Assembly: GCA_017936685.1 (NCBI GenBank)
Contig: JAGBFA010000013.1
Coordinates: 111,118-175,117, forward strand
Direction of reading: 5' to 3'
Source of the DNA: Alistipes sp.
Lineage (GTDB): Bacteria > Bacteroidota > Bacteroidia > Bacteroidales > Rikenellaceae
DNA length: 64,000 bases
Shown: one piece after another, positions 1 to 64,000 of the stretch
Layout: every line of letters starts with the position of its first letter
Numbering within the stretch: the first letter of the stretch is position 1
Position numbers and translations under genes: made by a program
Notes under the pieces: generated by a model
What the model was told of the DNA's origin: nothing
Database searches by the model: none
What the model saw: the letters and a program-made list of their open reading frames with translations, nothing else

Positions 1-937
1 TGCCAACATGGCTGCCGAGAAGATGCAGAATCTCGGTGAGTTGGTGGAAAAGGTGGGCGGCGACCTGTCGGAGGGCATGGGCGCGTTCTGTACGCAGTAT
101 CTCGACATCTTCAACACGGGTATCCACTTCTCGTTCATCGCTTCGGTGGTGGCCATGCTCATCTCGCTGGCGATCTTCATCTCGACAAAACGCAAATTCC
201 CCAATCCGGGCAAGAAGGTCGAGCAGAGCGTTGTCGGATATACTCCCGAGGAGAAGGCCAATGCCGCACGCGAGATCAAGCAGCGCATGTATGCACTGTT
301 CGCCGTGCTGGGTGTGGTGATATTCTTCTGGTTCTCGTTCCATCAGAACGGCACGTCGCTGTCGCTGTTCGCGCGCGACTTCGTCAACACTTCGGTCATT
401 CCGCCCGAGGTATGGCAGGCCATCAATCCGTTCTTCGTCATAGTCCTCACTCCGGTGATCATGCTGCTGCTCGGCTCGCTGAGCCGCCGCGGCCGCGAGA
501 TATCGACTCCGCGAAAGATTGCCATCGGTATGGCCATCGCAGGTATGGCATATCTGTTCCTTGCCCTCTACTCATATTTCCAGGGTTATCCCTCGGCAAC
601 CGAGTTCAAGGATATGGCCGATTCGGCAAAAGATGCGATGAAGGCCGGCCCGTGGGTATTGATAGTGCTCTATTTCTTCCTCACCGTCGCCGAGCTGTTC
701 ATCTCGCCGCTCGGACTGTCGTTCGTGTCGAAGGTGGCACCCAAGCATCTGCAAGGTCTGTGTCAGGGTCTGTGGTTAGGTGCTACGGCCGTTGGCAACC
801 TGCTGTTGTGGATCGGTCCTCTGATGTACAACAAGATGCCGATATGGCAGTGCTGGACGGTGTTCTTGGTGGTGTGCGCCATCTCGATGGGTGTCATGCT
901 CGGCATGGTCAAGTGGCTCGAACGGGTTACAAAGTAG
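1..937 (+). CDS. POT-family proton-dependent peptide transporter, 3' part
   Basis: C-terminal 311 residues of an MFS-type transporter of the proton-dependent oligopeptide (POT/PTR2) family; the 5' end lies outside the window and the reading frame is open from base 2. Several hydrophobic segments are visible. Family-typical stretches are FWFSFHQNGTSL, INPFFVIVLTPVIM and the cytoplasmic RRGREISTPRKIAIGM. These proteins import di- and tripeptides across the inner membrane with protons. The Met codon at 8 is internal, not a start. A strong hairpin terminator follows 19 bp after the stop, so this is the end of a transcription unit. Substrate range cannot be read from this fragment. Confidence 0.88.
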   Translation, partial: ANMAAEKMQNLGELVEKVGGDLSEGMGAFCTQYLDIFNTGIHFSFIASVVAMLISLAIFISTKRKFPNPGKKVEQSVVGYTPEEKANAAREIKQRMYALFAVLGVVIFFWFSFHQNGTSLSLFARDFVNTSVIPPEVWQAINPFFVIVLTPVIMLLLGSLSRRGREISTPRKIAIGMAIAGMAYLFLALYSYFQGYPSATEFKDMADSAKDAMKAGPWVLIVLYFFLTVAELFISPLGLSFVSKVAPKHLQGLCQGLWLGATAVGNLLLWIGPLMYNKMPIWQCWTVFLVVCAISMGVMLGMVKWLERVTK

Positions 938-956
938 CGCATCTTTCATACTGCAA

Positions 957-998
957 TATACAAGCGTCCGACAAATATCGGACGCTTGTATATTTTTC
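957..998 (+). terminator. Rho-independent terminator after POT transporter
   Basis: Perfect 15-bp stem (957-971 with 978-992), 6-nt loop, followed by a T-rich tail. Confidence 0.9.
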
Positions 999-1067
999 CG
1001 TATCTAAACCTCTGTCTTGCAGTTTATATTACGGTTGGTCGCCTGCCGGAAGATAATCTCCGACGGA

Positions 1068-1099
1068 TTTGGCCGATAAAGAAATAATTATTACTTTTG
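1068..1099 (+). promoter_or_regulatory. Bacteroidota promoter for dsbD
   Basis: TTTG at 1068-1071, 20-nt spacer, TACTTTTG at 1092-1099. This matches the TTTG/TAnnTTTG consensus of the Bacteroidota primary sigma factor and predicts a leader of about 70 nt before the ATG at 1175. Confidence 0.7.
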
Positions 1100-1174
1100 T
1101 ATTTGTGTCGGTCGGGCGGCCGATATTGCCGGTGTGCCCGTAAACCGAATTGTCGGATCGTAAAACCTATAAAT

Positions 1175-3211
1175 ATGAAAAGATTATTGCAATTTGTTTT
1201 TGCTCTCGCGGCGATGTTTCTGTCTCTGCCGACGATGGCACAGATGCCTGCCGTCGACGAGAACACCGTGACGGTGAAGTGGTCGGCCTCGGCCGAGCAG
1301 ATCGACGGCGACCTCTATCGTCTGACCATTCGCGGCGATATAGCCGAGGGCTGGCATACCTATCCGCTGACCAACATGTTCTCTCCTACGGAGGTGACCT
1401 TCGCCGATGCCGAGGGCTATACCCTTGCTGGCGAGATGAAAGAGACCGCGCCTACGCGCGACTACGACGGCGATGCGGTCTACTTCGACAGGATCGTGCT
1501 GACGCAGGATCTGCGCGTGGCAGCCGCCACGGCGCATGTCAAAGGCGAGGTGATGTGGATCGCCTGCATCGAGGGCGCATGCCACTCGCCCGAGTATTGG
1601 GAGTTCGATGTCGCCGTGGAGCATAAGGGTGCTGCGGCCGTCGTAGCTCCGACACAAAACGATGACGCTGCCGCAGCAAGCGAGGGCGCGGCTGGCGACA
1701 ATGAGACGGATAATGCCGCAGAGACCGACTCTGCCGGTGAGACTGCCGCGGCCGAGAGTGCCGAGCCGCAGACCGACGGCGAATCCGATGCCGGTGCTCC
1801 GTTCGGCTGGGGACTTATCATCGAGGCCATATTGTGGGGCTTCGCCGCTCTGCTCACCCCGTGCGTGTTCCCCATGGTGCCGATGACCGTATCGTTCTTC
1901 ATCAAGGGCAGCTCGACGCCGGCCGCCGGCCGCTTCAAGGCTCTGATGTACGGTCTGTTCATCATACTGCTATACATAGTCCCGATAGCCGTCATTATAC
2001 TCATCACGCGTTTTGTGGGCGGCGATGCCGTGACGGCCGACATATTCAACTGGCTGGCTACGCACTGGTTCCCCAACATTCTGTTCTTCATCGTGTTCAT
2101 GATCTTCGCGGCTTCGTTCTTCGGCGCGTTCGAGATCACGCTGCCCTCGAAGCTGGTCAACAAGAGCGACCAGGGTGCCGACAAGGGCGGTCTTTTAGGC
2201 ATATTCTTCATGGCACTGACCTTAGTTCTGGTGTCGTTCTCGTGCACGGGTCCGATCGTGGGTACGGTGCTTATCAAATCCACTTCGGGTGAGTTCTGGT
2301 CGCCGATCATCACCATGGCGGCCTTCGCCACGGCTTTCGCCCTTCCCTTCACGCTGCTTGCGTGGTTCCCGTCGGTGTTGAAGACCATGCCTAAGAACGG
2401 CGGCTGGCTCAACTCGGTAAAGGTCGTATTAGGCTTTATCGAGGTGGCTCTGGGCTTCAAGTTCCTCAGCGTGGCCGATCAGACCTACCACTGGCATCTG
2501 CTCGACCGTGAGGTCTATCTGGCCATCTGGATCGTCGTATTCTCGCTGTTGGGCCTCTATTTGTTAGGCAAGATCCGCTTCGCGCACGACTCCAAGGTGG
2601 AGTATCTCTCGGTCAAGCGTCTGGCTTTGGCCATTGTCGTATTCTCGTTCGTAGTCTACCTTATCCCCGGCATGTTCGGCGCGCCGCTCAAAGCTCTGTC
2701 GGGCTATATGCCGCCCATGCAGTCGCAGGATTTCGTGCTCGGCACGGAGAAGTCGCAGAATAAAGCCGTCAAGTATGGCGACGAATTGCATCTGCCGCTG
2801 GGGCTGACCGGCTATTTCGATCTGCAAGAGGGACTCGACGAGGGCAAACGCACGGGCAAACCGCTCTTCGTCGATATTACCGGTCACGGCTGCGTCAACT
2901 GCCGCGAGATGGAGCAGCGCGTGTGGAGCGATCCCCGCGTGTTGGAGATCCTGCGCCGCGACTACATAATCGTCGCCCTCTACGTCGACGACAAGATGTC
3001 GCTCGACAAGGCCGACTACCTCACCACAGCCGACGGCAAGGTGCTCAAAGAGCTGGGTCGTAAGAACAGCTATATCGTGCAGTCTCGTTTCGGCGTCAAT
3101 GCACAGCCGGCCTACGTCTTGCTCTCTCCCGACGATGAGCTGCTTGCTCCCGTCCGCGGCTACAATCTCGATGTAGATGGGTTTGTGGAGTTTCTTAAAA
3201 GCGGCCTTTGA
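1175..3211 (+). CDS. dsbD: Thiol:disulfide interchange protein DsbD
   Basis: 678 residues. It carries reducing equivalents from cytoplasmic thioredoxin across the inner membrane to periplasmic thiol partners. Order seen: signal peptide (1-22); periplasmic N-domain with Cys131 and Cys136; an Ala/Glu/Asp-rich linker (about 155-208); a membrane core of about eight helices with Cys230 (LLTPCVFPMVP) and Cys357 (SFSCTGPIVG); and a C-terminal thioredoxin-like domain with Cys573-Val-Asn-Cys576. All three cysteine pairs needed for the relay are present. The start is the ATG at 1175, which gives a proper signal peptide; an in-frame upstream extension from 1097 lies in the predicted leader. A family A palindrome begins at the stop codon. 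Confidence 0.95.
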   Translation: MKRLLQFVFALAAMFLSLPTMAQMPAVDENTVTVKWSASAEQIDGDLYRLTIRGDIAEGWHTYPLTNMFSPTEVTFADAEGYTLAGEMKETAPTRDYDGDAVYFDRIVLTQDLRVAAATAHVKGEVMWIACIEGACHSPEYWEFDVAVEHKGAAAVVAPTQNDDAAAASEGAAGDNETDNAAETDSAGETAAAESAEPQTDGESDAGAPFGWGLIIEAILWGFAALLTPCVFPMVPMTVSFFIKGSSTPAAGRFKALMYGLFIILLYIVPIAVIILITRFVGGDAVTADIFNWLATHWFPNILFFIVFMIFAASFFGAFEITLPSKLVNKSDQGADKGGLLGIFFMALTLVLVSFSCTGPIVGTVLIKSTSGEFWSPIITMAAFATAFALPFTLLAWFPSVLKTMPKNGGWLNSVKVVLGFIEVALGFKFLSVADQTYHWHLLDREVYLAIWIVVFSLLGLYLLGKIRFAHDSKVEYLSVKRLALAIVVFSFVVYLIPGMFGAPLKALSGYMPPMQSQDFVLGTEKSQNKAVKYGDELHLPLGLTGYFDLQEGLDEGKRTGKPLFVDITGHGCVNCREMEQRVWSDPRVLEILRRDYIIVALYVDDKMSLDKADYLTTADGKVLKELGRKNSYIVQSRFGVNAQPAYVLLSPDDELLAPVRGYNLDVDGFVEFLKSGL

Positions 3212-3601
3212 TTTTTCGTGAAAAGGCGTCATTTGCTTCGCCTCGCTCAAATCCGCAAATGGGCAGTACGTTGAGTACAGCCCATCTGCGGATTTTTCAC
3301 GTGCGGCTTGCAACTAACGCCTTTTGACGAAAAATCTGCGCGTAATTCTTTGGAGGTTTTCCGTGAAAAGCGGCATTCTGCTGCCGCTCGCTCCATTGTC
3401 CGAACGGGTAGTACGTCAAGTACACCCCGTCCGCCCAATGTTCGTTGCGCGTTGTATAATACCGCTTTTGACGAAAAATCTTTTCCATGAAAATGCCGTA
3501 TCTGCTTCCTCTCCTCGTCACTCGCCAATGGGCAGTACGTCAGTACAGCCCATCGTCTCACTCTGTCGGAGAGTCGCATCTGCGGCATTTTGATGAAAAA
3601 G
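3211..3601 (+). repeat. Palindromic repeat cluster A1-A2-A3 at the 3' end of dsbD
   Basis: Three nested inverted repeats of about 120-125 bp: A1 3211-3335, A2 3357-3479, A3 3480-3601. Outer arms are of the type TTTTTCGTGAAAAGGCGT and ACGCCTTTTGACGAAAAA; each unit has an inner palindrome centred on GTACGT..GTAC. The arms differ between units but remain complementary within each unit. A1 starts at the last base of the dsbD stop codon. Small open frames on both strands here are by-products of the palindromes. Confidence 0.85.
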
Positions 3602-3619
3602 TGGCGCATAATTCTTTGG

Positions 3620-4333
3620 AGACTATTTCCATTGTTTTGTCATTCTGAATGAAACGTAGTGGAGTGAAGAATCCGGTTGGGGACTATGTGCGTGGTCGAT
3701 AAGTTTGTCGTCCCCAACCAGATGCTTCGCTTCACTCAGCATGACATATCCCACCCTGTCATTCTGAGGAGGACGGAACGTCCGACGTGAGAATCTCTTT
3801 TGGCCGACAAAGGCACTTTTCACCCGACAACCGTGCTCCCGCCCGCGAGACTCCCACGTCGCAACTGCGTTGCTCCTCGGAGTGACAGCAGGGTGTGGCG
3901 AGACTCCCACGTTGCCTGCGGCTCCTCGGAGTGACGATGTGGTTGCCATGTCTTCCACAACCGGATTCTTCACTTCGCGAAGCTCCGTTCAGAATGACAC
4001 GCGGGATCTGTCATTCTGAGGAGCGTGCTATGCACGCGACGTGAGAATCTCTTTTTTGTCGGCAAACTCCTGTTCGGCAACCGCACTCCCGCCAGCGAGA
4101 CTCCCACGGTCGGGCAATGCCCTCACTCGGAGTGACAACACACCTGCCCTGTCATTCTGAGTGAAACGAAGAATCCGGTTGTGGATTATATGCGTGGTCG
4201 ATATACCCACCCTGTCATTCTGAGTGGAATGAAATGAAACGAAGAATGACAGGACAGAGGGAATAGTCGCGCACAGATTCTTTGCTACGTTACACTCCGC
4301 TCAGAATGACAAAACAGTGGAAATAGTCTACAC
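3620..4333. repeat. Family B (CATTCTGA) repeat block
   Basis: About 700 bp of interleaved inverted copies of two repeat types. Type I reads TGTCATTCTGA..GAAGAATC..GGTTGGGGAC, with its inverse near 3709-3746. Type II reads TGTCATTCTGAGGAG..GACGTGAGAATCTC, with inverse copies reading GAGACTCCCACGTCGC..CTCCTCGGAGTGACA. The block is bounded by inverted arms AGACTATTTCCAYTGTTTTG (starting near 3620 and ending near 4333). No credible gene lies here. Confidence 0.8.
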
Positions 4334-4348
4334 AGAACCACAACCGTC

Positions 4349-4467
4349 TTTTCGTCAAAAGCGGTATTATACCACGCAAACGAAGATCGCCCAGATGGGA
4401 CGTACTGGCGTACTTCCCATTTGGGCGAGCAAGTGCGCGGCCGTAGAGTGCCGCTTTTCGCGAAAAT
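4349..4467 (-). repeat. Palindromic repeat unit A4 at the 3' end of deoC
   Basis: Family A unit in reverse orientation, starting next to the deoC stop codon. Inner stem ATGGGA/TCCCAT around GTAC..GTAC; outer arms AGCGG/CCGCT type. Confidence 0.85.
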
Positions 4468-4468
4468 A

Positions 4469-5344
4469 TTAGAAGTACTTGATATCCTTGTCTTCTATGG
4501 CCGAGAGTATGTTGTTGGCGGCCGATGAGGCTCCTATGCGGAACAGATCGGTCGTGAGCCACTCCTTGCCCAGTATCTCCTCGACGATGGTGTAGTAGAG
4601 TGCGGCATCGGTCGGGGTGCGCACGCCGCCGGCAGCCTTGAAGCCGACCTTGCGACCTGTGGCGTTGTAGTAGTCCTTGATGGCATGGCACATGACGAAT
4701 GCAGCCTCGGGCGTTGCGGCAACGTCGATCTTGCCGGTCGAGGTCTTGATGAAGTCGGCACCGGTGAACATCGACAGGAGCGATGCCTTGCGGATCAGCT
4801 CGGGTGTCTTCAATGCGCCCGACTCGATGATGACCTTGAACACTACGTCTTTGGCCTCGTTGCGCAGCAGCTCCACCTCGCTTGCCGCCTCGTCGTATGC
4901 GCCCGTGAGCATCTTGCCCACGTTGAGCACTACGTCGATCTCGTCGGCACCGTTCTCGATGGCCATGGCCACCTCCAATGCCTTGACCTCGATGAAGGTC
5001 TGCGACGAGGGGAACCCTCCTGCGACGCTGGTTATGCGCATCGGGGTCGACTCCACTGCCAGGCCGACAGTCTCGACGAATGACGGATAGATGCAGATCG
5101 ATGCGACATTGGGTATATGCGGATATTTGTCATAGAACTCCACGGCTTTGCGGGCGAACGCCGTAACCGATTCCACGGAGTCGTTGCATGACAAAGTCGT
5201 AAGATCGATGGCCGAGTAGCAGAACTTGTAGACATCGATATTCTCGTTGCGGTTGGCTGCAACCTTGATCTTGGCTACCTCTTTGGCAACCTGCGCCTCG
5301 GTATGTGCAGGCGCATATTTTTCCAGCTCCTTTGAGTAATCCAT
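4469..5344 (-). CDS. deoC: Deoxyribose-phosphate aldolase
   Basis: 291 residues. It cleaves 2-deoxyribose-5-phosphate to glyceraldehyde-3-phosphate and acetaldehyde in deoxynucleoside breakdown. The catalytic region shows FIKTSTGK, with the Schiff-base Lys at about residue 200, the second essential Lys in GFKAAGGVRT (about 236) and the conserved Asp of EIDVVLNVG. The start at 5344 (MDYSKELEKY) is preferred over an in-frame extension reaching 5569, because the extension runs through repeat sequence and a TATATTTG promoter box lies 25 bp upstream of this ATG. It is a single gene facing away from the C1 peptidase 3' end, with its own repeat unit after the stop. Confidence 0.95.
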   Translation of the reverse strand: MDYSKELEKYAPAHTEAQVAKEVAKIKVAANRNENIDVYKFCYSAIDLTTLSCNDSVESVTAFARKAVEFYDKYPHIPNVASICIYPSFVETVGLAVESTPMRITSVAGGFPSSQTFIEVKALEVAMAIENGADEIDVVLNVGKMLTGAYDEAASEVELLRNEAKDVVFKVIIESGALKTPELIRKASLLSMFTGADFIKTSTGKIDVAATPEAAFVMCHAIKDYYNATGRKVGFKAAGGVRTPTDAALYYTIVEEILGKEWLTTDLFRIGASSAANNILSAIEDKDIKYF

Positions 5345-5368
5345 AGTGCAATCCTTAGTTTTGTTATA

Positions 5369-5399
5369 CAAATATACGCAAATTATCTGACAAGACAAC
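5369..5399 (-). promoter_or_regulatory. Promoter for deoC
   Basis: On the minus strand, TATATTTG (5369-5376) with GTTG 19 nt upstream (5396-5399). The -7 box is good and the -33 box partial; predicted leader about 20 nt. Confidence 0.55.
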
Positions 5400-5489
5400 T
5401 TCCGCCGTTTTCTTTTTTCGCGGAAAATAGGTCGTGGGGCTTCTGCTGCCTGCCTGTCGACTGTGGAAAATGTTTTGTATCGCATGCTT

Positions 5490-5575
5490 GACAAAGGAGC
5501 GATTCTCACGTCGGACGTTCCGCCCTCCTCAGAATGACAGAACAGTGGAAATAGTCTCCAAAGAATCATGTGCTA
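5490..5575. repeat. Family B type II remnant with linker
   Basis: GATTCTCACGTC, the mini-hairpin GGACGTTCC, CTCCTCAGAATGACA, then the linker GTGGAAATAGTCTCC and AAAGAAT. It lies between deoC and the family A cluster, in the same order as in the other arrays. Confidence 0.7.
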
Positions 5576-5818
5576 CTTTTTCATCAAAAGGTATCAGTTG
5601 CAACGCAACGCCGGAGCGAAGCGATGGGATATACTATCGTATTTCCCATTGCTGAGCAACAAGGCGCGGACGCAAATGATGCCTTTTCATGGAAAAGTTT
5701 TCGTCAAAAGCGGTATTATACAACGCAAACGAAGATCGCCCAGATGGGACGTACTGACGTACTTCCCATTTGGGCGAGCAAGTGCGCGGCAGTAGAATGC
5801 CGCTTTTCACGAAAAATT
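5576..5818 (-). repeat. Palindromic repeat cluster A5-A6 at the 3' end of the C1 peptidase gene
   Basis: Two reverse-oriented family A units, A6 (5698-5818) directly after the peptidase stop codon and A5 (5576-5698) behind it. A5 carries ATAC..GTAT in place of GTAC..GTAC, a paired substitution. Confidence 0.85.
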
Positions 5819-5819
5819 A

Positions 5820-7019
5820 TTACAATCCGAGCTTCTTGCGAATAGCCTTAGGTATGGCGTTCTTGTTGACCATGATCGACATGGTCTTGTACTCTACGAA
5901 CGGACGCGAGAAGTAGTAGTAGCCGTCGTATGGCTGGCGAACGTCCCACGAGTTCTTTATCTTGTAGAAGCGTGCGCCGGTCTGATCGGTGGCGTAGCCC
6001 ACGATCTGCATGCCGTGGTCGTCGGTGGTCTCGTAGTTGTCGAATGCCTCCTGACGCATCTGCTGTGTGATGCTCTTCTCGCGGATAGGCTTCTCGAAGC
6101 TGTACAGAGCCTGCTGACGCTCGGCTGCGGTGAGCTTGCCCCAACGCTCGGCCTCGGTGCCCTCCATGCTCTCCACGTCGTCCTCGGGTATGATACCTAT
6201 GGCCTTGGTGCGGTTGAAGCCCAGCTCGCTGACATCGGCACCCCACTCGGCGGTGTAGCCGTTGTCGATGGCGTAGTCGAGTACCTGCATAAGCTCGTCG
6301 AGGGGCAGGTTGTACTGGCTGTGCCAACGCCAGTTATCGGGTATTTCGAGTATGAACGACTCGTAGAAGGGGTGATGCGTGAACGAGGTCAGATCGACAT
6401 AGTCGTCGAGGTCGATGGGCAGCGATTCGGCGAACGAACGGGGCGTGTACTCCTTGCCGTTGTAGGTGAATGTCTCGGGCATCTTGCCGAAATAGGCATC
6501 GAGAATGCCGTTGAGACCATCTTGCCAGGCTGTCGTGAGCTTCTTGTTGGGTGCTTTTACTACTGACTCGACATATGCCTTCAACACGGCATCGATCTCG
6601 TTGAATACGGGTTTGTCGGTGCCGTAGTTCAGGCCGGGATAGACCTCCGTCGGGACTATGCCGTAGTCGCGGATAGCCGTTATTACATCGCCGCCGTTAC
6701 CGCCCACAGCGAAGTTGAGCGCGCCGTGCAGACGCACATACTTTACCGCCTTCTCGAAGTAGATGTTGCGCACGATCCACATGGGAGAGAGTGCCACTTC
6801 CTGGCCTCCGGCACGCATGATCTCGCTCTCCAAGAATCCGAGAGCCGAGAATGCCCAGCATGTGCCGCTGCGGAACTGATCCTTGACAGGGGTCGACGGA
6901 TTTATCTTCACGTCGGTGAACACATACCCTTCGGGTGCGGTGTTCGTGTCGGGTTGTTGTGCCGAGACCATGCCGCAACAGAGCAGGCCCAAGACGGCAG
7001 AAAACATTTTGATCTTCAT
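5820..7019 (-). CDS. Secreted C1-family cysteine peptidase (bleomycin hydrolase/PepC-like)
   Basis: 399 residues with an N-terminal signal peptide (1-20, cleavage after VSA). Papain-like catalytic residues are visible: Cys54 in QFRSGTCWAFSA, His335 in DDHGMQIVGY and Asn356 in KIKNSWDV. The layout, with Cys near the N-terminus and His and Asn close to the C-terminus around a long insert, resembles the C1B aminopeptidase C/bleomycin hydrolase group. The signal peptide places it in the periplasm or outside the cell, unlike cytoplasmic PepC. It probably trims peptides for uptake; no specific substrate can be inferred. A weak promoter-like GATATTTG lies about 38 bp upstream. Family A repeats abut the stop. 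Confidence 0.88.
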   Translation of the reverse strand: MKIKMFSAVLGLLCCGMVSAQQPDTNTAPEGYVFTDVKINPSTPVKDQFRSGTCWAFSALGFLESEIMRAGGQEVALSPMWIVRNIYFEKAVKYVRLHGALNFAVGGNGGDVITAIRDYGIVPTEVYPGLNYGTDKPVFNEIDAVLKAYVESVVKAPNKKLTTAWQDGLNGILDAYFGKMPETFTYNGKEYTPRSFAESLPIDLDDYVDLTSFTHHPFYESFILEIPDNWRWHSQYNLPLDELMQVLDYAIDNGYTAEWGADVSELGFNRTKAIGIIPEDDVESMEGTEAERWGKLTAAERQQALYSFEKPIREKSITQQMRQEAFDNYETTDDHGMQIVGYATDQTGARFYKIKNSWDVRQPYDGYYYFSRPFVEYKTMSIMVNKNAIPKAIRKKLGL

Positions 7020-7116
7020 ATTATTTTGTTTTGTTTTAAGGTGTTCGTCATTGGCAAATATCTCGTCTGTGGATCGTGCAAGGGCGGTACACCTCCTCTC
7101 CCGATCCGTCTGGCAG

Positions 7117-9417
7117 TTATTTCTTGCTTTTGGCCACGATGCTCAGGCAGTCGTCGTATGTCAGCTGCTCGATCTTTGAGCCTTTGGGCAGGCGGTAGTT
7201 CTTGCCCTTGTAGGCTATGTATGCACCGTAGCGGCCGTCCTTTATGACCATGTCGGCATCTTCGGCGAAGCTCTTCAACGGAGTGGAGGCAGCCTTGGCG
7301 TGCTCGTTGTGCTCGCGTATCAGCTCCTCGGCGCGCTCGCGGGTTACGGTGTAGGGGTCGTCGCTCTTAGCAAGCGAGGCGAAGGTCTTGCCGTGGCGTA
7401 CGTAAGGTCCGAACTTGCCTATGCCGACCATCAGCTTCTCGCCCTCCCAGTCGCCCAGATCGCGCGGCATGTCGAACAGTTCCAACGCCTCCTGCAACGT
7501 GATGGACTCGATGAGCTGTCCCTTTTTGAGCGATGCGAAGCGCGGCTTCTCACCCTCTTTGCCCTCGATCTCTACCATAGGTCCGTAGCGGCCTATGCGT
7601 GCCTTGACGGTGTGTCCGCTTGCGGGATCGACTCCCAAAACGCGCACTTGGGCGTTCTTGTCGGTCTGCATGCCGATGGCCGTGTCGACCATCTTGTGGA
7701 ACGGGTGGTAGAAGTCGTCGATCATCTTGGTCCACGATATGTCGCCCTCGGCCACGCGGTCGAACTCCTTTTCGACGTTGGCCGTGAAGTTGTAGTCCAT
7801 GATCGAGGCGAACTGCGATTCGAGATAGTCGTTGACCAACATGCCTATGTCGGTAGGCGAGAGGCGGTTCTTCTCCTTGCCGAAGGTCTCGCTCAGCCGC
7901 TTCTCCGAGATCTTGCCGCCCGAGAGCGTCAGTTGCAGATAGCTGCGTTTCTGTCCGTCGCGGTTCTGCTTGACCACGTAGCCGCGGTTGATGATCGTGG
8001 TGATGGTCGGCGCGTAGGTCGACGGGCGGCCTATGCCCAACTCCTCCAGACGCTTGACCAATGCCGCCTCGTTGTATCGTGCCGGTGCCTGCGTGAAACG
8101 TTCCGTTGCCGTGATCGTTGCGGCCGTCACGCTGTCGCCGACTGCCATCTTTGGCAGTACGCCGCCCTCGCCCTCGCCGTTCTGCTCCTCGTCGGTCGAC
8201 TCGGAGTAGAGACGCAGGAAGCCGTCGAAGCGAATGACCTCGCCCGTTGCCACGAACTGTCCTCTGCCGTTGTCGCTCTCGATGACGATCTGCGTGCGGT
8301 CTAACTCGGCCGGCACCATCTGCGATGCGACGGTGCGTTTCCATATAAGGTCGTAGAGACGTTTCTCGGCTGCGGTGCCCTCGATCTGCTCGCGCTCGAT
8401 GTAAGAGGGGCGTATGGCCTCGTGCGCCTCCTGTGCGCCCTTCGACTTGGTCTTGTAGTTGTGCGGATAGGAGTATTTGGCTCCGAACAGACGCGTGATC
8501 TCCTCCTTGCACTGCCCTATGGCCTGCTGCGAGAGGTTGACCGAGTCGGTACGCATGTAGGTGATCAGACCCTGCTCGTAGAGCCGCTGTGCCACCGACA
8601 TGGTCTGCGATACGCTCATGCCCAACTTGCGGCCGGCCTCCTGCTGCAATGTGGAGGTGGTGAAGGGTGCCGCGGCATAGCGTTGTACGGGCTTCTCCTC
8701 CGACTTGACTACCGTGAAGCGTGCGCCGATGCAGCCCGAGAGGAACTGCTCTGCCTCTTCGCGCCGTTCGAACGACGATGACAGCGTGGCCTTGAAAAGC
8801 GTCTTCGAGGGGTCGCTCTCGGAGTAGAACTGAGCCACGACGCGGAACAGCGGGGTCGAGTTGAACGCTATGATCTCGCGTTCGCGCTCGACGATCAGCC
8901 GCACGGCCACGCTCTGCACGCGGCCTGCCGACAACGACGGACGCACCTTCTTCCACAGCACGGGCGAGAGCTCGAAGCCCACCAGACGATCCAGCACGCG
9001 GCGTGCCTGCTGCGCGTTGACCAAATTCATGTCGATGGTGCGCGGATTCTCGATGGCGTTCAATATGGCGTGACGCGTGATCTCGTGGAATACGATACGT
9101 TTGGTCTGATCCACCGGAAGACCCAGCACCTCGGCCAGATGCCATGCTATGGCCTCTCCCTCGCGGTCCTCATCGGAGGCGAGCCATACGGTCTTCACAC
9201 TCTTCGACAGCCGCGCCAGCTCGTCGACGACCTTGCGCTTGTCGCTCGGAATCTCGTATGCGGGCGCGTAGTTCTCGTTAAGATTTATTCCCAAATCCTT
9301 TTTTGCCAGATCGCGTATATGTCCGAAACTCGACTTGACCACGAAATCCTTGCCCAGAAACTTCTCTATGGTTTTGGCCTTGGCCGGTGACTCGACTATT
9401 ACTAAATTCTCCTGCAT
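7117..9417 (-). CDS. topA: DNA topoisomerase I
   Basis: 766 residues. A type IA topoisomerase that relaxes negative supercoils. The TOPRIM domain has Glu9 (IVESPAKAKTI) and the acidic cluster SDEDREGEAIAWH (from about 81); the active-site Tyr287 is in LITYMRTDS. The C-terminal part (about 590-766) contains glycine-rich topoisomerase C-terminal repeats of the GRYGPMVE and GKFGPYVRHG type instead of cysteine zinc fingers, common in Bacteroidota. It starts at 9417 with MQENLVIVES. It follows the DUF4270 gene on the same strand, with a small hairpin between them. Confidence 0.97.
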   Translation of the reverse strand: MQENLVIVESPAKAKTIEKFLGKDFVVKSSFGHIRDLAKKDLGINLNENYAPAYEIPSDKRKVVDELARLSKSVKTVWLASDEDREGEAIAWHLAEVLGLPVDQTKRIVFHEITRHAILNAIENPRTIDMNLVNAQQARRVLDRLVGFELSPVLWKKVRPSLSAGRVQSVAVRLIVEREREIIAFNSTPLFRVVAQFYSESDPSKTLFKATLSSSFERREEAEQFLSGCIGARFTVVKSEEKPVQRYAAAPFTTSTLQQEAGRKLGMSVSQTMSVAQRLYEQGLITYMRTDSVNLSQQAIGQCKEEITRLFGAKYSYPHNYKTKSKGAQEAHEAIRPSYIEREQIEGTAAEKRLYDLIWKRTVASQMVPAELDRTQIVIESDNGRGQFVATGEVIRFDGFLRLYSESTDEEQNGEGEGGVLPKMAVGDSVTAATITATERFTQAPARYNEAALVKRLEELGIGRPSTYAPTITTIINRGYVVKQNRDGQKRSYLQLTLSGGKISEKRLSETFGKEKNRLSPTDIGMLVNDYLESQFASIMDYNFTANVEKEFDRVAEGDISWTKMIDDFYHPFHKMVDTAIGMQTDKNAQVRVLGVDPASGHTVKARIGRYGPMVEIEGKEGEKPRFASLKKGQLIESITLQEALELFDMPRDLGDWEGEKLMVGIGKFGPYVRHGKTFASLAKSDDPYTVTRERAEELIREHNEHAKAASTPLKSFAEDADMVIKDGRYGAYIAYKGKNYRLPKGSKIEQLTYDDCLSIVAKSKK

Positions 9418-9445
9418 TGTTTATCTCCAACTTCTTCATACAGCA

Positions 9446-9469
9446 AAACCTAAGCGTTAACTTAGGTTT
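9446..9469 (-). terminator. Possible weak terminator between DUF4270 gene and topA
   Basis: 9-bp stem AAACCTAAG/CTTAGGTTT with 6-nt loop; no long T-run on the minus strand, so termination may be partial. Confidence 0.4.
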
Positions 9470-9492
9470 GCCGTCGTTCGACTCATTGTTAT

Positions 9493-11112
9493 CTATTTGA
9501 ATACGGTGTATGTCATATCGAGCGTGATTGGTGCGGTATTGAGCAGCCCGCCGATCTCGGAGTTGCCTCCGATGACGGCCACACGGTCGAATCCGAACAG
9601 GCCGTATGCCTCCGGAGCCAGATAGACGCGGCGGTGCACCTCGTCGATCTTCTCGAAATCCACTGTCCGCCCGTCCTCCTTCAAGTTGTCGGCGCAGGCC
9701 AGAATCAGCGACTGTATGTAGTTCGATATGTCCATCTTGTAACATGCCAGCGAGCGGTTGAGATTGCCGTCGTAGGCAATCGTATAGGTCGACTCGTAGC
9801 TATAAAGGTAATCGGGAACGGGCGTTATGCTCTTGTAGTTGGTGTACATGCCCAGACGCGTCATGGCCTTGTCGAGTATGGGAGCTATGACGATGGGGTC
9901 GATCTGCATGTAGTCGTAATCCGCTTGCTCGACATATACGCTGAGCATGGCCTGATTGACCGATACGGCATTGCAATCCTCGGACAGCACAAGATCGGCC
10001 AGCGACTGCAACATCTCGTCGGTGAACCGCAGCTCGGTCACCACGCCGCCCATGCCGTCGATAAAGCCTGTCAGAACCTCCGCGCGGTCGTCGTTCTCGG
10101 AGTCGATCATCTCCCTGTCGAAGAGCTTTACACCCGAGAAGTCGTGCTCGACGGTGTTGATTGAGACGTTGCCGGCATCGAACTGGCCGTATGTCGCGGG
10201 ATCGAGATAGAAGTTGTAGACCATGTAGTTCGTGTCGCGTATGATTGCCGGATCCGCCTCCTCACGGCTGCGCGTATAGAGATACATGCCCGTGGTCTCG
10301 ATATCCGAGGCGTACATGGCACCGCGCGTGCCGCTCTGCGCCGGATCGCCGGCCGGCACGACGTACACTCCCTTGAAGGCATCGACGAACTTCTTTTCGT
10401 TGCCGACAGTGTACAGCTCGTCGACATCTTTGGCAAAGCCGTCGTTCTCGTCCATGTTGCCCAGCAGCATCAGACGGTCGACATAGTCGCGCGTGGCGGG
10501 TGTCTCTTGCAGACGCACCTCGGTTGAGGTGGTGTAGATGCCGTTGTCCTGGTCGGGGAAGGTGAATGTGAATATCGGGTTGCGGCCGATGTATTTCGAT
10601 GCGTCGAAATTGGTGTAGAACACCGAATCGGGCGTATCCTTGAAGTAGTCGTTCGAGACGATCTCGTAGACCTCGAAACGCTGCTTGTAGGTGGTATCGC
10701 CGTGGAACGACTTGATTTCCAGCGCAAGCTGCATCGAGTCGAAGATGGGACGGTAGCCCCAGCCGCGCTCCTCGTCGATGGTGTAGTTGAAGAGCATCTG
10801 CGAGAAGAAACCGGCCTTGCGCATGCCGAACGTATCGCTCAGCTCCTGACCGAAATAGAGGTACGAAAGATTGGCCGATTTCACCGAATCGGTCTGATAG
10901 AGCCGTGTCTGCGTCAGCGAGCACTCTCTTGCCTGCCCGTTTTCGTAGAGCCTGCCGCCCGAATAGGTGCGGCGGCGTATGGAGAGATTCTGGTTATCGG
11001 GCACGAACTCCTCTCCCATGGTATAGTCGGCCGTGGTCGTGCATGCCGACAGCATCAGCACGCCGCTCACGGTCATCAGCGCAACTCGCAGTAGATATTT
11101 ATAACTCCTCAT
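9493..11112 (-). CDS. DUF4270 family lipoprotein
   Basis: 539 residues. The N-terminus has basic residues, a hydrophobic stretch and a lipobox ending LMLSACTTT, so it should be lipid-anchored. Sequence features (early MGEEFVPDNQNL, long beta-rich body) match the Bacteroidota DUF4270 family, whose function is unknown. The start at 11112 (MRSYKYLLR) overlaps the 3' end of the upstream glycogen synthase gene by 14 bp, suggesting translational coupling. A longer in-frame extension to 11193 lies entirely inside that gene and is rejected. Confidence 0.85.
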   Translation of the reverse strand: MRSYKYLLRVALMTVSGVLMLSACTTTADYTMGEEFVPDNQNLSIRRRTYSGGRLYENGQARECSLTQTRLYQTDSVKSANLSYLYFGQELSDTFGMRKAGFFSQMLFNYTIDEERGWGYRPIFDSMQLALEIKSFHGDTTYKQRFEVYEIVSNDYFKDTPDSVFYTNFDASKYIGRNPIFTFTFPDQDNGIYTTSTEVRLQETPATRDYVDRLMLLGNMDENDGFAKDVDELYTVGNEKKFVDAFKGVYVVPAGDPAQSGTRGAMYASDIETTGMYLYTRSREEADPAIIRDTNYMVYNFYLDPATYGQFDAGNVSINTVEHDFSGVKLFDREMIDSENDDRAEVLTGFIDGMGGVVTELRFTDEMLQSLADLVLSEDCNAVSVNQAMLSVYVEQADYDYMQIDPIVIAPILDKAMTRLGMYTNYKSITPVPDYLYSYESTYTIAYDGNLNRSLACYKMDISNYIQSLILACADNLKEDGRTVDFEKIDEVHRRVYLAPEAYGLFGFDRVAVIGGNSEIGGLLNTAPITLDMTYTVFK

Positions 11113-11905
11113 AGAATCGTTTGTAATTATCGAAGGTCTCCGCCTTGTCGGGCGATCCGTACTCCAATACCTTTTTGCCCCGACTGCGGGCATACTCCAA
11201 CAGCGCGCTGTCGGCGGCAGGCGAAGTGGCGATCACACCGTCGGCATAATCAATAACGAAGCGATAGAGATTTTCGTATGACGGAGTGTTGAGAATTTTC
11301 AGATTGCTGTCCAAGATGCCTTCGCTCTCGATCTTCGAGCGCATCGACTCCGACAGCGGCTTCTCGAAGCGGTCGTCGGGCAGCGACAGGACGATCTTCA
11401 CGTCGCGGAAGACGGGGTCGTCGTAGAACACCTTGCGCAGATACATCGGTACTACGGCCGAGAACCAGCCGTGACAGTGTACGATGCCGGGTGTCCAGCG
11501 CAACTTCTTGACGGTCTCCAACACGCCGCGGGCGAAGAATATCGCGCGGTCGTCGTTGTCGGCGAACTCCTCGCCGTCGGCATCTTTGAGAATCGACTTG
11601 CGGGCGAAGTAGTCGTCGTTGTCGATGAAGTAGATCTGTATGCGTGCAGAGGGAATGGAGGCCACCTTTATTATGAGCTGGTGGTCGTTATCGTTGATAA
11701 TCAGGTTCATGCCCGAGAGACGTATCACCTCGTGCAGCTGATTGCGACGCTCGTTGATACACCCGTACCGCGGCATGAAGGTACGCACCTCGCACCCGCG
11801 CTCCTGCATCTGACGCGCCATTTCGAGACTCAGCATCGAAAGTTCGTTCTCGGGCAGGTAAGGCGTGATCTCCTGACATACGTATAATATTCTGCTTGTT
11901 GCCAT
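11099..11905 (-). CDS. Glycogen/starch synthase catalytic N-domain protein (GT5-like, half length)
   Basis: 268 residues, matching only the N-terminal Rossmann half of GlgA-type glycogen synthases (ILYVCQEITPYLPENELS, IVHCHGWFSAVVPMYLRK). A full GlgA is about 470 residues with two Rossmann domains; the C-terminal nucleotide-sugar-binding half is absent and the gene ends cleanly. Half-length proteins of this type are common in Bacteroidota. Whether they retain synthase activity is unclear. The ATG at 11905 follows a strong GGAGGGG Shine-Dalgarno sequence, unusual in this group, and a TATATTTG box at 11930-11937. Confidence 0.8.
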   Translation of the reverse strand: MATSRILYVCQEITPYLPENELSMLSLEMARQMQERGCEVRTFMPRYGCINERRNQLHEVIRLSGMNLIINDNDHQLIIKVASIPSARIQIYFIDNDDYFARKSILKDADGEEFADNDDRAIFFARGVLETVKKLRWTPGIVHCHGWFSAVVPMYLRKVFYDDPVFRDVKIVLSLPDDRFEKPLSESMRSKIESEGILDSNLKILNTPSYENLYRFVIDYADGVIATSPAADSALLEYARSRGKKVLEYGSPDKAETFDNYKRFYEEL

Positions 11906-11907
11906 GA

Positions 11908-11937
11908 CCCCTCCGTTTGTTTACTTTTGCAAATATA
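11908..11937 (-). promoter_or_regulatory. Promoter and strong Shine-Dalgarno for the glycogen synthase-like gene
   Basis: Minus-strand TATATTTG (11930-11937), and GGAGGGG a few bases before the ATG. Shine-Dalgarno sequences are rare in Bacteroidota, so this one is notable. Confidence 0.6.
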
Positions 11938-11948
11938 CGAAAAATTTT

Positions 11949-12998
11949 CTATAAAATCAGCATGGCGTCGCCATAAGTGCCGAAACGGTAGCCCTCGCGA
12001 CGCGCCACGTCGTAGGCGTTCATCACCGTGTCGTAGCCGCCGAAGGCTGCCACCATCATCAGCTGCGTCGAGTAGGGCAGCTGGAAGTTCGACACCATGG
12101 CATCGGCCACGGTGAACTGATAGGGGTGGAATATGAACTTGTTGGTCCAGCCCTCCATCTGCTTGATCATGCCGTTGGTCGATACGGCCGTCTCGATGGC
12201 GCGCATCACCGTTGTGCCTATTGCGACCACCTTATGGCCGCCGCTCTTGGCCTTGTTGACGGCCTCGGCAGCCTCAGGCGATATGACGAACTGCTCGGAG
12301 TCCATCTTGTGCTTCGACAGATCCTCCACATCGACCGTGCGGAAGTTGCCCAGACCCACGTGCAGGGTGATGAATGCCGAGTCGATGCCGTGTATCTCCA
12401 TGCGTTTGAGCAGATGTTTCGAGAAGTGCATGCCGGCTGTGGGTGCGGCGACGGCCCCTTCGTGACGCGCAAATATAGTCTGATAGCGTTCGGCGTCTTC
12501 CGGTTCGACCGTCTCGCGCACCCAGCGCGGCAGCGGTGTTTCGCCTAAGCGGAACAATGCCTCCTTGAACTCCTCGTAACTGCCGTCGAACAGAAAACGC
12601 AGCGTGCGGCCTCGCGAGGTGGTGTTGTCGATGACCTCGGCACCCATCAGGTCGTCCTCGCCGAAATAGAGCTTGTTGCCTATGCGGATCTTGCGTGCCG
12701 GATCGACCAGCACGTCCCACAGACGCAGCTCGCGGTTTAGTTCGCGCAGCAGAAATATCTCGATATCGGCACCCGTCTTCTCCTTGTTGCCGTGCAGGCG
12801 TGCCGGAAAGACCTTGGTGTCGTTGAAGATGAACATGTCTTTCTCACCGAAGTATTCGATGATATCCTTGAATATGCGGTGTTCGATCTCTCCGGTCTTG
12901 CGGTTGACCACCATCAGACGGGCATCGTCGCGGTTCTCGGTCGGATACTTTGCGATCATCTCCGGAGAAAATTCGTAGCCGTATTGCGATAGCTTCAT
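11949..12998 (-). CDS. queA: tRNA preQ1(34) S-adenosylmethionine ribosyltransferase-isomerase
   Basis: 349 residues. It transfers the ribosyl moiety of SAM to preQ1 at tRNA position 34 to give epoxyqueuosine. Family hallmarks: [19 protein letters not shown] near residue 60, [14 protein letters not shown], and a C-terminal YGDAML. Length fits the family. It is the last gene of the yfhO-to-queA run and starts 47 bp after truB. The next gene has its own promoter inside the 43-bp gap. Confidence 0.96.
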
Positions 12999-13045
12999 AT
13001 TCCAAAAATTCTAAAATTTACAATGCAACAATCAGAATATATACG

Positions 13046-13771
13046 TTAATTCTCCGATTTTGTTTCACATTCATGCAATTTTTCCATGAACCGATCCAGT
13101 TCGAAGGCGTTTTCCACACGGAATCCGCCGCTGCGCGTGCGGCGCAGCGAGCTGAGATACGCCCCGCTGGCGAGTGCCTCTCCGATCTCGAAGGCCAGCG
13201 AACGAATGTATGTGCCCTTGCTGCACACCACGCGTATTTTGATGCGCGGCAGGTCGTACTCCAACAGCTCCATCTCGTAAATATTGATAGGTGCGCGGCG
13301 CAGCTCGACGCTCTCGCCTGCCCGCGCGAACTCGTAGGCGCGCACGCCCTCCACCTTCTTGGCCGAGTAGATCGGGGGAGCCTGCAACCGCTCGCCCGTG
13401 AGCGAGCGCAGTGCCTCCTCCACGGCCTGGCGCGTGATGTGTTCGATAGGGTAGCGGGCATCGATCTCGTGCTCCATGTCGCCGCTGGGGGTTGTAGCAC
13501 CCAATTCCAGTTCGGCTACGTACTCCTTCTGTTCGGCTTGCAGCGACTCCACCATCTTCGTTGCCTTGCCTATGCACACGAGCAGTATGCCGGTGGCTAA
13601 GGGATCGAGCGTGCCGGCGTGTCCCACCTTGATCTTGGGATAGCCGCATTTGCGCAGTGCGAACTTTATCTTGCGCACCACGTCGGTCGAGGTCCACTCC
13701 AACGGTTTGTCGATGACGGCTATGTAGCCCTCCGCGAAGTCGACTCCCGCGAGCGATGATTCGTCTCTCAT
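13046..13771 (-). CDS. truB: tRNA pseudouridine(55) synthase
   Basis: 241 residues. It forms pseudouridine 55 in the T-loop of tRNAs. The catalytic Asp is in KVGHAGTLDPLATG (Asp56), with KPLEWTSTDVV upstream and YSAKKVEGVRAYEFAR in the body. The start at 13771 (MRDESSLAG) lies 16 bp after the uppP stop; a longer frame reaching 13843 would overlap uppP and is rejected. The gene order uppP-truB-queA is conserved in Bacteroidota. Confidence 0.96.
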   Translation of the reverse strand: MRDESSLAGVDFAEGYIAVIDKPLEWTSTDVVRKIKFALRKCGYPKIKVGHAGTLDPLATGILLVCIGKATKMVESLQAEQKEYVAELELGATTPSGDMEHEIDARYPIEHITRQAVEEALRSLTGERLQAPPIYSAKKVEGVRAYEFARAGESVELRRAPINIYEMELLEYDLPRIKIRVVCSKGTYIRSLAFEIGEALASGAYLSSLRRTRSGGFRVENAFELDRFMEKLHECETKSEN

Positions 13772-13787
13772 TTGATAGGGGTTCGGG

Positions 13788-14582
13788 TTAGAATATGTAT
13801 GACAAAATGGCTGTTGCACCCACTGCGGCGCAGTATGCGGCAAACCATATCAGCTTGCCTCGCTTGACGATCTCGATCATGAACTTGCAGGCTATGCAAC
13901 CCACGATGAATGATGCGGCGAATCCGGCCGCCAGTGCCGTCGTGTCGATGTCAGCGGCCGAAAACTCCCCTCCGACGATTTGCAGCAGCATCTCACCCAA
14001 GATCGGCGCGAGCACCATCAGAAACGAGAACGTGGCCACGCTCGAACGCTTGTTGCGCAAGAGCAGGCCGGTGGCTATCGTCGTGCCCGAGCGCGATAGC
14101 CCCGGCATCGAGGCCGCGGCCTGCGCCACGCCTATGATGAAGGCGTCGCGATACGATATCCGCTCCTTGATGCGCGGTTTGGCGTAGTAGGCGAATGCGA
14201 GCAGCGCGGCTGTGAGCAGCAGCATGGCTCCCACGATGATCATTATATAGGGTGAGGAGAGCATCTCGTCGATCTTGTCGCGCAGGAGCAATCCGACGAT
14301 GCCTATGGGTATCATCGAGACGATGATTTTCAGCACCATGGCCTGTTCCTCGTTGAACTTGCGCGAGAAGACTCCGACGACCAATCGTCGTATCTCGCTC
14401 CACAGCACCACTATCGTGCTCAGCACCGTGGCGGCGTGCAGCGTGATGTCGAAGGTCAGATTCTCGGCTATGTCGACATCGAGCAGCTCTTTGGCCAATT
14501 GCAGGTGACCGCTGCTCGATACGGGCAGAAACTCGGTGAGTCCCTGCACGATGCCTAATATTACGGCTTGCAGTGTATCCAT
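13788..14582 (-). CDS. uppP: Undecaprenyl-diphosphate phosphatase
   Basis: 264 residues, mostly membrane-spanning. It recycles undecaprenyl pyrophosphate to the monophosphate carrier for peptidoglycan and O-antigen synthesis. Motif 1, GLTEFLPVSSSGHLQLA (residues 14-30, with Glu17, the serine cluster and His26), and motif 2, PGLSRSGTTIATG, are both present. It also bears on the dTDP-rhamnose locus in this window, whose polymers would use the same lipid carrier. Confidence 0.96.
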   Translation of the reverse strand: MDTLQAVILGIVQGLTEFLPVSSSGHLQLAKELLDVDIAENLTFDITLHAATVLSTIVVLWSEIRRLVVGVFSRKFNEEQAMVLKIIVSMIPIGIVGLLLRDKIDEMLSSPYIMIIVGAMLLLTAALLAFAYYAKPRIKERISYRDAFIIGVAQAAASMPGLSRSGTTIATGLLLRNKRSSVATFSFLMVLAPILGEMLLQIVGGEFSAADIDTTALAAGFAASFIVGCIACKFMIEIVKRGKLIWFAAYCAAVGATAILSYIF

Positions 14583-14603
14583 CTTTTCGTGTCGGGATTG
14601 CGG

Positions 14604-14891
14604 TTACTTTCCGTCTTTGTTGCCCTCGCCGACGGGAAAGCGTTTGAGTATGGCGTAGATCTCGAATACGAATCCGGCTATCACGACCATCGGTGCCAGC
14701 GATATGCGCCGCCATGAGAATATCGAGTAGTCGAACTCCTCGGCCGTGTGGTTGCCGCCGCCGGCCATCAATGCGAATCCGACGACTATAATGACGAATC
14801 CGACGATCATCAATACGTAGTTTTTCAATGTCAGCGGCATGCGCGAGTCGTTCTCGCTGCGCAGGCCGTGCCACCATTGTCTGAGTTTCAT
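14604..14891 (-). CDS. DUF3098 small membrane protein
   Basis: 95 residues with two hydrophobic segments (about 27-45 and 64-82) separated by a short loop, and a charged C-terminus. It matches the Bacteroidota DUF3098 family, which usually sits between ftsX and uppP, as here. Function unknown; the context suggests the envelope or division. It starts 1 bp after the ftsX stop. Confidence 0.85.
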   Translation of the reverse strand: MKLRQWWHGLRSENDSRMPLTLKNYVLMIVGFVIIVVGFALMAGGGNHTAEEFDYSIFSWRRISLAPMVVIAGFVFEIYAILKRFPVGEGNKDGK

Positions 14892-14892
14892 A

Positions 14893-15780
14893 TTAATAAA
14901 GGTGTATCTTGTTTGACTTCATGTTGACGAATTTGTTGATTGCAAGCGCGCTGAATACCACCGATATGACCATGCCCACCGCAATCATCGAGCCGATTAT
15001 CGCGGCCACCTCCTCATGCGGCAGCATGCGTATGCCCTCGGGGGTGAAACGCTCCGCGCCGTAGACGGCCACGCACATCAGTATGCCGGCTCCCGCTCCG
15101 GCCAGTATTCCCTGGCGCAGTGCGCTGCGCAACAGCGGCCGCATGATATACCACTTGGTGGCACCCACTAATTTCATCGTGTTGATCAGATAGCGTTTGG
15201 CATATATCGCAAGCCGTATAGTGTTGTTTAGCAGCAGTATCGAGATCAGCAACAATACGGCCAGAAATATCACCAGCGACCAGCTTATGTGCCGCACGGT
15301 GGTCTGCATCGTCTCGATGACACCTATTGGCGGCACGGCCACATACTCCACGCCCGTGACGGAGCCTATGTCCGAGATGAAGGCCTCGATATCCTGCTCC
15401 GACGAGCGGTCGGCCGCAAGCGACACCTCGTAGGAGTCGCGCAGTGGGTTCTCCTGCAACAGTTCGTCGATCTGCGACGAGAATACGCGGCGGAACTCCT
15501 CGTCGTTGATCTTCTCCTGTTTTGCCATGTACTCCACCTTGGTTACCTCCTCGCGGGCGGCGATACGGTCGTAGACGGTCTGTTTCTCGTTGGAGAAGAG
15601 CGAGTCGGCCAGCTCGACCGACAGCATCACGTTCTCTCTGAGCGAGCGCGAGGCCGACAGTGCCGACATCATCACGTAGCTCACCGAGCCCGACATGAAC
15701 AATACCAATGCAATGCTGATGGTCGATACGACATACGACCAGCGCACCTTGCGTTTCAAACGTTTGTCACGGTTACTCAT
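14893..15780 (-). CDS. ftsX: Cell division permease-like protein FtsX
   Basis: 295 residues. One N-terminal membrane helix (about 16-36), an extracellular domain, and three more helices in the C-terminal half give the four-helix FtsX topology. With FtsE (not in this window) it forms an ABC-type complex that controls peptidoglycan hydrolases at division. The ATG at 15780 (MSNRDKRLKRK) lies 10 bp after the yfhO stop; a GTG at 15804 inside yfhO is possible but less likely. Confidence 0.88.
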   Translation of the reverse strand: MSNRDKRLKRKVRWSYVVSTISIALVLFMSGSVSYVMMSALSASRSLRENVMLSVELADSLFSNEKQTVYDRIAAREEVTKVEYMAKQEKINDEEFRRVFSSQIDELLQENPLRDSYEVSLAADRSSEQDIEAFISDIGSVTGVEYVAVPPIGVIETMQTTVRHISWSLVIFLAVLLLISILLLNNTIRLAIYAKRYLINTMKLVGATKWYIMRPLLRSALRQGILAGAGAGILMCVAVYGAERFTPEGIRMLPHEEVAAIIGSMIAVGMVISVVFSALAINKFVNMKSNKIHLY

Positions 15781-15790
15781 AATATCCGGT

Positions 15791-18280
15791 TTATCGTGTT
15801 TCACTGTTGCGGCGGCGTCTCGCTTCGCGCCATACGGCCGCTATGATCAGCGCGGCGCATGCGGCCAGTATGGCCACGGAAGAGGCTAACGTTATGCCCT
15901 CGGCCATCTCCCATTTCGGTGCGCGGAACCGCCACTCCACCGTGTGACGGCCTGCCGGCAGCTCCATGCCGCGCAGCAGATAGTCGACGCGGAAGTAGGG
16001 TGCCTCCTCTCCGTCGACCGATGCCGTCCAGCCCTCGGGGAAGTATATCTCGGAGAATACGGCCAGCGCGTCGCCCTGAGACTCGTATTCGTATTTGAGC
16101 TGGTGCGGCAGATACTCCGTAAGGGTTATTGTGCCGTCGGTGTCGTAGCTCCTGCCGCCGAGTTCGGTCTTGTCGTCCACGACGGCCGTCGTGCGCAGGT
16201 CGGTCTGACCCAATGCCGACAGCTCTTCGCGGGCACCGCTTCGCCTGTCGATCCCCGACACGAACCATGCGGCTCCCAGCGGCTCCGTGCCGAAGGCTTC
16301 GGCGAGCGTCTCGGCCTTGCCGTCGCGTATTATGTAGCGGCAGTTGAGCATGGCCGCGATGGCCGGATCCAATGTCGTGCGTCCGCCGCGGGTGTAGACA
16401 TCTATCAGATCCTGGTAGCGACCCAACTTGGCTCCGTGATAGCCGCCTATCGAGCGGTGGAAATACGATGTTGTGGCATCGTTGAAAGTCGATACGTCGA
16501 GATTCATCACGCGATAGCCCAAATCCTTGTCGCGCATGATCTCGCGGTTGGCTGCCGTGGGGCGTATGTCGGTGGGTACGTTATCCTGGAAGTTGTCTTC
16601 GTTGAAGAAGCGGCGGTCGACACTCGTCAGATCCCACACCACGAGTATGCCGACAACGGCCGTTAGTGCGTAGGGCAGTGCCTTGCGCAGCTGCTGCGAC
16701 ACCCATTTGCGCGATCTGAGCCATGCGAACGCCACGATTGCACCGCCGGTCAGCACGATGAAGCCTATCGTGCGCCATACGTCGCCCGTGAGCAATGCCT
16801 TGCGGTCGGCTATAAGCGCGTCGTTCAAGGCGTATGTCTCGGGTGAGTCGCCCGTGAGCAGTGCAATGCTCCCCAGACTCTTGTCGCCGCCGAAACCGTC
16901 GCTCAGAGCCAATACTGCCAACGACAGCAGTATCAGCACACCTCCGCATGCGGCAACGCGTGAGGCCACCTGCCGCCACGACAGCTCCGTGCGCCACAGC
17001 TCGGCCAAAGCCAAAGCCGCTAACAGCGGTACGCTCCATTCGACGACCACGAGTGCCATCGACACGGTTCTGAACTTGGCGTATCCGGGCAGTATCTTGA
17101 ATGCCATCTCGGTGAATCCCATGAAGTTGCTGCCCCATGCCAGCAGCAGCGACAGTATCGATACGGCCACGATCCACCACTTGTTGCGGCCGCGTGTGAG
17201 CGTCAGACCGACGGCCGCCAACATTATGGCCACGGCACCCAGATATGTGGGGCCTGCCGTTCCGGGCTGGTCGCCCCAGTAACCGCCGAAATATGGTGTT
17301 TTAAGCCAGAATCCGCAATCCTCGTCCGATACGCCCATCGACTTCAACTCCCGTCGCAGTGCTCCCTCTTCGACGGGTGCCGACGACGACGAGCCGCCCG
17401 TCATGCCGGGTATGAGCATGTTGAGGCTCTCGGCCTTGCCGTAGCTCCATGCCGTGGCGTAGTCGAGCGACAGGTTCTTGCGCTCGGTGTCATTTTCGGC
17501 CAGCTCCGAGCCGCCGCGCGTGGTGTATTTCTGATGCTGCATTGTGTACCACAGCGGCGAGAAGTTGGAGCCGACGGCCAGCACGGCTGCCGCGGCCAGT
17601 ACAGCCGTGCGCTTGGCGAATGTGCGCCATGCGTGCTGCTTGTGCGCAAACCACATCTCGCTCAGCCACAGGGCTGCGGCCGCAAGGGCGAAGTAGTAGG
17701 TTATCTGCGGGTGGTTGGCACCTATTTCAAGCGACAGCGCGACGGCCGTCATCGCGCCGCCGGCCCATATATTGCGCCGCAGCGTGTACCATACGCCGGA
17801 GACTACGAGCGGAGCGTAGACCAACGCACGCATCTTGGTGATGTGTCCGGCATCGATTATCAACAGGAAGTATGTCGACAGACCGTAGGCCAATGCCCCG
17901 ACGATGCCTGTCCACGGGTTGACACCCATCAGCAGCAACGCTATCCACATCGCCGCCATAGCGAAGAATATCAGACTCATCGGCTCGTCGACGATGTGTA
18001 TCGCCTCGCCGAGCGTATGCTTTACGGCCTGCGCCGGATACTCTACGTTGATCAGATAGGCCGGCATGCCCGAGAACATGGCACCCGTCCACTGCGGATC
18101 CTCGCCCGTCTGCTCGCGGCACTCCTTGATGTCGCGCCACATGCCTGTGTATTGTTGCGTGTCGCCCTGAGAGAGCGATTTGCCGTCGAGCTGTGCCGAG
18201 AATAGCACTGCCGATACGGTCCAGAACAGGACGACTGCCGCCACGGCCGGCAGAATGCCGCGCAGGAATATCTGTTTCAT
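15791..18280 (-). CDS. YfhO-family multi-pass membrane protein
   Basis: About 829 residues with many membrane helices, a long soluble segment near the C-terminus (about 580-790) and a final helix followed by a basic tail. It resembles the YfhO family, whose members are linked to glycosylation of envelope polymers in other phyla; the role here is unknown. Three Met codons are close together (18295, 18286, 18280). The promoter box at 18306-18313 would leave only a few nucleotides before the first, so 18280 or 18286 is preferred. It is the first gene of the run ending in queA. Confidence 0.85.
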   Translation of the reverse strand: MKQIFLRGILPAVAAVVLFWTVSAVLFSAQLDGKSLSQGDTQQYTGMWRDIKECREQTGEDPQWTGAMFSGMPAYLINVEYPAQAVKHTLGEAIHIVDEPMSLIFFAMAAMWIALLLMGVNPWTGIVGALAYGLSTYFLLIIDAGHITKMRALVYAPLVVSGVWYTLRRNIWAGGAMTAVALSLEIGANHPQITYYFALAAAALWLSEMWFAHKQHAWRTFAKRTAVLAAAAVLAVGSNFSPLWYTMQHQKYTTRGGSELAENDTERKNLSLDYATAWSYGKAESLNMLIPGMTGGSSSSAPVEEGALRRELKSMGVSDEDCGFWLKTPYFGGYWGDQPGTAGPTYLGAVAIMLAAVGLTLTRGRNKWWIVAVSILSLLLAWGSNFMGFTEMAFKILPGYAKFRTVSMALVVVEWSVPLLAALALAELWRTELSWRQVASRVAACGGVLILLSLAVLALSDGFGGDKSLGSIALLTGDSPETYALNDALIADRKALLTGDVWRTIGFIVLTGGAIVAFAWLRSRKWVSQQLRKALPYALTAVVGILVVWDLTSVDRRFFNEDNFQDNVPTDIRPTAANREIMRDKDLGYRVMNLDVSTFNDATTSYFHRSIGGYHGAKLGRYQDLIDVYTRGGRTTLDPAIAAMLNCRYIIRDGKAETLAEAFGTEPLGAAWFVSGIDRRSGAREELSALGQTDLRTTAVVDDKTELGGRSYDTDGTITLTEYLPHQLKYEYESQGDALAVFSEIYFPEGWTASVDGEEAPYFRVDYLLRGMELPAGRHTVEWRFRAPKWEMAEGITLASSVAILAACAALIIAAVWREARRRRNSETR

Positions 18281-18305
18281 ACTCATAATATCCATATATA
18301 TCGGG

Positions 18306-18337
18306 CAAAGTTACGAATAAACGAGCGCAAAAGCAAA
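18306..18337 (-). promoter_or_regulatory. Promoter for the yfhO operon
   Basis: Minus strand: TTTG (18334-18337), 20-nt spacer, TAACTTTG (18306-18313), inside repeat unit 1. Confidence 0.65.
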
Positions 18338-18510
18338 CGAAAGTTTGATTTTGCCGAGCGAGAGTAAGTTCGGCGAAGCCAAAGTTGCGAATGAACGGTA
18401 GGCAAAAAGCAAACGAAAGTTTGATTTTGCCGAGCGAGAGTAAGTTCGGCGCAGCCAAAGTTACGAATGAACGGTAGGCAAAAGCAAATTTCCGCTTGTT
18501 TTTGCCCGTC
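18306..18510. repeat. Tandem repeat (74-76 bp) carrying minus-strand promoter boxes
   Basis: Unit 1 18306-18379, unit 2 18380-18455 and a degenerate unit 3 from 18456. The core includes GCAAACGAAAGTTTGATTTT and GCCGAGCGAGAGTAAGTTCG. Each unit begins CAAAGTTA or CAAAGTTG, the reverse complement of a TAACTTTG promoter box (perfect in units 1 and 3). Confidence 0.85.
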
Positions 18511-18581
18511 GTGGGTGCCGACCGGTGCCATAAGTTTGTGAAAAAACTCGTGCCGACAACGGCTAAATCGCGAAAAATAGT

Positions 18582-18589
18582 TATCTTTG
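18582..18589 (+). promoter_or_regulatory. -7 box for the prenyl diphosphate synthase gene
   Basis: TATCTTTG at 18582-18589. ATG codons at 18598 and 18610 follow closely, so the leader is very short. Confidence 0.6.
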
Positions 18590-18609
18590 CAGAGTTAATG
18601 TTTAATCCG

Positions 18610-19617
18610 ATGGTCACTATCGACTCTATCCGCAAACCTATTCTTTCCGATCTGGCGGCTTTCGACGAGTTCGTCGGCGACAATTTCAGTGCCGAAGGCG
18701 ATCTGCTTCAAGAGATGCTCAGCCACGTGCTTTCGTCGCGAGGCAAGGGCATACGTCCGATACTGACCATGTTGTCGGCTGCGATCAACTCTCCGCGGAC
18801 GGAGACGGACGATCCCGCCGCCCGCCGCTGCTCGAAACGCACCTATTTAGCGGCCATGCTCGTGGAGATGATCCACACGGCATCGCTCATTCACGACGAC
18901 GTGCTCGATGCGGCGGACATGCGCCGCGGCCGTCCGTCGGTCAATGCCCTGTGGCAGTCAAACAACGCCGTCATATTAGGCGACTACATCTTGGCGCGCA
19001 CGCTGTCGATAGGCATGTCGAGCGCGCAGTACGATCTGATCTCCTATCTGGGGTCGGCCATGGCCACCCTGTGCGAGGGCGAGGTGTTGCAGAACCAGCA
19101 TGCCGCGCGTCTGGATACCTCGCGCGAGGACTATTTCGATATCATCTATCGCAAGACTGCCAGCCTGTTGGGCGTGAGCGCGTCGTTGGGTGCCCTGTCG
19201 GTGGGTGCCGATCGTGAGGCTCGCGACCGCATGCAGAAGTTCGGCGAGGCATTGGGCATGGCGTTTCAGATCCAGGACGATATACTCGACTATCGCCGCA
19301 CGGCGCATACGGGCAAGCCGTCGAACAACGATCTCCGCGAGCGCAAGATAACGCTGCCTCTGATCGAGGTGCTCGACCGCAGCGACGAGAAGCGACGCGT
19401 CGAGCTGCTCGGTCTGTTGGGACGCTGCCATGAGGACGAGAGTGCCGTAGATGCCTTGCAGGCCGCCGTCGACGAGGCCGCGGGTGCGGCTCTTGCCGCC
19501 GAGACGATGAAACGCTACTTGGAGCGTGCCATGCACCACCTGTCGAAATTTCCGGCTTCCGATGCACGTGCGGCTCTGCTCGACCTGTGCCGGTATGTGG
19601 CCGAACGCGACAGCTGA
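18610..19617 (+). CDS. Long-chain all-trans polyprenyl diphosphate synthase
   Basis: 335 residues. It elongates isoprenoid chains from isopentenyl diphosphate, probably for the menaquinone side chain. First aspartate-rich motif IHDDVLD (Asp96, 97, 100) followed by MRRGRPS; second motif QIQDDILD (Asp223, 224, 227). The length and the residues before the first motif (MIHTASLIHDD, no bulky aromatic stop) fit a long-chain IspB-type enzyme, in contrast to the shorter paralogue at 27026-28000. An in-frame ATG at 18598 is an alternative start, but it would be almost leaderless. Divergent from yfhO. Confidence 0.9.
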   Translation: MVTIDSIRKPILSDLAAFDEFVGDNFSAEGDLLQEMLSHVLSSRGKGIRPILTMLSAAINSPRTETDDPAARRCSKRTYLAAMLVEMIHTASLIHDDVLDAADMRRGRPSVNALWQSNNAVILGDYILARTLSIGMSSAQYDLISYLGSAMATLCEGEVLQNQHAARLDTSREDYFDIIYRKTASLLGVSASLGALSVGADREARDRMQKFGEALGMAFQIQDDILDYRRTAHTGKPSNNDLRERKITLPLIEVLDRSDEKRRVELLGLLGRCHEDESAVDALQAAVDEAAGAALAAETMKRYLERAMHHLSKFPASDARAALLDLCRYVAERDS

Positions 19618-19642
19618 CCGGACTAAGCTGGTGGCAGGGAGG

Positions 19643-19820
19643 AACCTCGGCCGGCAAACGAAGAGATACCATTAATGACGAAAACCTCGGCCGGCAAACG
19701 AAGAGATACCATTAATGACGAAAACCCCGGCCGGCGCACGAAGAGATACGACCAATAATTGAATACCTCGTCAAGCAAACAAAGAGATACGACCAATAAC
19801 GAAAACCTTTAACAAACAAA
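19643..19820. repeat. 40-bp tandem direct repeat
   Basis: Four copies starting at 19643, 19683, 19723 and 19763, plus a partial fifth at 19803. Copies 1 and 2 are identical and later ones diverge. Core: CGGCCGGCAAACGAAGAGAT then ACC and ATTAATGACGAAAACC. It fills the gap between the prenyl synthase and the MFS gene. Confidence 0.9.
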
Positions 19821-19827
19821 TAGACGT

Positions 19828-21459
19828 ATGAATCAGAACAAAAAAAGTTACACGCTGCCCATCATCGTGATGTTCGCGCTCTTCTTCATGATCGCGTTCG
19901 TGACGAACTTCGCAGGTTCGATGGGTGTGATCGTGAAAAATCAGTTCCATGCCAGCAACGCGCTCTCGCAGCTCGGTACGCTGGCCAACTTCATCGCTTA
20001 CGCCTGCATGGGTATCCCGGCCGGCATCATCTTGAAGCGCAAGGGTTATAAGTTCACCTCGCTGGCTGCCGTTACGGTGGGCTTCGTGGGTGTGGGCATT
20101 CAGTTCCTGTCGGGCTATGTGGAGTCGTTCGGCGTGTATGTGCTGGGTGCTTTCATCGCCGGCTTCTCGATGTGTATGCTCAACATCGTTGTCAATCCCA
20201 TGCTCAACACTCTGGGCGGCGGCGGCAACAAGGGTAACCAGCTCATACAGTTCGGCGGTTCGTGCAACTCGATCGGCGGTACGATAGCCCCCATTCTACT
20301 GGGTTATCTTATCGGCGGCTCGGTCGAGACGGCTACCGTAGGCGATGCCGCTCCCGCGATGATCATCGCCATGGCCATCTTCGCACTGGCTGCTGTGATC
20401 ATAGGTGCGGTGAAGATCCCCGAGCCTCACATGGAGAGTGCCGAGGAGAAGGCTGCCCGCAAGGCCGGCAACAAGGTCAAGGACAAGTACAGCCCGCTGT
20501 CGTTCCGTCATTTCGTGCTGGGTGCCGTGGCCATATTCTTCTATGTAGGTATCGAGGTGGGTATTCCCAATATCGCCAACCTCTATATGACGACCCCTAC
20601 CATCGAGTCTGCCGAGCAGATCGTGGCCAAATACGAGGCGCAGCTGCTTGCGGATAATAGTGTCGCACAGACCGAGGCCGAGCCTCAGACCGAGGCGCAG
20701 CTTCCTGCCGAAGCCGAGGAAGAGTCGGTTATCGAAGCAGTTGCCGATCCCGTTATCGAGACCGTTGCCGAGCAGGTGGAGGAGAGTGCGGCCGCAGTGG
20801 CCGAGGAGCAGAGCCTTCCCGAAGATGCAGTCATGCTGGCCGAGTCGACATTGCCGGCCGAGGCCGATGTAGAGGCGGCTGCCGGTGAGGCTGAGGAGGA
20901 GATCACCGAGCAGGCATACGAGAATGCCAAGAAGGTGCTTGCCGGCGAGCTGAAAGAGGGTCGCGGTCTGGGTGCCGGTCTGGCAGGCGTGCTGGTCGGC
21001 ATCTACTGGTTCCTGATGATGTGCGGCCGTCTGATCGGCGGTGCCGTGGGCGGACGCATTTCGAGCCGCAAGATGCTTATCTCGGTAAGCTCGGTGGCCA
21101 TGTTGTTGGTATGCTGCATAATGTTCATGCCGGCCACGGCCATCAAGATCCCCTTCATCGACGGTGCCGTGCCCTTGAACATGGTATTCATGGTGCTGTG
21201 CGGTCTCTGCACGTCGGTTATGTGGGGCAGCATCTTCAACCTCGCGGCCGAGGGATTGGGTAAGTACACTCCCGCCGCTTCGGGTATCTTCATGACGTTG
21301 GTGTGCGGCGGCGGTATCCTGCCTTTCATTCAGGGCGGTATAGCCGATGCGGCAGGTTATCTGACCTCTTACTGGCTGGTATTCGGTGCCTTGTGCTACC
21401 TGCTGTTCTACGCGCTGAAAGGCTCGAAGAATGTCAATACCGACATCAAGACCGAATAG
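19828..21459 (+). CDS. FucP-like sugar MFS transporter with acidic central insert
   Basis: 543 residues. Residues 1-200 and about 380-540 form the two halves of a sugar:proton symporter of the FucP/glucose-galactose group (GFSMCMLNIVVNPMLNTLGG, ISSRKMLISVSS). The two halves are separated by about 120 residues (255-376), very rich in Glu and Ala, with repeated AEAE/VIE/TVAE patterns and no hydrophobic helix. Typical members are 400-430 residues and lack this segment. The frame is intact across the insert, so it is translated. The insert position, after the helix ending NIANLYMTT, implies a loop between membrane helices. No clear TAnnTTTG box lies upstream; the 40-bp tandem repeats sit there instead. 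Confidence 0.85.
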   Translation: MNQNKKSYTLPIIVMFALFFMIAFVTNFAGSMGVIVKNQFHASNALSQLGTLANFIAYACMGIPAGIILKRKGYKFTSLAAVTVGFVGVGIQFLSGYVESFGVYVLGAFIAGFSMCMLNIVVNPMLNTLGGGGNKGNQLIQFGGSCNSIGGTIAPILLGYLIGGSVETATVGDAAPAMIIAMAIFALAAVIIGAVKIPEPHMESAEEKAARKAGNKVKDKYSPLSFRHFVLGAVAIFFYVGIEVGIPNIANLYMTTPTIESAEQIVAKYEAQLLADNSVAQTEAEPQTEAQLPAEAEEESVIEAVADPVIETVAEQVEESAAAVAEEQSLPEDAVMLAESTLPAEADVEAAAGEAEEEITEQAYENAKKVLAGELKEGRGLGAGLAGVLVGIYWFLMMCGRLIGGAVGGRISSRKMLISVSSVAMLLVCCIMFMPATAIKIPFIDGAVPLNMVFMVLCGLCTSVMWGSIFNLAAEGLGKYTPAASGIFMTLVCGGGILPFIQGGIADAAGYLTSYWLVFGALCYLLFYALKGSKNVNTDIKTE

Positions 21460-21484
21460 AAGGGTCCGGTAGCAATAACAATAA

Positions 21485-21519
21485 AAAGCCGCACGATCGC
21501 TTGTATCGTGCGGCTTTCT
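21485..21519 (+). terminator. Terminator after MFS transporter gene
   Basis: Perfect 13-bp stem AAAGCCGCACGAT/ATCGTGCGGCTTT (21485-21497 with 21505-21517). It can serve both this gene and the convergent cupin gene. Confidence 0.85.
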
Positions 21520-21543
21520 GTTTGTAGTACCCTATGCAGTTCT

Positions 21544-22083
21544 CTAATCCTGCTGCTCGTGACGGTGATGCTCGGCCTCGGCCGCCATCGCCTCCTCGTA
21601 GGTGCGATGCACGGTGCCGTGATCGTGCTCGGCCGGAGCATAGATCGAATAGAGTTTCAGAGGCTCCTCTCCCTTGTTGACGATATTGTGCCACTTGCCT
21701 GCCGGAACGAGTATTACGAAATCGTCGCCGGCCTCTTGCGAGAAGTCGAGCCTGTCGCGGCTGTCGCCCATCTCCACTAATGCCCGGCCGCTCTCGATGC
21801 GTAGGAACTGGTCTATGTCGTGGTGGCATTCGAGCCCCACCTCACCGCCGACTGGAATCGACATAAGTGTCAGTTGAAGGTTGTCTCCCGTCCATAACGC
21901 CGTGCGGAAATTGTCGTTGCCGAGCGTATAGGCCTCGATGTCGAGTACGATGGGATCGGCTCCGTAGTCTTTGAACTCTAAGGTCGTCTGCGTGACGGTT
22001 TCATCGCCTGATTTTTGCTCCGAACCGCATGCCGCACAGAGAATCGATGAGCCGATGGCTGCATGTAACAGATAGTGTTTCAT
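21544..22083 (-). CDS. Cupin-domain lipoprotein
   Basis: 179 residues. Signal sequence with lipobox ILCAACGSE. The cupin core has the metal-ligand pattern GLECHHDIDQFLRIESG and a second motif VPAGKWHNIVNKGEEPLKLY. The tail is rich in His and Glu (EHHRHEQQD), so metal binding is plausible. It belongs to the cytosolic cupin group that resembles mannose-6-phosphate isomerase C-domains, but the lipobox sends it to the envelope, which is unusual. It is the last gene in the run starting at 28000. Substrate unknown. Confidence 0.82.
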   Translation of the reverse strand: MKHYLLHAAIGSSILCAACGSEQKSGDETVTQTTLEFKDYGADPIVLDIEAYTLGNDNFRTALWTGDNLQLTLMSIPVGGEVGLECHHDIDQFLRIESGRALVEMGDSRDRLDFSQEAGDDFVILVPAGKWHNIVNKGEEPLKLYSIYAPAEHDHGTVHRTYEEAMAAEAEHHRHEQQD

Positions 22084-22098
22084 ATTGTCGATATTGGT

Positions 22099-22887
22099 TT
22101 ATGGTCTTATGCCGGTCAACAGCTCTACGGCGCGCCGCCCCTCCTCTGCGAGCGATAGCGAGTAGCGGTTGACGAACAGGGCTATGTGTTTATCGATGAC
22201 CTCGTCGTCCATCTCCTGCGCATGCGCCTTGACGAAGTCGCGCGAAGCCGCGGGGTGGGCGAAAGCATACTCTATGCTGCGGCGCAGCACGCGTTCGAAT
22301 CGCTGCCTTACGTCGGCGTCGAGCCGCTTCGAGGCCACGATCGAGCCTAACGGCAGCGGCAGCGACGTGCGCCGCTCCCACTCCTGCCCGAGATCGGCCA
22401 GCAGCACAAGGTTGCGCCGCGAGTAGACGAACCTCCCCTCGTGGATCAATACTCCGGCATCGAACTCTCCGCGCTCGACAGCGGCGGCGATCTCTGAGAA
22501 GAGCATCGGCGTGCGCTGCACGATATGGGGAAAGAGCCGCTTCATCAGCAGATTGGCCGTGGTATGCAGCCCCGGCACCGCTACGCGCTCTATCTGTCGG
22601 TCGTTGCCTGCGCGGCCGACGAGCAGTGGCCCGTTGCCGCGACCTAATGCCGATCCGCTGTCGAGCAGCACATACCGCTCCGCTATCTCGGGCAGCAGGG
22701 CAGTGCTGATCTTCGACAGATCGACATCGCCGGCCAGTACGTGCGCATTCAGCTCCTCGATGTCGTAAAACGATACCTCGAAGCGCAAACCCTCGGTGTC
22801 GATGCGGCCGTTGATCGCGGCATCGAACATGAACGTGTCGTTGGGACACGGCGATATGTTGAGTCTGAGACGTTCGCTCGTCGACAT
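22099..22887 (-). CDS. mqnD: 1,4-dihydroxy-6-naphthoate synthase (futalosine menaquinone pathway)
   Basis: 262 residues. It converts cyclic dehypoxanthine futalosine to 1,4-dihydroxy-6-naphthoate. The N-terminal SPCPNDTFMFDAAINGRID and the segments VDLSKISTALLPE and GRGNGPLLVGR are characteristic of MqnD and of its periplasmic-binding-protein-like fold. Together with mqnB nearby it indicates that this organism makes menaquinone by the futalosine route and not by the Men pathway of Bacteroides (established pathway knowledge; inference for this genome). Confidence 0.92.
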   Translation of the reverse strand: MSTSERLRLNISPCPNDTFMFDAAINGRIDTEGLRFEVSFYDIEELNAHVLAGDVDLSKISTALLPEIAERYVLLDSGSALGRGNGPLLVGRAGNDRQIERVAVPGLHTTANLLMKRLFPHIVQRTPMLFSEIAAAVERGEFDAGVLIHEGRFVYSRRNLVLLADLGQEWERRTSLPLPLGSIVASKRLDADVRQRFERVLRRSIEYAFAHPAASRDFVKAHAQEMDDEVIDKHIALFVNRYSLSLAEEGRRAVELLTGIRP

Positions 22888-22893
22888 GATCGG

Positions 22894-23103
22894 CTACTTC
22901 TTCGCTTTGGCCTGCTGCGCATCGGCCTTGCGGCGGCCGAAACGTCCCAGTACCCAACCTGCGCCGAACACTAATCCGAACACTACGAGCCAGCCTAACG
23001 CCCAGAGGATCTGATCGCTGAAAAAGTGCCATACAAGCCACAGGCACAACAGTGTGAGGACTACGCCTCCAAGATATAACCAGAAAAGTTTTTTGCTCTC
23101 CAT
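22894..23103 (-). CDS. Small two-helix membrane protein
   Basis: 69 residues: two hydrophobic segments (about 5-25 and 31-51) and a basic Ala/Lys-rich cytoplasmic-type tail (RRKADAQQAKAKK). Located between mqnB and mqnD in the same direction with short gaps. No family recognised. Conserved-looking composition and operon position support a real gene. Confidence 0.6.
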   Translation of the reverse strand: MESKKLFWLYLGGVVLTLLCLWLVWHFFSDQILWALGWLVVFGLVFGAGWVLGRFGRRKADAQQAKAKK

Positions 23104-23147
23104 AACTCTTTATCTGTTTTTGGTTTACGTTGAATTATTCGTCAATA

Positions 23148-23675
23148 TCATTGCCGCATTACGCGCTCCAACTCCTCGGCCAGCCTTACGACGGCCTCGT
23201 CGAAACGCCACTCTGCGAATGGCTCGCCCACGCGGTTCGACACGGCGCGTATCTCGACACACCTGATGCCCGCCTCGGCGCATACGGCCATGAACGCCGC
23301 CCCCTCCATGTTCTCGATGGCGGCATCGCCTGCTGCGGCACCACGGCCGTGCACGGTGTTCGATGCCACGCGCCGCAGCTCGGAGAGACGCGTCGTCGGC
23401 CGGTATGTCATGGCGAAACGCTCGGGCAGCTCGGCCGTTCGCTCCGAGTCCACCTCTACCACCTCGCCGATCCGGGCACGATCGCCGTATGCTCCGGCCA
23501 CACCGGCCAGAATCAGCCTGTCGCCGCTGCCGAGCGTCGGTATGATGCGTGCGAGTGCAGCCGCCGTGGCCGCCATGCCCACGCCCGAGACGATGCAATG
23601 CTCCGCTGAGTATCGCTCTGCGAAGGGTTCGGCCTCGGCCCGGGTGGGAAAGAGTATGAGCGTGCGTGCGGCCAT
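23148..23675 (-). CDS. mqnB: Futalosine hydrolase
   Basis: 175 residues, nucleoside phosphorylase fold. It releases hypoxanthine from futalosine. Seen: GVAGAYG near residue 60, and the C-terminal ENMEGAAFMAVC and RAVSNRVGE that bind the nucleoside. Slightly short for the family (about 200-220). It starts 3 bp after the M24 peptidase gene, so the two are cotranscribed. Function is supported by mqnD being one gene away. Confidence 0.88.
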   Translation of the reverse strand: MAARTLILFPTRAEAEPFAERYSAEHCIVSGVGMAATAAALARIIPTLGSGDRLILAGVAGAYGDRARIGEVVEVDSERTAELPERFAMTYRPTTRLSELRRVASNTVHGRGAAAGDAAIENMEGAAFMAVCAEAGIRCVEIRAVSNRVGEPFAEWRFDEAVVRLAEELERVMRQ

Positions 23676-23678
23676 ACT

Positions 23679-25070
23679 CTATCGTCCCACTACTGCCTCC
23701 AACTCCTCGACGGTGATGGGTATGGTCTTGTCGCCTATGAAGCGGCAGCCGTCGTCGGTTACCAGCACGTCGTCCTCGATGCGTATGCCGCCGAAGTCGC
23801 GGTAGGCATCGAGTGCGTCGTAGTCGACGATGCCTTTGTAAAGACCCTCGGCGCGGCTCTTGTCGATCAGCGCCGGAATGAAATACAACCCCGGCTCGTC
23901 GGACATCACCGTGCCCGGCTCCACACGCCATGCCGCGCGGTAGATGCACGTGGCCGACTGCTCGGCGCGCTCGCGTATGGCCGCGAAGTCGAACGAACGC
24001 TCGCCCACGTTTTCCAGATCGTGTACGTCCATGCCCAGGCCGTGTCCCAGACCGTGGGGCATGAACATATACATGGCACCAGCCTCGACGGCCTCCTCGG
24101 CCGAGGTGCGGATAAGTCCCATCTCGCGCAGACCCTCGGCCAGCGACAGGTACGATGCGCGGTGTATGTCGCGGTACATCATGTGCGGTTTGATGATGCT
24201 CTTCACATGGTCGTGGGCGCGCAGCACGATGTTATAGAGGTCGCGCTGACGCTCGGTGAAGCGGCCGCCGACGGGGTATGTTCGGGTGTGATCCGAGCAG
24301 TAGCCCTCGACGCTCTCGCCGCCGGCGTCGCACAGCAGCATGCGACCCTCTTCCAACACGCCGTCGCAGTTGAGGTTGTGCAGCGTCTCGCCGTGCTGCG
24401 ATACGATCGAGGGGAACGATACGCCCTGTCCGTATGACTTTGATATGCCCTCGATGGCACCGGCTATCTCGCGCTCGACGACACCCGGCCGGCACATCTT
24501 CATGGCCAGCGTGTGCATCTTGTAGCCTATCTGGAATGCGCGTTCCAGCTCCTCGATCTCCTCCGCGCTCTTCTTCTCGCGCATCTCGGCTACGGCGAAC
24601 ATCAGATCGATCGACTTGCGTGCGTGCAGCATTTTTATATCGATGCCCAACAGCTCCGAAAGCTCGATCTTCGTTTCGCCGCGATAGGGCGGCAGGTAGT
24701 GCACCGTGCGGTTGTGTTCTATGGCGCGGCGGAGCACCTCGGCCAGATCCTTCATCGGACGCGTCTGCTCCACACCCGCCTCTGCACCCATGTCGTGAAG
24801 CGTGGGCTGCGGTCCGGTCCAGATGATATCCTCCACGGTGAAGTCGTCGCCGAAGAGCGTGGCCTCGGCCGTCTCGGCATCGATCACTCCGACCACGGCG
24901 GGCACATTCAGCCCGAAGAAGTAGCGGAACGTGGAGTCCTGGCGGAAATAGTATGCGTTATTGGGGTAGTTGTTCGGCGTATTGCGATTGCCGGGCAACA
25001 AAATCAATCCTTTGCCTATGCGACGGCATAGCTCCGCGCGCCGTGCAATGTAAGTCTCTTTGCTGAACAT
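23679..25070 (-). CDS. Aminopeptidase P family (Xaa-Pro) M24B metallopeptidase
   Basis: 463 residues, cytoplasmic. It removes N-terminal residues before proline. The N-terminal creatinase-like domain (FFGLNVPAVVGVIDAE) is followed by the pita-bread fold with metal ligands in CDAGGESVEGYCSDHTRTYP, MPHGLGHGLGMDVHD, SDEPGLYF and IRIEDDVLVT. All five ligand positions are present. Located between the L,D-transpeptidase and mqnB genes; a general peptide-turnover role is likely. Confidence 0.92.
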   Translation of the reverse strand: MFSKETYIARRAELCRRIGKGLILLPGNRNTPNNYPNNAYYFRQDSTFRYFFGLNVPAVVGVIDAETAEATLFGDDFTVEDIIWTGPQPTLHDMGAEAGVEQTRPMKDLAEVLRRAIEHNRTVHYLPPYRGETKIELSELLGIDIKMLHARKSIDLMFAVAEMREKKSAEEIEELERAFQIGYKMHTLAMKMCRPGVVEREIAGAIEGISKSYGQGVSFPSIVSQHGETLHNLNCDGVLEEGRMLLCDAGGESVEGYCSDHTRTYPVGGRFTERQRDLYNIVLRAHDHVKSIIKPHMMYRDIHRASYLSLAEGLREMGLIRTSAEEAVEAGAMYMFMPHGLGHGLGMDVHDLENVGERSFDFAAIRERAEQSATCIYRAAWRVEPGTVMSDEPGLYFIPALIDKSRAEGLYKGIVDYDALDAYRDFGGIRIEDDVLVTDDGCRFIGDKTIPITVEELEAVVGR

Positions 25071-25098
25071 AGTATATTGTTTTTAATCGGTCATTCAA

Positions 25099-25794
25099 TC
25101 ATTCGCCATCGCCGCAGCACCTCTCGCGCGCGGTGATTATCACCTCGGGGCAGGCCTTCGGATCGAGCCACCCTACGAGCCGCCGCATTGCCTCTGCTGG
25201 CATTGCCACGCACCCGGCCGTGGGGTGTCCCTCGGCGCGCCACACGTGCAGGAATATCGCGCTGCCTGCACCCTTGACCACGGGGCAGGTGTTGTACTCC
25301 ACCACAACGATGTAGTCGTATGGCTCTCCCACCTCGGCCAGACGTTCGCCGTGCGCATAGGTCTCGGCTCCCGCGCCGCGCACCAGCGTGTTGTAATCCT
25401 CGCGCTGCCGGTCGTCGATCCAGACGTAACCCTCGTCGTAGCACTCCATCGGAAAGAGGGTCTTCACATCGGCTGTGCGCCATAGGCCGCGCCGCAGGGC
25501 GTATGTGCCGCATGGGGTGCAGCCGTCGCCCTCGCATTTGAGCTGCGCCGGTGTCACGCCGTTTATGCCCACGGTGCCGCGGCAGCTCTCGCGGCATATC
25601 CACTCGCCGCCGTCGGTGCGCTCCATGAAGCAGATGTCGCACTGCGAATCTCTGCCGGCCTCGACGACCACCGCCTGCCGGCATTGCTCCGACGCGCTGC
25701 CGCACGCCTCGACGGCCTCTGCCGTCGGGAGTTGCGCCCCGGCCGCTGCAAACAGCATCGTTGCGAATATGGTTGCACACGCCGCTCGTATCAT
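25099..25794 (-). CDS. Cysteine-rich secreted L,D-transpeptidase (YkuD-like)
   Basis: 231 residues with a signal peptide (1-20). The catalytic pattern is His183 (AIFLHVW) and Cys195 (TAGCVAM), as in YkuD-type peptidoglycan L,D-transpeptidases, preceded by the family GINGVTPAQLKCEGDGCTPCGTY. The mature protein has about 15 cysteines (31, 38, 52, 55, 67, 71, 87, 92, 95, 118, 170, 195, 215, 226, 227), far more than usual for this enzyme class; most could form periplasmic disulfides. The start codon overlaps the U32 gene stop by 4 bp (ATGA), indicating translational coupling. Confidence 0.82.
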   Translation of the reverse strand: MIRAACATIFATMLFAAAGAQLPTAEAVEACGSASEQCRQAVVVEAGRDSQCDICFMERTDGGEWICRESCRGTVGINGVTPAQLKCEGDGCTPCGTYALRRGLWRTADVKTLFPMECYDEGYVWIDDRQREDYNTLVRGAGAETYAHGERLAEVGEPYDYIVVVEYNTCPVVKGAGSAIFLHVWRAEGHPTAGCVAMPAEAMRRLVGWLDPKACPEVIITARERCCGDGE

Positions 25795-27029
25795 CGCTCC
25801 ACCTCTTTATATACTTTGTCGCCGCGTCTGACCTCGGCCACTGTCTTCAACGATATGTATTGACCCTGCACGGCCTTGTCGGCAGGTTTCTCGTCGACGT
25901 GCAGCCCGTCGGCGCGCTGCTCCACTACGCCGGTCTTCTCGCCCATGAACAGCAGACGCTCGCCCTCGGCCACCTCGCACGCCTCGACGGCCACTTCGGC
26001 CACACCGATGCGTTTGAAGTAGTTGGTCACGCGTCCCATGTAGACCTTTTTCAGCGTGGCCGACGAGCCGTAGCGGCGGCTGTGTTCGACCGTTTCTGCT
26101 CCGGCATAGTAGCCGCCCCAGAACTCGCGGTTGAAGACCGTAGCAAGCCGCTCTTTCAGTGCGGCGGCACGTTCGTCGGTGTACTCTCCGCGCTCCATGG
26201 CCAGCAGGGCTTCGTTGTAGCACTCCACGGTGCGCTTGACATACTCCCCGCCGCGTGCGCGTCCCTCGATCTTCAACACCCTGACGCCGGCTCCGATGAA
26301 CTTGTCGAGGAAGTCGATGGTGCAGAGATCTTTGGGCGAGAGCACGTACTGCCCGTCGATGTCGAGCATTTGCCCCGTATCCTTGTCGGCTATGGTGTAG
26401 CGGCGGCGGCATATCTGGCGGCACTCGCCGCGGTTGGCCGAGTGGTGCGATTCGTGCTCGCTCAGATAGCATTTGCCCGATATGGACATGCACATGGCAC
26501 CGTGGGCGAACATCTCTATGCGCACCCTCTCGCCCGAGGGGCCGCAGATGTCGTTCTCGTCGATCTCGCGGGCTATGCGCGCTATGCGGTCGAGACTCAG
26601 CTCGCGCGCCAGCACCACCACGTCGGCCCACTGCGAGAAGAATTTGACGGCCTCGGCGTTCGAGACGTTGCTCTGCGTGGATATGTGTACCTCCATGCCC
26701 ACGCGGCGGGCATAGAGTATGACGGCCATGTCGGTGGCGATGATGGCATCGACACCCTCGCGGCGTGCGCAGTCGATGATTTGGCACATGGTCTGACGCT
26801 CGTCGTCGTAGAGCACGATGTTGACCGTGAGGTAGGCCTTCACGCCTGCGGCATGCGCCGTCGAGACTATCTCGTGCAGATCGTCCAACGTGAAATTGGC
26901 TGCCGAGGCCGCACGCATGTTGAGCTGCCCGACACCGAAATATATCGAGTCGGCACCGGCTGCTATGGCGGCATTGAGGGCCTCGTAGGAGCCTGCGGGT
27001 GCCATTATCTCTATATCCTTGCGCTTCAT
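25791..27029 (-). CDS. U32 family peptidase-like protein (TrhP/RlhA type)
   Basis: 412 residues. The U32 signature EMFAHGAMCMSISGKCYLSE lies near residue 170, with cysteines ready to bind an iron-sulfur cluster, after an N-terminal barrel beginning IMAPAGSYEALNAAI. Characterised relatives act in RNA hydroxylation (tRNA 5-hydroxyuridine, or 23S rRNA) and use prephenate, not in proteolysis. Which RNA is modified here cannot be told. It overlaps both neighbours by 4 bp. Confidence 0.9.
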   Translation of the reverse strand: MKRKDIEIMAPAGSYEALNAAIAAGADSIYFGVGQLNMRAASAANFTLDDLHEIVSTAHAAGVKAYLTVNIVLYDDERQTMCQIIDCARREGVDAIIATDMAVILYARRVGMEVHISTQSNVSNAEAVKFFSQWADVVVLARELSLDRIARIAREIDENDICGPSGERVRIEMFAHGAMCMSISGKCYLSEHESHHSANRGECRQICRRRYTIADKDTGQMLDIDGQYVLSPKDLCTIDFLDKFIGAGVRVLKIEGRARGGEYVKRTVECYNEALLAMERGEYTDERAAALKERLATVFNREFWGGYYAGAETVEHSRRYGSSATLKKVYMGRVTNYFKRIGVAEVAVEACEVAEGERLLFMGEKTGVVEQRADGLHVDEKPADKAVQGQYISLKTVAEVRRGDKVYKEVER

Positions 27030-28000
27030 CGCTTGCGTCCTATGAGGTTTCGGGCGAATACTCTAAGCGGCTCGCGCAGCTCCTCCTGCGTCGAGAGAGT
27101 CTCTATTATGGCCAGTGCGCGTTCGAAACGCTGCGATATCTGCTGTTCGGTGATGCGCGCTACGTCTAATGCGTCGTAGACGGCCTTTACGCGCTCGATC
27201 TTCTGCTCGGGCGTGAGTGCGGGATCGGAGTGCGTCGTGCGAAGCGTATCGCGCTGCGCCTCCGAGGCGCGGCTCATGGCCTGCACCATCAGATAGGTCT
27301 GCTTACCCTCCAATATATCGCCGCCGATCTTCTTGCCCAATGCCGTGTCGCCGTAGCTGTCCAACAGATCGTCCTGCAACTGGAAGGCCAGTCCCAACTC
27401 GGTGGCGAAACGCTCGATGCGCTTCACGTCGTCGTCCGACGCACCGGCCAGAACGGCACCTATCATGGCCGATCCGGCCAGCAGTGCCGAGGTCTTGCTG
27501 TCGATCATCTGTATGTACTCCACCACCGACACCTTGCGCTTCTTCTCGAAGTCCATGTCGTATTGCTGCCCCTCGCACACTTTCAGTGCCATGTCGTTGA
27601 ATATCTCCATTACGCGAGGCAGCTTGTCGGCGGCCACACGGCTCAGCGACTTGTAGGCGCATATCATCATGGCATCGCCTGAGAGTATGGCCACGTTCTC
27701 GCCCCAGCGGGCATAGACAGAGGGCTTGCCGCGCCGGACATCGGCATTGTCCATTATGTCGTCGTGCAGCAGGGTGAAGTTGTGGAATACCTCCACGGCC
27801 ACGGCGGCCGGCAACGCCGCCTGCACATCGCCGCCGAGTGCCTGCGCCGAGAGCAGCAGCAGCAGCGGGCGCAGCCGTTTGCCGCCGCCCGATATGGAGT
27901 ATGTTATAGGTGCGTAGAGCAGAGCTGGTTCTTCGGGTATCTCCAACTGGGCGAGATAACTTTCGAAGAGGCAGAGCATTTGATCATTGGTGCGGAACAT
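27026..28000 (-). CDS. Short-chain polyprenyl diphosphate synthase (IspA-like)
   Basis: 324 residues. First aspartate motif LLHDDIMD (Asp80, 81, 84) followed by VRRGKPS; second QLQDDLLD. Phe residues precede the first motif (VFHNFTLLHDD), as in enzymes making farnesyl or geranylgeranyl diphosphate, so this is probably the C15/C20 partner of the longer synthase at 18610. It overlaps the U32 gene by 4 bp and is the first gene of the run that ends with the cupin. Confidence 0.88.
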   Translation of the reverse strand: MFRTNDQMLCLFESYLAQLEIPEEPALLYAPITYSISGGGKRLRPLLLLLSAQALGGDVQAALPAAVAVEVFHNFTLLHDDIMDNADVRRGKPSVYARWGENVAILSGDAMMICAYKSLSRVAADKLPRVMEIFNDMALKVCEGQQYDMDFEKKRKVSVVEYIQMIDSKTSALLAGSAMIGAVLAGASDDDVKRIERFATELGLAFQLQDDLLDSYGDTALGKKIGGDILEGKQTYLMVQAMSRASEAQRDTLRTTHSDPALTPEQKIERVKAVYDALDVARITEQQISQRFERALAIIETLSTQEELREPLRVFARNLIGRKR

Positions 28001-28038
28001 ATGACAATTATTCGGTTTATCGTTATAGTTTACAGCTT

Positions 28039-28046
28039 CAAAAGTA
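28039..28046 (-). promoter_or_regulatory. -7 box for the 28000-to-21544 operon
   Basis: Minus-strand TACTTTTG at 28039-28046, about 38 bp before the ATG at 28000; no clear TTTG at the -33 position. Confidence 0.5.
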
Positions 28047-28055
28047 GCAAAAAAA

Positions 28056-28087
28056 TTGCATAAATAGAAATTATTTCAGTAACTTTG
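28056..28087 (+). promoter_or_regulatory. Promoter for the ROK kinase gene
   Basis: TTG at 28056-28058, 21-nt spacer, TAACTTTG at 28080-28087; leader about 25 nt. It is divergent from the minus-strand box at 28039-28046. Confidence 0.6.
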
Positions 28088-28116
28088 GGCAAAATTAACA
28101 AACAGCTAAAACTACG

Positions 28117-29145
28117 ATGATGAAAAAACTTGCAATGGGTATCGACATCGGCGGTACCAACACGGCATTCGGTTTGGTGGACGAGGACGGCAATGTGATA
28201 GCCGAAAGCAAAATCTCGACCGATCAGTATAAGTTCTATGACGACTACAAACCATATATCGAGGCTCTGGCCGCGGCCATGAAGGAGCTGATCGCCACGC
28301 AGGAGGGGTGCGAGCTGATCGGTATCGGCGTGGGTGCTCCCAATGCCAATATCCACTCGGGCAAGATCGAGACTCCGGCCAACCTGTGGCGTTTCGAGGA
28401 GTGCAACGATCCGCGTCCCGACAAGATCCGCATCTTCGATTTCGTCAATGATCTGGGCAAGCATTTCGGCGGAGTGAAGGTGATGATCACCAACGATGCC
28501 AATGCCGCCGCCATAGGCGAGATGGTCTTCGGCAACGCCCGCGGCATGAAGGATTTCGTGATGATAACCCTCGGTACGGGGCTGGGTTCGGGCATCGTCA
28601 GCAACGGCGAGATGATCTACGGCCACGACGGCTTTGCCGGCGAGTTCGGCCATATTGCCGTCGACAGCCGCGAGACCGGTCGTCAGTGCGGCTGCGGCCG
28701 CAAAGGCTGTCTGGAAGCCTACGTATCGGCTACGGGTATCAAGCGCACGGCATTCGAGCTGATGGCGACGATGACGTGCGAGAGTTCGCTCCGCGGCATT
28801 CCGTTCGAGAAGTTCGAGGCCAAGATGCTCTCGGAGGCGGCCGCCAAGAACGATCCCATCGCTTTGGAGGCTTTCGAGCGCACGGGACGCACATTGGGTC
28901 TGGCTCTGGCCGATCTTATGGCCATCACCTCACCCGAGGCCATTATCCTCTTCGGCGGTCTGGCCTACTCGGGCGATCTTATCATGAAGCCTACCTACCG
29001 TTACATGGAGGAGAATATGATGACCGTGTTCAAGGGCAAGGTGAAGCTGCTGCTGAGCGGTATCCAGGATAAGAACGTGGCCATATTGGGCGGTGCGGCT
29101 CTGATCTGGAAGAAGCATTTGGAGACCGTCATCGAGAATTATTGA
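28117..29145 (+). CDS. ROK family sugar kinase (glucokinase-like)
   Basis: 342 residues. The N-terminal ATP-binding DIGGTNTAFGLV, the sugar-site GHDGFAGEFGHIAVD and the ROK zinc motif CGCGRKGCLEAYVS (His plus three Cys) are all present. It phosphorylates glucose or a related hexose in the cytoplasm. Two adjacent ATG codons (28117, 28120) could start it. Single-gene unit bounded by its own promoter and a strong terminator. Confidence 0.92.
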   Translation: MMKKLAMGIDIGGTNTAFGLVDEDGNVIAESKISTDQYKFYDDYKPYIEALAAAMKELIATQEGCELIGIGVGAPNANIHSGKIETPANLWRFEECNDPRPDKIRIFDFVNDLGKHFGGVKVMITNDANAAAIGEMVFGNARGMKDFVMITLGTGLGSGIVSNGEMIYGHDGFAGEFGHIAVDSRETGRQCGCGRKGCLEAYVSATGIKRTAFELMATMTCESSLRGIPFEKFEAKMLSEAAAKNDPIALEAFERTGRTLGLALADLMAITSPEAIILFGGLAYSGDLIMKPTYRYMEENMMTVFKGKVKLLLSGIQDKNVAILGGAALIWKKHLETVIENY

Positions 29146-29187
29146 TAAATCCTGCGGTGTCTCTGCCGGATAGCGGAGTCTGAGAAT

Positions 29188-29227
29188 AGAGCGGGTGTCC
29201 GAATCCATCGGACACCCGCTCTGTCAT
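29188..29227 (+). terminator. Bidirectional terminator after ROK kinase
   Basis: Perfect 15-bp stem (29188-29202 with 29208-29222), 5-nt loop, T-tracts nearby; lies between convergent genes. Confidence 0.85.
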
Positions 29228-29262
29228 ATGTTTTTCGTATGACGCTTATGGAGTCGTGCGGG

Positions 29263-30159
29263 TTATTTGCCGTTCCAGACCTTGTAGCGCGACGGCGAGA
29301 CACCCACACGTTGCTTGAAGTATTTGCCGAAGAAGGATTGCGAGGTGAAGTTGAGCCGCTCGGCGATCTGGTTGATGCTCAGACCCGAGTATTTCAGCAG
29401 GCGTTTGGCCTCGTAGACCACGGCTTCGTCGATTAGTTTCGAGGCGTTGCGGCCGCTCTTCTTCTTGACAATCAGCGACAGGTATTTGGGTGTGATGCCC
29501 ATCTGCGAGGCGTAGAACTCCACGCTGCGCTCCGAGTTGCAGTGGTTCCGCAGAAGCGAGATGAAGCTGTTGAACAGCTCGTCGGTGCGGTTGCTGACCT
29601 CCTCGCCGCCCAATGAGTTGCGCCGCTGTATGATACCCATCACATAGTGGAACATGGCGGCGAACAGTGCGTCTATCACCTTGTCGCGCGTGGCGGTCGG
29701 ACTGTCGTCGTTCAGCACCGAACGCATCAGTTTCGACAGGTCGTTGATGTATGCCGCCTCCGCCTGTTCGACTCTCATGCACGGCTCGCCCATGAACCCG
29801 TGATATATCGAGATCACCTCCTGCGTATCGATATGTATGCCGTTGAGGTAGGAGCGCGAGTAGGTGAGCATGTAGCCCGACGAGCGGATAGAGGCCTTGA
29901 CCTGCTCGATGACGGTGTTCTCGTTGAAGATGAACAGCGTGTTGGGGCGCAGCTCGCACAGTTTGCCGTTGATGCGTATCTTGGCCGTACCGCTGACGGT
30001 TATGCCGATCGAAACACCCTGTATGAGCGTGGTGATGTCGTCGAGATTCTTGAACGACACTAACGGCGTGATGACTATGTTGTCGGAGTAATAAGATGTT
30101 CCCGAGAGGTTTTTCAACTTCTCTATCGACGTGCGTTTTATTCCGTCTTCTCTCTTCAT
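29263..30159 (-). CDS. AraC family transcriptional regulator
   Basis: 298 residues: N-terminal cupin-like sensor region (about 1-150) and a C-terminal pair of helix-turn-helix motifs (about 195-295), with the typical FYASQMGITPKYLSLIVKK and the family-end signature NQIAERLNFTSQSFFGKYFK..GVSPSRYK. Begins 4 bp after the lipid kinase gene, so it is probably in the apbE transcript. Target unknown. Confidence 0.92.
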   Translation of the reverse strand: MKREDGIKRTSIEKLKNLSGTSYYSDNIVITPLVSFKNLDDITTLIQGVSIGITVSGTAKIRINGKLCELRPNTLFIFNENTVIEQVKASIRSSGYMLTYSRSYLNGIHIDTQEVISIYHGFMGEPCMRVEQAEAAYINDLSKLMRSVLNDDSPTATRDKVIDALFAAMFHYVMGIIQRRNSLGGEEVSNRTDELFNSFISLLRNHCNSERSVEFYASQMGITPKYLSLIVKKKSGRNASKLIDEAVVYEAKRLLKYSGLSINQIAERLNFTSQSFFGKYFKQRVGVSPSRYKVWNGK

Positions 30160-30163
30160 GCGG

Positions 30164-31042
30164 CTATTTGCTCTTAGGGTTTGCGGCGGGTGCCAGCACC
30201 TCTATCTTGCTGCCCAGACAGCTTATCACTAACGGGAACTCCTCGCCCTTCTGTCCGTCGACATCGGTCGGCTCCTGCAATGTCGATGTCAGTTCAAGCT
30301 CCGCGCCCTTGAAGTAGCGCACCGAGCGCGGCGTGCCTCCGCAGAGGTAGCGTATCATGTGCCAGCACGACACTATCGGATTGCGCTTTTCGAGCATGAT
30401 GCAGTCGAACAGACCGTCGTCGATGCGCGCCGTGCGCGCCAGACGGAACCGGCCGGCGGTCTCGCCGTTGAATATCAATACCATCAGCGCATTGAAATCG
30501 AACTCCTCGCCGTCGCACATCACGTGCAGGGGTACTCCGTGCAGATGCAGCAGGTCCTTTATGCCGGTGAAGATGTAGGCTAACTTGCCTATTTTGTGTT
30601 TGAGCGAGTCGGAGGTGTGCTGCGAGGTGGTGGTGAATATTCCGAAACTCAATATGTTGATGAAGAACAATCCGTTGACCAAACCGCAATCGACCTTGCG
30701 CGGCACGCCTTCGACGATCTGACGTGCGGCCTTGAAGATGTCGCTCTCCATGCCGAGCGCACCGGCGAAGTCGTTGGCCGTTCCTGCCGGAATGACGGCG
30801 ATCGTGGGCGACAGCAGTTTTTTCTGCATCGCATTGACCACATAGTTGATCGTTCCGTCACCGCCGCATATCACGGCCAGCTGGGTCTGTTCGTCGCCTT
30901 CGAACGGGTTTTTGCCGAACTCGATGAGCTTGGCGTGAATGTCGTATCCCGCCTGGCGGAAGATGTCGAGCAGACGATCGACGTTGCGTGCGATCTTGCC
31001 TCGGCCGGCCTTGACATTGTACAGCAAAAGAGCTTTTTTCAT
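30164..31042 (-). CDS. Diacylglycerol kinase-like lipid kinase (YegS/BmrU type)
   Basis: 292 residues. DAGK catalytic domain: GGDGTINYVVNAM (glycine-rich ATP site) and IPAGTANDFAGALGM. It phosphorylates diacylglycerol or a related lipid at the inner membrane. The ATG at 31042 (MKKALLLYNVKAGRGK) is chosen; the frame extends to 31276 but that part overlaps apbE. The gap to apbE is 46 bp. Confidence 0.9.
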   Translation of the reverse strand: MKKALLLYNVKAGRGKIARNVDRLLDIFRQAGYDIHAKLIEFGKNPFEGDEQTQLAVICGGDGTINYVVNAMQKKLLSPTIAVIPAGTANDFAGALGMESDIFKAARQIVEGVPRKVDCGLVNGLFFINILSFGIFTTTSQHTSDSLKHKIGKLAYIFTGIKDLLHLHGVPLHVMCDGEEFDFNALMVLIFNGETAGRFRLARTARIDDGLFDCIMLEKRNPIVSCWHMIRYLCGGTPRSVRYFKGAELELTSTLQEPTDVDGQKGEEFPLVISCLGSKIEVLAPAANPKSK

Positions 31043-31088
31043 ATATGATATCGGATATTTGATGTTGAGTTTATGATATTGCCGCCGG

Positions 31089-32117
31089 CTACTCCGACAG
31101 CATCTTGCGCATGCCCTCCGAGTATACCACGCGATACTCCTCGTCGCCATCGCCTGCGAATATGAAGTAGTACAGCAGGTCGTCGCAGCACTCGGCCAGC
31201 TCCACGGCTCCGTCCGAGCCCATGGCCAGCAGCATCGTTCCGGCGGCATCGGCCTCGGCGCATGTGGGTGCCACAACGGTTACCGACAGCAGCTGCGAGA
31301 CGGCACTGCGGCCGGTGGTCGGATCGATCGTGTGCGCCACCTTGCGTCCCTCGGAATCGGTCCAGTAGCGGCGGTAGTTGCCTGAGGTGGCCACGCCGGC
31401 ATCGGTGACGCTCAGCACACGCTGTACATCTTCCATCGTGTCGTTGCCGTCGTATGGCGTCTCGATGCCCACTCTCCACCGCTCGCCGTGCTCGTTGCGC
31501 CCCTTGCAGCGCACCTCGCCGCCTATGTCTACGATGTAGTCCGAGCTCTCCATCTCGCGCTCCAACATCTCGGCCATCATATCCACCACGTAGCCCTTGG
31601 CTATGGAGTTGAAGTCGAGCTGTATCCGCGGGTCCTCCTTGATGAGGCGTCCGTCGGCGATGCGTATCTTGTCGTAGCCGACGAATTGCAGCAGCGAATC
31701 GATGTCGGGTGTGGCGTTCGGGTCGGGCTGCTTGCGCACGAAGCCCCACGCCTCCACCAACGGTTTGACGGTTATGTCGTAGCGGCCGTCGCTCAAAAGA
31801 CTGAACCGGCGCGCCAGCTCGATGTTGAATATGATGTGCTCGTCGAGCGAATCGGTCTCATTGCGGTTTATGCGGCTGAGCAGCGAGCCCTCGTCGAAGA
31901 TCGACATGGAGGCCTTTGCCAACGAGTCGATCTGCTCCACACGTCGCGTTATCTCTGCGGCGGAGTGGGTCGTGCGGGCGTTGATGTAGACAAATGTTCC
32001 AAGCGACAAGCCCTTGACCTGTACGTATTCGGCCTTGTCTGCCGGACCGCACGACACTGCGGCGGTGGCTATCAGCGGCATGACGCGGCGGAACCATCTG
32101 TAAATACTGCTTTTCAT
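31089..32117 (-). CDS. apbE: FAD:protein FMN transferase, lipoprotein
   Basis: 342 residues. The signal peptide ends in a lipobox (AAVSCGPAD). Body motifs of the ApbE family: LDFNSIAKGYVVD, DIGGEVRCKG and the ATSGNYRRYW and HTIDPTTGR segments binding FAD. It attaches FMN covalently to Thr residues of flavoproteins such as NqrB/C and RnfG/D subunits, acting outside the inner membrane. Those targets are not in this window. Start at 32117, because an upstream extension to 32231 crosses the promoter. Confidence 0.93.
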   Translation of the reverse strand: MKSSIYRWFRRVMPLIATAAVSCGPADKAEYVQVKGLSLGTFVYINARTTHSAAEITRRVEQIDSLAKASMSIFDEGSLLSRINRNETDSLDEHIIFNIELARRFSLLSDGRYDITVKPLVEAWGFVRKQPDPNATPDIDSLLQFVGYDKIRIADGRLIKEDPRIQLDFNSIAKGYVVDMMAEMLEREMESSDYIVDIGGEVRCKGRNEHGERWRVGIETPYDGNDTMEDVQRVLSVTDAGVATSGNYRRYWTDSEGRKVAHTIDPTTGRSAVSQLLSVTVVAPTCAEADAAGTMLLAMGSDGAVELAECCDDLLYYFIFAGDGDEEYRVVYSEGMRKMLSE

Positions 32118-32141
32118 GCTGAGTATGTAATGATTAGGCAA

Positions 32142-32172
32142 CAAAGATAATGTTTGTCGGGCAATTATGCAA
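32142..32172 (-). promoter_or_regulatory. Promoter for apbE operon
   Basis: Minus-strand TATCTTTG at 32142-32149 with GTTG 20 nt upstream (32170-32173). Confidence 0.55.
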
Positions 32173-32417
32173 CAGTTGACCAAAAGATTTATTATTGTAC
32201 TGTTTTTCCATGCGCTGTCATCTCCGGCCATTATCGGTTGAGCCTTAAATCATTAACCCCTTGCCGGCCGGTTTTGTTCTATTATGGAACAAAAAACGAC
32301 TCTTGTGCTATGCCGTCCGACTGCGTTTTTCGCATGCTCCGGCGGCTGCCCTGCATGACATATTCGGAAAATAGATCGCGAGAGGTGCCGAAAAAGCTCT
32401 TTTTCTATGAAAAAGGC

Positions 32418-32448
32418 TTTGCAAATAGAGATTTTTAATCTAACTTTG
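32418..32448 (+). promoter_or_regulatory. Promoter for rpsO
   Basis: TTTG (32418-32421), exactly 19 nt, TAACTTTG (32441-32448). The remaining gap to apbE (32150-32417) shows short A/T-rich inverted stretches but no gene. Confidence 0.8.
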
Positions 32449-32554
32449 CCACACGCTCTGGCAGGATCACGGTAAGGGTGATTTGTCGTAGAGTGCAACC
32501 GTGGTGCCGGTCTCTGGAAAATGCGATCGTCGTCACATAAAAATTTTTAAATTT

Positions 32555-32827
32555 ATGGCATATTTAACACCTGAGAAAAAGCAGGAGTTGTTCGGTCAGT
32601 ACGGTAAATCGACAACCGATACGGGTTCGCCAGAGAGCCAGATCGCGTTATTCACCTACCGTATCAACCACCTTACGGATCACATGAAGAGCAACAAGCA
32701 CGACTTCGGTACGCAGCGTTCGCTGCTGCGTTTAGTAGGTAAGCGTCGCCAGTTGCTCGAATACTTGAAGGAGGTCGACATCGAGCGTTATCGTGCAATC
32801 ATCAAGACGCTCAATCTCCGCAAGTAG
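32555..32827 (+). CDS. rpsO: 30S ribosomal protein S15
   Basis: 90 residues, full length. Binds 16S rRNA in the central domain. Recognisable by TGSPESQIALFTYRINHLT, HDFGTQRSLLRLVGKRRQLL and the C-terminal IIKTLNLRK. The start is at 32555; the frame is open upstream to 32501 but that lies in the roughly 100-nt leader. It precedes pnp, the widespread rpsO-pnp order. Confidence 0.98.
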   Translation: MAYLTPEKKQELFGQYGKSTTDTGSPESQIALFTYRINHLTDHMKSNKHDFGTQRSLLRLVGKRRQLLEYLKEVDIERYRAIIKTLNLRK

Positions 32828-32930
32828 GAGTGAGAGAGTGATGAAGGCAGCTTGCGGTTGCCTTCATCTTCGTTGAAAATTCAAGACAAGAGACAAGATA
32901 CAAGGACGAATTTTTAGAAGATTTTTTAGA

Positions 32931-35168
32931 ATGGAAGAAAACAAGTTGTACAATGCTGTACAGAAGACGATCACTCTGTGCGACGGCCGCGAAGTTACCA
33001 TCGAAACGGGTAAGCTCGCCAAGCAGGCCGACGGAGCTGTGGTCGTAAAGATGGGCGACACGATGCTGCTGGGAACCGTCGTTGCCGCCAAGGACGCAAA
33101 GGAGGGCACCGATTTCATGCCTCTGCAAGTGGAGTATAAGGAGAAATACGCTTCGTGCGGACGCATTCCCGGAGGTTTCATGAAACGCGAGGGCAAGGCC
33201 GGCGACTCGGAGATTCTGGTCGCACGACTCATCGACCGCGCTTTACGCCCGCTGTTCCCCGCCGATTACCATGCAGAGGTATTCGTAACGGTCAATTTGA
33301 TATCGGCCGACAAGGATATTCAGCCCGATGCACTGGCCGGCCTGGCCGCTTCGGCTGCTTTGGCCTGCTCGGACATTCCGTTCGGAGGCCCCATTTCGGA
33401 GGTGCGCGTAGCACGCATCGACGGTGAGTATGTCATCAACCCCGGTTTCTCGCAGATGCCCCAGGCCGATCTGGATATCATGGTCGGCGGTACGATCGAC
33501 AATATCCTGATGGTCGAGGGCGAGATGAAGGAGGTGTCGGAGGAGGTCATGCTCGGTGCCATCAAGTTCGCTCACGAAGAGATCAAGAAGCAGTGCGCCG
33601 TACAGATCGAACTGTCGAAGGAGTTAGGCAAGGACGTGAAACGCACCTATTGCCACGAGACCAACGACGAGGAGCTGCGCCAGACTATCATCACGGAGCT
33701 GTACGACAAGGCTTACGCCATCGCCACCAGCGGTACGATGAAGCACGAGCGCGAGGATAAGTTCAACGAGTTGGAGGCCGAGTTCGCATCTCGCTATACC
33801 GAGGAGGAGTTGGTCGAGAAGGCTCCGCTGATCCACAAATATTTCCACGACGACGTACAGAAGAAGGCCATGCGCAACATGATCCTCGACGAGGGCAAGC
33901 GTCTGGACGGCCGCCGCACCGACGAGATCCGTCCCATCTGGTGCGAGGTAGGCTATCTGCCCGCAGCCCACGGTTCGGCCATCTTCACCCGCGGCGAGAC
34001 GCAGTCGCTGACTACGGTCACCCTCGGCACCAAGCTCGACGAGAAGATGCGCGACGAGGTGCTGGTTCAGGGCAGCGACCAGTTCGTGCTGCACTATAAC
34101 TTCCCGCCCTTCTCTACGGGCGAGGCACGTCCGGCACGCGGTCTGAGCCGTCGTGAGATCGGTCACGGCCACCTTGCATGGCGCGCCTTGAAGCCTATGG
34201 TTCCGCTGGGCGAGGAGAATCCCTATGCCGTGCGCGTGGTGTCGGATATCCTCGAATCTAACGGTTCGTCGTCTATGGCTACCGTCTGCGCCGGTACGCT
34301 GGCTCTGATGGACGCCGGTGTGAAGTTGAAGAAGCCCGTATCGGGTATCGCCATGGGTCTGATCTCGGACTCTGCGACCGGCCGCTGGGCAGTGTTGTCG
34401 GATATCCTCGGCGATGAGGACCACCTCGGCGACATGGACTTCAAGGTGACGGGTACCAAGGACGGTATTACGGCCACGCAGATGGATATCAAGGTCGACG
34501 GCCTCTCGTACGAAGTGCTGGCCAAGGCTTTGGAGCAGGCACGTCAGGGTCGTCTCTACATTCTCGACAAGCTGACCGAGTGCATAGCCGAGCCTCGCGC
34601 CGACTATCGTCCGTTCGTACCGCGCATCGTACAGATCACCATTCCTCAGGATATGATCGGTGCAGTGATAGGCCCGGGCGGCAAGGTTATCCAGGATATA
34701 CAGAAGACCACCTCGACGACCATCACCATCACCGAGGTCGACGACAAGGGTATCGTCGACATCTTCGGTCAGGACAAGGATTCGATGGACGCAGCCCTGA
34801 ACCGCATCAAGGGCATCGTGGCCGTACCGGAGGTAGGCGAGGTCTACAACGGCAAGATCCGCAGCATCGTGGCATTCGGCGCATTCGTCGAGATCCTGCC
34901 CGGCAAAGACGCACTGCTCCACATCTCGGAGATCGACTACAAACGTTTCGAGACCATGGAGGAGACCGGTCTGAAAGAGGGCGACATGATCGAGGTCAAG
35001 CTCATAGGTCTGGATCCCAAGACCAACAAGCTCAAGCTGTCTCATAAGGCTCTGCTGCCCAAGCCCGAGGGCTGGGTCGAGCGCGAACCCCGCGAGCGCA
35101 AGCCGCGCGAGGACCGTGGCGACAAGGGCGAGCGTCGCGAACATCGCGAGCGTCGTGAGAAGCGATAG
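32931..35168 (+). CDS. pnp: Polyribonucleotide nucleotidyltransferase (PNPase)
   Basis: 745 residues. Phosphorolytic 3'-to-5' exoribonuclease of mRNA decay. Two RNase PH domains ([19 protein letters not shown] in the first; [20 protein letters not shown] in the second), then a KH domain ([17 protein letters not shown], about 577) and an S1 domain ([20 protein letters not shown], about 640). The C-terminal 25 residues are a basic/acidic Arg-Glu-rich tail. 103 bp after rpsO. Confidence 0.98.
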
Positions 35169-35235
35169 CGGCCGGATCTATATATAATATAAGTGTGCAA
35201 ACAGAATTTTTTCAAACTAACTAAATTAAACAATT

Positions 35236-36993
35236 ATGAAAAATCTTTTTAGAGTAAGCCTCGTGCTTGCAGTTGTAGCCTTGACGGTGTCGAGCTGTAA
35301 CTGTTTCAAGAAGATGGCCAAGAACATGGAAGATGTGAATCTGACGTGCACTCCCGAGGTTCTCGTGCTCAACAACGGTAAGGTCGATGCCGACATCACC
35401 GTAACGTTCCCCGTAGAGTATTTCAACAAGAAGGCCGTCGTAAAGGTAACTCCGGTTATCGTATTCGAGGGCGGCGAGGTTGCTGGTACCACTCAGTATC
35501 TGCAAGGCTCGAAGGTCGATGACAACTACACCGTTATCGACAAGAAGAACGGCGGCAAGTACACTCAGCACGTTTCGTTCCCCTATGACAGCCGCATGCG
35601 CGAGTGCGAGTTGCAGCTGCGTGCCGAGATCAAGTGCCCGAAGGGCAAGTGCAAGGAGTTCACGCTGGTGAACCTCAATACGGGTGCCGTTCCTACCAAG
35701 GAGGAGGCTGCCGTTCTGGCTGCCGGCGGTGCCGAGGCTGATGCCTTGAAGCGCGCATTCGGTCTTACGATTGCCGTAGGTGTCAACACCTTGCAGGAGG
35801 AGATCGACTATGCAAGTGCCATGAAGGTTATGGACTCTGGTTACAAGAACGTGACTACCGAGGTTACCAAGGCCAACTATATGTATCAGATCAACTCTTC
35901 GAACCTCTCGAAGAAGGCTGCCGACACCGAGGAGCTCCGCGCATTCCAGCAGAAGGCCGAGGCTCAGAAGGATAACGACCGCATCAAGCAGAACCTCTAT
36001 GTAAACGGTTACGCTTCGCCCGATGGTCCCGAGAAGTTCAACGACAAGCTCTCAGCCGCTCGTAGCCAGTCTGGTAAGAAGGCTGCCGAGAAACTGCTCT
36101 CTGAGATCGAGCTGCCCCTCGACGCCGCTTCTTACGGTGAGGACTGGGAAGGCTTCAAGGAGCTGGTTGCAGCTTCGGACATCGAGGACAAGCAGATGAT
36201 TCTGTCGGTTCTCAACATGTACTCGTCATCTTCGGAGCGCGAGTCTGAGATCAAGAACATGTCGCAGGTATTCGAGACCTTGAAGAAGGATATCCTTCCT
36301 CAGTTGCGTCGTGCTCAGCTGGTCAACAGCTCTGACATCACGGGCAAGACCGACGACGAGATGGTAGCTCTGGTACGTGCCGGCAAACTGGGTGAGCTCA
36401 ACGACAAGGAGCTGCTCCACATCGCCGAGAGCGGCAAGCTCAACGCTCAGGAGAAGATCGCCGTTTTGGAGTATGCTGCCAAGACCTACAAGACTCCGGC
36501 CGCTTACAACAACCTCGGTGTGGCTTATGCCAAGAACGGCGAGGCTCAGAAGGCTGCCGATTCGTTCGACAAGGCTGTCAAGGCTGGTGCCAACTCTTCG
36601 GAGGTCAACAACAACATCGCTCTTGCCAACCTTATGAACGGCAACGTCGACAAGGCTAAGCAGTATGCCGCAGGCAGCACCGCCGAGACCAAGGCTCTGG
36701 TAGAGGCTGCACAGGGTAATTACAGCGCAGCTCAGGCTCAGCTCAACGGCTACAACGCTGCTATCGCAAGTGCCATGAACAACGATTTCACCGCTGCCAA
36801 GCAGTATATCGCCAACGACAAGACCGCTAAGGCCGACTACCTGCGTGCTATCATCGCAAGCAAGGAGGGCGACATGAACACCGCAGCAGCTCAGCTCAAG
36901 AGTGCCATCGCCAAGGAGCCGGCTTACACTCAGCGTGCGAAGACCGATGTCAACCTTCGCGAGCTTATTAAGAGTGGTGCAATTGCTCTCTAA
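35236..36993 (+). CDS. TPR-containing lipoprotein with OmpA-like segment
   Basis: 585 residues. Lipobox TVSSCNCF gives lipid anchoring. The central region has an OmpA/MotB-like peptidoglycan-binding pattern (YVNGYASPDGPEKFNDKLSAAR, about 255-280) and the C-terminal third contains tetratricopeptide-like repeats (AYNNLGVAYAKNGEAQKAADSFDKAV, about 418-443). The codon use is unusually even and AAG/GCT-rich compared with neighbours, consistent with high expression. Probably an abundant envelope protein of the outer membrane-peptidoglycan zone. No enzymatic motif seen. Family A repeats begin at the stop codon. Confidence 0.85.
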   Translation: MKNLFRVSLVLAVVALTVSSCNCFKKMAKNMEDVNLTCTPEVLVLNNGKVDADITVTFPVEYFNKKAVVKVTPVIVFEGGEVAGTTQYLQGSKVDDNYTVIDKKNGGKYTQHVSFPYDSRMRECELQLRAEIKCPKGKCKEFTLVNLNTGAVPTKEEAAVLAAGGAEADALKRAFGLTIAVGVNTLQEEIDYASAMKVMDSGYKNVTTEVTKANYMYQINSSNLSKKAADTEELRAFQQKAEAQKDNDRIKQNLYVNGYASPDGPEKFNDKLSAARSQSGKKAAEKLLSEIELPLDAASYGEDWEGFKELVAASDIEDKQMILSVLNMYSSSSERESEIKNMSQVFETLKKDILPQLRRAQLVNSSDITGKTDDEMVALVRAGKLGELNDKELLHIAESGKLNAQEKIAVLEYAAKTYKTPAAYNNLGVAYAKNGEAQKAADSFDKAVKAGANSSEVNNNIALANLMNGNVDKAKQYAAGSTAETKALVEAAQGNYSAAQAQLNGYNAAIASAMNNDFTAAKQYIANDKTAKADYLRAIIASKEGDMNTAAAQLKSAIAKEPAYTQRAKTDVNLRELIKSGAIAL

Positions 36994-37529
36994 TTTTTCG
37001 TGAAAAGGCGTCATTAGTGGCACCTCAATCATTGTCCCGAACGGGCAGTACGTCGAGTACAGCCCGTCCGGGACAATTTCATGTCGGCACCGCTACTAAC
37101 GCCTTTTGACGAAAAATTGGGTTGGTGGTTCTTTGGAGGTTTTCCGTGAAAAGCGGCATTCTACTGCCGCGCGCTTGCTCCGCCGAATAGGAAATACGTC
37201 AGTATGTCCTATCCGGCGGATCTTCGTTTGCGTGGTATAATACCGCTTTTGACGAAAAATTGTTTCTTTCCCGTGAAAAGGCATCATTTGCTTCCGCGCT
37301 CTTGTTCGTCCGAATAGGCAGTACGTCGAGTACAGCCTATCCGTCCTCACATCGTTTGCGTAGCAACTAATACCTTTTGACGAAAAAGAGGTGTGGTGCT
37401 TAGCTTGTTTTTTATGAAAATACCACACCTGCTTCCTCTCCTCGTCGCTCGCCAATGGGCAGTACGCCAGTACAGCCCATCGTCTCGCTCTGTCGGAGAG
37501 TCGCATCTGCGGCATTTTGATGAAAAAGG
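36993..37529 (+). repeat. Palindromic repeat cluster A7-A10 at the 3' end of the TPR lipoprotein gene
   Basis: Four family A units: A7 36993-37117, A8 37139-37260, A9 37266-37388, A10 37408-37529. Inner stems differ between units (ACGGGC/GCCCGT, ATAGGA/TCCTAT, ATAGGC/GCCTAT, ATGGGC/GCCCAT), each self-complementary. A10 is close to A3. A7 starts at the last base of the TAA stop. Confidence 0.87.
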
Positions 37530-37539
37530 GCGCATAATT

Positions 37540-37815
37540 CTTTGGAGTCTATTTCCACTCTGTCATTCTGAGTGGAACGTAGTGAAACGCAGAATCTGGT
37601 TGGAGACTATGTGCATGGACGATATGCCCATTCTGTCATTCTGAGGAGGACGGAACGTCCGACGTGAGAATCTCTCTTTTGGGCGGCAAGTTCCTGCGCG
37701 GCAGCCACCCTCTCGCCAGCGGGAGAGTTATTGCTTGACAAAAAAAGAGACTCTCACGTCGCAACTGCGTTGCTCCTCAGAATGACAGGAACAATGAAAA
37801 TCGTTTCCAAAGAAT
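37540..37815. repeat. Family B block with linker arms
   Basis: Begins with the linker AATTCTTTGGAGTCTATTTC and a type I copy, then a type II copy with the mini-hairpin GACGGAACGTCC (37648-37659) and its inverted partner with CAACTGCGTTG (37764-37775). Ends with the inverted linker TTTCCAAAGAATTATGCGC. No gene. Confidence 0.78.
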
Positions 37816-37822
37816 TATGCGC

Positions 37823-37949
37823 ACTTTTTCGTCAAAAGACGTTAGTTGCAAGCCGCACGTGAAAAATCCGCAGATGGGCTGTACTCGACGTACTGCCCAT
37901 TTGCGGATTTGATCGAGGCGAAGCAAATGACATCTTTTCACGAAAAAGC
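37823..37949 (-). repeat. Palindromic repeat unit A11
   Basis: Reverse-oriented family A unit, nearly identical to A1 when reversed; inner stem AAATCCGCA/TGCGGATTT around GTAC..GTAC. It faces a possible minus-strand small RNA that ends next to it. Confidence 0.85.
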
Positions 37950-37954
37950 AAAAA

Positions 37955-38176
37955 ACATAGTCGCACCTCTTGCGAGATGCGACTACTAACAAATATTACC
38001 TAACCTTTTACTAAACAAATATAGCTGTTGTCTCCCAACTATACTGTACCGAATAAACCTATGACACTTCTTTTATATGACGTTTTTAAAACATGCTTAT
38101 TGTTCTGTGAAACGATTTTTAATGATTTTCGTTTAGGGTTATTTTTGTTTCGTTTCACCTTTCTTTTGCAAATGTA
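37955..38176 (-). ncRNA. Candidate small RNA upstream of the TonB-type gene
   Basis: Minus strand: TACATTTG promoter box (38169-38176) with a TTTG 18 nt upstream, about 200 nt of A/T-rich non-coding sequence, then a hairpin AGTCGCATC..GGTGCGACT followed by TTTTTT (about 37955-37987). The 3' part has ACAGCTA, GGTTAGGT (37999-38006) and TTAGTAGT (37983-37990), the same order as in the candidate at 41620-41755. No open reading frame of note. Confidence 0.5.
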
Positions 38177-38406
38177 CTGAAAAATCTCGAAATACAAAAT
38201 ATTTCGACAAAAAAATATATACAAAACGAAAATTTTTATGATCAGCGGCATGAAAACGGTGCAGACTTCGGCGGCGGAGGGTAAATTTACGGAAGCGGTC
38301 GGACGGCTGACACCCCTTTTTGGTCGTTTCACCGACCGAAAGTCCGCAGGGTCGGAAATTTGTATTATCTTCGCGGTCGAAAATAAATAAAATCAATATA
38401 AGATAT

Positions 38407-41283
38407 ATGAAGAGATTATTTGTCATATTGTTGTCGTTATCGATAGCATCGTCGGCGTGGGCGCAAACGAGCAAGGTCACGGCAACGATCATCGACTCCG
38501 AGACGAAAGAGGGCGTCATAGGTGCCATCATCGAGTTAGTTTCGACTCGCAACAGCAACGTGCGCAAGCATCAGACATCGGGCTACGGCGGCAAGACCGA
38601 GATCACGGGCGTAGCCTACGGCGAATACACGGCCACAGTCTCGTTTATCGGTTACGAGAACTACACCGCCACGGTCAAGGTCGACAAGGCCGTCACGGCC
38701 TTGGGAACGATCGAGTTGAAGGTGGAGGCTACCCGCATCGACGCCGTGGTGAAGGAGGTGCAGTCGCTGCGCACGTCGCAGAACGGCGATACGGTGAGCT
38801 ACAACGCCGGCGCATTCAAGGTGGCGGCCGATGCCGATGTCGAGGGTCTGTTGAAGAAGATGCCCGGCATAACCATCACCAACGGCACGGTCGAGGCTCA
38901 GGGCGAGGAGGTCAAAAAGATCTTCGTCGACGGCAAGGAGTTCTTCGGCGAGGACGTGTCGACGGCCATCAACTCGCTGCCGGCGCAGGCCGTGGACAAG
39001 ATCGAGGTGTTCAACAAGCTGAGCGACAACGCCGAGTTCTCTGGTATGGACGACGGCGAGGGCTACAAAGCCATCAACATCATCACTCACAGCAATATGC
39101 GCCAGGGACAGTTCGGTAAGCTGTATGCCGGATACGGCTACCAGCCCGAGACCGACGACGTGACCTCTCACCATAAATATATGGCCGGCGGTAACGTCAA
39201 CATATTCAACAATTCGAGCCGTCTGTCGGTCATCGGCCTTTTGAATAACATCAACCAGCAGAACTTCTCGTTCGAGGATATCCTCGGCGTGTCGGGCTCG
39301 ACCGGCGGCCGCGGCGGCGGCATGGGACGCGGCGTAGGACAATATATGGTACGCCCGCAGAGCGGTGTGGCCAAAGTCGGATCGATCGGCATCAACTACT
39401 CCGACTCGTGGGGCGAGAACGACAAGGTCAAGCTCAACGGAAGCTACTTCTACAATCGCACCGACACGCGCAACATCAGCCGTTTGGAACGCTGGTACGA
39501 GGCTCCCTCGCCGATCGATACGCTCTGGCAGGAGGGCCGTTCGCAGACCATCAACAACAACCACCGTCTCAACCTGCGTCTGGACTGGCGCATATCCGAG
39601 AACCAGTCTTTGATGTCGCGCACGGGATTCAGCTATCAGAGCAACGATCCGTTCAGCCAGACCGCCGGCGTACAGTGGGGCGAGAGCGGCTACAACATCA
39701 TCAGCAACGGCAGCGATGCCGCCTCGGGAGCTTTCAACCTGCGTGAGTTCCTGTCGTACCGCGCCAAGTTGGGCAAGCCCGGACGCACGATCACCGTCGA
39801 TGCCAATGTCAACTGGCGCAACAACACCCGCAGTCGCACCAACAGCTACTCGACGCTCGAAACGCTGCTCGATACCGAGACGGGCGAGTACAATCCCGTT
39901 TTGAGATACGTATCATCGACGGCACCCTCCTCATCGTTGCGCTTAGAGGGCAACTTCACCTATACCGAGCCGGTATCGAAGTCGTCGCAGATCAGCTTCC
40001 AGTATCGCGCGGCGGTCAACAACCAGAATATCGACAAGACGGCATATATCACCGGCGCGGATTATGCGACGGACGGCCTTTTGCCCGATGCCTCGCTGTC
40101 GAGCGATACCGACAGCCGCTACATCACGCACCGCGTAGGTCCGGGCTTCCGCTATTCGAAGAACAAGAATACGCTCGTGGCCAACGTCTACTACCAGTAT
40201 TCGACACTCGACGGAGGTGTGCGCGGCTACGACATTAAGCGCAGCTACAACGATTTCACCTATTTCCTGATGGGCAATATCGCCATCAACCGCGAGAACA
40301 CCATACGACTGTTCATCATGTCGAATACGGAGAATCCGTCGGTCACCAACCTGCAAGACATCTACGACGTCTCGAACGCACAGTATCTGTCGAAGGGTAA
40401 CCCCGATCTGAATCCGGCCTACTCGCACCGCATCAACTTCCACTATGTCCGCTCCAATGTAGAAAAGGGACGCACCTTCATGTGGATGTTCTCGGCGCAG
40501 TTCACGCAGGATTACATCGGCTCGTCGATCTACTACAATAAACCCATCGTGGTCGACGGCGTGGAGTACAAGCCGCTGCAATACACCACATACGCCAATC
40601 TCGACGGCTACCGTTCGCTGCGCACGCACATAAGCTACGGCTTCCCGATCAACCCCATCAAGTGCAACCTCAATCTTATGGGCGGCGTAAGCTACACGCG
40701 CACCCCGTCGCTCGTCGACGACATGACCAACTTCGCAAGCAACCTCGGCTACGACGCCATGGTATCGCTCGGAAGCAACATCTCGGAGAACATCGACTTT
40801 ACGTTGCAGTGGAACGGCACCTACAACGATACCGAGAACTCGCTGGCCAGATCGGGCAAGAACCGATACTTCAACCACACGGCCACGGGTAATCTCAAAT
40901 GGGTGTTCTGGAAGGGCATGACTCTCACGCTCTCAGCCTCATACAATCAGTATGTAGGCTTCACCAACGACTACAACGAGAGCTACGTGCTCTGCAACGC
41001 CTACATCGGCAAGAAGGTATTTAAGAACCGACGCGGCGAGATCATGATCGGCGTCAACGACATATTCAACCAAAACACCTCGTTCGCCCGCACCATGAGC
41101 AGCGGCTATACGCAGAACTCGTGGAACAGCGTCGTGGGCCGTTACTACACCGTGCAGTTCACCTACAACCTGCGCCACTTCAACAAAGGCGCGTCGAACA
41201 ACATCGGCGACTACGACGGCATGGAGGTCAAGGGACGCCGTCCCTTCGGCGGCCGTCCGCCTATGGGACCTCCTCATAGATGA
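38407..41283 (+). CDS. TonB-dependent-receptor-like outer membrane beta-barrel protein
   Basis: 958 residues with signal peptide (1-20, SSAWA cleavage). N-terminal carboxypeptidase-regulatory-like Ig domain (about 22-110: GVIGAIIELVSTRN), a plug-like region (GLLKKMPGITITNG, FVDGKEFFGEDVSTAINSLPA, about 155-215) and a large C-terminal beta-barrel of the outer-membrane-protein family common in Bacteroidota. The plug shows the typical lead to TonB-type gating, though no clear TonB box is assigned. Ligand unknown; no SusD partner adjacent. The C-terminus is unusually Gly/Pro/Arg-rich (FGGRPPMGPPHR). A weak promoter (TATCTTCG) precedes it. Confidence 0.9.
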   Translation: MKRLFVILLSLSIASSAWAQTSKVTATIIDSETKEGVIGAIIELVSTRNSNVRKHQTSGYGGKTEITGVAYGEYTATVSFIGYENYTATVKVDKAVTALGTIELKVEATRIDAVVKEVQSLRTSQNGDTVSYNAGAFKVAADADVEGLLKKMPGITITNGTVEAQGEEVKKIFVDGKEFFGEDVSTAINSLPAQAVDKIEVFNKLSDNAEFSGMDDGEGYKAINIITHSNMRQGQFGKLYAGYGYQPETDDVTSHHKYMAGGNVNIFNNSSRLSVIGLLNNINQQNFSFEDILGVSGSTGGRGGGMGRGVGQYMVRPQSGVAKVGSIGINYSDSWGENDKVKLNGSYFYNRTDTRNISRLERWYEAPSPIDTLWQEGRSQTINNNHRLNLRLDWRISENQSLMSRTGFSYQSNDPFSQTAGVQWGESGYNIISNGSDAASGAFNLREFLSYRAKLGKPGRTITVDANVNWRNNTRSRTNSYSTLETLLDTETGEYNPVLRYVSSTAPSSSLRLEGNFTYTEPVSKSSQISFQYRAAVNNQNIDKTAYITGADYATDGLLPDASLSSDTDSRYITHRVGPGFRYSKNKNTLVANVYYQYSTLDGGVRGYDIKRSYNDFTYFLMGNIAINRENTIRLFIMSNTENPSVTNLQDIYDVSNAQYLSKGNPDLNPAYSHRINFHYVRSNVEKGRTFMWMFSAQFTQDYIGSSIYYNKPIVVDGVEYKPLQYTTYANLDGYRSLRTHISYGFPINPIKCNLNLMGGVSYTRTPSLVDDMTNFASNLGYDAMVSLGSNISENIDFTLQWNGTYNDTENSLARSGKNRYFNHTATGNLKWVFWKGMTLTLSASYNQYVGFTNDYNESYVLCNAYIGKKVFKNRRGEIMIGVNDIFNQNTSFARTMSSGYTQNSWNSVVGRYYTVQFTYNLRHFNKGASNNIGDYDGMEVKGRRPFGGRPPMGPPHR

Positions 41284-41384
41284 TAATCGACCGAACATAG
41301 TGCGCCGATGCTTTCAGGCATCGGCGCATTTGTTTGCGTTGCTCCGCTTAACACGGCATACTGTGCCCTGTCATTTCGAGCGTA

Positions 41385-41530
41385 AGCGAGAAATCTGTGC
41401 GCGACTATTTTCGCAGTCCTGTCATTCTGAACGTAACGCAGTGGAGTGAAGAATCTGGTTGGGGAAGGCATAACATATCGACCATGCACATCGTCCCCAA
41501 CCAGATTCCTCACTGTGTTCGGAATGACAT
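41385..41530. repeat. Family B type I palindrome downstream of the TonB-type gene
   Basis: TGTCATTCTGAACG..GTGGAGTGAAGAATC..GGTTGGGGA and its inverse TCCCCAACCAGATTCCTC..GGAATGACA form a long imperfect palindrome from about 41419 to 41527, preceded by GCGCGACTATTTTCGCAGTC. Confidence 0.75.
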
Positions 41531-41599
41531 GTCAGATCGGAGTATGTCGGTAGATGCTGCGTGAAATAAATGAATAATTTTTTTTAAGTCACATACTAT

Positions 41600-41755
41600 T
41601 TTGGCATGGGCTTTGCGTTTTACTCATACAGCTACGTTGATAAACGAGACAACGTGGTTAGGTTTCTTCATTTATTTAAGTTTGGGTTAGTAGTTTTACA
41701 GAATTTGTTTCTGGGAGGCGGACGGCAATCGTGAGATTCCCGTCCGTTTTTTTAT
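41600..41755 (+). ncRNA. Candidate small RNA with strong terminator
   Basis: Stretch with ACAGCTA (41628-41634), GGTTAGGT (41656-41663) and TTAGTAGT (41687-41694), then a 12-bp terminator hairpin (41719-41730 with 41735-41746, GTGA loop) and a 7-T run. A perfect 13-bp inverted repeat AGTTTTACAGAAT/ATTCTGTAAAACT (41692-41704, 41760-41772) encloses the terminator. It lies over 300 bp after the nearest upstream stop. No clear TAnnTTTG box, so the 5' end is a guess. Confidence 0.5.
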
Positions 41756-41858
41756 TTATATTCTGTAAAACTATGACGACTCCGGCGGCGTGGCAGAGTT
41801 ATCTGCGGTGTCGAGGGCGGACAGATGCGCTGCCGCTGCGGCATAAAGGCCGAATATA

Positions 41859-41890
41859 TTTGGCATTGCTGTCGTTTATGGCTATCTTTG
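41859..41890 (+). promoter_or_regulatory. Promoter for the prolyl-tRNA deacylase gene
   Basis: TTTG (41859-41862), 20 nt, TATCTTTG (41883-41890). The ATG at 41895 falls where transcription should begin. Confidence 0.7.
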
Positions 41891-41894
41891 CACC

Positions 41895-42386
41895 ATGCAG
41901 AGACGTGAAAAGGTTTTCGCCTACCTGGACGGCAGAGGCATAGAGTATGACTGGTACGAGCACCCCGAGGCTCCGACGATAGAGATCGCGCGCCGCTGGT
42001 GGCACGACGACGGCTCGAAGCATTGCAAGAATCTCTTTTTCCGCAATCACAAGGGCAACCGCCACTACTTGGTGGTCTTCGACTGCGAGCGCGAGCTGGC
42101 CATACATGATCTCGAACAGCGTCTGCATCAGGGCAAGCTGTCGTTCGCCTCGCCCGAGCGCATGGAGCGATGGCTGGGGCTGCTGCCCGGGTCGGTGTCG
42201 CCGTTCGGGCTGATCAACGACGAGGCGAACCACGTATATCTGTTTCTCGACGAGAATCTGAAACGCTATCCCTCGCTGAGCTTCCACCCCAACGACAACC
42301 GTGCGACGGTGGTCATCTCGCGTGAGCAGTTCGAGCGTTACCTCGCGCAGGTGGGCAATGCCTACGAATACATATCGTTATATTGA
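41895..42386 (+). CDS. Prolyl-tRNA deacylase/YbaK-EbsC family protein (ProXp-like)
   Basis: 163 residues. The editing-domain fold hydrolyses mischarged Ala- or Cys-tRNA(Pro) in trans. Seen: KHCKNLFFRNHKGNRHYLVV with the conserved Lys, and LLPGSVSPFGLINDE with the GxxxP-type loop. Standalone ProXp length fits. The start lies 4 bp after the predicted -7 box, so the mRNA is probably leaderless or the true start is further downstream. The last 9 bp overlap the convergent rfbB gene. Confidence 0.88.
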   Translation: MQRREKVFAYLDGRGIEYDWYEHPEAPTIEIARRWWHDDGSKHCKNLFFRNHKGNRHYLVVFDCERELAIHDLEQRLHQGKLSFASPERMERWLGLLPGSVSPFGLINDEANHVYLFLDENLKRYPSLSFHPNDNRATVVISREQFERYLAQVGNAYEYISLY

Positions 42387-43445
42387 TCTGTCGCGACGGC
42401 CGTATACCTCCTCGTAGTAGCGCATGTAGTCGCCCGAGGTGACCGAGTCGATCCACGCTTCATTGTCGAGATACCAACGCACGGTGCGCTCGATGCCCTC
42501 GGCGAATGTTATCGAGGGTCGCCAGCCTAATTCGCGTTGCAGCTTCGACGAGTCGATGGCGTAACGCAGGTCGTGACCGGCACGATCCTCGACGAATGTT
42601 ATCAGCGACAGGCTCTCGCCCTCGGCGCGCCCCAACAGCCGGTCGGCGGCGGCGATCAGCATGCGCACCAGGTCGATGTTGCTGCACTCGTTGTTCCCAC
42701 CTATATTATATGTCTCGCCGGCGCGTCCCCGATGCAGAATCGCATCGATGGCGCGGGCGTGATCCTCCACATGCAGCCAGTCGCGGACGTTCTCTCCGCG
42801 GCCGTAGACGGGTATCGCGCGTCGGTGACGTATGTTGTTTATCGTCAGCGGTATCAGCTTCTCGGGAAACTGATATGCACCGTAGTTGTTCGAGCAGTTG
42901 CTGATGAGTGTCGGCATGCCGTAGGTGTCGTGATATGCGCGCACGAAGTGGTCGGACGAGGCCTTCGATGCCGAGTAGGGCGAGTGGGGATCGTAGCGCG
43001 TCGACTCGTCGAACTTGCCGCCGTCGAGCGGCAGTGCGCCGTAGACCTCGTCGGTGGATACGTGATAGAACATCTTGCCTTGCCACTCTCCGTGCCAGCA
43101 GTCGCGTGCCGCCTGCAACAGGCTGAGAGTGCCCATGACGTTGGTGCGGGCGAAGACAAACGGATCGAGTATCGAGCGGTCCACGTGGCTCTCGGCCGCG
43201 AGGTTGACGATGCCGTCGATCTCGTTGTCGCGGATCGTGCGGCATACCAGATCGTAGTCGCAGATGTCGCCCTTGACGAAGGCGTAGTTGGGGCGCGTCT
43301 CCACGTCGCTGAGGTTGGCCGGATTGCCGGCATAGGTCAATTTGTCGAGATTGACTATGCGGCAGTCGGGGTATCTCTCCACGAAGTGCCGCACGAGGTG
43401 ACTGCCGATGAATCCGGCCCCGCCGGTGATGAGAATGTTTCGCAT
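42378..43445 (-). CDS. rfbB: dTDP-glucose 4,6-dehydratase
   Basis: 355 residues. Second step of dTDP-L-rhamnose synthesis. NAD-binding GGAGFIGSHL (8-17), catalytic TDE triad (131-133) in HVSTDEVYG, and YSASK with Tyr157 and Lys161. Full length. Last gene of the rfbA-C-D-aminotransferase-rfbB run. Confidence 0.96.
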   Translation of the reverse strand: MRNILITGGAGFIGSHLVRHFVERYPDCRIVNLDKLTYAGNPANLSDVETRPNYAFVKGDICDYDLVCRTIRDNEIDGIVNLAAESHVDRSILDPFVFARTNVMGTLSLLQAARDCWHGEWQGKMFYHVSTDEVYGALPLDGGKFDESTRYDPHSPYSASKASSDHFVRAYHDTYGMPTLISNCSNNYGAYQFPEKLIPLTINNIRHRRAIPVYGRGENVRDWLHVEDHARAIDAILHRGRAGETYNIGGNNECSNIDLVRMLIAAADRLLGRAEGESLSLITFVEDRAGHDLRYAIDSSKLQRELGWRPSITFAEGIERTVRWYLDNEAWIDSVTSGDYMRYYEEVYGRRDRSI

Positions 43446-43457
43446 GGCTCTGTGCTC

Positions 43458-44672
43458 TTATTGTCGCTGTTTGTGCATCGTGTTGCCGGGATAGGCCTCC
43501 AAGGCCTTGCCCAGCAGGAATATGGCGTGGCGCAGATCCTCCTTTTTGAGCGTGTAGGATATGCGCACCTCGTCGTGACCCTTGTCGGGATCGGAGTAGA
43601 AGCCCGAGGCCGGTGCCATCATTATGGTCGCGCCGTCGTAGGAGAACTCTCTAAGGCACCATTCGCAGAAACGGTCGCTGTCGTCGATGGGCAGCCGCGC
43701 CACGGTGTAGAACGCACCCATGGGTATGGGCGAATATACGCCGTCGATGCGGTTGAGTCCGTCTATCAGACAGTTGCGGCGTTCGATATACTCCTCGTAG
43801 GTATGTATCGAGTAGCTGCGCGGCGCATCGAGCGAGGCTTCGGCTATGATCTGGCCTATGAGCGGCGGGCTGAGGCGTGCCTGACAGAATTTCATGACGG
43901 CATTGCGCAGCTCGCGGTTCTTGGTTATCAGCGCGCCGATGCGTATGCCGCACTCCGAGTAGCGTTTCGACACCGAGTCGATCAGCACCACATTCTGTTC
44001 GATACCCTCCAAATGACAGGCCGAAATATATGGCGAGCCGGTGTAGATGAACTCGCGGTAGACCTCGTCGGAGAAGAGGAACAGATCGTATTTGGCCACA
44101 AGATCGCGTATGCGGTTCATCTCCTTGCGCGTATAGAGGTAGCCCGTGGGGTTGTTGGGGTTGCATATCATTATGCCGCGCGTGCGCGGCGTGATGAGAC
44201 GCTCGAACTCGTCGACCGACGGCAGGGCGAAGCCCTCGTCGATGGAGGTGGTGATGGGGCGTATCACCGCGCCTGCCGATATGGCGAATGCCATGTAGTT
44301 GGCGTATGCCGGTTCGGGCACGATGATCTCGTCGCCCGGGTTGAGGCACGCCATGAATGCGAACAGAACGGCCTCGCTGCCGCCCGTGGTGATGATGATG
44401 TCGTCGGCCGATACCTTGATCTGATATTGGTCGTAGTAACCGGTCAGCTTCTCTCTGAGCGAGCGGAAACCGTCGCTGGGGCTGTACTCCAACACCCGGC
44501 GGTCGATATGCCGCATGGCATCGAGTCCCTCGTCGGGCGAGGGCAGGTCGGGCTGGCCGATGTTGAGACGATATATTTTCGTGCCGCGCGCTTCGGCCGC
44601 CTCGGCCAGCGGATAGAGTTTGCGTATGGGCGAGGAGGGCATCATGCAGGCACGCTGCGAAATGTTCGGCAT
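43458..44672 (-). CDS. Class I/II PLP-dependent aminotransferase
   Basis: 404 residues, fold type I aspartate-aminotransferase group. PLP Lys236 in IDSVSKRYSECGIR, the Asp of SDEVYREF (202), and NPNNPTG (171-177) are present. It is not of the DegT/sugar-aminotransferase class, so its place among rhamnose genes does not make it a nucleotide-sugar enzyme; amino-acid metabolism is more likely. 15-bp gap from rfbD. Confidence 0.9.
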   Translation of the reverse strand: MPNISQRACMMPSSPIRKLYPLAEAAEARGTKIYRLNIGQPDLPSPDEGLDAMRHIDRRVLEYSPSDGFRSLREKLTGYYDQYQIKVSADDIIITTGGSEAVLFAFMACLNPGDEIIVPEPAYANYMAFAISAGAVIRPITTSIDEGFALPSVDEFERLITPRTRGIMICNPNNPTGYLYTRKEMNRIRDLVAKYDLFLFSDEVYREFIYTGSPYISACHLEGIEQNVVLIDSVSKRYSECGIRIGALITKNRELRNAVMKFCQARLSPPLIGQIIAEASLDAPRSYSIHTYEEYIERRNCLIDGLNRIDGVYSPIPMGAFYTVARLPIDDSDRFCEWCLREFSYDGATIMMAPASGFYSDPDKGHDEVRISYTLKKEDLRHAIFLLGKALEAYPGNTMHKQRQ

Positions 44673-44687
44673 AGTTGTTTGTTTCTT

Positions 44688-45566
44688 TTAATGTGTTAGT
44701 TTCAAATCGTTTATGCGCTCGACGCATCTTGCGAGCGACTCTTTCCATCGGGGTATCGACACCCCCGTCTCGCGCTTTATGCGGCCGGTGTCGAGCACCG
44801 AGTATGCGGGACGTCGTGCCGCCGAGGGGCGTGCGCTGCTCGGGCACGGATCGATGCGGCAGCCCTCGATACCGGCCTGCCGCAGGATCTCCGCGGCGAA
44901 GTCGTATCGCGAGCACTCGCCCTCGTCGGAGTAGTGATATATGCCCGACATCTTGCGCCATGCACCGCTGTCGATGATGCCGACGATGGCTTCGGCCAGA
45001 TCGGGAGCGTATGTCGGCGAGCCGATCTGATCGTCGACCACCTCTATTCGCTCGCGGCTGTGCGCCAGAGAGAGTATCGTGCGGCAGAAGTTGCGCCCCC
45101 AGGGCGAGTAGAGCCACGAGGTGCGTATGACGATGGCATCGTCATAACGCAAGGCCTCCCGCTCGCCTGCGGCCTTCGTGCTGCCGTAGACGTTGAGCGG
45201 CGAGATCGGATCGTGCTCGGTGTAGGGGCGTGTGCGGCCGTCGGCACCGAATACGAAATCGGTCGATATGTGTATGAGCTTCGCGCCGTGCCGGTGTGCC
45301 GCGTCGCTCAGTGCGGCTACGGCCGTCGCATTGACCGACATGGCCGTTGCGGCATCTCTCTCGGCCTGCTCGACATCGGTGTATGCCGCGCAGTTGACGA
45401 TAATGTCGGTCGGGTTCTCTGCCATGTATCGCTCCACGGCCTCGGCATCGGTGATGTCGAGCCTCGTGCGTCCGACGGCCGTGTAGCGGTTGGCCGAGAG
45501 TGCCGAGGCCTCCGTGAGTGCCCGGGCGAGCTGGCCGCTGCCGCCGGTGATGAGTATGTCAAGCAT
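44688..45566 (-). CDS. rfbD: dTDP-4-dehydrorhamnose reductase
   Basis: 292 residues. Final step to dTDP-L-rhamnose. N-terminal ITGGSGQLARAL NAD(P)-binding motif, NCAAYTDVEQAE, STDFVFGADG and YGSTKAAGE with the catalytic Tyr/Lys. Overlaps rfbC by 8 bp. Confidence 0.95.
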   Translation of the reverse strand: MLDILITGGSGQLARALTEASALSANRYTAVGRTRLDITDAEAVERYMAENPTDIIVNCAAYTDVEQAERDAATAMSVNATAVAALSDAAHRHGAKLIHISTDFVFGADGRTRPYTEHDPISPLNVYGSTKAAGEREALRYDDAIVIRTSWLYSPWGRNFCRTILSLAHSRERIEVVDDQIGSPTYAPDLAEAIVGIIDSGAWRKMSGIYHYSDEGECSRYDFAAEILRQAGIEGCRIDPCPSSARPSAARRPAYSVLDTGRIKRETGVSIPRWKESLARCVERINDLKLTH

Positions 45567-46134
45567 AGTAATCCGTATTGTAGTCGAACAACTCTGCGCA
45601 CTGCTGCAAACGCGGCCGCTGCATGTCTTTTGCCGAGAGCACGGCTTCGGCAGGCTTTACGCCCCAGTCGATGCCCAGCGCGGGATCGTCCCATGCAATG
45701 CCGCCCTCGGCCTGCGGTGCGTAGGGGTTGTCGCACTTGTATTGCACCACGGCCGTATCGCTCACCACGGCAAAGCCGTGGGCGAAGCCGCGCGGTATGA
45801 AGAGCTGCCGCCGGTTGTCGGCCGATAGCTCTACGGCCACATGCCGCCCGAACCGCGGCGAACCGCGGCGTATGTCCACCGCAACGTCTATCACGCTGCC
45901 GCTGACGACCCGTATGATCTTCGATTGCGCCCACGGTGCCAGCTGGAAGTGCAGGCCGCGCACCACACCTCGGCGCGACAGGCTTTCGTTGTCCTGCACG
46001 AACTGCGTGCGTATGCCCGTGGCGGCCTCGAATGCGGCGCGGTTGAAACTCTCGAAGAAGTATCCGCGTGAGTCTTCGTGCACGGTCGGCTGCAAGATCA
46101 CGACCTCGGGTATGTCGGTGGGTGTTACGATCAT
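45559..46134 (-). CDS. rfbC: dTDP-4-dehydrorhamnose 3,5-epimerase
   Basis: 191 residues, cupin-like fold. Typical VVLQP-type beginning (VILQPTVHEDSRGYFFESF), QDNESLSRRGVVRGLHFQ, IPRGFAHGF and YKCDNPYAPQAEGGIAWDDP. Third enzyme of the pathway. It starts 1 bp after rfbA. Confidence 0.96.
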   Translation of the reverse strand: MIVTPTDIPEVVILQPTVHEDSRGYFFESFNRAAFEAATGIRTQFVQDNESLSRRGVVRGLHFQLAPWAQSKIIRVVSGSVIDVAVDIRRGSPRFGRHVAVELSADNRRQLFIPRGFAHGFAVVSDTAVVQYKCDNPYAPQAEGGIAWDDPALGIDWGVKPAEAVLSAKDMQRPRLQQCAELFDYNTDYYA

Positions 46135-46135
46135 A

Positions 46136-47005
46136 TTACAGTAGTTTAAGCAGATACTGCCCGTATTGGTTGCCGCGCATCTCTTCGGCCGAGCGGCGCA
46201 GCTGGTCTGCGGTGATCCAACCCTGCTCGTAGGCCGTCTCTTCCAGACACGCTATCTTGCGTCCCTGACGCTTCTCGATGACCTCGACGAATATCGAAGC
46301 CTCGGCCAGCGAGTCGTGCGTGCCCGTATCGAGCCATGCGAAGCCGCGCTCGAAGAGCTGCACGTGCAGACGCTCCTGCGCAAGATAGGCGGTGTTGACT
46401 GCCGTAATCTCCAACTCGCCGCGTGCCGACGGGGTTATCGTGCGCGCTATCTCCACCACGTCGTTGGGGTAGAAGTAGAGTCCCGTGACGGCGTAATTCG
46501 ATTTGGGACGGGCGGGTTTCTCATCGATCGAGAGGCATCGTCCCTCGGCATCGATCTCCGCCACGCCGTAACGCTCGGGGTTGTCGACGCGATAGCCGAA
46601 TACGGTGGCGCGGTCCTGCCGCTCGGCATCTGCCACTGCCCGACGTAGCATGCCGTCGAGACCCGCACCGTGAAAGATGTTATCGCCCAAGACCAGACAC
46701 ACCGCATCGCTGCCGATGAACTCGCGCCCGATGATGAAGGCCTGTGCCAGACCGTCGGGCGAGGGCTGCTCGGCGTATGCGAACCGCACTCCGAGACTCT
46801 CGCCGCTGCCTAACAGCCGACGGAACGAGGGCATGTCCTGCGGGGTGGAGATGATGAGTATGTCGCGTATGCCGGCCTGCATCAACACCGATATCGGATA
46901 GTAGATCATCGGTTTGTCGAATATGGGCAGCAGCTGTTTGCTGACCCCTTTGGTTATGGGGTAGAGCCGTGTGCCGCTGCCGCCGGCCAGAACTATGCCT
47001 TTCAT
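46136..47005 (-). CDS. rfbA: Glucose-1-phosphate thymidylyltransferase
   Basis: 289 residues. First step of dTDP-rhamnose synthesis. Nucleotide-binding [28 protein letters not shown] and [14 protein letters not shown]. First gene of the rhamnose set; no promoter box is evident between it and the upstream gene (62-bp gap), so it may depend on the flavodiiron-gene promoter. Confidence 0.96.
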
Positions 47006-47066
47006 TTTGCGAGTGATGTTGTATCATGGCAGACCGGCCGCAGCGCGGCCTGCCACGTAGATAAGA

Positions 47067-48041
47067 CTACTTTATGGTGCCCATGTATTTGAGGAACTGC
47101 GTGCGCAGCAGACGCTCGGCATGCTCGGGATCGCGGGCGTTCATCTTGCCGCGATACGCTGCCGCATCGTCGTAGCCCTGCTTTTGCTGCCAGGCCTCGA
47201 CGGCCTCGATGGCCGGTGCTATCCACTGTACGCCGCACTCGTAGATCACGCTGCTCACCTCGACGGCCGAGGCTCCGCAGAGTATCGACTTTACGACGTC
47301 CTGCCATGTGTGCACACCGCCCGATACGGCTAACGGCATCTGCCCGACGGCCGAGGATACGATGCCTGTCCAGCGCAGCGCAGTCGACAGATCGGCCGAG
47401 GTGGTGAAGGGGTGCGAAGCCACGAACTCCATCTTCTCCACGTCGATATCGGTGGGGTAGAAGCGGTTGAACAGCACCACGCCTGCGGCACCGCAGCCGC
47501 ACAGCTTGTCGATCAGTGCCACGGGATTGGAGAGGTTGGCACCCAACTTGACTATGACGGGGATCTTGACGCACTCTGCGACGTGACGCAGAATGTCTAC
47601 GTGCATCTTTTCCAGTTCGCCGTCGGCATAGCCCTTGTCGGTGCGTATGGTCATCACATTCAGCTCCAAGGCATCGGCTCCGGCCTTCTCGATCTTCTCG
47701 GCCATGCGCACCCACTCGCCGTCGGTGTGACATGCGATGCTGGCGATGATGGGTATCGTGCAGAGACGCTTGCTCTCACGTATGAGTTCGATATATTCGT
47801 CGACGATATGTTCGCCCAGATAGCCTTGCAGATAGTCGGCCGCCTCGCCGTGAGCCGCCGGATCGGTCAGCATCTCGGTCTGACGCGTGATGTTCTCCTC
47901 GAAGAGCGATTTGAGAACTATGGCACCGGCACCGGCCTGTTCCAGAGCCTTGTTGTTGGCGGCATTCGCCGTCAGGCCGCAACTGCCGATTATGATCGGG
48001 TTGCGTAGGGTCAATCCTGCAAAAGTGGTTTCGATAGACAT
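47067..48041 (-). CDS. Dihydroorotate dehydrogenase-like flavoprotein
   Basis: 324 residues. TIM-barrel of the dihydroorotate dehydrogenase superfamily (NPIIIGSCGLTANA, ALELNVMTIR, VIVKLGANLSNP, AVSGGVHTWQD). It lacks the usual NCPN of true class 1 PyrD, having LNVMT there, and belongs to the uncharacterised dihydroorotate dehydrogenase-like group common in Bacteroidota. It probably binds FMN. Substrate unknown. 21 bp after the flavodiiron gene. Confidence 0.82.
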   Translation of the reverse strand: MSIETTFAGLTLRNPIIIGSCGLTANAANNKALEQAGAGAIVLKSLFEENITRQTEMLTDPAAHGEAADYLQGYLGEHIVDEYIELIRESKRLCTIPIIASIACHTDGEWVRMAEKIEKAGADALELNVMTIRTDKGYADGELEKMHVDILRHVAECVKIPVIVKLGANLSNPVALIDKLCGCGAAGVVLFNRFYPTDIDVEKMEFVASHPFTTSADLSTALRWTGIVSSAVGQMPLAVSGGVHTWQDVVKSILCGASAVEVSSVIYECGVQWIAPAIEAVEAWQQKQGYDDAAAYRGKMNARDPEHAERLLRTQFLKYMGTIK

Positions 48042-48062
48042 AATGCTATAATTGTTTTGTGT

Positions 48063-49244
48063 TTACATCTGTTCGGCTACGCTTCGCGCCAGCGTGCGGC
48101 ACATCTCCTCGCACGAGGTTTTGTAGCCCTGTTTCATCTCCACGGGCTGACACAGCGGCTCCCAGCCGATCTTCTGCGCGAACTCCGAGATTTGACGCAC
48201 GGCCGCGCCCGCCCAGCAGAACGAACCGAAGTGGGCGAAGCGGCGATGGGGTATCGAGCGTGCGGCGATCTTGTCGAGTAGCGACTGCACCTCGGGGAAC
48301 AGCTCTCCGTTGTAGGTCGGCGAGCCGACGATGAGCGTGTCGTATTTGAATATGTCGCGCAGCACGACCGACATGTCGGCCGACGAGAGATTGTGCATGA
48401 CGATGCGTTTTACGCCGCACTCGGCCAGCGAACGGGCTATGCACTCGGCCATTCTCTCCGTATTGCCGTACATCGAACCGTAGGCAATGACTACGCCCGC
48501 CTCGGCCTCATAGCGGCTCAGACGGTCGTATATGCCTATGACGCGGCCTATCTGCTCGGTCCACACGGGTCCGTGCGTCGAGCATATCATATCGATCTGC
48601 AATCCGCCGAGCTTCTTCAACGCGGCCTGCACGGGCTTGCCGTACTTGCCCACTATGCAGGCGTAGTAGCGCGTCATCTCGTCCCAGTAGTGATCCGTAG
48701 AGAGCTGCGTATCGAGGATACCGCCGTCCAAAGTGCCGAACGTGCCGAACGCGTCGGCCGAGAAGAGCACCTTCTGCTCGGGGCAGTACGATACCATCAC
48801 CTCTGGCCAGTGCACCATCGGTGCCATGAAGAACTGCAACGAGCGGCTGCCCAGACCGAGCGTCTCGCCCTCCTTTATGCAGAGCGTATTGTCGGTGATA
48901 CCGTAGAAACCCTCGATCATCTGCAATGTCTTGGCATTGCCCACGATCTGCATCTGCGGATAGCGCAGCCGCAGCGTCGACATGGCTGCCGAGTGGTCAG
49001 GCTCCATGTGGTTGACTACGAGATAGTCTATCGTGCGGCCATGCAATATGCGGTCGATGTTGGCAAGGAACTCTCCGGCGAAGGCCGCATCGACCGTGTC
49101 GATGAGCGCGACCTTCTCGTCGACGACGAGATATGAATTGTACGATACGCCGTAGGGCAGCGACCACAGCCCCTCGAAACGGTGCTTGGTGCGGTCGTTG
49201 ACGCCGACGTAGTGAATACCCTCTTTTATTTCGGTTATGTTCAT
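48063..49244 (-). CDS. Flavodiiron protein (FprA family)
   Basis: 393 residues. N-terminal metallo-beta-lactamase-like diiron domain with HMEPDH (His79, Glu81, Asp83, His84) and a C-terminal flavodoxin domain beginning near 255 (AYGSMYGNTERMAEC). Such proteins reduce O2 to water or NO to N2O in anaerobes. The rubredoxin or other electron donor is not adjacent; the neighbouring flavoprotein gene is a candidate partner but unproven. Promoter at 49270-49301. Confidence 0.95.
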   Translation of the reverse strand: MNITEIKEGIHYVGVNDRTKHRFEGLWSLPYGVSYNSYLVVDEKVALIDTVDAAFAGEFLANIDRILHGRTIDYLVVNHMEPDHSAAMSTLRLRYPQMQIVGNAKTLQMIEGFYGITDNTLCIKEGETLGLGSRSLQFFMAPMVHWPEVMVSYCPEQKVLFSADAFGTFGTLDGGILDTQLSTDHYWDEMTRYYACIVGKYGKPVQAALKKLGGLQIDMICSTHGPVWTEQIGRVIGIYDRLSRYEAEAGVVIAYGSMYGNTERMAECIARSLAECGVKRIVMHNLSSADMSVVLRDIFKYDTLIVGSPTYNGELFPEVQSLLDKIAARSIPHRRFAHFGSFCWAGAAVRQISEFAQKIGWEPLCQPVEMKQGYKTSCEEMCRTLARSVAEQM

Positions 49245-49269
49245 ATTATTATATGTGTATTTTACGAAA

Positions 49270-49301
49270 CAAAGTTAATAATTTTTTCGCAGAGACACAA
49301 A
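49270..49301 (-). promoter_or_regulatory. Promoter for the flavodiiron gene
   Basis: Minus strand TTTG (49298-49301), 20 nt, TAACTTTG (49270-49277). Beyond it, 49302-49515 holds no recognisable gene. Confidence 0.75.
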
Positions 49302-49515
49302 GCCGGCACCACAACTTTCATCTCACCCGTGTTTTGCGGCATTTCGTACACGCCACATGCCATTTCATACATCACCGCCCCGATCCTTTGTTCGGGCAGG
49401 AGAATCCGGTTTTAATTTTGCGGCCGCCTGCGCGGCACCTGCCTCCGATATACTACTGCCCTATAATGTTATAACGTGCGCCGGAGGTAAAAAATATAAA
49501 AAACGGACGAAAACT

Positions 49516-49546
49516 TTTGCAAGTTCGGATTTTTTGTTTACCTTTG
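49516..49546 (+). promoter_or_regulatory. Promoter for tRNA-Phe
   Basis: TTTG (49516-49519), exactly 19 nt, TACCTTTG (49539-49546). Confidence 0.85.
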
Positions 49547-49576
49547 CACCTGCTTAGATATGATAAGCATTATGAT

Positions 49577-49649
49577 GGTGCCATAGCTCAGTTGGTAGAG
49601 CAAAGGACTGAAAATCCTTGTGTCCCTGGTTCGATTCCCGGTGGTACCA
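49577..49649 (+). tRNA. tRNA-Phe (GAA)
   Basis: 73 nt; acceptor GGTGCCA/TGGTACC, D-arm, anticodon loop CTGAAAA giving GAA, T-loop TTCGATT. CCA is not encoded. One U.C mismatch in the T-stem (CCTGG against CCCGG). Confidence 0.97.
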
Positions 49650-49656
49650 CTTCCGA

Positions 49657-49693
49657 GCGGAGAGTCGCAAAGTTTGCGACTCTCCGCTTTTTT
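49657..49693 (+). terminator. Terminator of tRNA-Phe
   Basis: 14-bp perfect stem GCGGAGAGTCGCAA/TTGCGACTCTCCGC, 3-nt loop, six Ts. Its right arm plus T-run (49673-49693) recurs at 51203-51223. Confidence 0.9.
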
Positions 49694-49738
49694 GCATCTT
49701 CCAAGTATCGGCTTTCGATCTTCATTGGGCTTATTGAG

Positions 49739-50102
49739 CACTATCTTAAATTCCGATGGGGAGGCGAGACTCCCACGGTTGGGCATGCGCCTTCCCTCGG
49801 AGTGACATTGTGGTTATGTCGTTGCCAACCAGATGTTTGACCTTCATTATGATGCACTTTTTCTCGCCGCGGCAAAGCCGAAGTAAACTTCGGTTTGCTC
49901 GTCCGGCTTAACAAAAAAGTTCGGTCTTCCTCCTTCGCGTCTCGGCAAAAGTAGTAAACTTCTTCTGCTCTTGACTTGTCGTCGGTTCACTTCGTTCAAC
50001 ATGACACGTCTGAACCGTCATTCTGAGGAGCGTGCTGTGCACGCGACGTGAGAATCTCTCTTTGCCAATTTTCTTTCCTCTCCACCGGAATTTAAGATAG
50101 TG
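49739..50102. repeat. MITE-like repeat element with 26-bp terminal inverted repeats
   Basis: Arms 49739-49764 and 50077-50102 match 24 of 26 in inverted orientation (CACTATCTTAAATTCCG..). The interior is family B sequence: an inverted type II copy (CTCGGAGTGACA) and a forward type II copy with mini-hairpin CGTGCTGTGCACG. No open frame of note inside. Confidence 0.7.
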
Positions 50103-50147
50103 TCATAAAAGTTGGTTCGCTATATTCTGCAAATCAGAATTAAATCG

Positions 50148-50155
50148 TACATTTG
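50148..50155 (+). promoter_or_regulatory. -7 box for the RhuM-Fic gene
   Basis: TACATTTG at 50148-50155. The ATG at 50159 is 4 nt further on, predicting a leaderless mRNA. Confidence 0.5.
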
Positions 50156-50158
50156 TGT

Positions 50159-51133
50159 ATGGAAACAAATAATTCTCAACTTGTAATATACCAGACACAA
50201 GATGGTGATACCTCGATAGATGTCACAGTTTGCAACGATACTGTTTGGTTGAGCCAAAGCCAGATGTCGGACCTCTTCGGCAAGGATCAATCGGTAATTG
50301 CCCGGCACATATCCAATGTTTTCAAGGAGGGGGAGCTTGAAAGGGAGGGTAATATGCAAATTTTGCATAATACTCTCTCAAAATACAAACCCACACAGGT
50401 TTACAGTCTTGACGTAATAATTTCGGTGGGTTATCGCGTCAAGTCTAAACAGGGCACGCAGTTTCGTATATGGGCAAACAAGGTTCTGAAACAATATCTG
50501 TTGCAAGGCTATGCGGTCAATGAACATATTGCCGCGCAAAAGTATGATGAGTTGAGCCGGTTGGTAAAGGTGCTTGGCCGCACGATTCAAAATCAAGAAG
50601 AGATGGCCGATGACAGTCGCTCTTGGTTGGAGGTTGTTGTAGATTATACCTATGCACTCGATATGCTCGACCGTTATGATTATCAGAAGTTGACAATCGA
50701 AGACACTACGGGTAAAGAGACTTTTCATGCTACTTATGAGAATGCAATGAATGTTGTCAGGAACCTGCATACGAAGTTCGGAGACAGTACATTGTTCGGT
50801 GTTGAGAAAGACGATTCTTTCAATAGTTCTATCGGGCAGATTTATCAGACATTCGGAGGAATCGACCTCTATCCATCGGTCGAGGAAAAAGCGGCTATGC
50901 TGCTTTATCTCGTTACAAAAAACCACTCATTCAGTGATGGCAACAAACGGATTGCCGCTGCTTTGTTCTTGTGGTTTCTCAATGGCAATAAGATATTGTA
51001 TAAGAAAGACGGCACGAAACGTATTGCTGACAACACATTGGTCGCTCTTACGCTTATGATAGCGGAGAGCCGAACCGAGGAAAAGGATACAATGGTCAGA
51101 GTAATTGTAAACCTGATAAATAAGAATAACTGA
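50159..51133 (+). CDS. RhuM-Fic/DOC domain protein
   Basis: 324 residues. The N-terminal half (about 1-125) matches the RhuM virulence-type domain (TVWLSQSQMSDLFGKDQSV, GYRVKSKQGTQFRIWAN). The C-terminal half holds a Fic fold with the complete active-site motif HSFSDGNKR (256-264), so AMP- or other phosphotransfer is possible. No separate antitoxin gene is adjacent. The gene is clearly more AT-rich than the surroundings and stands alone between a repeat element and a copy of the tRNA-Phe terminator arm, signs of horizontal gain. Start at 50159 (METNN); a TTG at 50153 overlaps the promoter. Confidence 0.9.
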   Translation: METNNSQLVIYQTQDGDTSIDVTVCNDTVWLSQSQMSDLFGKDQSVIARHISNVFKEGELEREGNMQILHNTLSKYKPTQVYSLDVIISVGYRVKSKQGTQFRIWANKVLKQYLLQGYAVNEHIAAQKYDELSRLVKVLGRTIQNQEEMADDSRSWLEVVVDYTYALDMLDRYDYQKLTIEDTTGKETFHATYENAMNVVRNLHTKFGDSTLFGVEKDDSFNSSIGQIYQTFGGIDLYPSVEEKAAMLLYLVTKNHSFSDGNKRIAAALFLWFLNGNKILYKKDGTKRIADNTLVALTLMIAESRTEEKDTMVRVIVNLINKNN

Positions 51134-51202
51134 CGGATTGGTCGGAGAGTTACTCCATATGTTTTGAAGTGTCGTGAATAGGCAGGGATACAATCTCGGC
51201 CT

Positions 51203-51223
51203 TTTGCGACTCTCCGCTTTTTT
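51203..51223 (+). repeat. Direct repeat copy of the tRNA-Phe terminator arm
   Basis: 21 nt identical to 49673-49693 (TTTGCGACTCTCCGC plus T-run). Together they bracket the RhuM-Fic gene and the MITE-like element. Confidence 0.75.
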
Positions 51224-51242
51224 TTGTCGGAATGTTTTGTTG

Positions 51243-51269
51243 CGGCCTAAACGATTAGGCCGGTTTTTT
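51243..51269 (+). terminator. Terminator before the M20 peptidase gene
   Basis: 8-bp stem CGGCCTAA/TTAGGCCG, 4-nt loop ACGA, then GTTTTTT. Confidence 0.8.
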
Positions 51270-51309
51270 GAATGGAGTGTGCCGAAACAAAGCAGTTCGA
51301 AAGTCTGGC

Positions 51310-52806
51310 ATGAAAAAACACACTAAAACCATGATGATCGTTATAGGTGCGGTTGCGGCCGTGCCGGTTGTATTATTTATTGTGGCGGCGATCCGCACCA
51401 AGACTTATCCGTTTGCAAAGATTGCCGTAGAGGATACGCCTGCGGCGGCGGTCATGCCCTCGGAGCGTGCCGTCGAGCGGCTCGCGGGCGGTATCCGAAT
51501 CCCGACGGTCAGCAGTGCCGTCGATGAGCAGTCCGACAACCCCTTCGAAAAGTTCAAGGCATATCTTCCGGCGGCATATCCCGAGCTTTATCGCAATCTC
51601 GATACGCTGACTGTCAACCGCTACGGACTGCTGCTGCGCTGGCCGGGCAGCAATACGTCGTTGCGCCCGATACTCTTGTGCTCGCACTACGACGTGGTGC
51701 CGGTGATGAACTACGATCCGGCCACGCCCGATGCTCCGCTGCCTGGCTGGGACCGCCCGCCGTTCTCGGGTGCGGTCGCCGACGGACGCATCTACGGCCG
51801 CGGTACGCTCGACATGAAGGGTATGCTCTTCTCGATTCTCGAAGCCGCCGACTCGCTGCTTGCCGAAGGATTCCGTCCGGAGCGCGACGTGTGGTTCGCG
51901 TTCGGGTTCGATGAGGAGACGGGCGGCACCGCCGGTGCGGTTAACATAGCGCAATATTTCAAGCAGCACGATATGGTATTCGATGCGGTTTACGACGAGG
52001 GCGGCATCATCTCGGCTCCCGGGCTCGGCGGCATACGCGTGCCGGTGACATTGGTGGGCACGGCCGAGAAGGGTTTTTGCACGATTCGCATCAGGGTATT
52101 CGGGCAGGGCGGCCACTCGTCGATGCCGCCGGCACGCGGCTCGCTCGTCGATGCTGCCGAGATCATGGTGCGTCTCAACCGCCGGCAGCTGCCGGCACGG
52201 CTGACCGCTCCTGTGGCTGCGTTTCTCGATCGTGTCGGCGGTGCTATGGGCTTTACGCGACGCATGGCCATAGCCAATCGCTGGCTGTTTGGGGGCATGC
52301 TGCTGCGCTCGTTCGGAAAGAATCCCGCAACCGCAGCTTTGGTGCGTACTACCACGGCCGTGACGATGGCGCAGGGCAGCGACGCACCCAATGTCCTGGC
52401 CTCGGAGGCGGTCGTGACTGTCAATTTCCGGTTGCTGCCCGGCACCTCGACCGAGCAGGTGCGCCGGCATGTCGAGGAGATTTGCAAGGGCTACCGCACC
52501 GAGATAGAGGTCGTGTCGGCAAGAGAGCCGTCGCGAATATCGCCCGACGACGTGCACGCGTTCGATGTGATCGGCCGTTCGCTCGCCCGGCTCTATCCCG
52601 CCGCCGTGGTTACGCCCTACCTGACTCTGGGCGGCACCGATGCCTACAAATACGAGTCGGTCAGTCCCAACGTCTACCGGTTCATGCCCGTGCTTCTGAC
52701 CGAGCAGGAGCGGCAGACCATACACAACGAGAACGAATCGATATCGTTGGAGAACTACGGTCGCATGATAGCATATTTTACCGATCTGATAAGAGACTAC
52801 CGATAG
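51310..52806 (+). CDS. Membrane-anchored M20 family peptidase
   Basis: 498 residues. An N-terminal hydrophobic helix (about 8-27) acts as anchor or uncleaved signal. M20 zinc-peptidase motifs: SHYDVVPV, GRGTLDMKGMLFS, GFDEETGG (catalytic Glu and metal Glu) and the dimerisation-domain GQGGHSSMPP; the C-terminal GGTDAYKY supplies the last ligand. Size and motifs resemble carboxypeptidase PM20D-type enzymes that hydrolyse N-acyl amino acids or dipeptides. The in-frame extension from 51268 is less likely than the ATG at 51310. Confidence 0.9.
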   Translation: MKKHTKTMMIVIGAVAAVPVVLFIVAAIRTKTYPFAKIAVEDTPAAAVMPSERAVERLAGGIRIPTVSSAVDEQSDNPFEKFKAYLPAAYPELYRNLDTLTVNRYGLLLRWPGSNTSLRPILLCSHYDVVPVMNYDPATPDAPLPGWDRPPFSGAVADGRIYGRGTLDMKGMLFSILEAADSLLAEGFRPERDVWFAFGFDEETGGTAGAVNIAQYFKQHDMVFDAVYDEGGIISAPGLGGIRVPVTLVGTAEKGFCTIRIRVFGQGGHSSMPPARGSLVDAAEIMVRLNRRQLPARLTAPVAAFLDRVGGAMGFTRRMAIANRWLFGGMLLRSFGKNPATAALVRTTTAVTMAQGSDAPNVLASEAVVTVNFRLLPGTSTEQVRRHVEEICKGYRTEIEVVSAREPSRISPDDVHAFDVIGRSLARLYPAAVVTPYLTLGGTDAYKYESVSPNVYRFMPVLLTEQERQTIHNENESISLENYGRMIAYFTDLIRDYR

Positions 52807-52923
52807 GCTGGAATAACCGCTGGGCGGCATTGCGCCGCCTCTTTTCGCCGACAGCTGCCGCACAGGCATCTGCCGGCTTTTTTCTGCCGTCATGCGCTCC
52901 GGTTCGGGCTGTCGGCTGCCGGA

Positions 52924-52968
52924 ATATTCGGTTTTCTCGGAAAAAGATTGGAAACCGAATATTTTTTT
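52924..52968 (+). terminator. Hairpin after M20 gene overlapping the next promoter
   Basis: ATATTCGGTTT (52924-52934) and AAACCGAATAT (52952-52962) form an 11-bp stem followed by a T-run. Confidence 0.6.
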
Positions 52969-52978
52969 ATTATCTTTG
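52948..52978 (+). promoter_or_regulatory. Promoter for the acyl-CoA ligase gene
   Basis: TTG (52948-52950), 20 nt, TATCTTTG (52971-52978). The upstream element lies inside the terminator hairpin. Confidence 0.6.
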
Positions 52979-53005
52979 TTCTTATTGTCAACAGATTGAT
53001 ATTTT

Positions 53006-54706
53006 ATGCTGGATCAGAATCTAATAAAAATCTACGAGCGCAGTTTCCGCGACAACCGCGAAATGGCGGCTCTGACCGATTATTTCAAGGGTGAAGAGTT
53101 CTCCTACTACGAGATGGCCAAGGAGATCGCCAAACTGCATCTGCTCTTCGGCAAGGCAGGCATCGGCCGCGGCGACAAGATCGCCCTCATAGGCCGCAAC
53201 AACACGCGCTGGTGCATAACATATATCGCTACCGTCACATACGGAGCGGTCATCGTGCCCATACTGCAAGATTTCGCGCCCAACGACGTGATTCACATCA
53301 TCAACCACTCGGAGAGCAAGCTGCTCTTCATCGGCGACAACTTCTGGGACGACATCGAGGGCGACCAGATCCCGCAGATCGATGCGGTCTTCTCGCTTAC
53401 CGACTTCCATGTCATTTATGAACGCAGCGGCCATTCGCTGACCAAATATGTCAGCAACATCGTGCGCCACTATCGCGAGGCCTATCCGCGTGGGTTCAGC
53501 GTCAACGACATCAAATATCCCGACATACCCAACGACGCAGTCTGCCTGCTGAACTACACTTCGGGCACCACCGGCTCGTCGAAGGGTGTCATGCTGACGG
53601 TCAACAATCTGACGGGCAACGTGATGTTCGCTTTGAGCGTCGATAATCCGCTCACGGGCGAGCGTTATTTCCACAAGGGAGGCCGCACGCTGTCGTTCCT
53701 GCCGCTGGCGCACGCCTACGGCTGTGCGTTCGACTTCCTTGCGCAGTTGGCCTGCGGTGCCCACATCACGCTGCTGGGGCGTATCCCCTCGCCGAAGATA
53801 CTGGTCGAGGCGATGCAGGTTACGCGTCCGACGGTGATATGCAGTGTGCCGCTGATCTTGGAGAAGGTCTATCGCAAGAGCATTCTGCCGCTGTTGGAGA
53901 AGGGTCCGATGAGCATCGCCATGAAGATCCCGTTGATCAACACGGCAATCTATTCGACCATACGTTCGCGCCTGATGGAGCAGTTCGGCGGTTGTCTCAA
54001 CCTCTTTATCGTCGGAGGTGCGGCACTCAACCAGGAGACCGAAGCGTTCCTGCGCAAGATAAAGTTCCCGATCACGGTGGGCTACGGCATGACCGAGTGC
54101 GCGCCGCTCATCAGTTTCAGCGATCATCAGGAGTTCAAGCCCGGTTCGTGCGGCAAATATCTGAAAGGCTATCTCGAAGCACGCATCGAGTCCGATGATC
54201 CCGAACACACGCCCGGCGAGCTGCTTTTGCGCGGCGAGCATGTGATGAAGGGATATTTCAAGAACGACAAGGCCACGGCGGCTGTTTTGAGCAAGGACGG
54301 CTGGCTGCGCACGGGCGACATGTGTACGATGGATCCCGACGGCACGCTCTACATACGCGGCCGCTCGAAGACGATGATCCTCACCGGCTCGGGGCAGAAC
54401 ATCTATCCCGAGGAGATCGAGGACAAGCTCAACAACATGTATATGGTCTTGGAGTCGCTCGTGGTGGAGAACAACGGCAAGCTGACAGCCATCGTGGTGC
54501 CCGACTACGAACTGGCCAACATGGAGGGCATCGACGTGGAGAAGCTGCCCGAGATCATGGCCGAAAACCTCAAACAGCTCAACTCGGCGGTGGCATCATA
54601 CGAGCGTATAGCCAATGTGGTGATCTATCCCAAGGAGTTCGAGAAGACCCCCAAGCGCAGTATCAAACGCTACCTCTACAACGCCGCTACGCTGAATCTG
54701 TCGTAG
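53006..54706 (+). CDS. Long-chain fatty acid-CoA ligase (AMP-binding)
   Basis: 566 residues. ANL superfamily: YTSGTTGSSKGVML phosphate loop (about 182), YGMTECAP (about 370), TGDMCTMDPDG and the C-terminal KTMILTGSGQNIYPEEIE with the catalytic Lys region. It activates long-chain fatty acids to acyl-CoA at the inner membrane. A single-gene unit with its own promoter and terminator. Confidence 0.95.
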   Translation: MLDQNLIKIYERSFRDNREMAALTDYFKGEEFSYYEMAKEIAKLHLLFGKAGIGRGDKIALIGRNNTRWCITYIATVTYGAVIVPILQDFAPNDVIHIINHSESKLLFIGDNFWDDIEGDQIPQIDAVFSLTDFHVIYERSGHSLTKYVSNIVRHYREAYPRGFSVNDIKYPDIPNDAVCLLNYTSGTTGSSKGVMLTVNNLTGNVMFALSVDNPLTGERYFHKGGRTLSFLPLAHAYGCAFDFLAQLACGAHITLLGRIPSPKILVEAMQVTRPTVICSVPLILEKVYRKSILPLLEKGPMSIAMKIPLINTAIYSTIRSRLMEQFGGCLNLFIVGGAALNQETEAFLRKIKFPITVGYGMTECAPLISFSDHQEFKPGSCGKYLKGYLEARIESDDPEHTPGELLLRGEHVMKGYFKNDKATAAVLSKDGWLRTGDMCTMDPDGTLYIRGRSKTMILTGSGQNIYPEEIEDKLNNMYMVLESLVVENNGKLTAIVVPDYELANMEGIDVEKLPEIMAENLKQLNSAVASYERIANVVIYPKEFEKTPKRSIKRYLYNAATLNLS

Positions 54707-54723
54707 GCGTGCCTTGAATATTC

Positions 54724-54756
54724 GAGTCCGCCCGCCGGTTGTCGGCGGACGGACTC
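54724..54756 (+). terminator. Terminator after acyl-CoA ligase gene
   Basis: 14-bp stem with one mismatch (54724-54737 with 54743-54756), weak T-tail. Confidence 0.65.
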
Positions 54757-54845
54757 TATCGTGTAGATATCAGGCATACGGCCGCGCGTCGGCGTATGCG
54801 AAGAAAATAGGTATAAATACTATCTTTAATCAGAATAAAATTGTT

Positions 54846-54853
54846 CATCTTTG
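54846..54853 (+). promoter_or_regulatory. -7 box for the porin gene
   Basis: CATCTTTG at 54846-54853, one base from TAnnTTTG; the ATG follows 31 bp later. Confidence 0.4.
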
Positions 54854-54884
54854 CAACATCTATTATTTTAACGGATTATAAACA

Positions 54885-55982
54885 ATGAAACTCAAACAAC
54901 TATTTGCGCTCGCCGCACTCTCGGCCATGTCGATTGCCGGTGTCGGCGCACAACAGACAACCCAATCATTGCAGGAGCAGATTGCCGCTCTGAACAATCG
55001 TATCGCAATGCTGGAAGGCGAGCAGGACGCGACGCAGTCGCAGCTGCGCGAGTCGGGCATCAAATCGTTCTTCGACAAGCACATGCGCATATCGGGATAC
55101 ATTCAGGTGGGATACGAGTGGGTCGAGGACAACACCTCGTCGTTCTATGTCGAGCGCGCCCGTTTCAAGGTCGACGGCGATCTTTGGCGCGACAAGCTCG
55201 ATTACTGCCTGCAAATCGAGTTCGCATCGCCCAAGATCGTCGATGCCTACGTGCGTTTCAAGCCCATGACGCAGCTCAACGTGCAGTTGGGTCAGTTCAA
55301 GATCCCGTTCTCTATCGAAAATACGGAGTTTCCGCCCTTGAAAGCCGAGTTCATCGAGTACCCGATGGTGTTGACGCGGTTGGTGCGCATGAACGATGTG
55401 TGCGGCATAGCCTCGGGCGGACGCGATATAGGTGCGCAGCTCTACGGCTCGTTCTTCAAGCGCGACGGCTACGACATATTGAGCTATAACGTGGCCGTGA
55501 TGAACGGTGCCGGCATCAACCGCACCGACAGCAACAAGTCAAAGGACGTTGTCGGCCGCTTGATGGTGCGCCCGATACGTAATCTTCTGCTTTCGGCCTC
55601 GTACATGTTCAGCGAGGTGCCCATCGGCGACAACCCCTATGCCGATGCTTCGCGCTACGGGTTCGGTGCCATGTACGACTGCGAGCGTTTCATCGTGCGT
55701 TCGGAGTATGTGGTGGGACATACGGCCGGTGTCGATGCCCACGGTGCATACGTTACGGGCGGCTATCGTTTCAAAGAGAGCCCTTTCACGGCTCTGGCAC
55801 GTTGGGAGTTCTTCGATCAGGACAAGGCTCAATCGGGCTATCGTCAGGTCAACTACTCGGTCGGCGTCGATTATCAGCCGTTGAAGTATCTGCGCATGCA
55901 GCTCAACTACACCTTCTCGACATTCAACAGCGATGCGCCTAATATGAGCGGTATCAACCTTATGGTGTCGGGAATATTCTAA
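54885..55982 (+). CDS. Phosphate-selective porin O/P-like outer membrane protein
   Basis: 365 residues. Signal peptide (1-22, GVGAQ), a short coiled-coil (about 25-55: LQEQIAALNNRIAMLEGEQ), then a beta-barrel with alternating aromatic strands of the OprP/OprO porin family (RISGYIQVGYEW, LGQFKIPFS). It ends in a Phe, typical of outer membrane barrels. Followed 32 bp later by the YeiH-type gene, so a shared anion-transport role is possible but inferred. Confidence 0.85.
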   Translation: MKLKQLFALAALSAMSIAGVGAQQTTQSLQEQIAALNNRIAMLEGEQDATQSQLRESGIKSFFDKHMRISGYIQVGYEWVEDNTSSFYVERARFKVDGDLWRDKLDYCLQIEFASPKIVDAYVRFKPMTQLNVQLGQFKIPFSIENTEFPPLKAEFIEYPMVLTRLVRMNDVCGIASGGRDIGAQLYGSFFKRDGYDILSYNVAVMNGAGINRTDSNKSKDVVGRLMVRPIRNLLLSASYMFSEVPIGDNPYADASRYGFGAMYDCERFIVRSEYVVGHTAGVDAHGAYVTGGYRFKESPFTALARWEFFDQDKAQSGYRQVNYSVGVDYQPLKYLRMQLNYTFSTFNSDAPNMSGINLMVSGIF

Positions 55983-56014
55983 TCTTAACAGAACTATAAC
56001 GATAATGTAAAGAT

Positions 56015-57418
56015 ATGGGTAATTTCATGAAGAAACTCTTAGTCGAGGACTGGGTGGTGGTCATCGTCAGCATTCCGCTGCTGCTGATTGCAGGTCTGGC
56101 CGACGCTCTGCCCGGCGGCGGTCCCAAGGTGCCGTCGACGCTGGCTACGGCCGATGCGTGGGGCAATATCGGAGTGCTGTTCGCCATTGCTTTGGTGGTG
56201 CTGTTCATCGGCAACAAGATGCTCCGCCGTCCGCTGCGCGGACTGCTCGTCTCGTTCATCGTGGTGTTTGCCGTGGCTCTGCTGGCGCAGTGGGTGGCCA
56301 AGATCGATACAATAAAGTATTACGGCTTCGAAGCCGTATTTTTCTCGGTGATATTCGGTCTTGTGATACGCAACTGCTTCCATATCCCCGAGTGGCTGAA
56401 ACCGGCAATTCAAGGCGAGTTCTTCATAAAGATAGGTGTGGTCTGCCTGGGTGCTACGATCCTGTTCCGCGACGTGATGAAGTCGGGCAGCGTGGGTCTG
56501 TTGCAGGCACTGGTCGTGGTGTGCATAGTGTGGTTCTTCGCCTACTGGCTCGCCCGCCGTCTCAAAGTCGACCGCGCCACGGCCATGACCCTGTCGAGCG
56601 GTGTCTCGATATGCGGTGTGTCGGCATGTATCACCGCGGCGCGCGTGGCCGGCACCGACGACAGGAAGCTCTCGTACATAGTCTCTGTTGTGCTGATCAT
56701 AGTCGTACCGATGATCTATCTCATGCCGTGGCTGGCCGATATGATAGTGCCTCTGCTGAGCGACGATCCGGCCGTGCGACAGGAGATTGCCGGCGCATGG
56801 ATCGGCGGCACGATCGACACGACCAGCGGTGTGGCCGCTTCGTCGGCTATGGTGAGCGAGGAGGCCAACAAGGTGGCTGTCATCGTCAAGGCCACGCAGA
56901 ACGTGCTCATCGGCGTGGTGGCATTCTTCATCGCCCTCTACCTCTCTACCAAAAGCGAGAGCGGGGGACGATCGCAGCGTCCGTCACTGGGCATCGTATG
57001 GGAGAAGTTCCCGAAGTTTATCCTCGGTTTCGTGGCCGCTTCGCTCGTGTTCAGCCTGTGCGAGTCCAACGCCGTGTTCCCCGATGCCTCGAAGGCCACG
57101 GGTCTTGCCAAGACCTTCTCGACATTCTTCTTCTCGTTGGCTTTCGTCTGCATAGGTCTCGACACCCGTCTGAAAGATATCGTATCCAAGGAGAACCGCA
57201 ACGCGCTCTATGCCTTCCTCGGTGCGCAGTGCTTCAACATCATCGCCACATTCCTTGTGGCATGGCTCCTGTTCGGCATAGTCAAACCCGCCGTCTCGTC
57301 GCAGGGTGATGCGGTGCCGACCGAGACTTCGCAGTCCGTGGAGGCCTCTCTTTCAGATGATGCGGCAGACTTTGTCCTCGACGAACCGGTAGAGACGGCC
57401 GATGCCGATATTTCATAA
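56015..57418 (+). CDS. YeiH/UPF0324 family putative sulfate exporter
   Basis: 467 residues with about 11 membrane helices. Family segments LSSGVSICGVSACITAAR, GGTIDTTSGVAASSAM and FSLAFVCIGLDTRLKD are visible. Relatives export sulfite or sulfate produced by sulfonate breakdown; the solute here is uncertain. The C-terminal 45 residues are a soluble, Asp/Glu-rich tail, longer than usual. In tandem with the porin gene, no promoter between. Terminator follows. Confidence 0.88.
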   Translation: MGNFMKKLLVEDWVVVIVSIPLLLIAGLADALPGGGPKVPSTLATADAWGNIGVLFAIALVVLFIGNKMLRRPLRGLLVSFIVVFAVALLAQWVAKIDTIKYYGFEAVFFSVIFGLVIRNCFHIPEWLKPAIQGEFFIKIGVVCLGATILFRDVMKSGSVGLLQALVVVCIVWFFAYWLARRLKVDRATAMTLSSGVSICGVSACITAARVAGTDDRKLSYIVSVVLIIVVPMIYLMPWLADMIVPLLSDDPAVRQEIAGAWIGGTIDTTSGVAASSAMVSEEANKVAVIVKATQNVLIGVVAFFIALYLSTKSESGGRSQRPSLGIVWEKFPKFILGFVAASLVFSLCESNAVFPDASKATGLAKTFSTFFFSLAFVCIGLDTRLKDIVSKENRNALYAFLGAQCFNIIATFLVAWLLFGIVKPAVSSQGDAVPTETSQSVEASLSDDAADFVLDEPVETADADIS

Positions 57419-57440
57419 TCCCGTCCGGTTTAAAAGTCCT

Positions 57441-57490
57441 AATCCGCAGACGACCGATACTTCCGGTATCTCCCGTCTGCGGATTTTTTG
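57441..57490 (+). terminator. Terminator after YeiH-type gene
   Basis: 12-bp stem AATCCGCAGACG/CGTCTGCGGATT enclosing an inner hairpin GATAC/GTATC, then a T-run. Confidence 0.85.
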
Positions 57491-57632
57491 TGCAACCGAT
57501 GGAAATTTGTTGCGTGAAGAGAGGCTTGCCCGCAAAATCCGGAACAGGGGTAAAAGCTATGCGAGGAAAGGCGCGTTATAATAAGTTGAGAGAATCGGGT
57601 TGCGGAATATCTACGTGGTCGACATGACTAAT

Positions 57633-57845
57633 ATGTCATTCTGAACGAGGTGAAGAATCTGTGCGTGACATGCCCGCTGTTCTGTCATTCTGAGGAGCGA
57701 TTGCAAATCGCGACGTGAGAATCTCTCTTTCGGTCGGCAAACTCTCGCGCACGAAACTGCGCTCCCGACCGCGAGACTCCCACGTCGCCTGCGGCTCCTC
57801 GGAGTGACAGTTTGATGGTCATGTCATTGAGAACGTAACGTAGTG
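57633..57845. repeat. Family B repeats upstream of the tRNA-Ser region
   Basis: A type I copy, a type II copy with mini-hairpin CGATTGCAAATCG (about 57696-57708) and its inverted partner with CCTGCGG (CTCCTCGGAGTGACA at about 57795-57809). No gene in 57491-57632. Confidence 0.75.
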
Positions 57846-57906
57846 AAGTGAACCGATGCCAAGTTGAGTGCAGCAGAAGTTTATCTTTTTCGCCGATCTT
57901 GGTCAC

Positions 57907-57976
57907 GCAACAAAAAAAGGCAGAACATCTGTTCTGCCTTATCGGGATCGTATTGGCGGAAAGGGAGGGATTCGAA
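57907..57976 (-). pseudogene. tRNA-Ser 3'-end relic with terminator
   Basis: 70 bp matching 58137-58206 at 68 positions. On the minus strand it holds the T-loop start, acceptor strand and encoded CCA of tRNA-Ser (57954-57976) followed by the hairpin AGGCAGAAC/GTTCTGCCT and a T-run. The rest of the tRNA is missing, replaced by unrelated sequence. Confidence 0.8.
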
Positions 57977-58144
57977 TGGCTCTGCCATAGCCGGACGGCC
58001 GCTGAAATCATTCTTATCAAACGTCCGGCAACCCCTCTTATGCGAGAATGCCGCGCTTGCCGACGATCCCGACAAGCGAAGCGAAAATTGTTGCGTAAAG
58101 AGATGACGAAAAATTATTTTCGTCGATCTCGACTGCGCAACAAA

Positions 58145-58171
58145 AAAAAGCAGAACATCTGTTCTGCCTTA
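58145..58171 (-). terminator. Terminator of tRNA-Ser
   Basis: Stem GCAGAAC/GTTCTGC with loop AGAT, then T-run on the minus strand. Confidence 0.85.
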
Positions 58172-58183
58172 TCGGGATAGTAT

Positions 58184-58271
58184 TGGCGGAAAGGGAGGGA
58201 TTCGAACCCCCGGAGCCTCTCAGCTCATCGGTTTTCAAGACCGGCGCATTCGACCACTCTGCCACCTTTCC
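58184..58271 (-). tRNA. tRNA-Ser (TGA)
   Basis: 88 nt including an encoded CCA. Acceptor GGAAAGG/CCTTTCC, long variable arm (GAGCTGAGAGGCTC), anticodon loop CTTGAAA giving TGA, T-loop TTCGAAT. Confidence 0.97.
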
Positions 58272-58276
58272 GAGCG

Positions 58277-58307
58277 CAAAAGTACAACAAAAATCCTTTC
58301 CTCCAAA
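58277..58307 (-). promoter_or_regulatory. Promoter for tRNA-Ser
   Basis: Minus strand TTTG (58304-58307), exactly 19 nt, TACTTTTG (58277-58284). Confidence 0.85.
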
Positions 58308-58476
58308 ATTTTCCACTATTATTTTTACTTCCGCACGAAAATAACCGCGATTGCAGGACTCTGCGGCAGGGCTGCCGCCCCTCAGGTGCCGGATATGTCA
58401 GTCTGCGAATGGTGCGAAAAACAGCTGCAATATCGTTTTACGTATTTATACTGATGTGTGTCGGTGGGTAAAAGCG

Positions 58477-58484
58477 TAACTTTG
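58477..58484 (+). promoter_or_regulatory. -7 box for the Hdr-like operon
   Basis: TAACTTTG at 58477-58484, 22 bp before the ATG; no clear TTTG at -33. The gap 58308-58476 shows nothing else. Confidence 0.55.
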
Positions 58485-58506
58485 TGACGTTATATAATGT
58501 CAGAAG

Positions 58507-59202
58507 ATGGGAAAATATTTCGATATGCTGCTCGAAGACATCAGAGTGCGGGAGGGATTGCATTCGTGCATGAACTGCGGTGTCTGCACGGGTGTGTGTC
58601 CGGCGGCCGAGTTCTATAATTACGATCCCCGACAGATCGTCAATGTCGTGCTCACGCGCGACGACGAGGAGATCGAGCGTCTTATGCGCAGCGACGTGAT
58701 ATGGTATTGCGGCGAGTGCATGTCGTGTCGTCCGCGCTGTCCGCGGGGCAATACTCCGGCATACGTCATACAGGGTCTGCGGACGCTGTCGCAGAAGTTG
58801 GGCTTCTTTGTCGAGAGCGAGAAGGGACGGCAGCAGTTAGCCGTGAAGCGTCTCATAGGCGACAACATCTTGCGCACGGGCTACTGCCTGGTGCCGCGCA
58901 ACATAGCACCGGCACTCCACCCCGAGCAGGGTGTGGTGTGGGAGTGGATCATCGACCACGACAAGGCGGTCTACGGCCGTTTCACGCCTGTCTACGGCAG
59001 CGAGGGCGAGGGTGCGCTGCGCAAGATCGACGACGAATCGATGCAGGAGCTGCACCGCATATTCGAGGTCAGCGGCGGCAAGGAGTTCTACGACACCATC
59101 GAGCGGCACTCCGAACGCAAGGCGCGCGAGATGGGTTACGAGAGTGCCGACGACGACTATATGATGCACACCTATACGACCAACTCCGAACAACACTATT
59201 AG
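58507..59202 (+). CDS. HdrC-like 4Fe-4S dicluster protein
   Basis: 231 residues, cytoplasmic. Two cubane cluster motifs: Cys21, 24, 27, 31 (CMNCGVCTGVCP) and Cys68, 71, 74, 78 (CGECMSCRPRCP). Matches the electron-transfer subunit of heterodisulfide-reductase-like complexes (HdrC/QmoB-type small partner), with an extra acidic C-terminal extension of about 100 residues. First of five genes with gaps of 1-3 bp or overlaps, so one complex is expected. Confidence 0.9.
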   Translation: MGKYFDMLLEDIRVREGLHSCMNCGVCTGVCPAAEFYNYDPRQIVNVVLTRDDEEIERLMRSDVIWYCGECMSCRPRCPRGNTPAYVIQGLRTLSQKLGFFVESEKGRQQLAVKRLIGDNILRTGYCLVPRNIAPALHPEQGVVWEWIIDHDKAVYGRFTPVYGSEGEGALRKIDDESMQELHRIFEVSGGKEFYDTIERHSERKAREMGYESADDDYMMHTYTTNSEQHY

Positions 59203-59205
59203 ACG

Positions 59206-60291
59206 ATGAAAAGAGCTTCTTGGCAAGAGTATCAGAAAGATATAGCCGACGACAAATATTACTACGCACGCAGCTGCATACGTCAGAACTTCTTTCCGGG
59301 CAGCGAGCGGGCGTTTCTCGACATATTGCGCAATGACTTGGGACGCAATGTGATGGACGACCCGATGCACACCTCGTGCACGGGCATCGGCTACCACTCC
59401 GACGTGGTGCCGTTGGAGACCATCATGACCGTGGTGGCGCGGCAGTTCGCGCTGATGGGCGAGGCCGGGTACGAGAACTTCATATCGTCGTGCATCACCT
59501 CGTTCGGCATATATACGGAGATCCTCAACACGTGGGAGGAGTTTCCCGAGACGGAGGAGCGCACGCGCGAATACCTCTACAAGGCTACCGGGCGCGAGCT
59601 GGTCAAGCCGCGTTCGCTGGCTCACACCTCCGACATAGTGTTTCACTTCCGCGACGAGATAGCCCGCAAGGCCAAGCGCAAGCTGGTCAACGTCTATACG
59701 GGACGTCCGCTGCGCGTGGTGGAGCATATCGGCTGCCACTACGCCAAGATATTCCCCAAGAAGGGCATCGGCGGATCGGAGTTCCCCTATGTGCTGGCCG
59801 GCATGATCGAGTCGTGGGGCGGCGAGGTAGTGGACTATCCCGAGCGTCGTCACTGCTGCGGGTTCGGCTTCCGCCAATATCTCGTGCAGGCCAACCGCGG
59901 CTACTCGATAGCCAACACGCAGAAGAAGTTGGAGAGCATGTCGCCCTACAAGCCCGATTTCATCGTGGCCAACTGCCCGGGCTGTTCGATGTTTTTGGAC
60001 AAGTGGCAGTATGCCATAGCCGAGATGGAGGGCACGACATACGGACCCGACGGACAGGGCATACCCGTGCTGACCTACGAGGAGATGGCGGGTCTGGTGT
60101 TAGGCTACGACCCGTGGGAGCTGGGCATGCAGATGCACCAGGTCGATGTCGAGCCGCTGCTGGACAAGATGGGCGTGGAGTACGACCCTGCGGCCAAGTA
60201 TCTGGGGCGCGACGGACGTTATATAGGAAAACCCGAACGGGCGGCTGTCAACAACGGTTGTCAGCGCGCCATATACGATATAAAGTTATAA
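59206..60291 (+). CDS. HdrB-like non-cubane iron-sulfur subunit
   Basis: 361 residues. The C-terminal CCG motif is complete: Cys177, Cys217-Cys218, Cys257 and Cys260, the ligand set of the non-cubane 4Fe-4S cluster of HdrB. The N-terminal CCG repeat is eroded: Cys24, then Ser-Cys58 where CC is expected, and a single Cys96 where CxxC is expected. So one catalytic cluster is predicted, not two. Substrate not a heterodisulfide for certain, since no methanogen cofactors occur in Bacteroidota. Confidence 0.9.
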   Translation: MKRASWQEYQKDIADDKYYYARSCIRQNFFPGSERAFLDILRNDLGRNVMDDPMHTSCTGIGYHSDVVPLETIMTVVARQFALMGEAGYENFISSCITSFGIYTEILNTWEEFPETEERTREYLYKATGRELVKPRSLAHTSDIVFHFRDEIARKAKRKLVNVYTGRPLRVVEHIGCHYAKIFPKKGIGGSEFPYVLAGMIESWGGEVVDYPERRHCCGFGFRQYLVQANRGYSIANTQKKLESMSPYKPDFIVANCPGCSMFLDKWQYAIAEMEGTTYGPDGQGIPVLTYEEMAGLVLGYDPWELGMQMHQVDVEPLLDKMGVEYDPAAKYLGRDGRYIGKPERAAVNNGCQRAIYDIKL

Positions 60292-60294
60292 CAG

Positions 60295-61311
60295 ATGAAA
60301 CCAAGAGTAGTCATAGTGGGCGGAGGTGCGGCCGGCATGGCCGCCGCTTTGAGGTTGGAGAGCCGCGGCGTGGAGCCTGTGATCGTCGAGCGCGAGGAGG
60401 TGACGGGCGGCAAGGTGCGCAACTGGCACAAGCTCTTTCCGACATTCACGCCCGCAGAGGAGGTATTGGAGCCGCTGTGCAGGGGCATTGTCGAGCGCGG
60501 TATAGAGTGCCGCACGGGCGTTAGCGTCGAGGCCGTCTCGGCAGACGGTGTCGTGCTTGCAGGCGGCGAGCGCGTAGAGGCCGACGCTGTGGTTGTGGCC
60601 ACGGGCTTCACTCTGTTCGATGCGCATCGCAAGCAGGAGTACGGCTACGGCATATACGACAACGTGGTCACCTCGGCCGATCTGGAACAGATGATGAACC
60701 GCGGCAGTGTGCGCCTTGCCGACGGCAGCGCACCGCGCCGCATAGCCATTCTGCACTGCGTCGGCTCGCGCGACGAGAAGGTGTGCCAGAGCCACTGCTC
60801 GAAGGTGTGCTGCATAACGGGTGTCAAGCAGGCCATCGAGCTGAAAAAGATGTTCCCCGAGGCCGACGTGTTCAACTTCTACATGGACATACGCATGTTC
60901 GGTCCGGGCTATGAGGAGTTGTATCGCGAGGCGCAGCAGTCATACAACATACACTTCGTGCGCGGCCGCATATCCGAAGCCAGCCCGACGATCAACGGCC
61001 GCATACAGATCAAGGCCGAGGATACGCTGACCGGACGGCCGTTGAAGATGAGCATCGACATGCTGGTGCTGCTGGTAGGCATGCGCGCCAACGACGACAA
61101 CGCCTCTCTGGCTGCGTCGGCAGGCCTTGCGCTGGCTCCCAACGGCTTCATGCAGAACAAGGATCCGTTCACGGGTGCCGTGCGCTCGCAGCGCGAGGGA
61201 ATATTCTACGCCGGTGCCGTCACTGCACCCAAGAGCCTGGCCGACACGCTGGCCGAGGCCTCGATGGCGGCCGATGCCGTCGTCGACTACCTTAACGCTG
61301 ACAGACGATGA
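60295..61311 (+). CDS. HdrA/QmoA-like FAD oxidoreductase, short form
   Basis: 338 residues. N-terminal dinucleotide motif VVIVGGGAAGMAAAL and ATGF; HdrA-type cysteine stretch HCVGSRDEKVCQSHCSKVCC (Cys155, 164, 168, 172, 173). It is about half the length of methanogen HdrA and lacks the N-terminal and C-terminal ferredoxin-type domains, closer to QmoA. Flavin-based electron branching is possible in this family but cannot be claimed here. Confidence 0.9.
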   Translation: MKPRVVIVGGGAAGMAAALRLESRGVEPVIVEREEVTGGKVRNWHKLFPTFTPAEEVLEPLCRGIVERGIECRTGVSVEAVSADGVVLAGGERVEADAVVVATGFTLFDAHRKQEYGYGIYDNVVTSADLEQMMNRGSVRLADGSAPRRIAILHCVGSRDEKVCQSHCSKVCCITGVKQAIELKKMFPEADVFNFYMDIRMFGPGYEELYREAQQSYNIHFVRGRISEASPTINGRIQIKAEDTLTGRPLKMSIDMLVLLVGMRANDDNASLAASAGLALAPNGFMQNKDPFTGAVRSQREGIFYAGAVTAPKSLADTLAEASMAADAVVDYLNADRR

Positions 61312-61643
61312 GAAACATAAAGTTCGGTTACGGCATCAGCAAGCCGCGCGCCATCGACATAGACAGCAACGACCTGCGCAAGAGCAACGAGATCCTGCGC
61401 GAGATGCCCGAGTTGCAGACCTGCATAGGCTGCGGCTCGTGTACGGCCAGCTGCACGGCGGGCAACCTGACGCAATTCAACTTCCGCCGCGTGCATACGC
61501 TGGTGCGCCGCGGCGAGTATATGGGGGCCTACGAGGAGATGAACAAGTGCATGCTCTGCGGCAAGTGCCGGTTGGTGTGCCCGCGAGGCATAAACACGCG
61601 CGGACTGGCGATGTTGATTAAACGTAAATTGGGAGATTTCTGA
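61308..61643 (+). CDS. Second HdrC-like small ferredoxin subunit
   Basis: 111 residues. Two 4Fe-4S motifs: Cys39, 42, 45, 49 (CIGCGSCTASC) and Cys81, 84, 87, 91 (CMLCGKCRLVCP). Overlaps the flavoprotein gene by 4 bp (ATGA). Likely links the FAD subunit to the membrane subunit encoded next. Confidence 0.9.
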   Translation: MRNIKFGYGISKPRAIDIDSNDLRKSNEILREMPELQTCIGCGSCTASCTAGNLTQFNFRRVHTLVRRGEYMGAYEEMNKCMLCGKCRLVCPRGINTRGLAMLIKRKLGDF

Positions 61644-61644
61644 G

Positions 61645-63444
61645 ATGACATTTTTCGCACCATTCACTCTGCCGTTCATCATCGGCGCAGCGGTCATGGC
61701 CGTGGTGCTGGTGACTAAATATACCCTCTGGACGATCCATCTGCCCGCGGAGGACAAGCGTCTTATACGCCGCAACATATTCTCGACCAAGAGCCTTGCG
61801 GCCGTGTGGGAGGTCGTGCGCGAGTCGCTGCTGCATCGTCGCATCTGGCGCGTCAATCCCGTGCTGGGATACATGCACACGTCGCTGGCGCTGGGCTGGT
61901 TTCTGCTGATCGTCATAGGCTGGGTCGAGACGGTGGCCTATCTGGGCTGGGGCTGGGTGCCGTTGCAGGGGCACGTCTTTTTCAAGTATTTCATGCCGGT
62001 CAACGGCATCACCGAGCATAAGGCCGGATTCGAACTGGCGATGGATCTGATGCTTACGGTGGTGCTGTCGGGTGTCTTGCTGGCATGGCTCAAACGCATG
62101 CGTTCGCGGCTGATGGGTATGCGGCGCACCACGCGCCACGTGCTCTTCGACCGCATTGCGCTGTCGTCGCTGTGGTTCGTCTTTCCGCTGCGTTACGTGG
62201 CCGAGAGCATCACGTGCGCCTTGTCGGGCGGCGGCAGCTTTCTGACCGGCTCGACGGGCGGATTCCTGCGAGAACATCTCGACGCGGCGACGCTCGAAGC
62301 GTTGTCGGAGCCTGCGTGGTGGCTCTACTCGACGGCCTTAGGTGTCTTTTTCGTGGCCATGCCCTTCTCGCGCTACATGCACATCTTCACGGAGATACCG
62401 CTTATATTCCTGCGCCGCTACAAGCTCGCGCCCTCGATCGAGGAGAAGTCCTACGACAACTTCGAGGTCGAGGCCTGCTCGCGCTGCGGCATCTGCATCG
62501 ATCCGTGCCAGTTGCAGGAGGATCTGGGCATCAACGACGTGCAGTCGGTCTACTTCCTGCGCGACCGCCGCTACAACATGCTCAAACTATCTACGGCAGC
62601 CAACTGCCTGATGTGCGGCCGCTGCCAGACGCAGTGCCCTGTGGGCATCAATCTCAATACGCTGCGTCTGAACTCGCGCGCCAAGATGCGCGACATACCC
62701 AACGAGGGGCGTTACGGCTATCTCGCGGGTCTCGATCGCTCCTCGGGCAAGGGGCGCACGGGCTACTTCGCCGGCTGCATGACCATGCTCACGCCGCGCA
62801 TACTCTCGGCCATGAACACCATATTCGAGGCTGCGGGCGACGACGTGTGGCGCGCCGATGCCGACGGCGGAGTGTGCTGCGGACGGCCGCTGATGCTCTC
62901 GGGCGAGACGACCGCCGCGCGCAAGATGATCGACTACAACACCGAACTGTTCCGCCGTCACGGCATAACGCGCCTTGTCACCTCGTGCCCGATATGCTTG
63001 AAGGTATTTCGCGAGCAGTATGAACTCGACGGCATCGAGGTGATGCACCACTCGGAGTATATATGCCGCATGATGGACGAGGGACGATTGCATGTCGACC
63101 GCTCCGCCGTGCGCTACACTTATCACGATCCGTGCGAGCTGGGACGCGGCTGCGACATCTACGACGAGCCGCGCCGTGTGATAGAGGCTGCCGGTGTGCT
63201 GGTGGAGGCTGAGCACAACCGCCGCAACTCGCTCTGCTGCGGAGCCTCGCTTGCCAATACGGTGATCGACGACAGGCAGCAGCGGCGTATAGCCGAGCGC
63301 ATGGTCGCCGAGTTGGAGTCGACGGGTGCCGATGCCATCGTGACGGCGTGCCCTCTGTGCAACAAGACCGTCGAGCGTGTGGCCGGCCGCGATACGGTGG
63401 ATCTGGCCGAGGTGGTGGCGAAAAATATTTTTAAGACTAAGTAG
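61645..63444 (+). CDS. Fused membrane cytochrome b-like/HdrD-like iron-sulfur protein
   Basis: 599 residues. Residues 1-255 contain about five membrane helices, with candidate haem ligands His78, His110, His125 and His246 (RYMHIFTEIPL), like DsrM/HdrE/NarI. Next come two cubane motifs (Cys278, 281, 284, 288 and Cys321, 324, 327, 331) and two complete CCG motifs (Cys378, 411-412, 448, 451; Cys497, 531-532, 569, 572), like HdrD/DsrK. HdrE and HdrD are thus fused in one chain. A menaquinol-linked electron path through the membrane is the natural reading, but the acceptor is unknown. Confidence 0.9.
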   Translation: MTFFAPFTLPFIIGAAVMAVVLVTKYTLWTIHLPAEDKRLIRRNIFSTKSLAAVWEVVRESLLHRRIWRVNPVLGYMHTSLALGWFLLIVIGWVETVAYLGWGWVPLQGHVFFKYFMPVNGITEHKAGFELAMDLMLTVVLSGVLLAWLKRMRSRLMGMRRTTRHVLFDRIALSSLWFVFPLRYVAESITCALSGGGSFLTGSTGGFLREHLDAATLEALSEPAWWLYSTALGVFFVAMPFSRYMHIFTEIPLIFLRRYKLAPSIEEKSYDNFEVEACSRCGICIDPCQLQEDLGINDVQSVYFLRDRRYNMLKLSTAANCLMCGRCQTQCPVGINLNTLRLNSRAKMRDIPNEGRYGYLAGLDRSSGKGRTGYFAGCMTMLTPRILSAMNTIFEAAGDDVWRADADGGVCCGRPLMLSGETTAARKMIDYNTELFRRHGITRLVTSCPICLKVFREQYELDGIEVMHHSEYICRMMDEGRLHVDRSAVRYTYHDPCELGRGCDIYDEPRRVIEAAGVLVEAEHNRRNSLCCGASLANTVIDDRQQRRIAERMVAELESTGADAIVTACPLCNKTVERVAGRDTVDLAEVVAKNIFKTK

Positions 63445-63505
63445 CAGAGTGCCACTGCACTATGCGCGTGTGCGGCACGCATGTGTACGCGAAGGAGAAA
63501 AAATA

Positions 63506-63537
63506 TTTGCGTAAACCGTATTTTTGTATTACCTTTG
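63506..63537 (+). promoter_or_regulatory. Promoter for initiator tRNA
   Basis: TTTG (63506-63509), 20 nt, TACCTTTG (63530-63537). Confidence 0.85.
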
Positions 63538-63579
63538 CACTATCGAAAACGAAATGGCCGCTTAGGCGCGAAGATATAT

Positions 63580-63652
63580 CGCGGGATAGAGCAGTTGGCA
63601 GCTCGTCGGGCTCATAACCCGGAGGTCGGAGGTTCGAGTCCTTCTCCCGCTA
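63580..63652 (+). tRNA. Initiator tRNA-Met (CAT)
   Basis: 73 nt. The first base C1 faces U72 (unpaired, the bacterial initiator feature), and three G-C pairs close the anticodon stem (CGGG/CCCG); anticodon loop CTCATAA. CCA not encoded. Confidence 0.95.
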
Positions 63653-63655
63653 CTT

Positions 63656-63685
63656 AAAGAGAGGTTTTTCACCTCTCTTTTTTTA
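63656..63685 (+). terminator. Terminator of initiator tRNA
   Basis: 10-bp stem AAAGAGAGGT/ACCTCTCTTT with 5-nt loop and a long T-run. Confidence 0.9.
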
Positions 63686-63767
63686 TGTTCAAGCCTATCA
63701 TATCTCCTTGTATCTGCCACGCACGTGCATATCGCGAAGTATGAAGCCCGCAGGTCGAGAATCCGTG

Positions 63768-63870
63768 CGCAACTATTTCCATTGTCCTGTCATTCTGAAC
63801 GGAGCAACGCGGAGTGAAGAATCCGGTTGTGGACGACGTGCGTTGCAGATATGCCTGCCTTGTCATTCTA
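63768..63870. repeat. Family B type I repeat near the window end
   Basis: Linker GCAACTATTTCCATTGTCC followed by TGTCATTCTGAACGG..GGAGTGAAGAATCCGG, then a partial TTGTCATTCTA. Confidence 0.7.
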
Positions 63871-63890
63871 TATTTGTAATTGGAAACAAT

Positions 63891-63915
63891 AAGGTAGCCC
63901 CAAAAAGGCTACCTT
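63891..63915. terminator. Hairpin near the window end
   Basis: 9-bp stem AAGGTAGCC/GGCTACCTT; could end a minus-strand gene entering from the right. The last 85 bases show no supportable gene. Confidence 0.45.
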
Positions 63916-64000
63916 TCGAGGACAGACATAGGTAAAGGCATAAGATTATTATTTGTCAAAGGCATAAAACGCCGTTCAGAATGTCAATCCCCTTTACCGT

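Follow-up and report, generated by a model that had tools for sequence, protein, structure and literature searches.

The locus and its repeat units

The window, that is the whole stretch of 64,000 nucleotides analysed on the Alistipes sp. contig JAGBFA010000013.1, contains two islands of repeats, and in both of them palindromes lie between convergent genes. The following features were delineated.

3212..3335, + strand: unit 1, left end immediately past the TGA of a DsbD-like gene (1097-3211)
3336..3356, + strand: linker with TTCTTTGGAGG, between units
3357..3479, + strand: unit 2
3481..3601, + strand: unit 3, a subtype with right foot GCGGCA
3612..4340, no strand assigned: TCATTCTGAG-family repeats between two facing arrays
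4349..4467, - strand: unit 4, 1 base past the stop codon of a DeoC-like gene (4469-5569, -)
5576..5696, - strand: unit 5
5698..5818, - strand: unit 6, 3 bases past the stop codon of a Peptidase_C1-like gene (5820-7019, -; start as per model)
36994..37117, + strand: unit 7, left end immediately past the TAA of the gene 35236-36993
37140..37260, + strand: unit 8
37266..37388, + strand: unit 9
37408..37528, + strand: unit 10
37538..37815, no strand assigned: TCATTCTGAG-family repeats between two facing arrays
37824..37947, - strand: unit 11, left end adjoining a terminator-like hairpin with T-run (by eye) on the - strand

The eleven units proposed by the sequence-only reading were each recovered within 1-2 bases by sequence inspection and profile positions. 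They align end to end in a single polarity, an orientation absent from that reading, with aligned starts at 3212, 3357, 3481, 36994, 37140, 37267 and 37408 for the + polarity and at 4349, 5576, 5698 and 37825 for the - polarity. The TTCTTTGGAGG motif is also found after arrays, at 3612, 37129, 37538 and 5556 (-).

A fold conserved by shape

The repeat unit is a polar element of about 122 nt (117-124 nt) with the left end TTTTYCRTGAAAA, the right end TTTTGAYGAAAA and paired ends, which folds into a two-level hairpin and is grouped in arrays of 1-5 units; chimeric units occur at C5:110311 and C2:172088. In an alignment of 42 units (the 11 of the window and 31 from the rest of the genome), the G.G mismatch of the outer arm, originally noticed in most copies, is present in every unit. 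Equally constant is a basal A.C mismatch of the inner stem (42/42 aligned units; 134/134 full units of the own genome), while an A.A or A.G mismatch below the GTAC apex is seen in 41/42. RNA folding of six of the 11 window units gave energies 5.95-10.34 sd below dinucleotide shuffles for the top strand and 6.31-12.04 sd below for the bottom strand, with 0/200 shuffles as low for each unit on either strand.

The proposal that folding is what has been preserved is supported by covariation in an alignment of 36 units, comprising 12 own units plus 24 units from other genomes, for which 29 loci had been fetched. In this alignment 34/40 pairs change on both sides, and the score of 0.554 lies far above shuffles (0.175) and slides (at most 0.112), of which the slide control preserves relatedness and the shuffle control does not. 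The compensatory changes span several species with differing outer stems. These observations support an element conserved by shape, not by letters.

Copy number and position at gene ends

The pattern GAAAAN{78,108}TTTTGAYGAAAA has 183 matches in the 2.28-Mb own genome, with none for the reversed-pattern control; in the assembly, contigs C2 and C6 hold duplicates of two stretches (100% identity), and at least five units in two arrays are therefore counted twice. The search of relatives with a covariance model, as suggested earlier, located the element in 37/150 genomes of the family and gave no match in the other 113, which indicates that the host does not require it. Carriage by phages or plasmids was rejected: one unit has no match among plasmids and phages and none of the nine viral stretches matching the core pattern fits the covariance model. 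A TCATTCTGAG-type motif lies at most 1.3 kb downstream in 77/80 arrays. The notion of every repeat island being capped by units on either side was discarded, since a facing array is present within 1.3 kb in only 20/80 arrays. Between the own genome and the relative G110, the repeat islands are rearrangement breakpoints.

The left end of an array faces a gene end or another functional boundary. By raw counts, the first unit stands at distance 0 from the upstream stop codon in 22/87 arrays and at -17 to +6 in 47/87; the abutted codon can be TAA, TGA or TAG, so the stop codon is not part of the element. Three arrays begin 35-50 nt past confirmed tRNA genes, and, as judged by eye, a hairpin with T-run precedes 6/26 'far' arrays and promoter-like CAAAGATA boxes lie next to several. 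Neighbouring genes are convergent at 43/87 and tandem at 43/87 arrays in a reading-frame count that is disturbed by the repeats themselves. Nested partial left ends ahead of full units were seen by eye in the own genome and in G110.

Exchange of unit types between relatives

Orthologous gene ends were compared for arrays with a reading frame of at least 180 codons at a distance of -10 to 25, which holds for 52 of the 87 arrays; after exclusion of 15 named arrays, the first 34 of those left were used. A unit is borne by 21/32 orthologous ends in G110 and by 4/29 in G038, and orthologous ends without a unit are also found in relatives. In the 16 of these 25 unit-bearing ends with full units on both sides, the relative's unit is usually of another type, and in 10/16 cases a random own unit is at least as close. 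Identities over the 16 pairs are 87.3% for the gene ends, 78.3% for the positional counterpart, 73.9% for a random own unit and 93.0% for the best other own unit, the last value being biased upward because it is the best of 133. For four of the 16 units the identity differs by no more than 3 points from that of the gene end, as under vertical descent. At orthologous ends without a unit the flanks are replaced, not split, and no target-site duplication can therefore be read.

Strand asymmetry and the apical loop

Stem mismatches of the own units become G-U predominantly on the strand opposite to the upstream mRNA (402 vs 43), an asymmetry that recurs in the 36-unit alignment (116:15) and is weaker on a looser column set (132:69). 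The folding of this single strand consequently seems to be selected. Recent stem changes run 19:6 toward the opposite strand, against 11:14 at unpaired positions; with stems at 23:9 and unpaired and loop positions at 11:14 the contrast is marginal (Fisher p 0.056), and a purely mutational origin of the asymmetry is only tentatively disfavoured. The apical loop accumulates 5.0 changes per column vs 0.64 elsewhere, thus changing 7.8 times faster. Loop and strand signals are also compatible with plain relaxed or RNA-level selection.

Comparison with known structured repeats

That the family is not a recognised one agrees with the open-licence papers searched, in which it is not described for Alistipes or Rikenellaceae, and with Rfam. 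Beyond three tRNAs no Rfam family reaches threshold in the window; the only match at E<=1 for units 1-3 is to a microRNA model below threshold, and membership was rejected as no curated model reaches its gathering score at the units. HMP2_4205, 1065, 1032 and 4078 are, in the consulted part of their source, palindromic candidate RNAs of Bacteroidetes with 80-132 nt and both strands read (PMC8040213). A length of 106-132 nt is also given there for palindromic RNA candidates from that phylum. By description they resemble the element in phylum, length and reading on both strands, and an earlier unnamed sighting of the family among these candidates is possible.

The repeat is best read as a new variant of the REP/ERIC/BIME-like structured repeats. 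As in a BIME-like mosaic, many intergenic copies with a conserved fold have other motifs mixed in, here the linker and the TCATTCTGAG repeats, and hundreds of interspersed polar palindromes are shared with BIMEs and with the REP/REPIN elements accompanied by RAYT. The element is, however, six times longer than a REP (20-40 bp) and without Y1_Tnp: PF01797 was detected in 0/1 own genome (88.8% complete), in 0/18 element-bearing and in 1/20 element-free relatives, with a control search positive in 5/14 known genomes. REP/RAYT membership was rejected in the absence of a Y1 (IS200/IS605-type) transposase and of a 20-40 bp unit with an unpaired GTAG/CGTC tag. CGTC-tagged REPs, described in the consulted part of the source as 20-40 bp elements with an unpaired tag and no dedicated transposase (PMC3733652), share that lack with the element; while the bottom strand of the unit starts with TTTTTCGTC, CGTC resides here inside the paired outer stem.

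Inserts have been described for ERIC, and an insert of about 75 bp at a recurring internal site in some units recalls them. ERIC/IRU/RU-1 of enterobacteria (127 bp) is likewise an intergenic, orientation-dependent imperfect palindrome of similar length without its own gene. On the other hand, the element differs from ERIC by exact abutment on stop codons, arrays, unit exchange and the absence of TA ends, and homology was dismissed as one unit has no blastn similarity among 20,395 E. coli records. BrickBuilt of Porphyromonas, also an intergenic, MITE-like element of Bacteroidales, is characterized in the consulted part of its source by a 23-nt tandem repeat and a distance of 49-591 nt from genes (PMC4596501). 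No such tandem array occurs in 3200-5830 of the window, and membership was rejected on that basis. The proposed comparison with REP/BIME and BrickBuilt elements has left BIME-like mosaic features and no REP or BrickBuilt membership.

Sister species with interchangeable, differing hairpins at the same gene ends constitute a large and easily scored natural experiment. Long-standing REP/ERIC/BIME questions are made testable by it: whether selection acts on the folded RNA or on folded single-stranded DNA, by what route such repeats can spread if no transposase serves them, and what concentrates them at gene ends. Loop and strand asymmetry are new handles measurable by sequence only.

Putative mechanism and alternative explanations

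Tentatively, and somewhat short of an even chance, the element is considered an interspersed, non-coding, polar palindromic repeat whose units may be copied from site to site through the folded opposite single strand. Units would be exchanged by recombination or template switching via their common ends, with the opposite strand serving as folded ssDNA or as RNA of that strand, and we infer that copying depends on the structure and thereby maintains it. Non-functional DNA on the left flank would be lost up to the next stop codon, terminator or promoter, at which selection would halt the loss. In the mRNA the unit would constitute a 3' hairpin at the position where the 3' sequence of relatives is a different one; consequences for termination or decay are predicted to be secondary. 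Turnover would occur by recombination, probably via a single-stranded hairpin, and part of the exchange could be ordinary gene conversion, for which no special strand is needed. As a candidate enzyme, neither a Y1/REP transposase (own genome and 18 element-bearing relatives) nor an integron integrase above cut-off (five genomes) was found. A more elaborate and rather improbable version assumes a hairpin element moving without a REP transposase, active only as the strand opposite to the upstream mRNA and swapped through that single strand between fixed gene-end sites by a hypothetical enzyme; the tip would be opened and rewritten during the swap, so that copies end up nearly identical except for scrambled loops.

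Passive repeats would be the remnant of an old expansion, its copies now merely evened out through ectopic gene conversion; conversion between complementary arms would keep the structure constant, with neither function nor mobility at present. They would account for the missing transposase, the exchange between sites and the chimeric units. Such an origin is nevertheless improbable, as compensatory change across species with different outer stems together with the strand asymmetry requires selection on a folded single strand. BIMEs have been proposed as chromosome-structure sites involving gyrase and IHF. A corresponding cruciform or protein-binding site at the DNA level is in line with the palindromes that both islands of the window hold between convergent genes and with the breakpoints relative to G110. 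A cruciform would, however, use both strands alike and predict no strand asymmetry, which makes this reading very unlikely. Polar arrays behind stop codons with bottom-strand folding also recall attC sites of an integron-type tyrosine recombinase. This relationship is extremely doubtful and attC membership was rejected: the integrase model TIGR02249 was hit only below its curated cut-off (0/5 genomes above), the sites flank ordinary genes, not cassettes, and it is at the apex that the units are conserved.

Finally, the units might be cis-acting RNA that the host retains for its 3' hairpins, serving as terminator, as exonuclease block or as a ribosome-sensitive decay element like ERIC, or else for hairpins formed in opposing transcripts. 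Their position at gene 3' ends, in sense and in place of relatives' 3' sequence, is consistent with this, as are unit-like cores in hairpins followed by T6-T8 (tails by eye) in G164 (L161), G165 (L162) and at a G038 gene end (L253). A precedent is provided by the Yersinia ERIC, which in the consulted part of the source acts on the upstream mRNA dependent on orientation and ribosome (PMC2229807). However, the favoured strand is the opposite of the upstream mRNA and many relatives lack a unit at the same genes, so that a host-kept RNA element appears unlikely. A crude terminator test equally gave no signal, with 17/34 own ends with unit vs 14/34 reversed and 9/25 vs 14/25 in relatives, and the plain-terminator idea was abandoned as there is no excess over reversed sequence. 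Gene ends without unit scored 18/36 vs 9/36 reversed, and a simple terminator scan of 2900-6100 found 6 vs 3.3 expected.

Architecture and distribution of the repeat

The eleven window units proposed in the sequence-only reading can all be aligned end to end with a single polarity, each running from TTTTYCRTGAAAA on the left to TTTTGAYGAAAA on the right. The outer stem of about 20 pairs is interrupted by an invariant G.G, the mismatch which that reading had seen in most copies and which is constant in the aligned units. A variable middle part leads to an ATGGGC-type inner stem with an invariant A.C at its foot, followed by a constant A.A or A.G and the apex GTAC/GTAC (or ATAC/GTAT), which encloses a loop of 2-7 bases.

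In the source genome, an end-based pattern gave 183 matches versus 0 for the reversed control. A profile search covering 163.9 kb, that is, the stretches at pattern-match loci and the window, yielded 152 matches, 134 of them full length, grouped into 87 arrays (41 singletons, 30 pairs, 14 triplets, and one array each of four and five units); five units and two of the 87 arrays are duplicates in the assembly. Two 2.7-2.8 kb stretches are 100% identical between contigs C2 and C6, a duplication by assembly or a real one.

With strict filters and no more than 23 scored matches in any one genome, the covariance model of the unit, R1, detects the family in 37 of 150 Rikenellaceae genomes, 30 of the same genus (source genome included) and seven from three other genera. 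The core pattern has at least 80 matches in named genomes; among the matches listed, 71 of 80 are titled Alistipes or Rikenellaceae and many derive from ruminant guts. When eight otherwise-titled matches were tested against R1, locus L326 fitted well and L289 weakly.

Placement at gene ends

In 22 of the 87 arrays, the first unit has its left end directly at the close of a stop codon (TAA, TGA or TAG); the distance is one base in 8 arrays and falls in the range -17 to +6 in 47. A uniform spread, used as yardstick in place of a randomised control, would give about one array per position over even 100 bases. In the six arrays at -10, the TGA stop is furnished by the unit itself. By eye, R1-matched units in other genomes also begin at stop codons in about ten loci. 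Three arrays of the source genome stand behind tRNA genes and further ones, judged by eye, behind terminator-like hairpins or promoter-like boxes.

Downstream, 77 of 80 arrays have a TCATTCTGAG-type motif no further than 1.3 kb away, and 9 of the 11 TCATTYTGAG sites in the window fall inside the two islands of units, with two outside. This very frequent repeat family (11 window sites versus 0.23 expected) occupies the space behind arrays.

Sites of the TCATTCTGAG family by motif count (window positions)
3640-4310, strand not given
5528, strand not given
37563-37785, strand not given
50018, strand not given
57685, strand not given

Selection on the fold, probably of a single strand

RNAalifold on 42 units of the source genome predicted 32 pairs, 18 with double changes. 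In the R1 set of 36 units, 24 from other genomes, the 40-pair structure has 93.7% standard pairs and double changes in 34 pairs; its covariation score of 0.554 compares with 0.175 for shuffles (0 of 500 as high) and at most 0.112 for slid alignments. Between genomes the outer stems differ wholly, while the core GTAC apex and the mismatch spacing are kept. As had been proposed from the paired changes in the window, the fold is what is preserved; the conservation of the unit is selection on it, not common ancestry of letters.

In paired columns of full units from the source genome, read on the strand of the upstream gene, A.C occurs in 402 cells and G.T in 43 (268 versus 43 minus the invariant A.C pair), with 19 pairs biased to A.C and 7 to G.T; a looser column choice weakens the ratio to 132:69. 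On the opposite strand, the 36-unit set has 116 G.T versus 15 A.C. Since an A.C mismatch corresponds to a G.U pair in the complement, the strand opposite to the upstream mRNA folds better, which single-sequence folds likewise favour. Recent stem changes in near-identical copies went to A.C 19 times and to G.T 6 times (p 0.015), and unpaired and loop positions were without bias (11 versus 14; stem-versus-unpaired contrast p 0.056). The bias likely reflects selection on one folded single strand, RNA or DNA.

Turnover, exchange and a proposed mode of spread

In relatives, the two window genes are followed by different 3' sequence, in which a terminator-like hairpin can often be seen by eye. Starting from 34 gene ends of the source genome, 32 orthologous ends in the related genome G110 comprised 21 with a unit, one weak and 10 with none, and 29 in G038 comprised 4, 2 and 23, respectively. 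In the 16 pairs with full units on both sides (15 G110, one G038), identity was 87.3% for gene ends, 78.3% for positional counterpart units, 73.9% to a random unit of the source genome and 93.0% to its best other unit. The latter beat the counterpart in 15 of 16 pairs, although choosing the best of 133 biases upwards, so that the random unit makes a more reliable reference. Of the 16 counterparts, 10 are no closer than that random level (<=77%), and 4 look vertical. Alignments show an identical stop-codon junction that leads into a different unit. In both the source genome and G110, some full units are preceded by fragments of a left end, 11 or about 20 nt long, which look, by eye, like footprints of replacement. 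Two chimeric units of the source genome are composed of arms from different types, with the apex as the joint. Across island 1, the DsbD-like gene faces a DeoC-like gene in the source genome versus the ortholog of its C6:69380 locus in G110, which marks islands as rearrangement points.

The apical loop changes fastest. Across nine clusters of almost identical units (59 in all, gaps counted), minimal changes numbered 30 in six loop columns and 71 in 111 body columns, 5.0 versus 0.64 per column or 7.8-fold. One ten-copy cluster has eight distinct loops; a G110 subtype retains a single loop in several copies, so loops are copied first and changed afterwards.

The reading favoured here, as quite possible, is that units propagate by recombination via a folded single strand, since the sites can be dispensed with, one unit can take the place of another, and the strand under selection is opposite to the mRNA. 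The main rival, a host RNA function of the unit at the 3' end, would agree with the position behind stop codons; set against the same strand preference, we consider it rather unlikely.

Relation to known elements

No Y1 transposase was found in the source genome (88.8% complete) or in 18 of 18 element-bearing relatives; the sole one in 38 genus genomes searched lies at G060:C20:13102-13458, in a genome without the element. No integron integrase scored above cut-off in the five genomes searched. The comparison with described elements proposed earlier gave no match above threshold in Rfam, and a 23-nt tandem core of BrickBuilt type was not found in window 3200-5830. Single units compared with plasmids, phages and E. 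coli had no match. The unit is a variant within the REP/ERIC/BIME kind, a large, polar, exchangeable gene-end hairpin.

Ten units are split by an insert of about 75 bp (CATTTCATGCAC...GGCTTAACGAAAAA), 8 of 10 at the common site GCGTT, where GTT flanks the insert left and right; an apparent lone relative lies near window 49960-50000 (by eye).

Units bearing the ~75-bp insert (contig:position in the source genome)
C1:2537, strand not given
C1:29476, strand not given
C1:29711, strand not given
C1:78674, strand not given
C2:71030, strand not given
C4:48167, strand not given
C4:77108, strand not given
C5:191324, strand not given
C5:217855, strand not given
C15:110400, strand not given

Behind a peptidase ortholog in G110 (L198, ~1930-2060) stands one nested palindrome, GCGGCAGCC...CTGCCGCC, outside the family and alike in plan (by eye). 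Furthermore, GTAC...GTAC cores within hairpins followed by T6-T8 occur at L161 (G164), L162 (G165) and L253 (G038), possible links between ordinary terminators and units.
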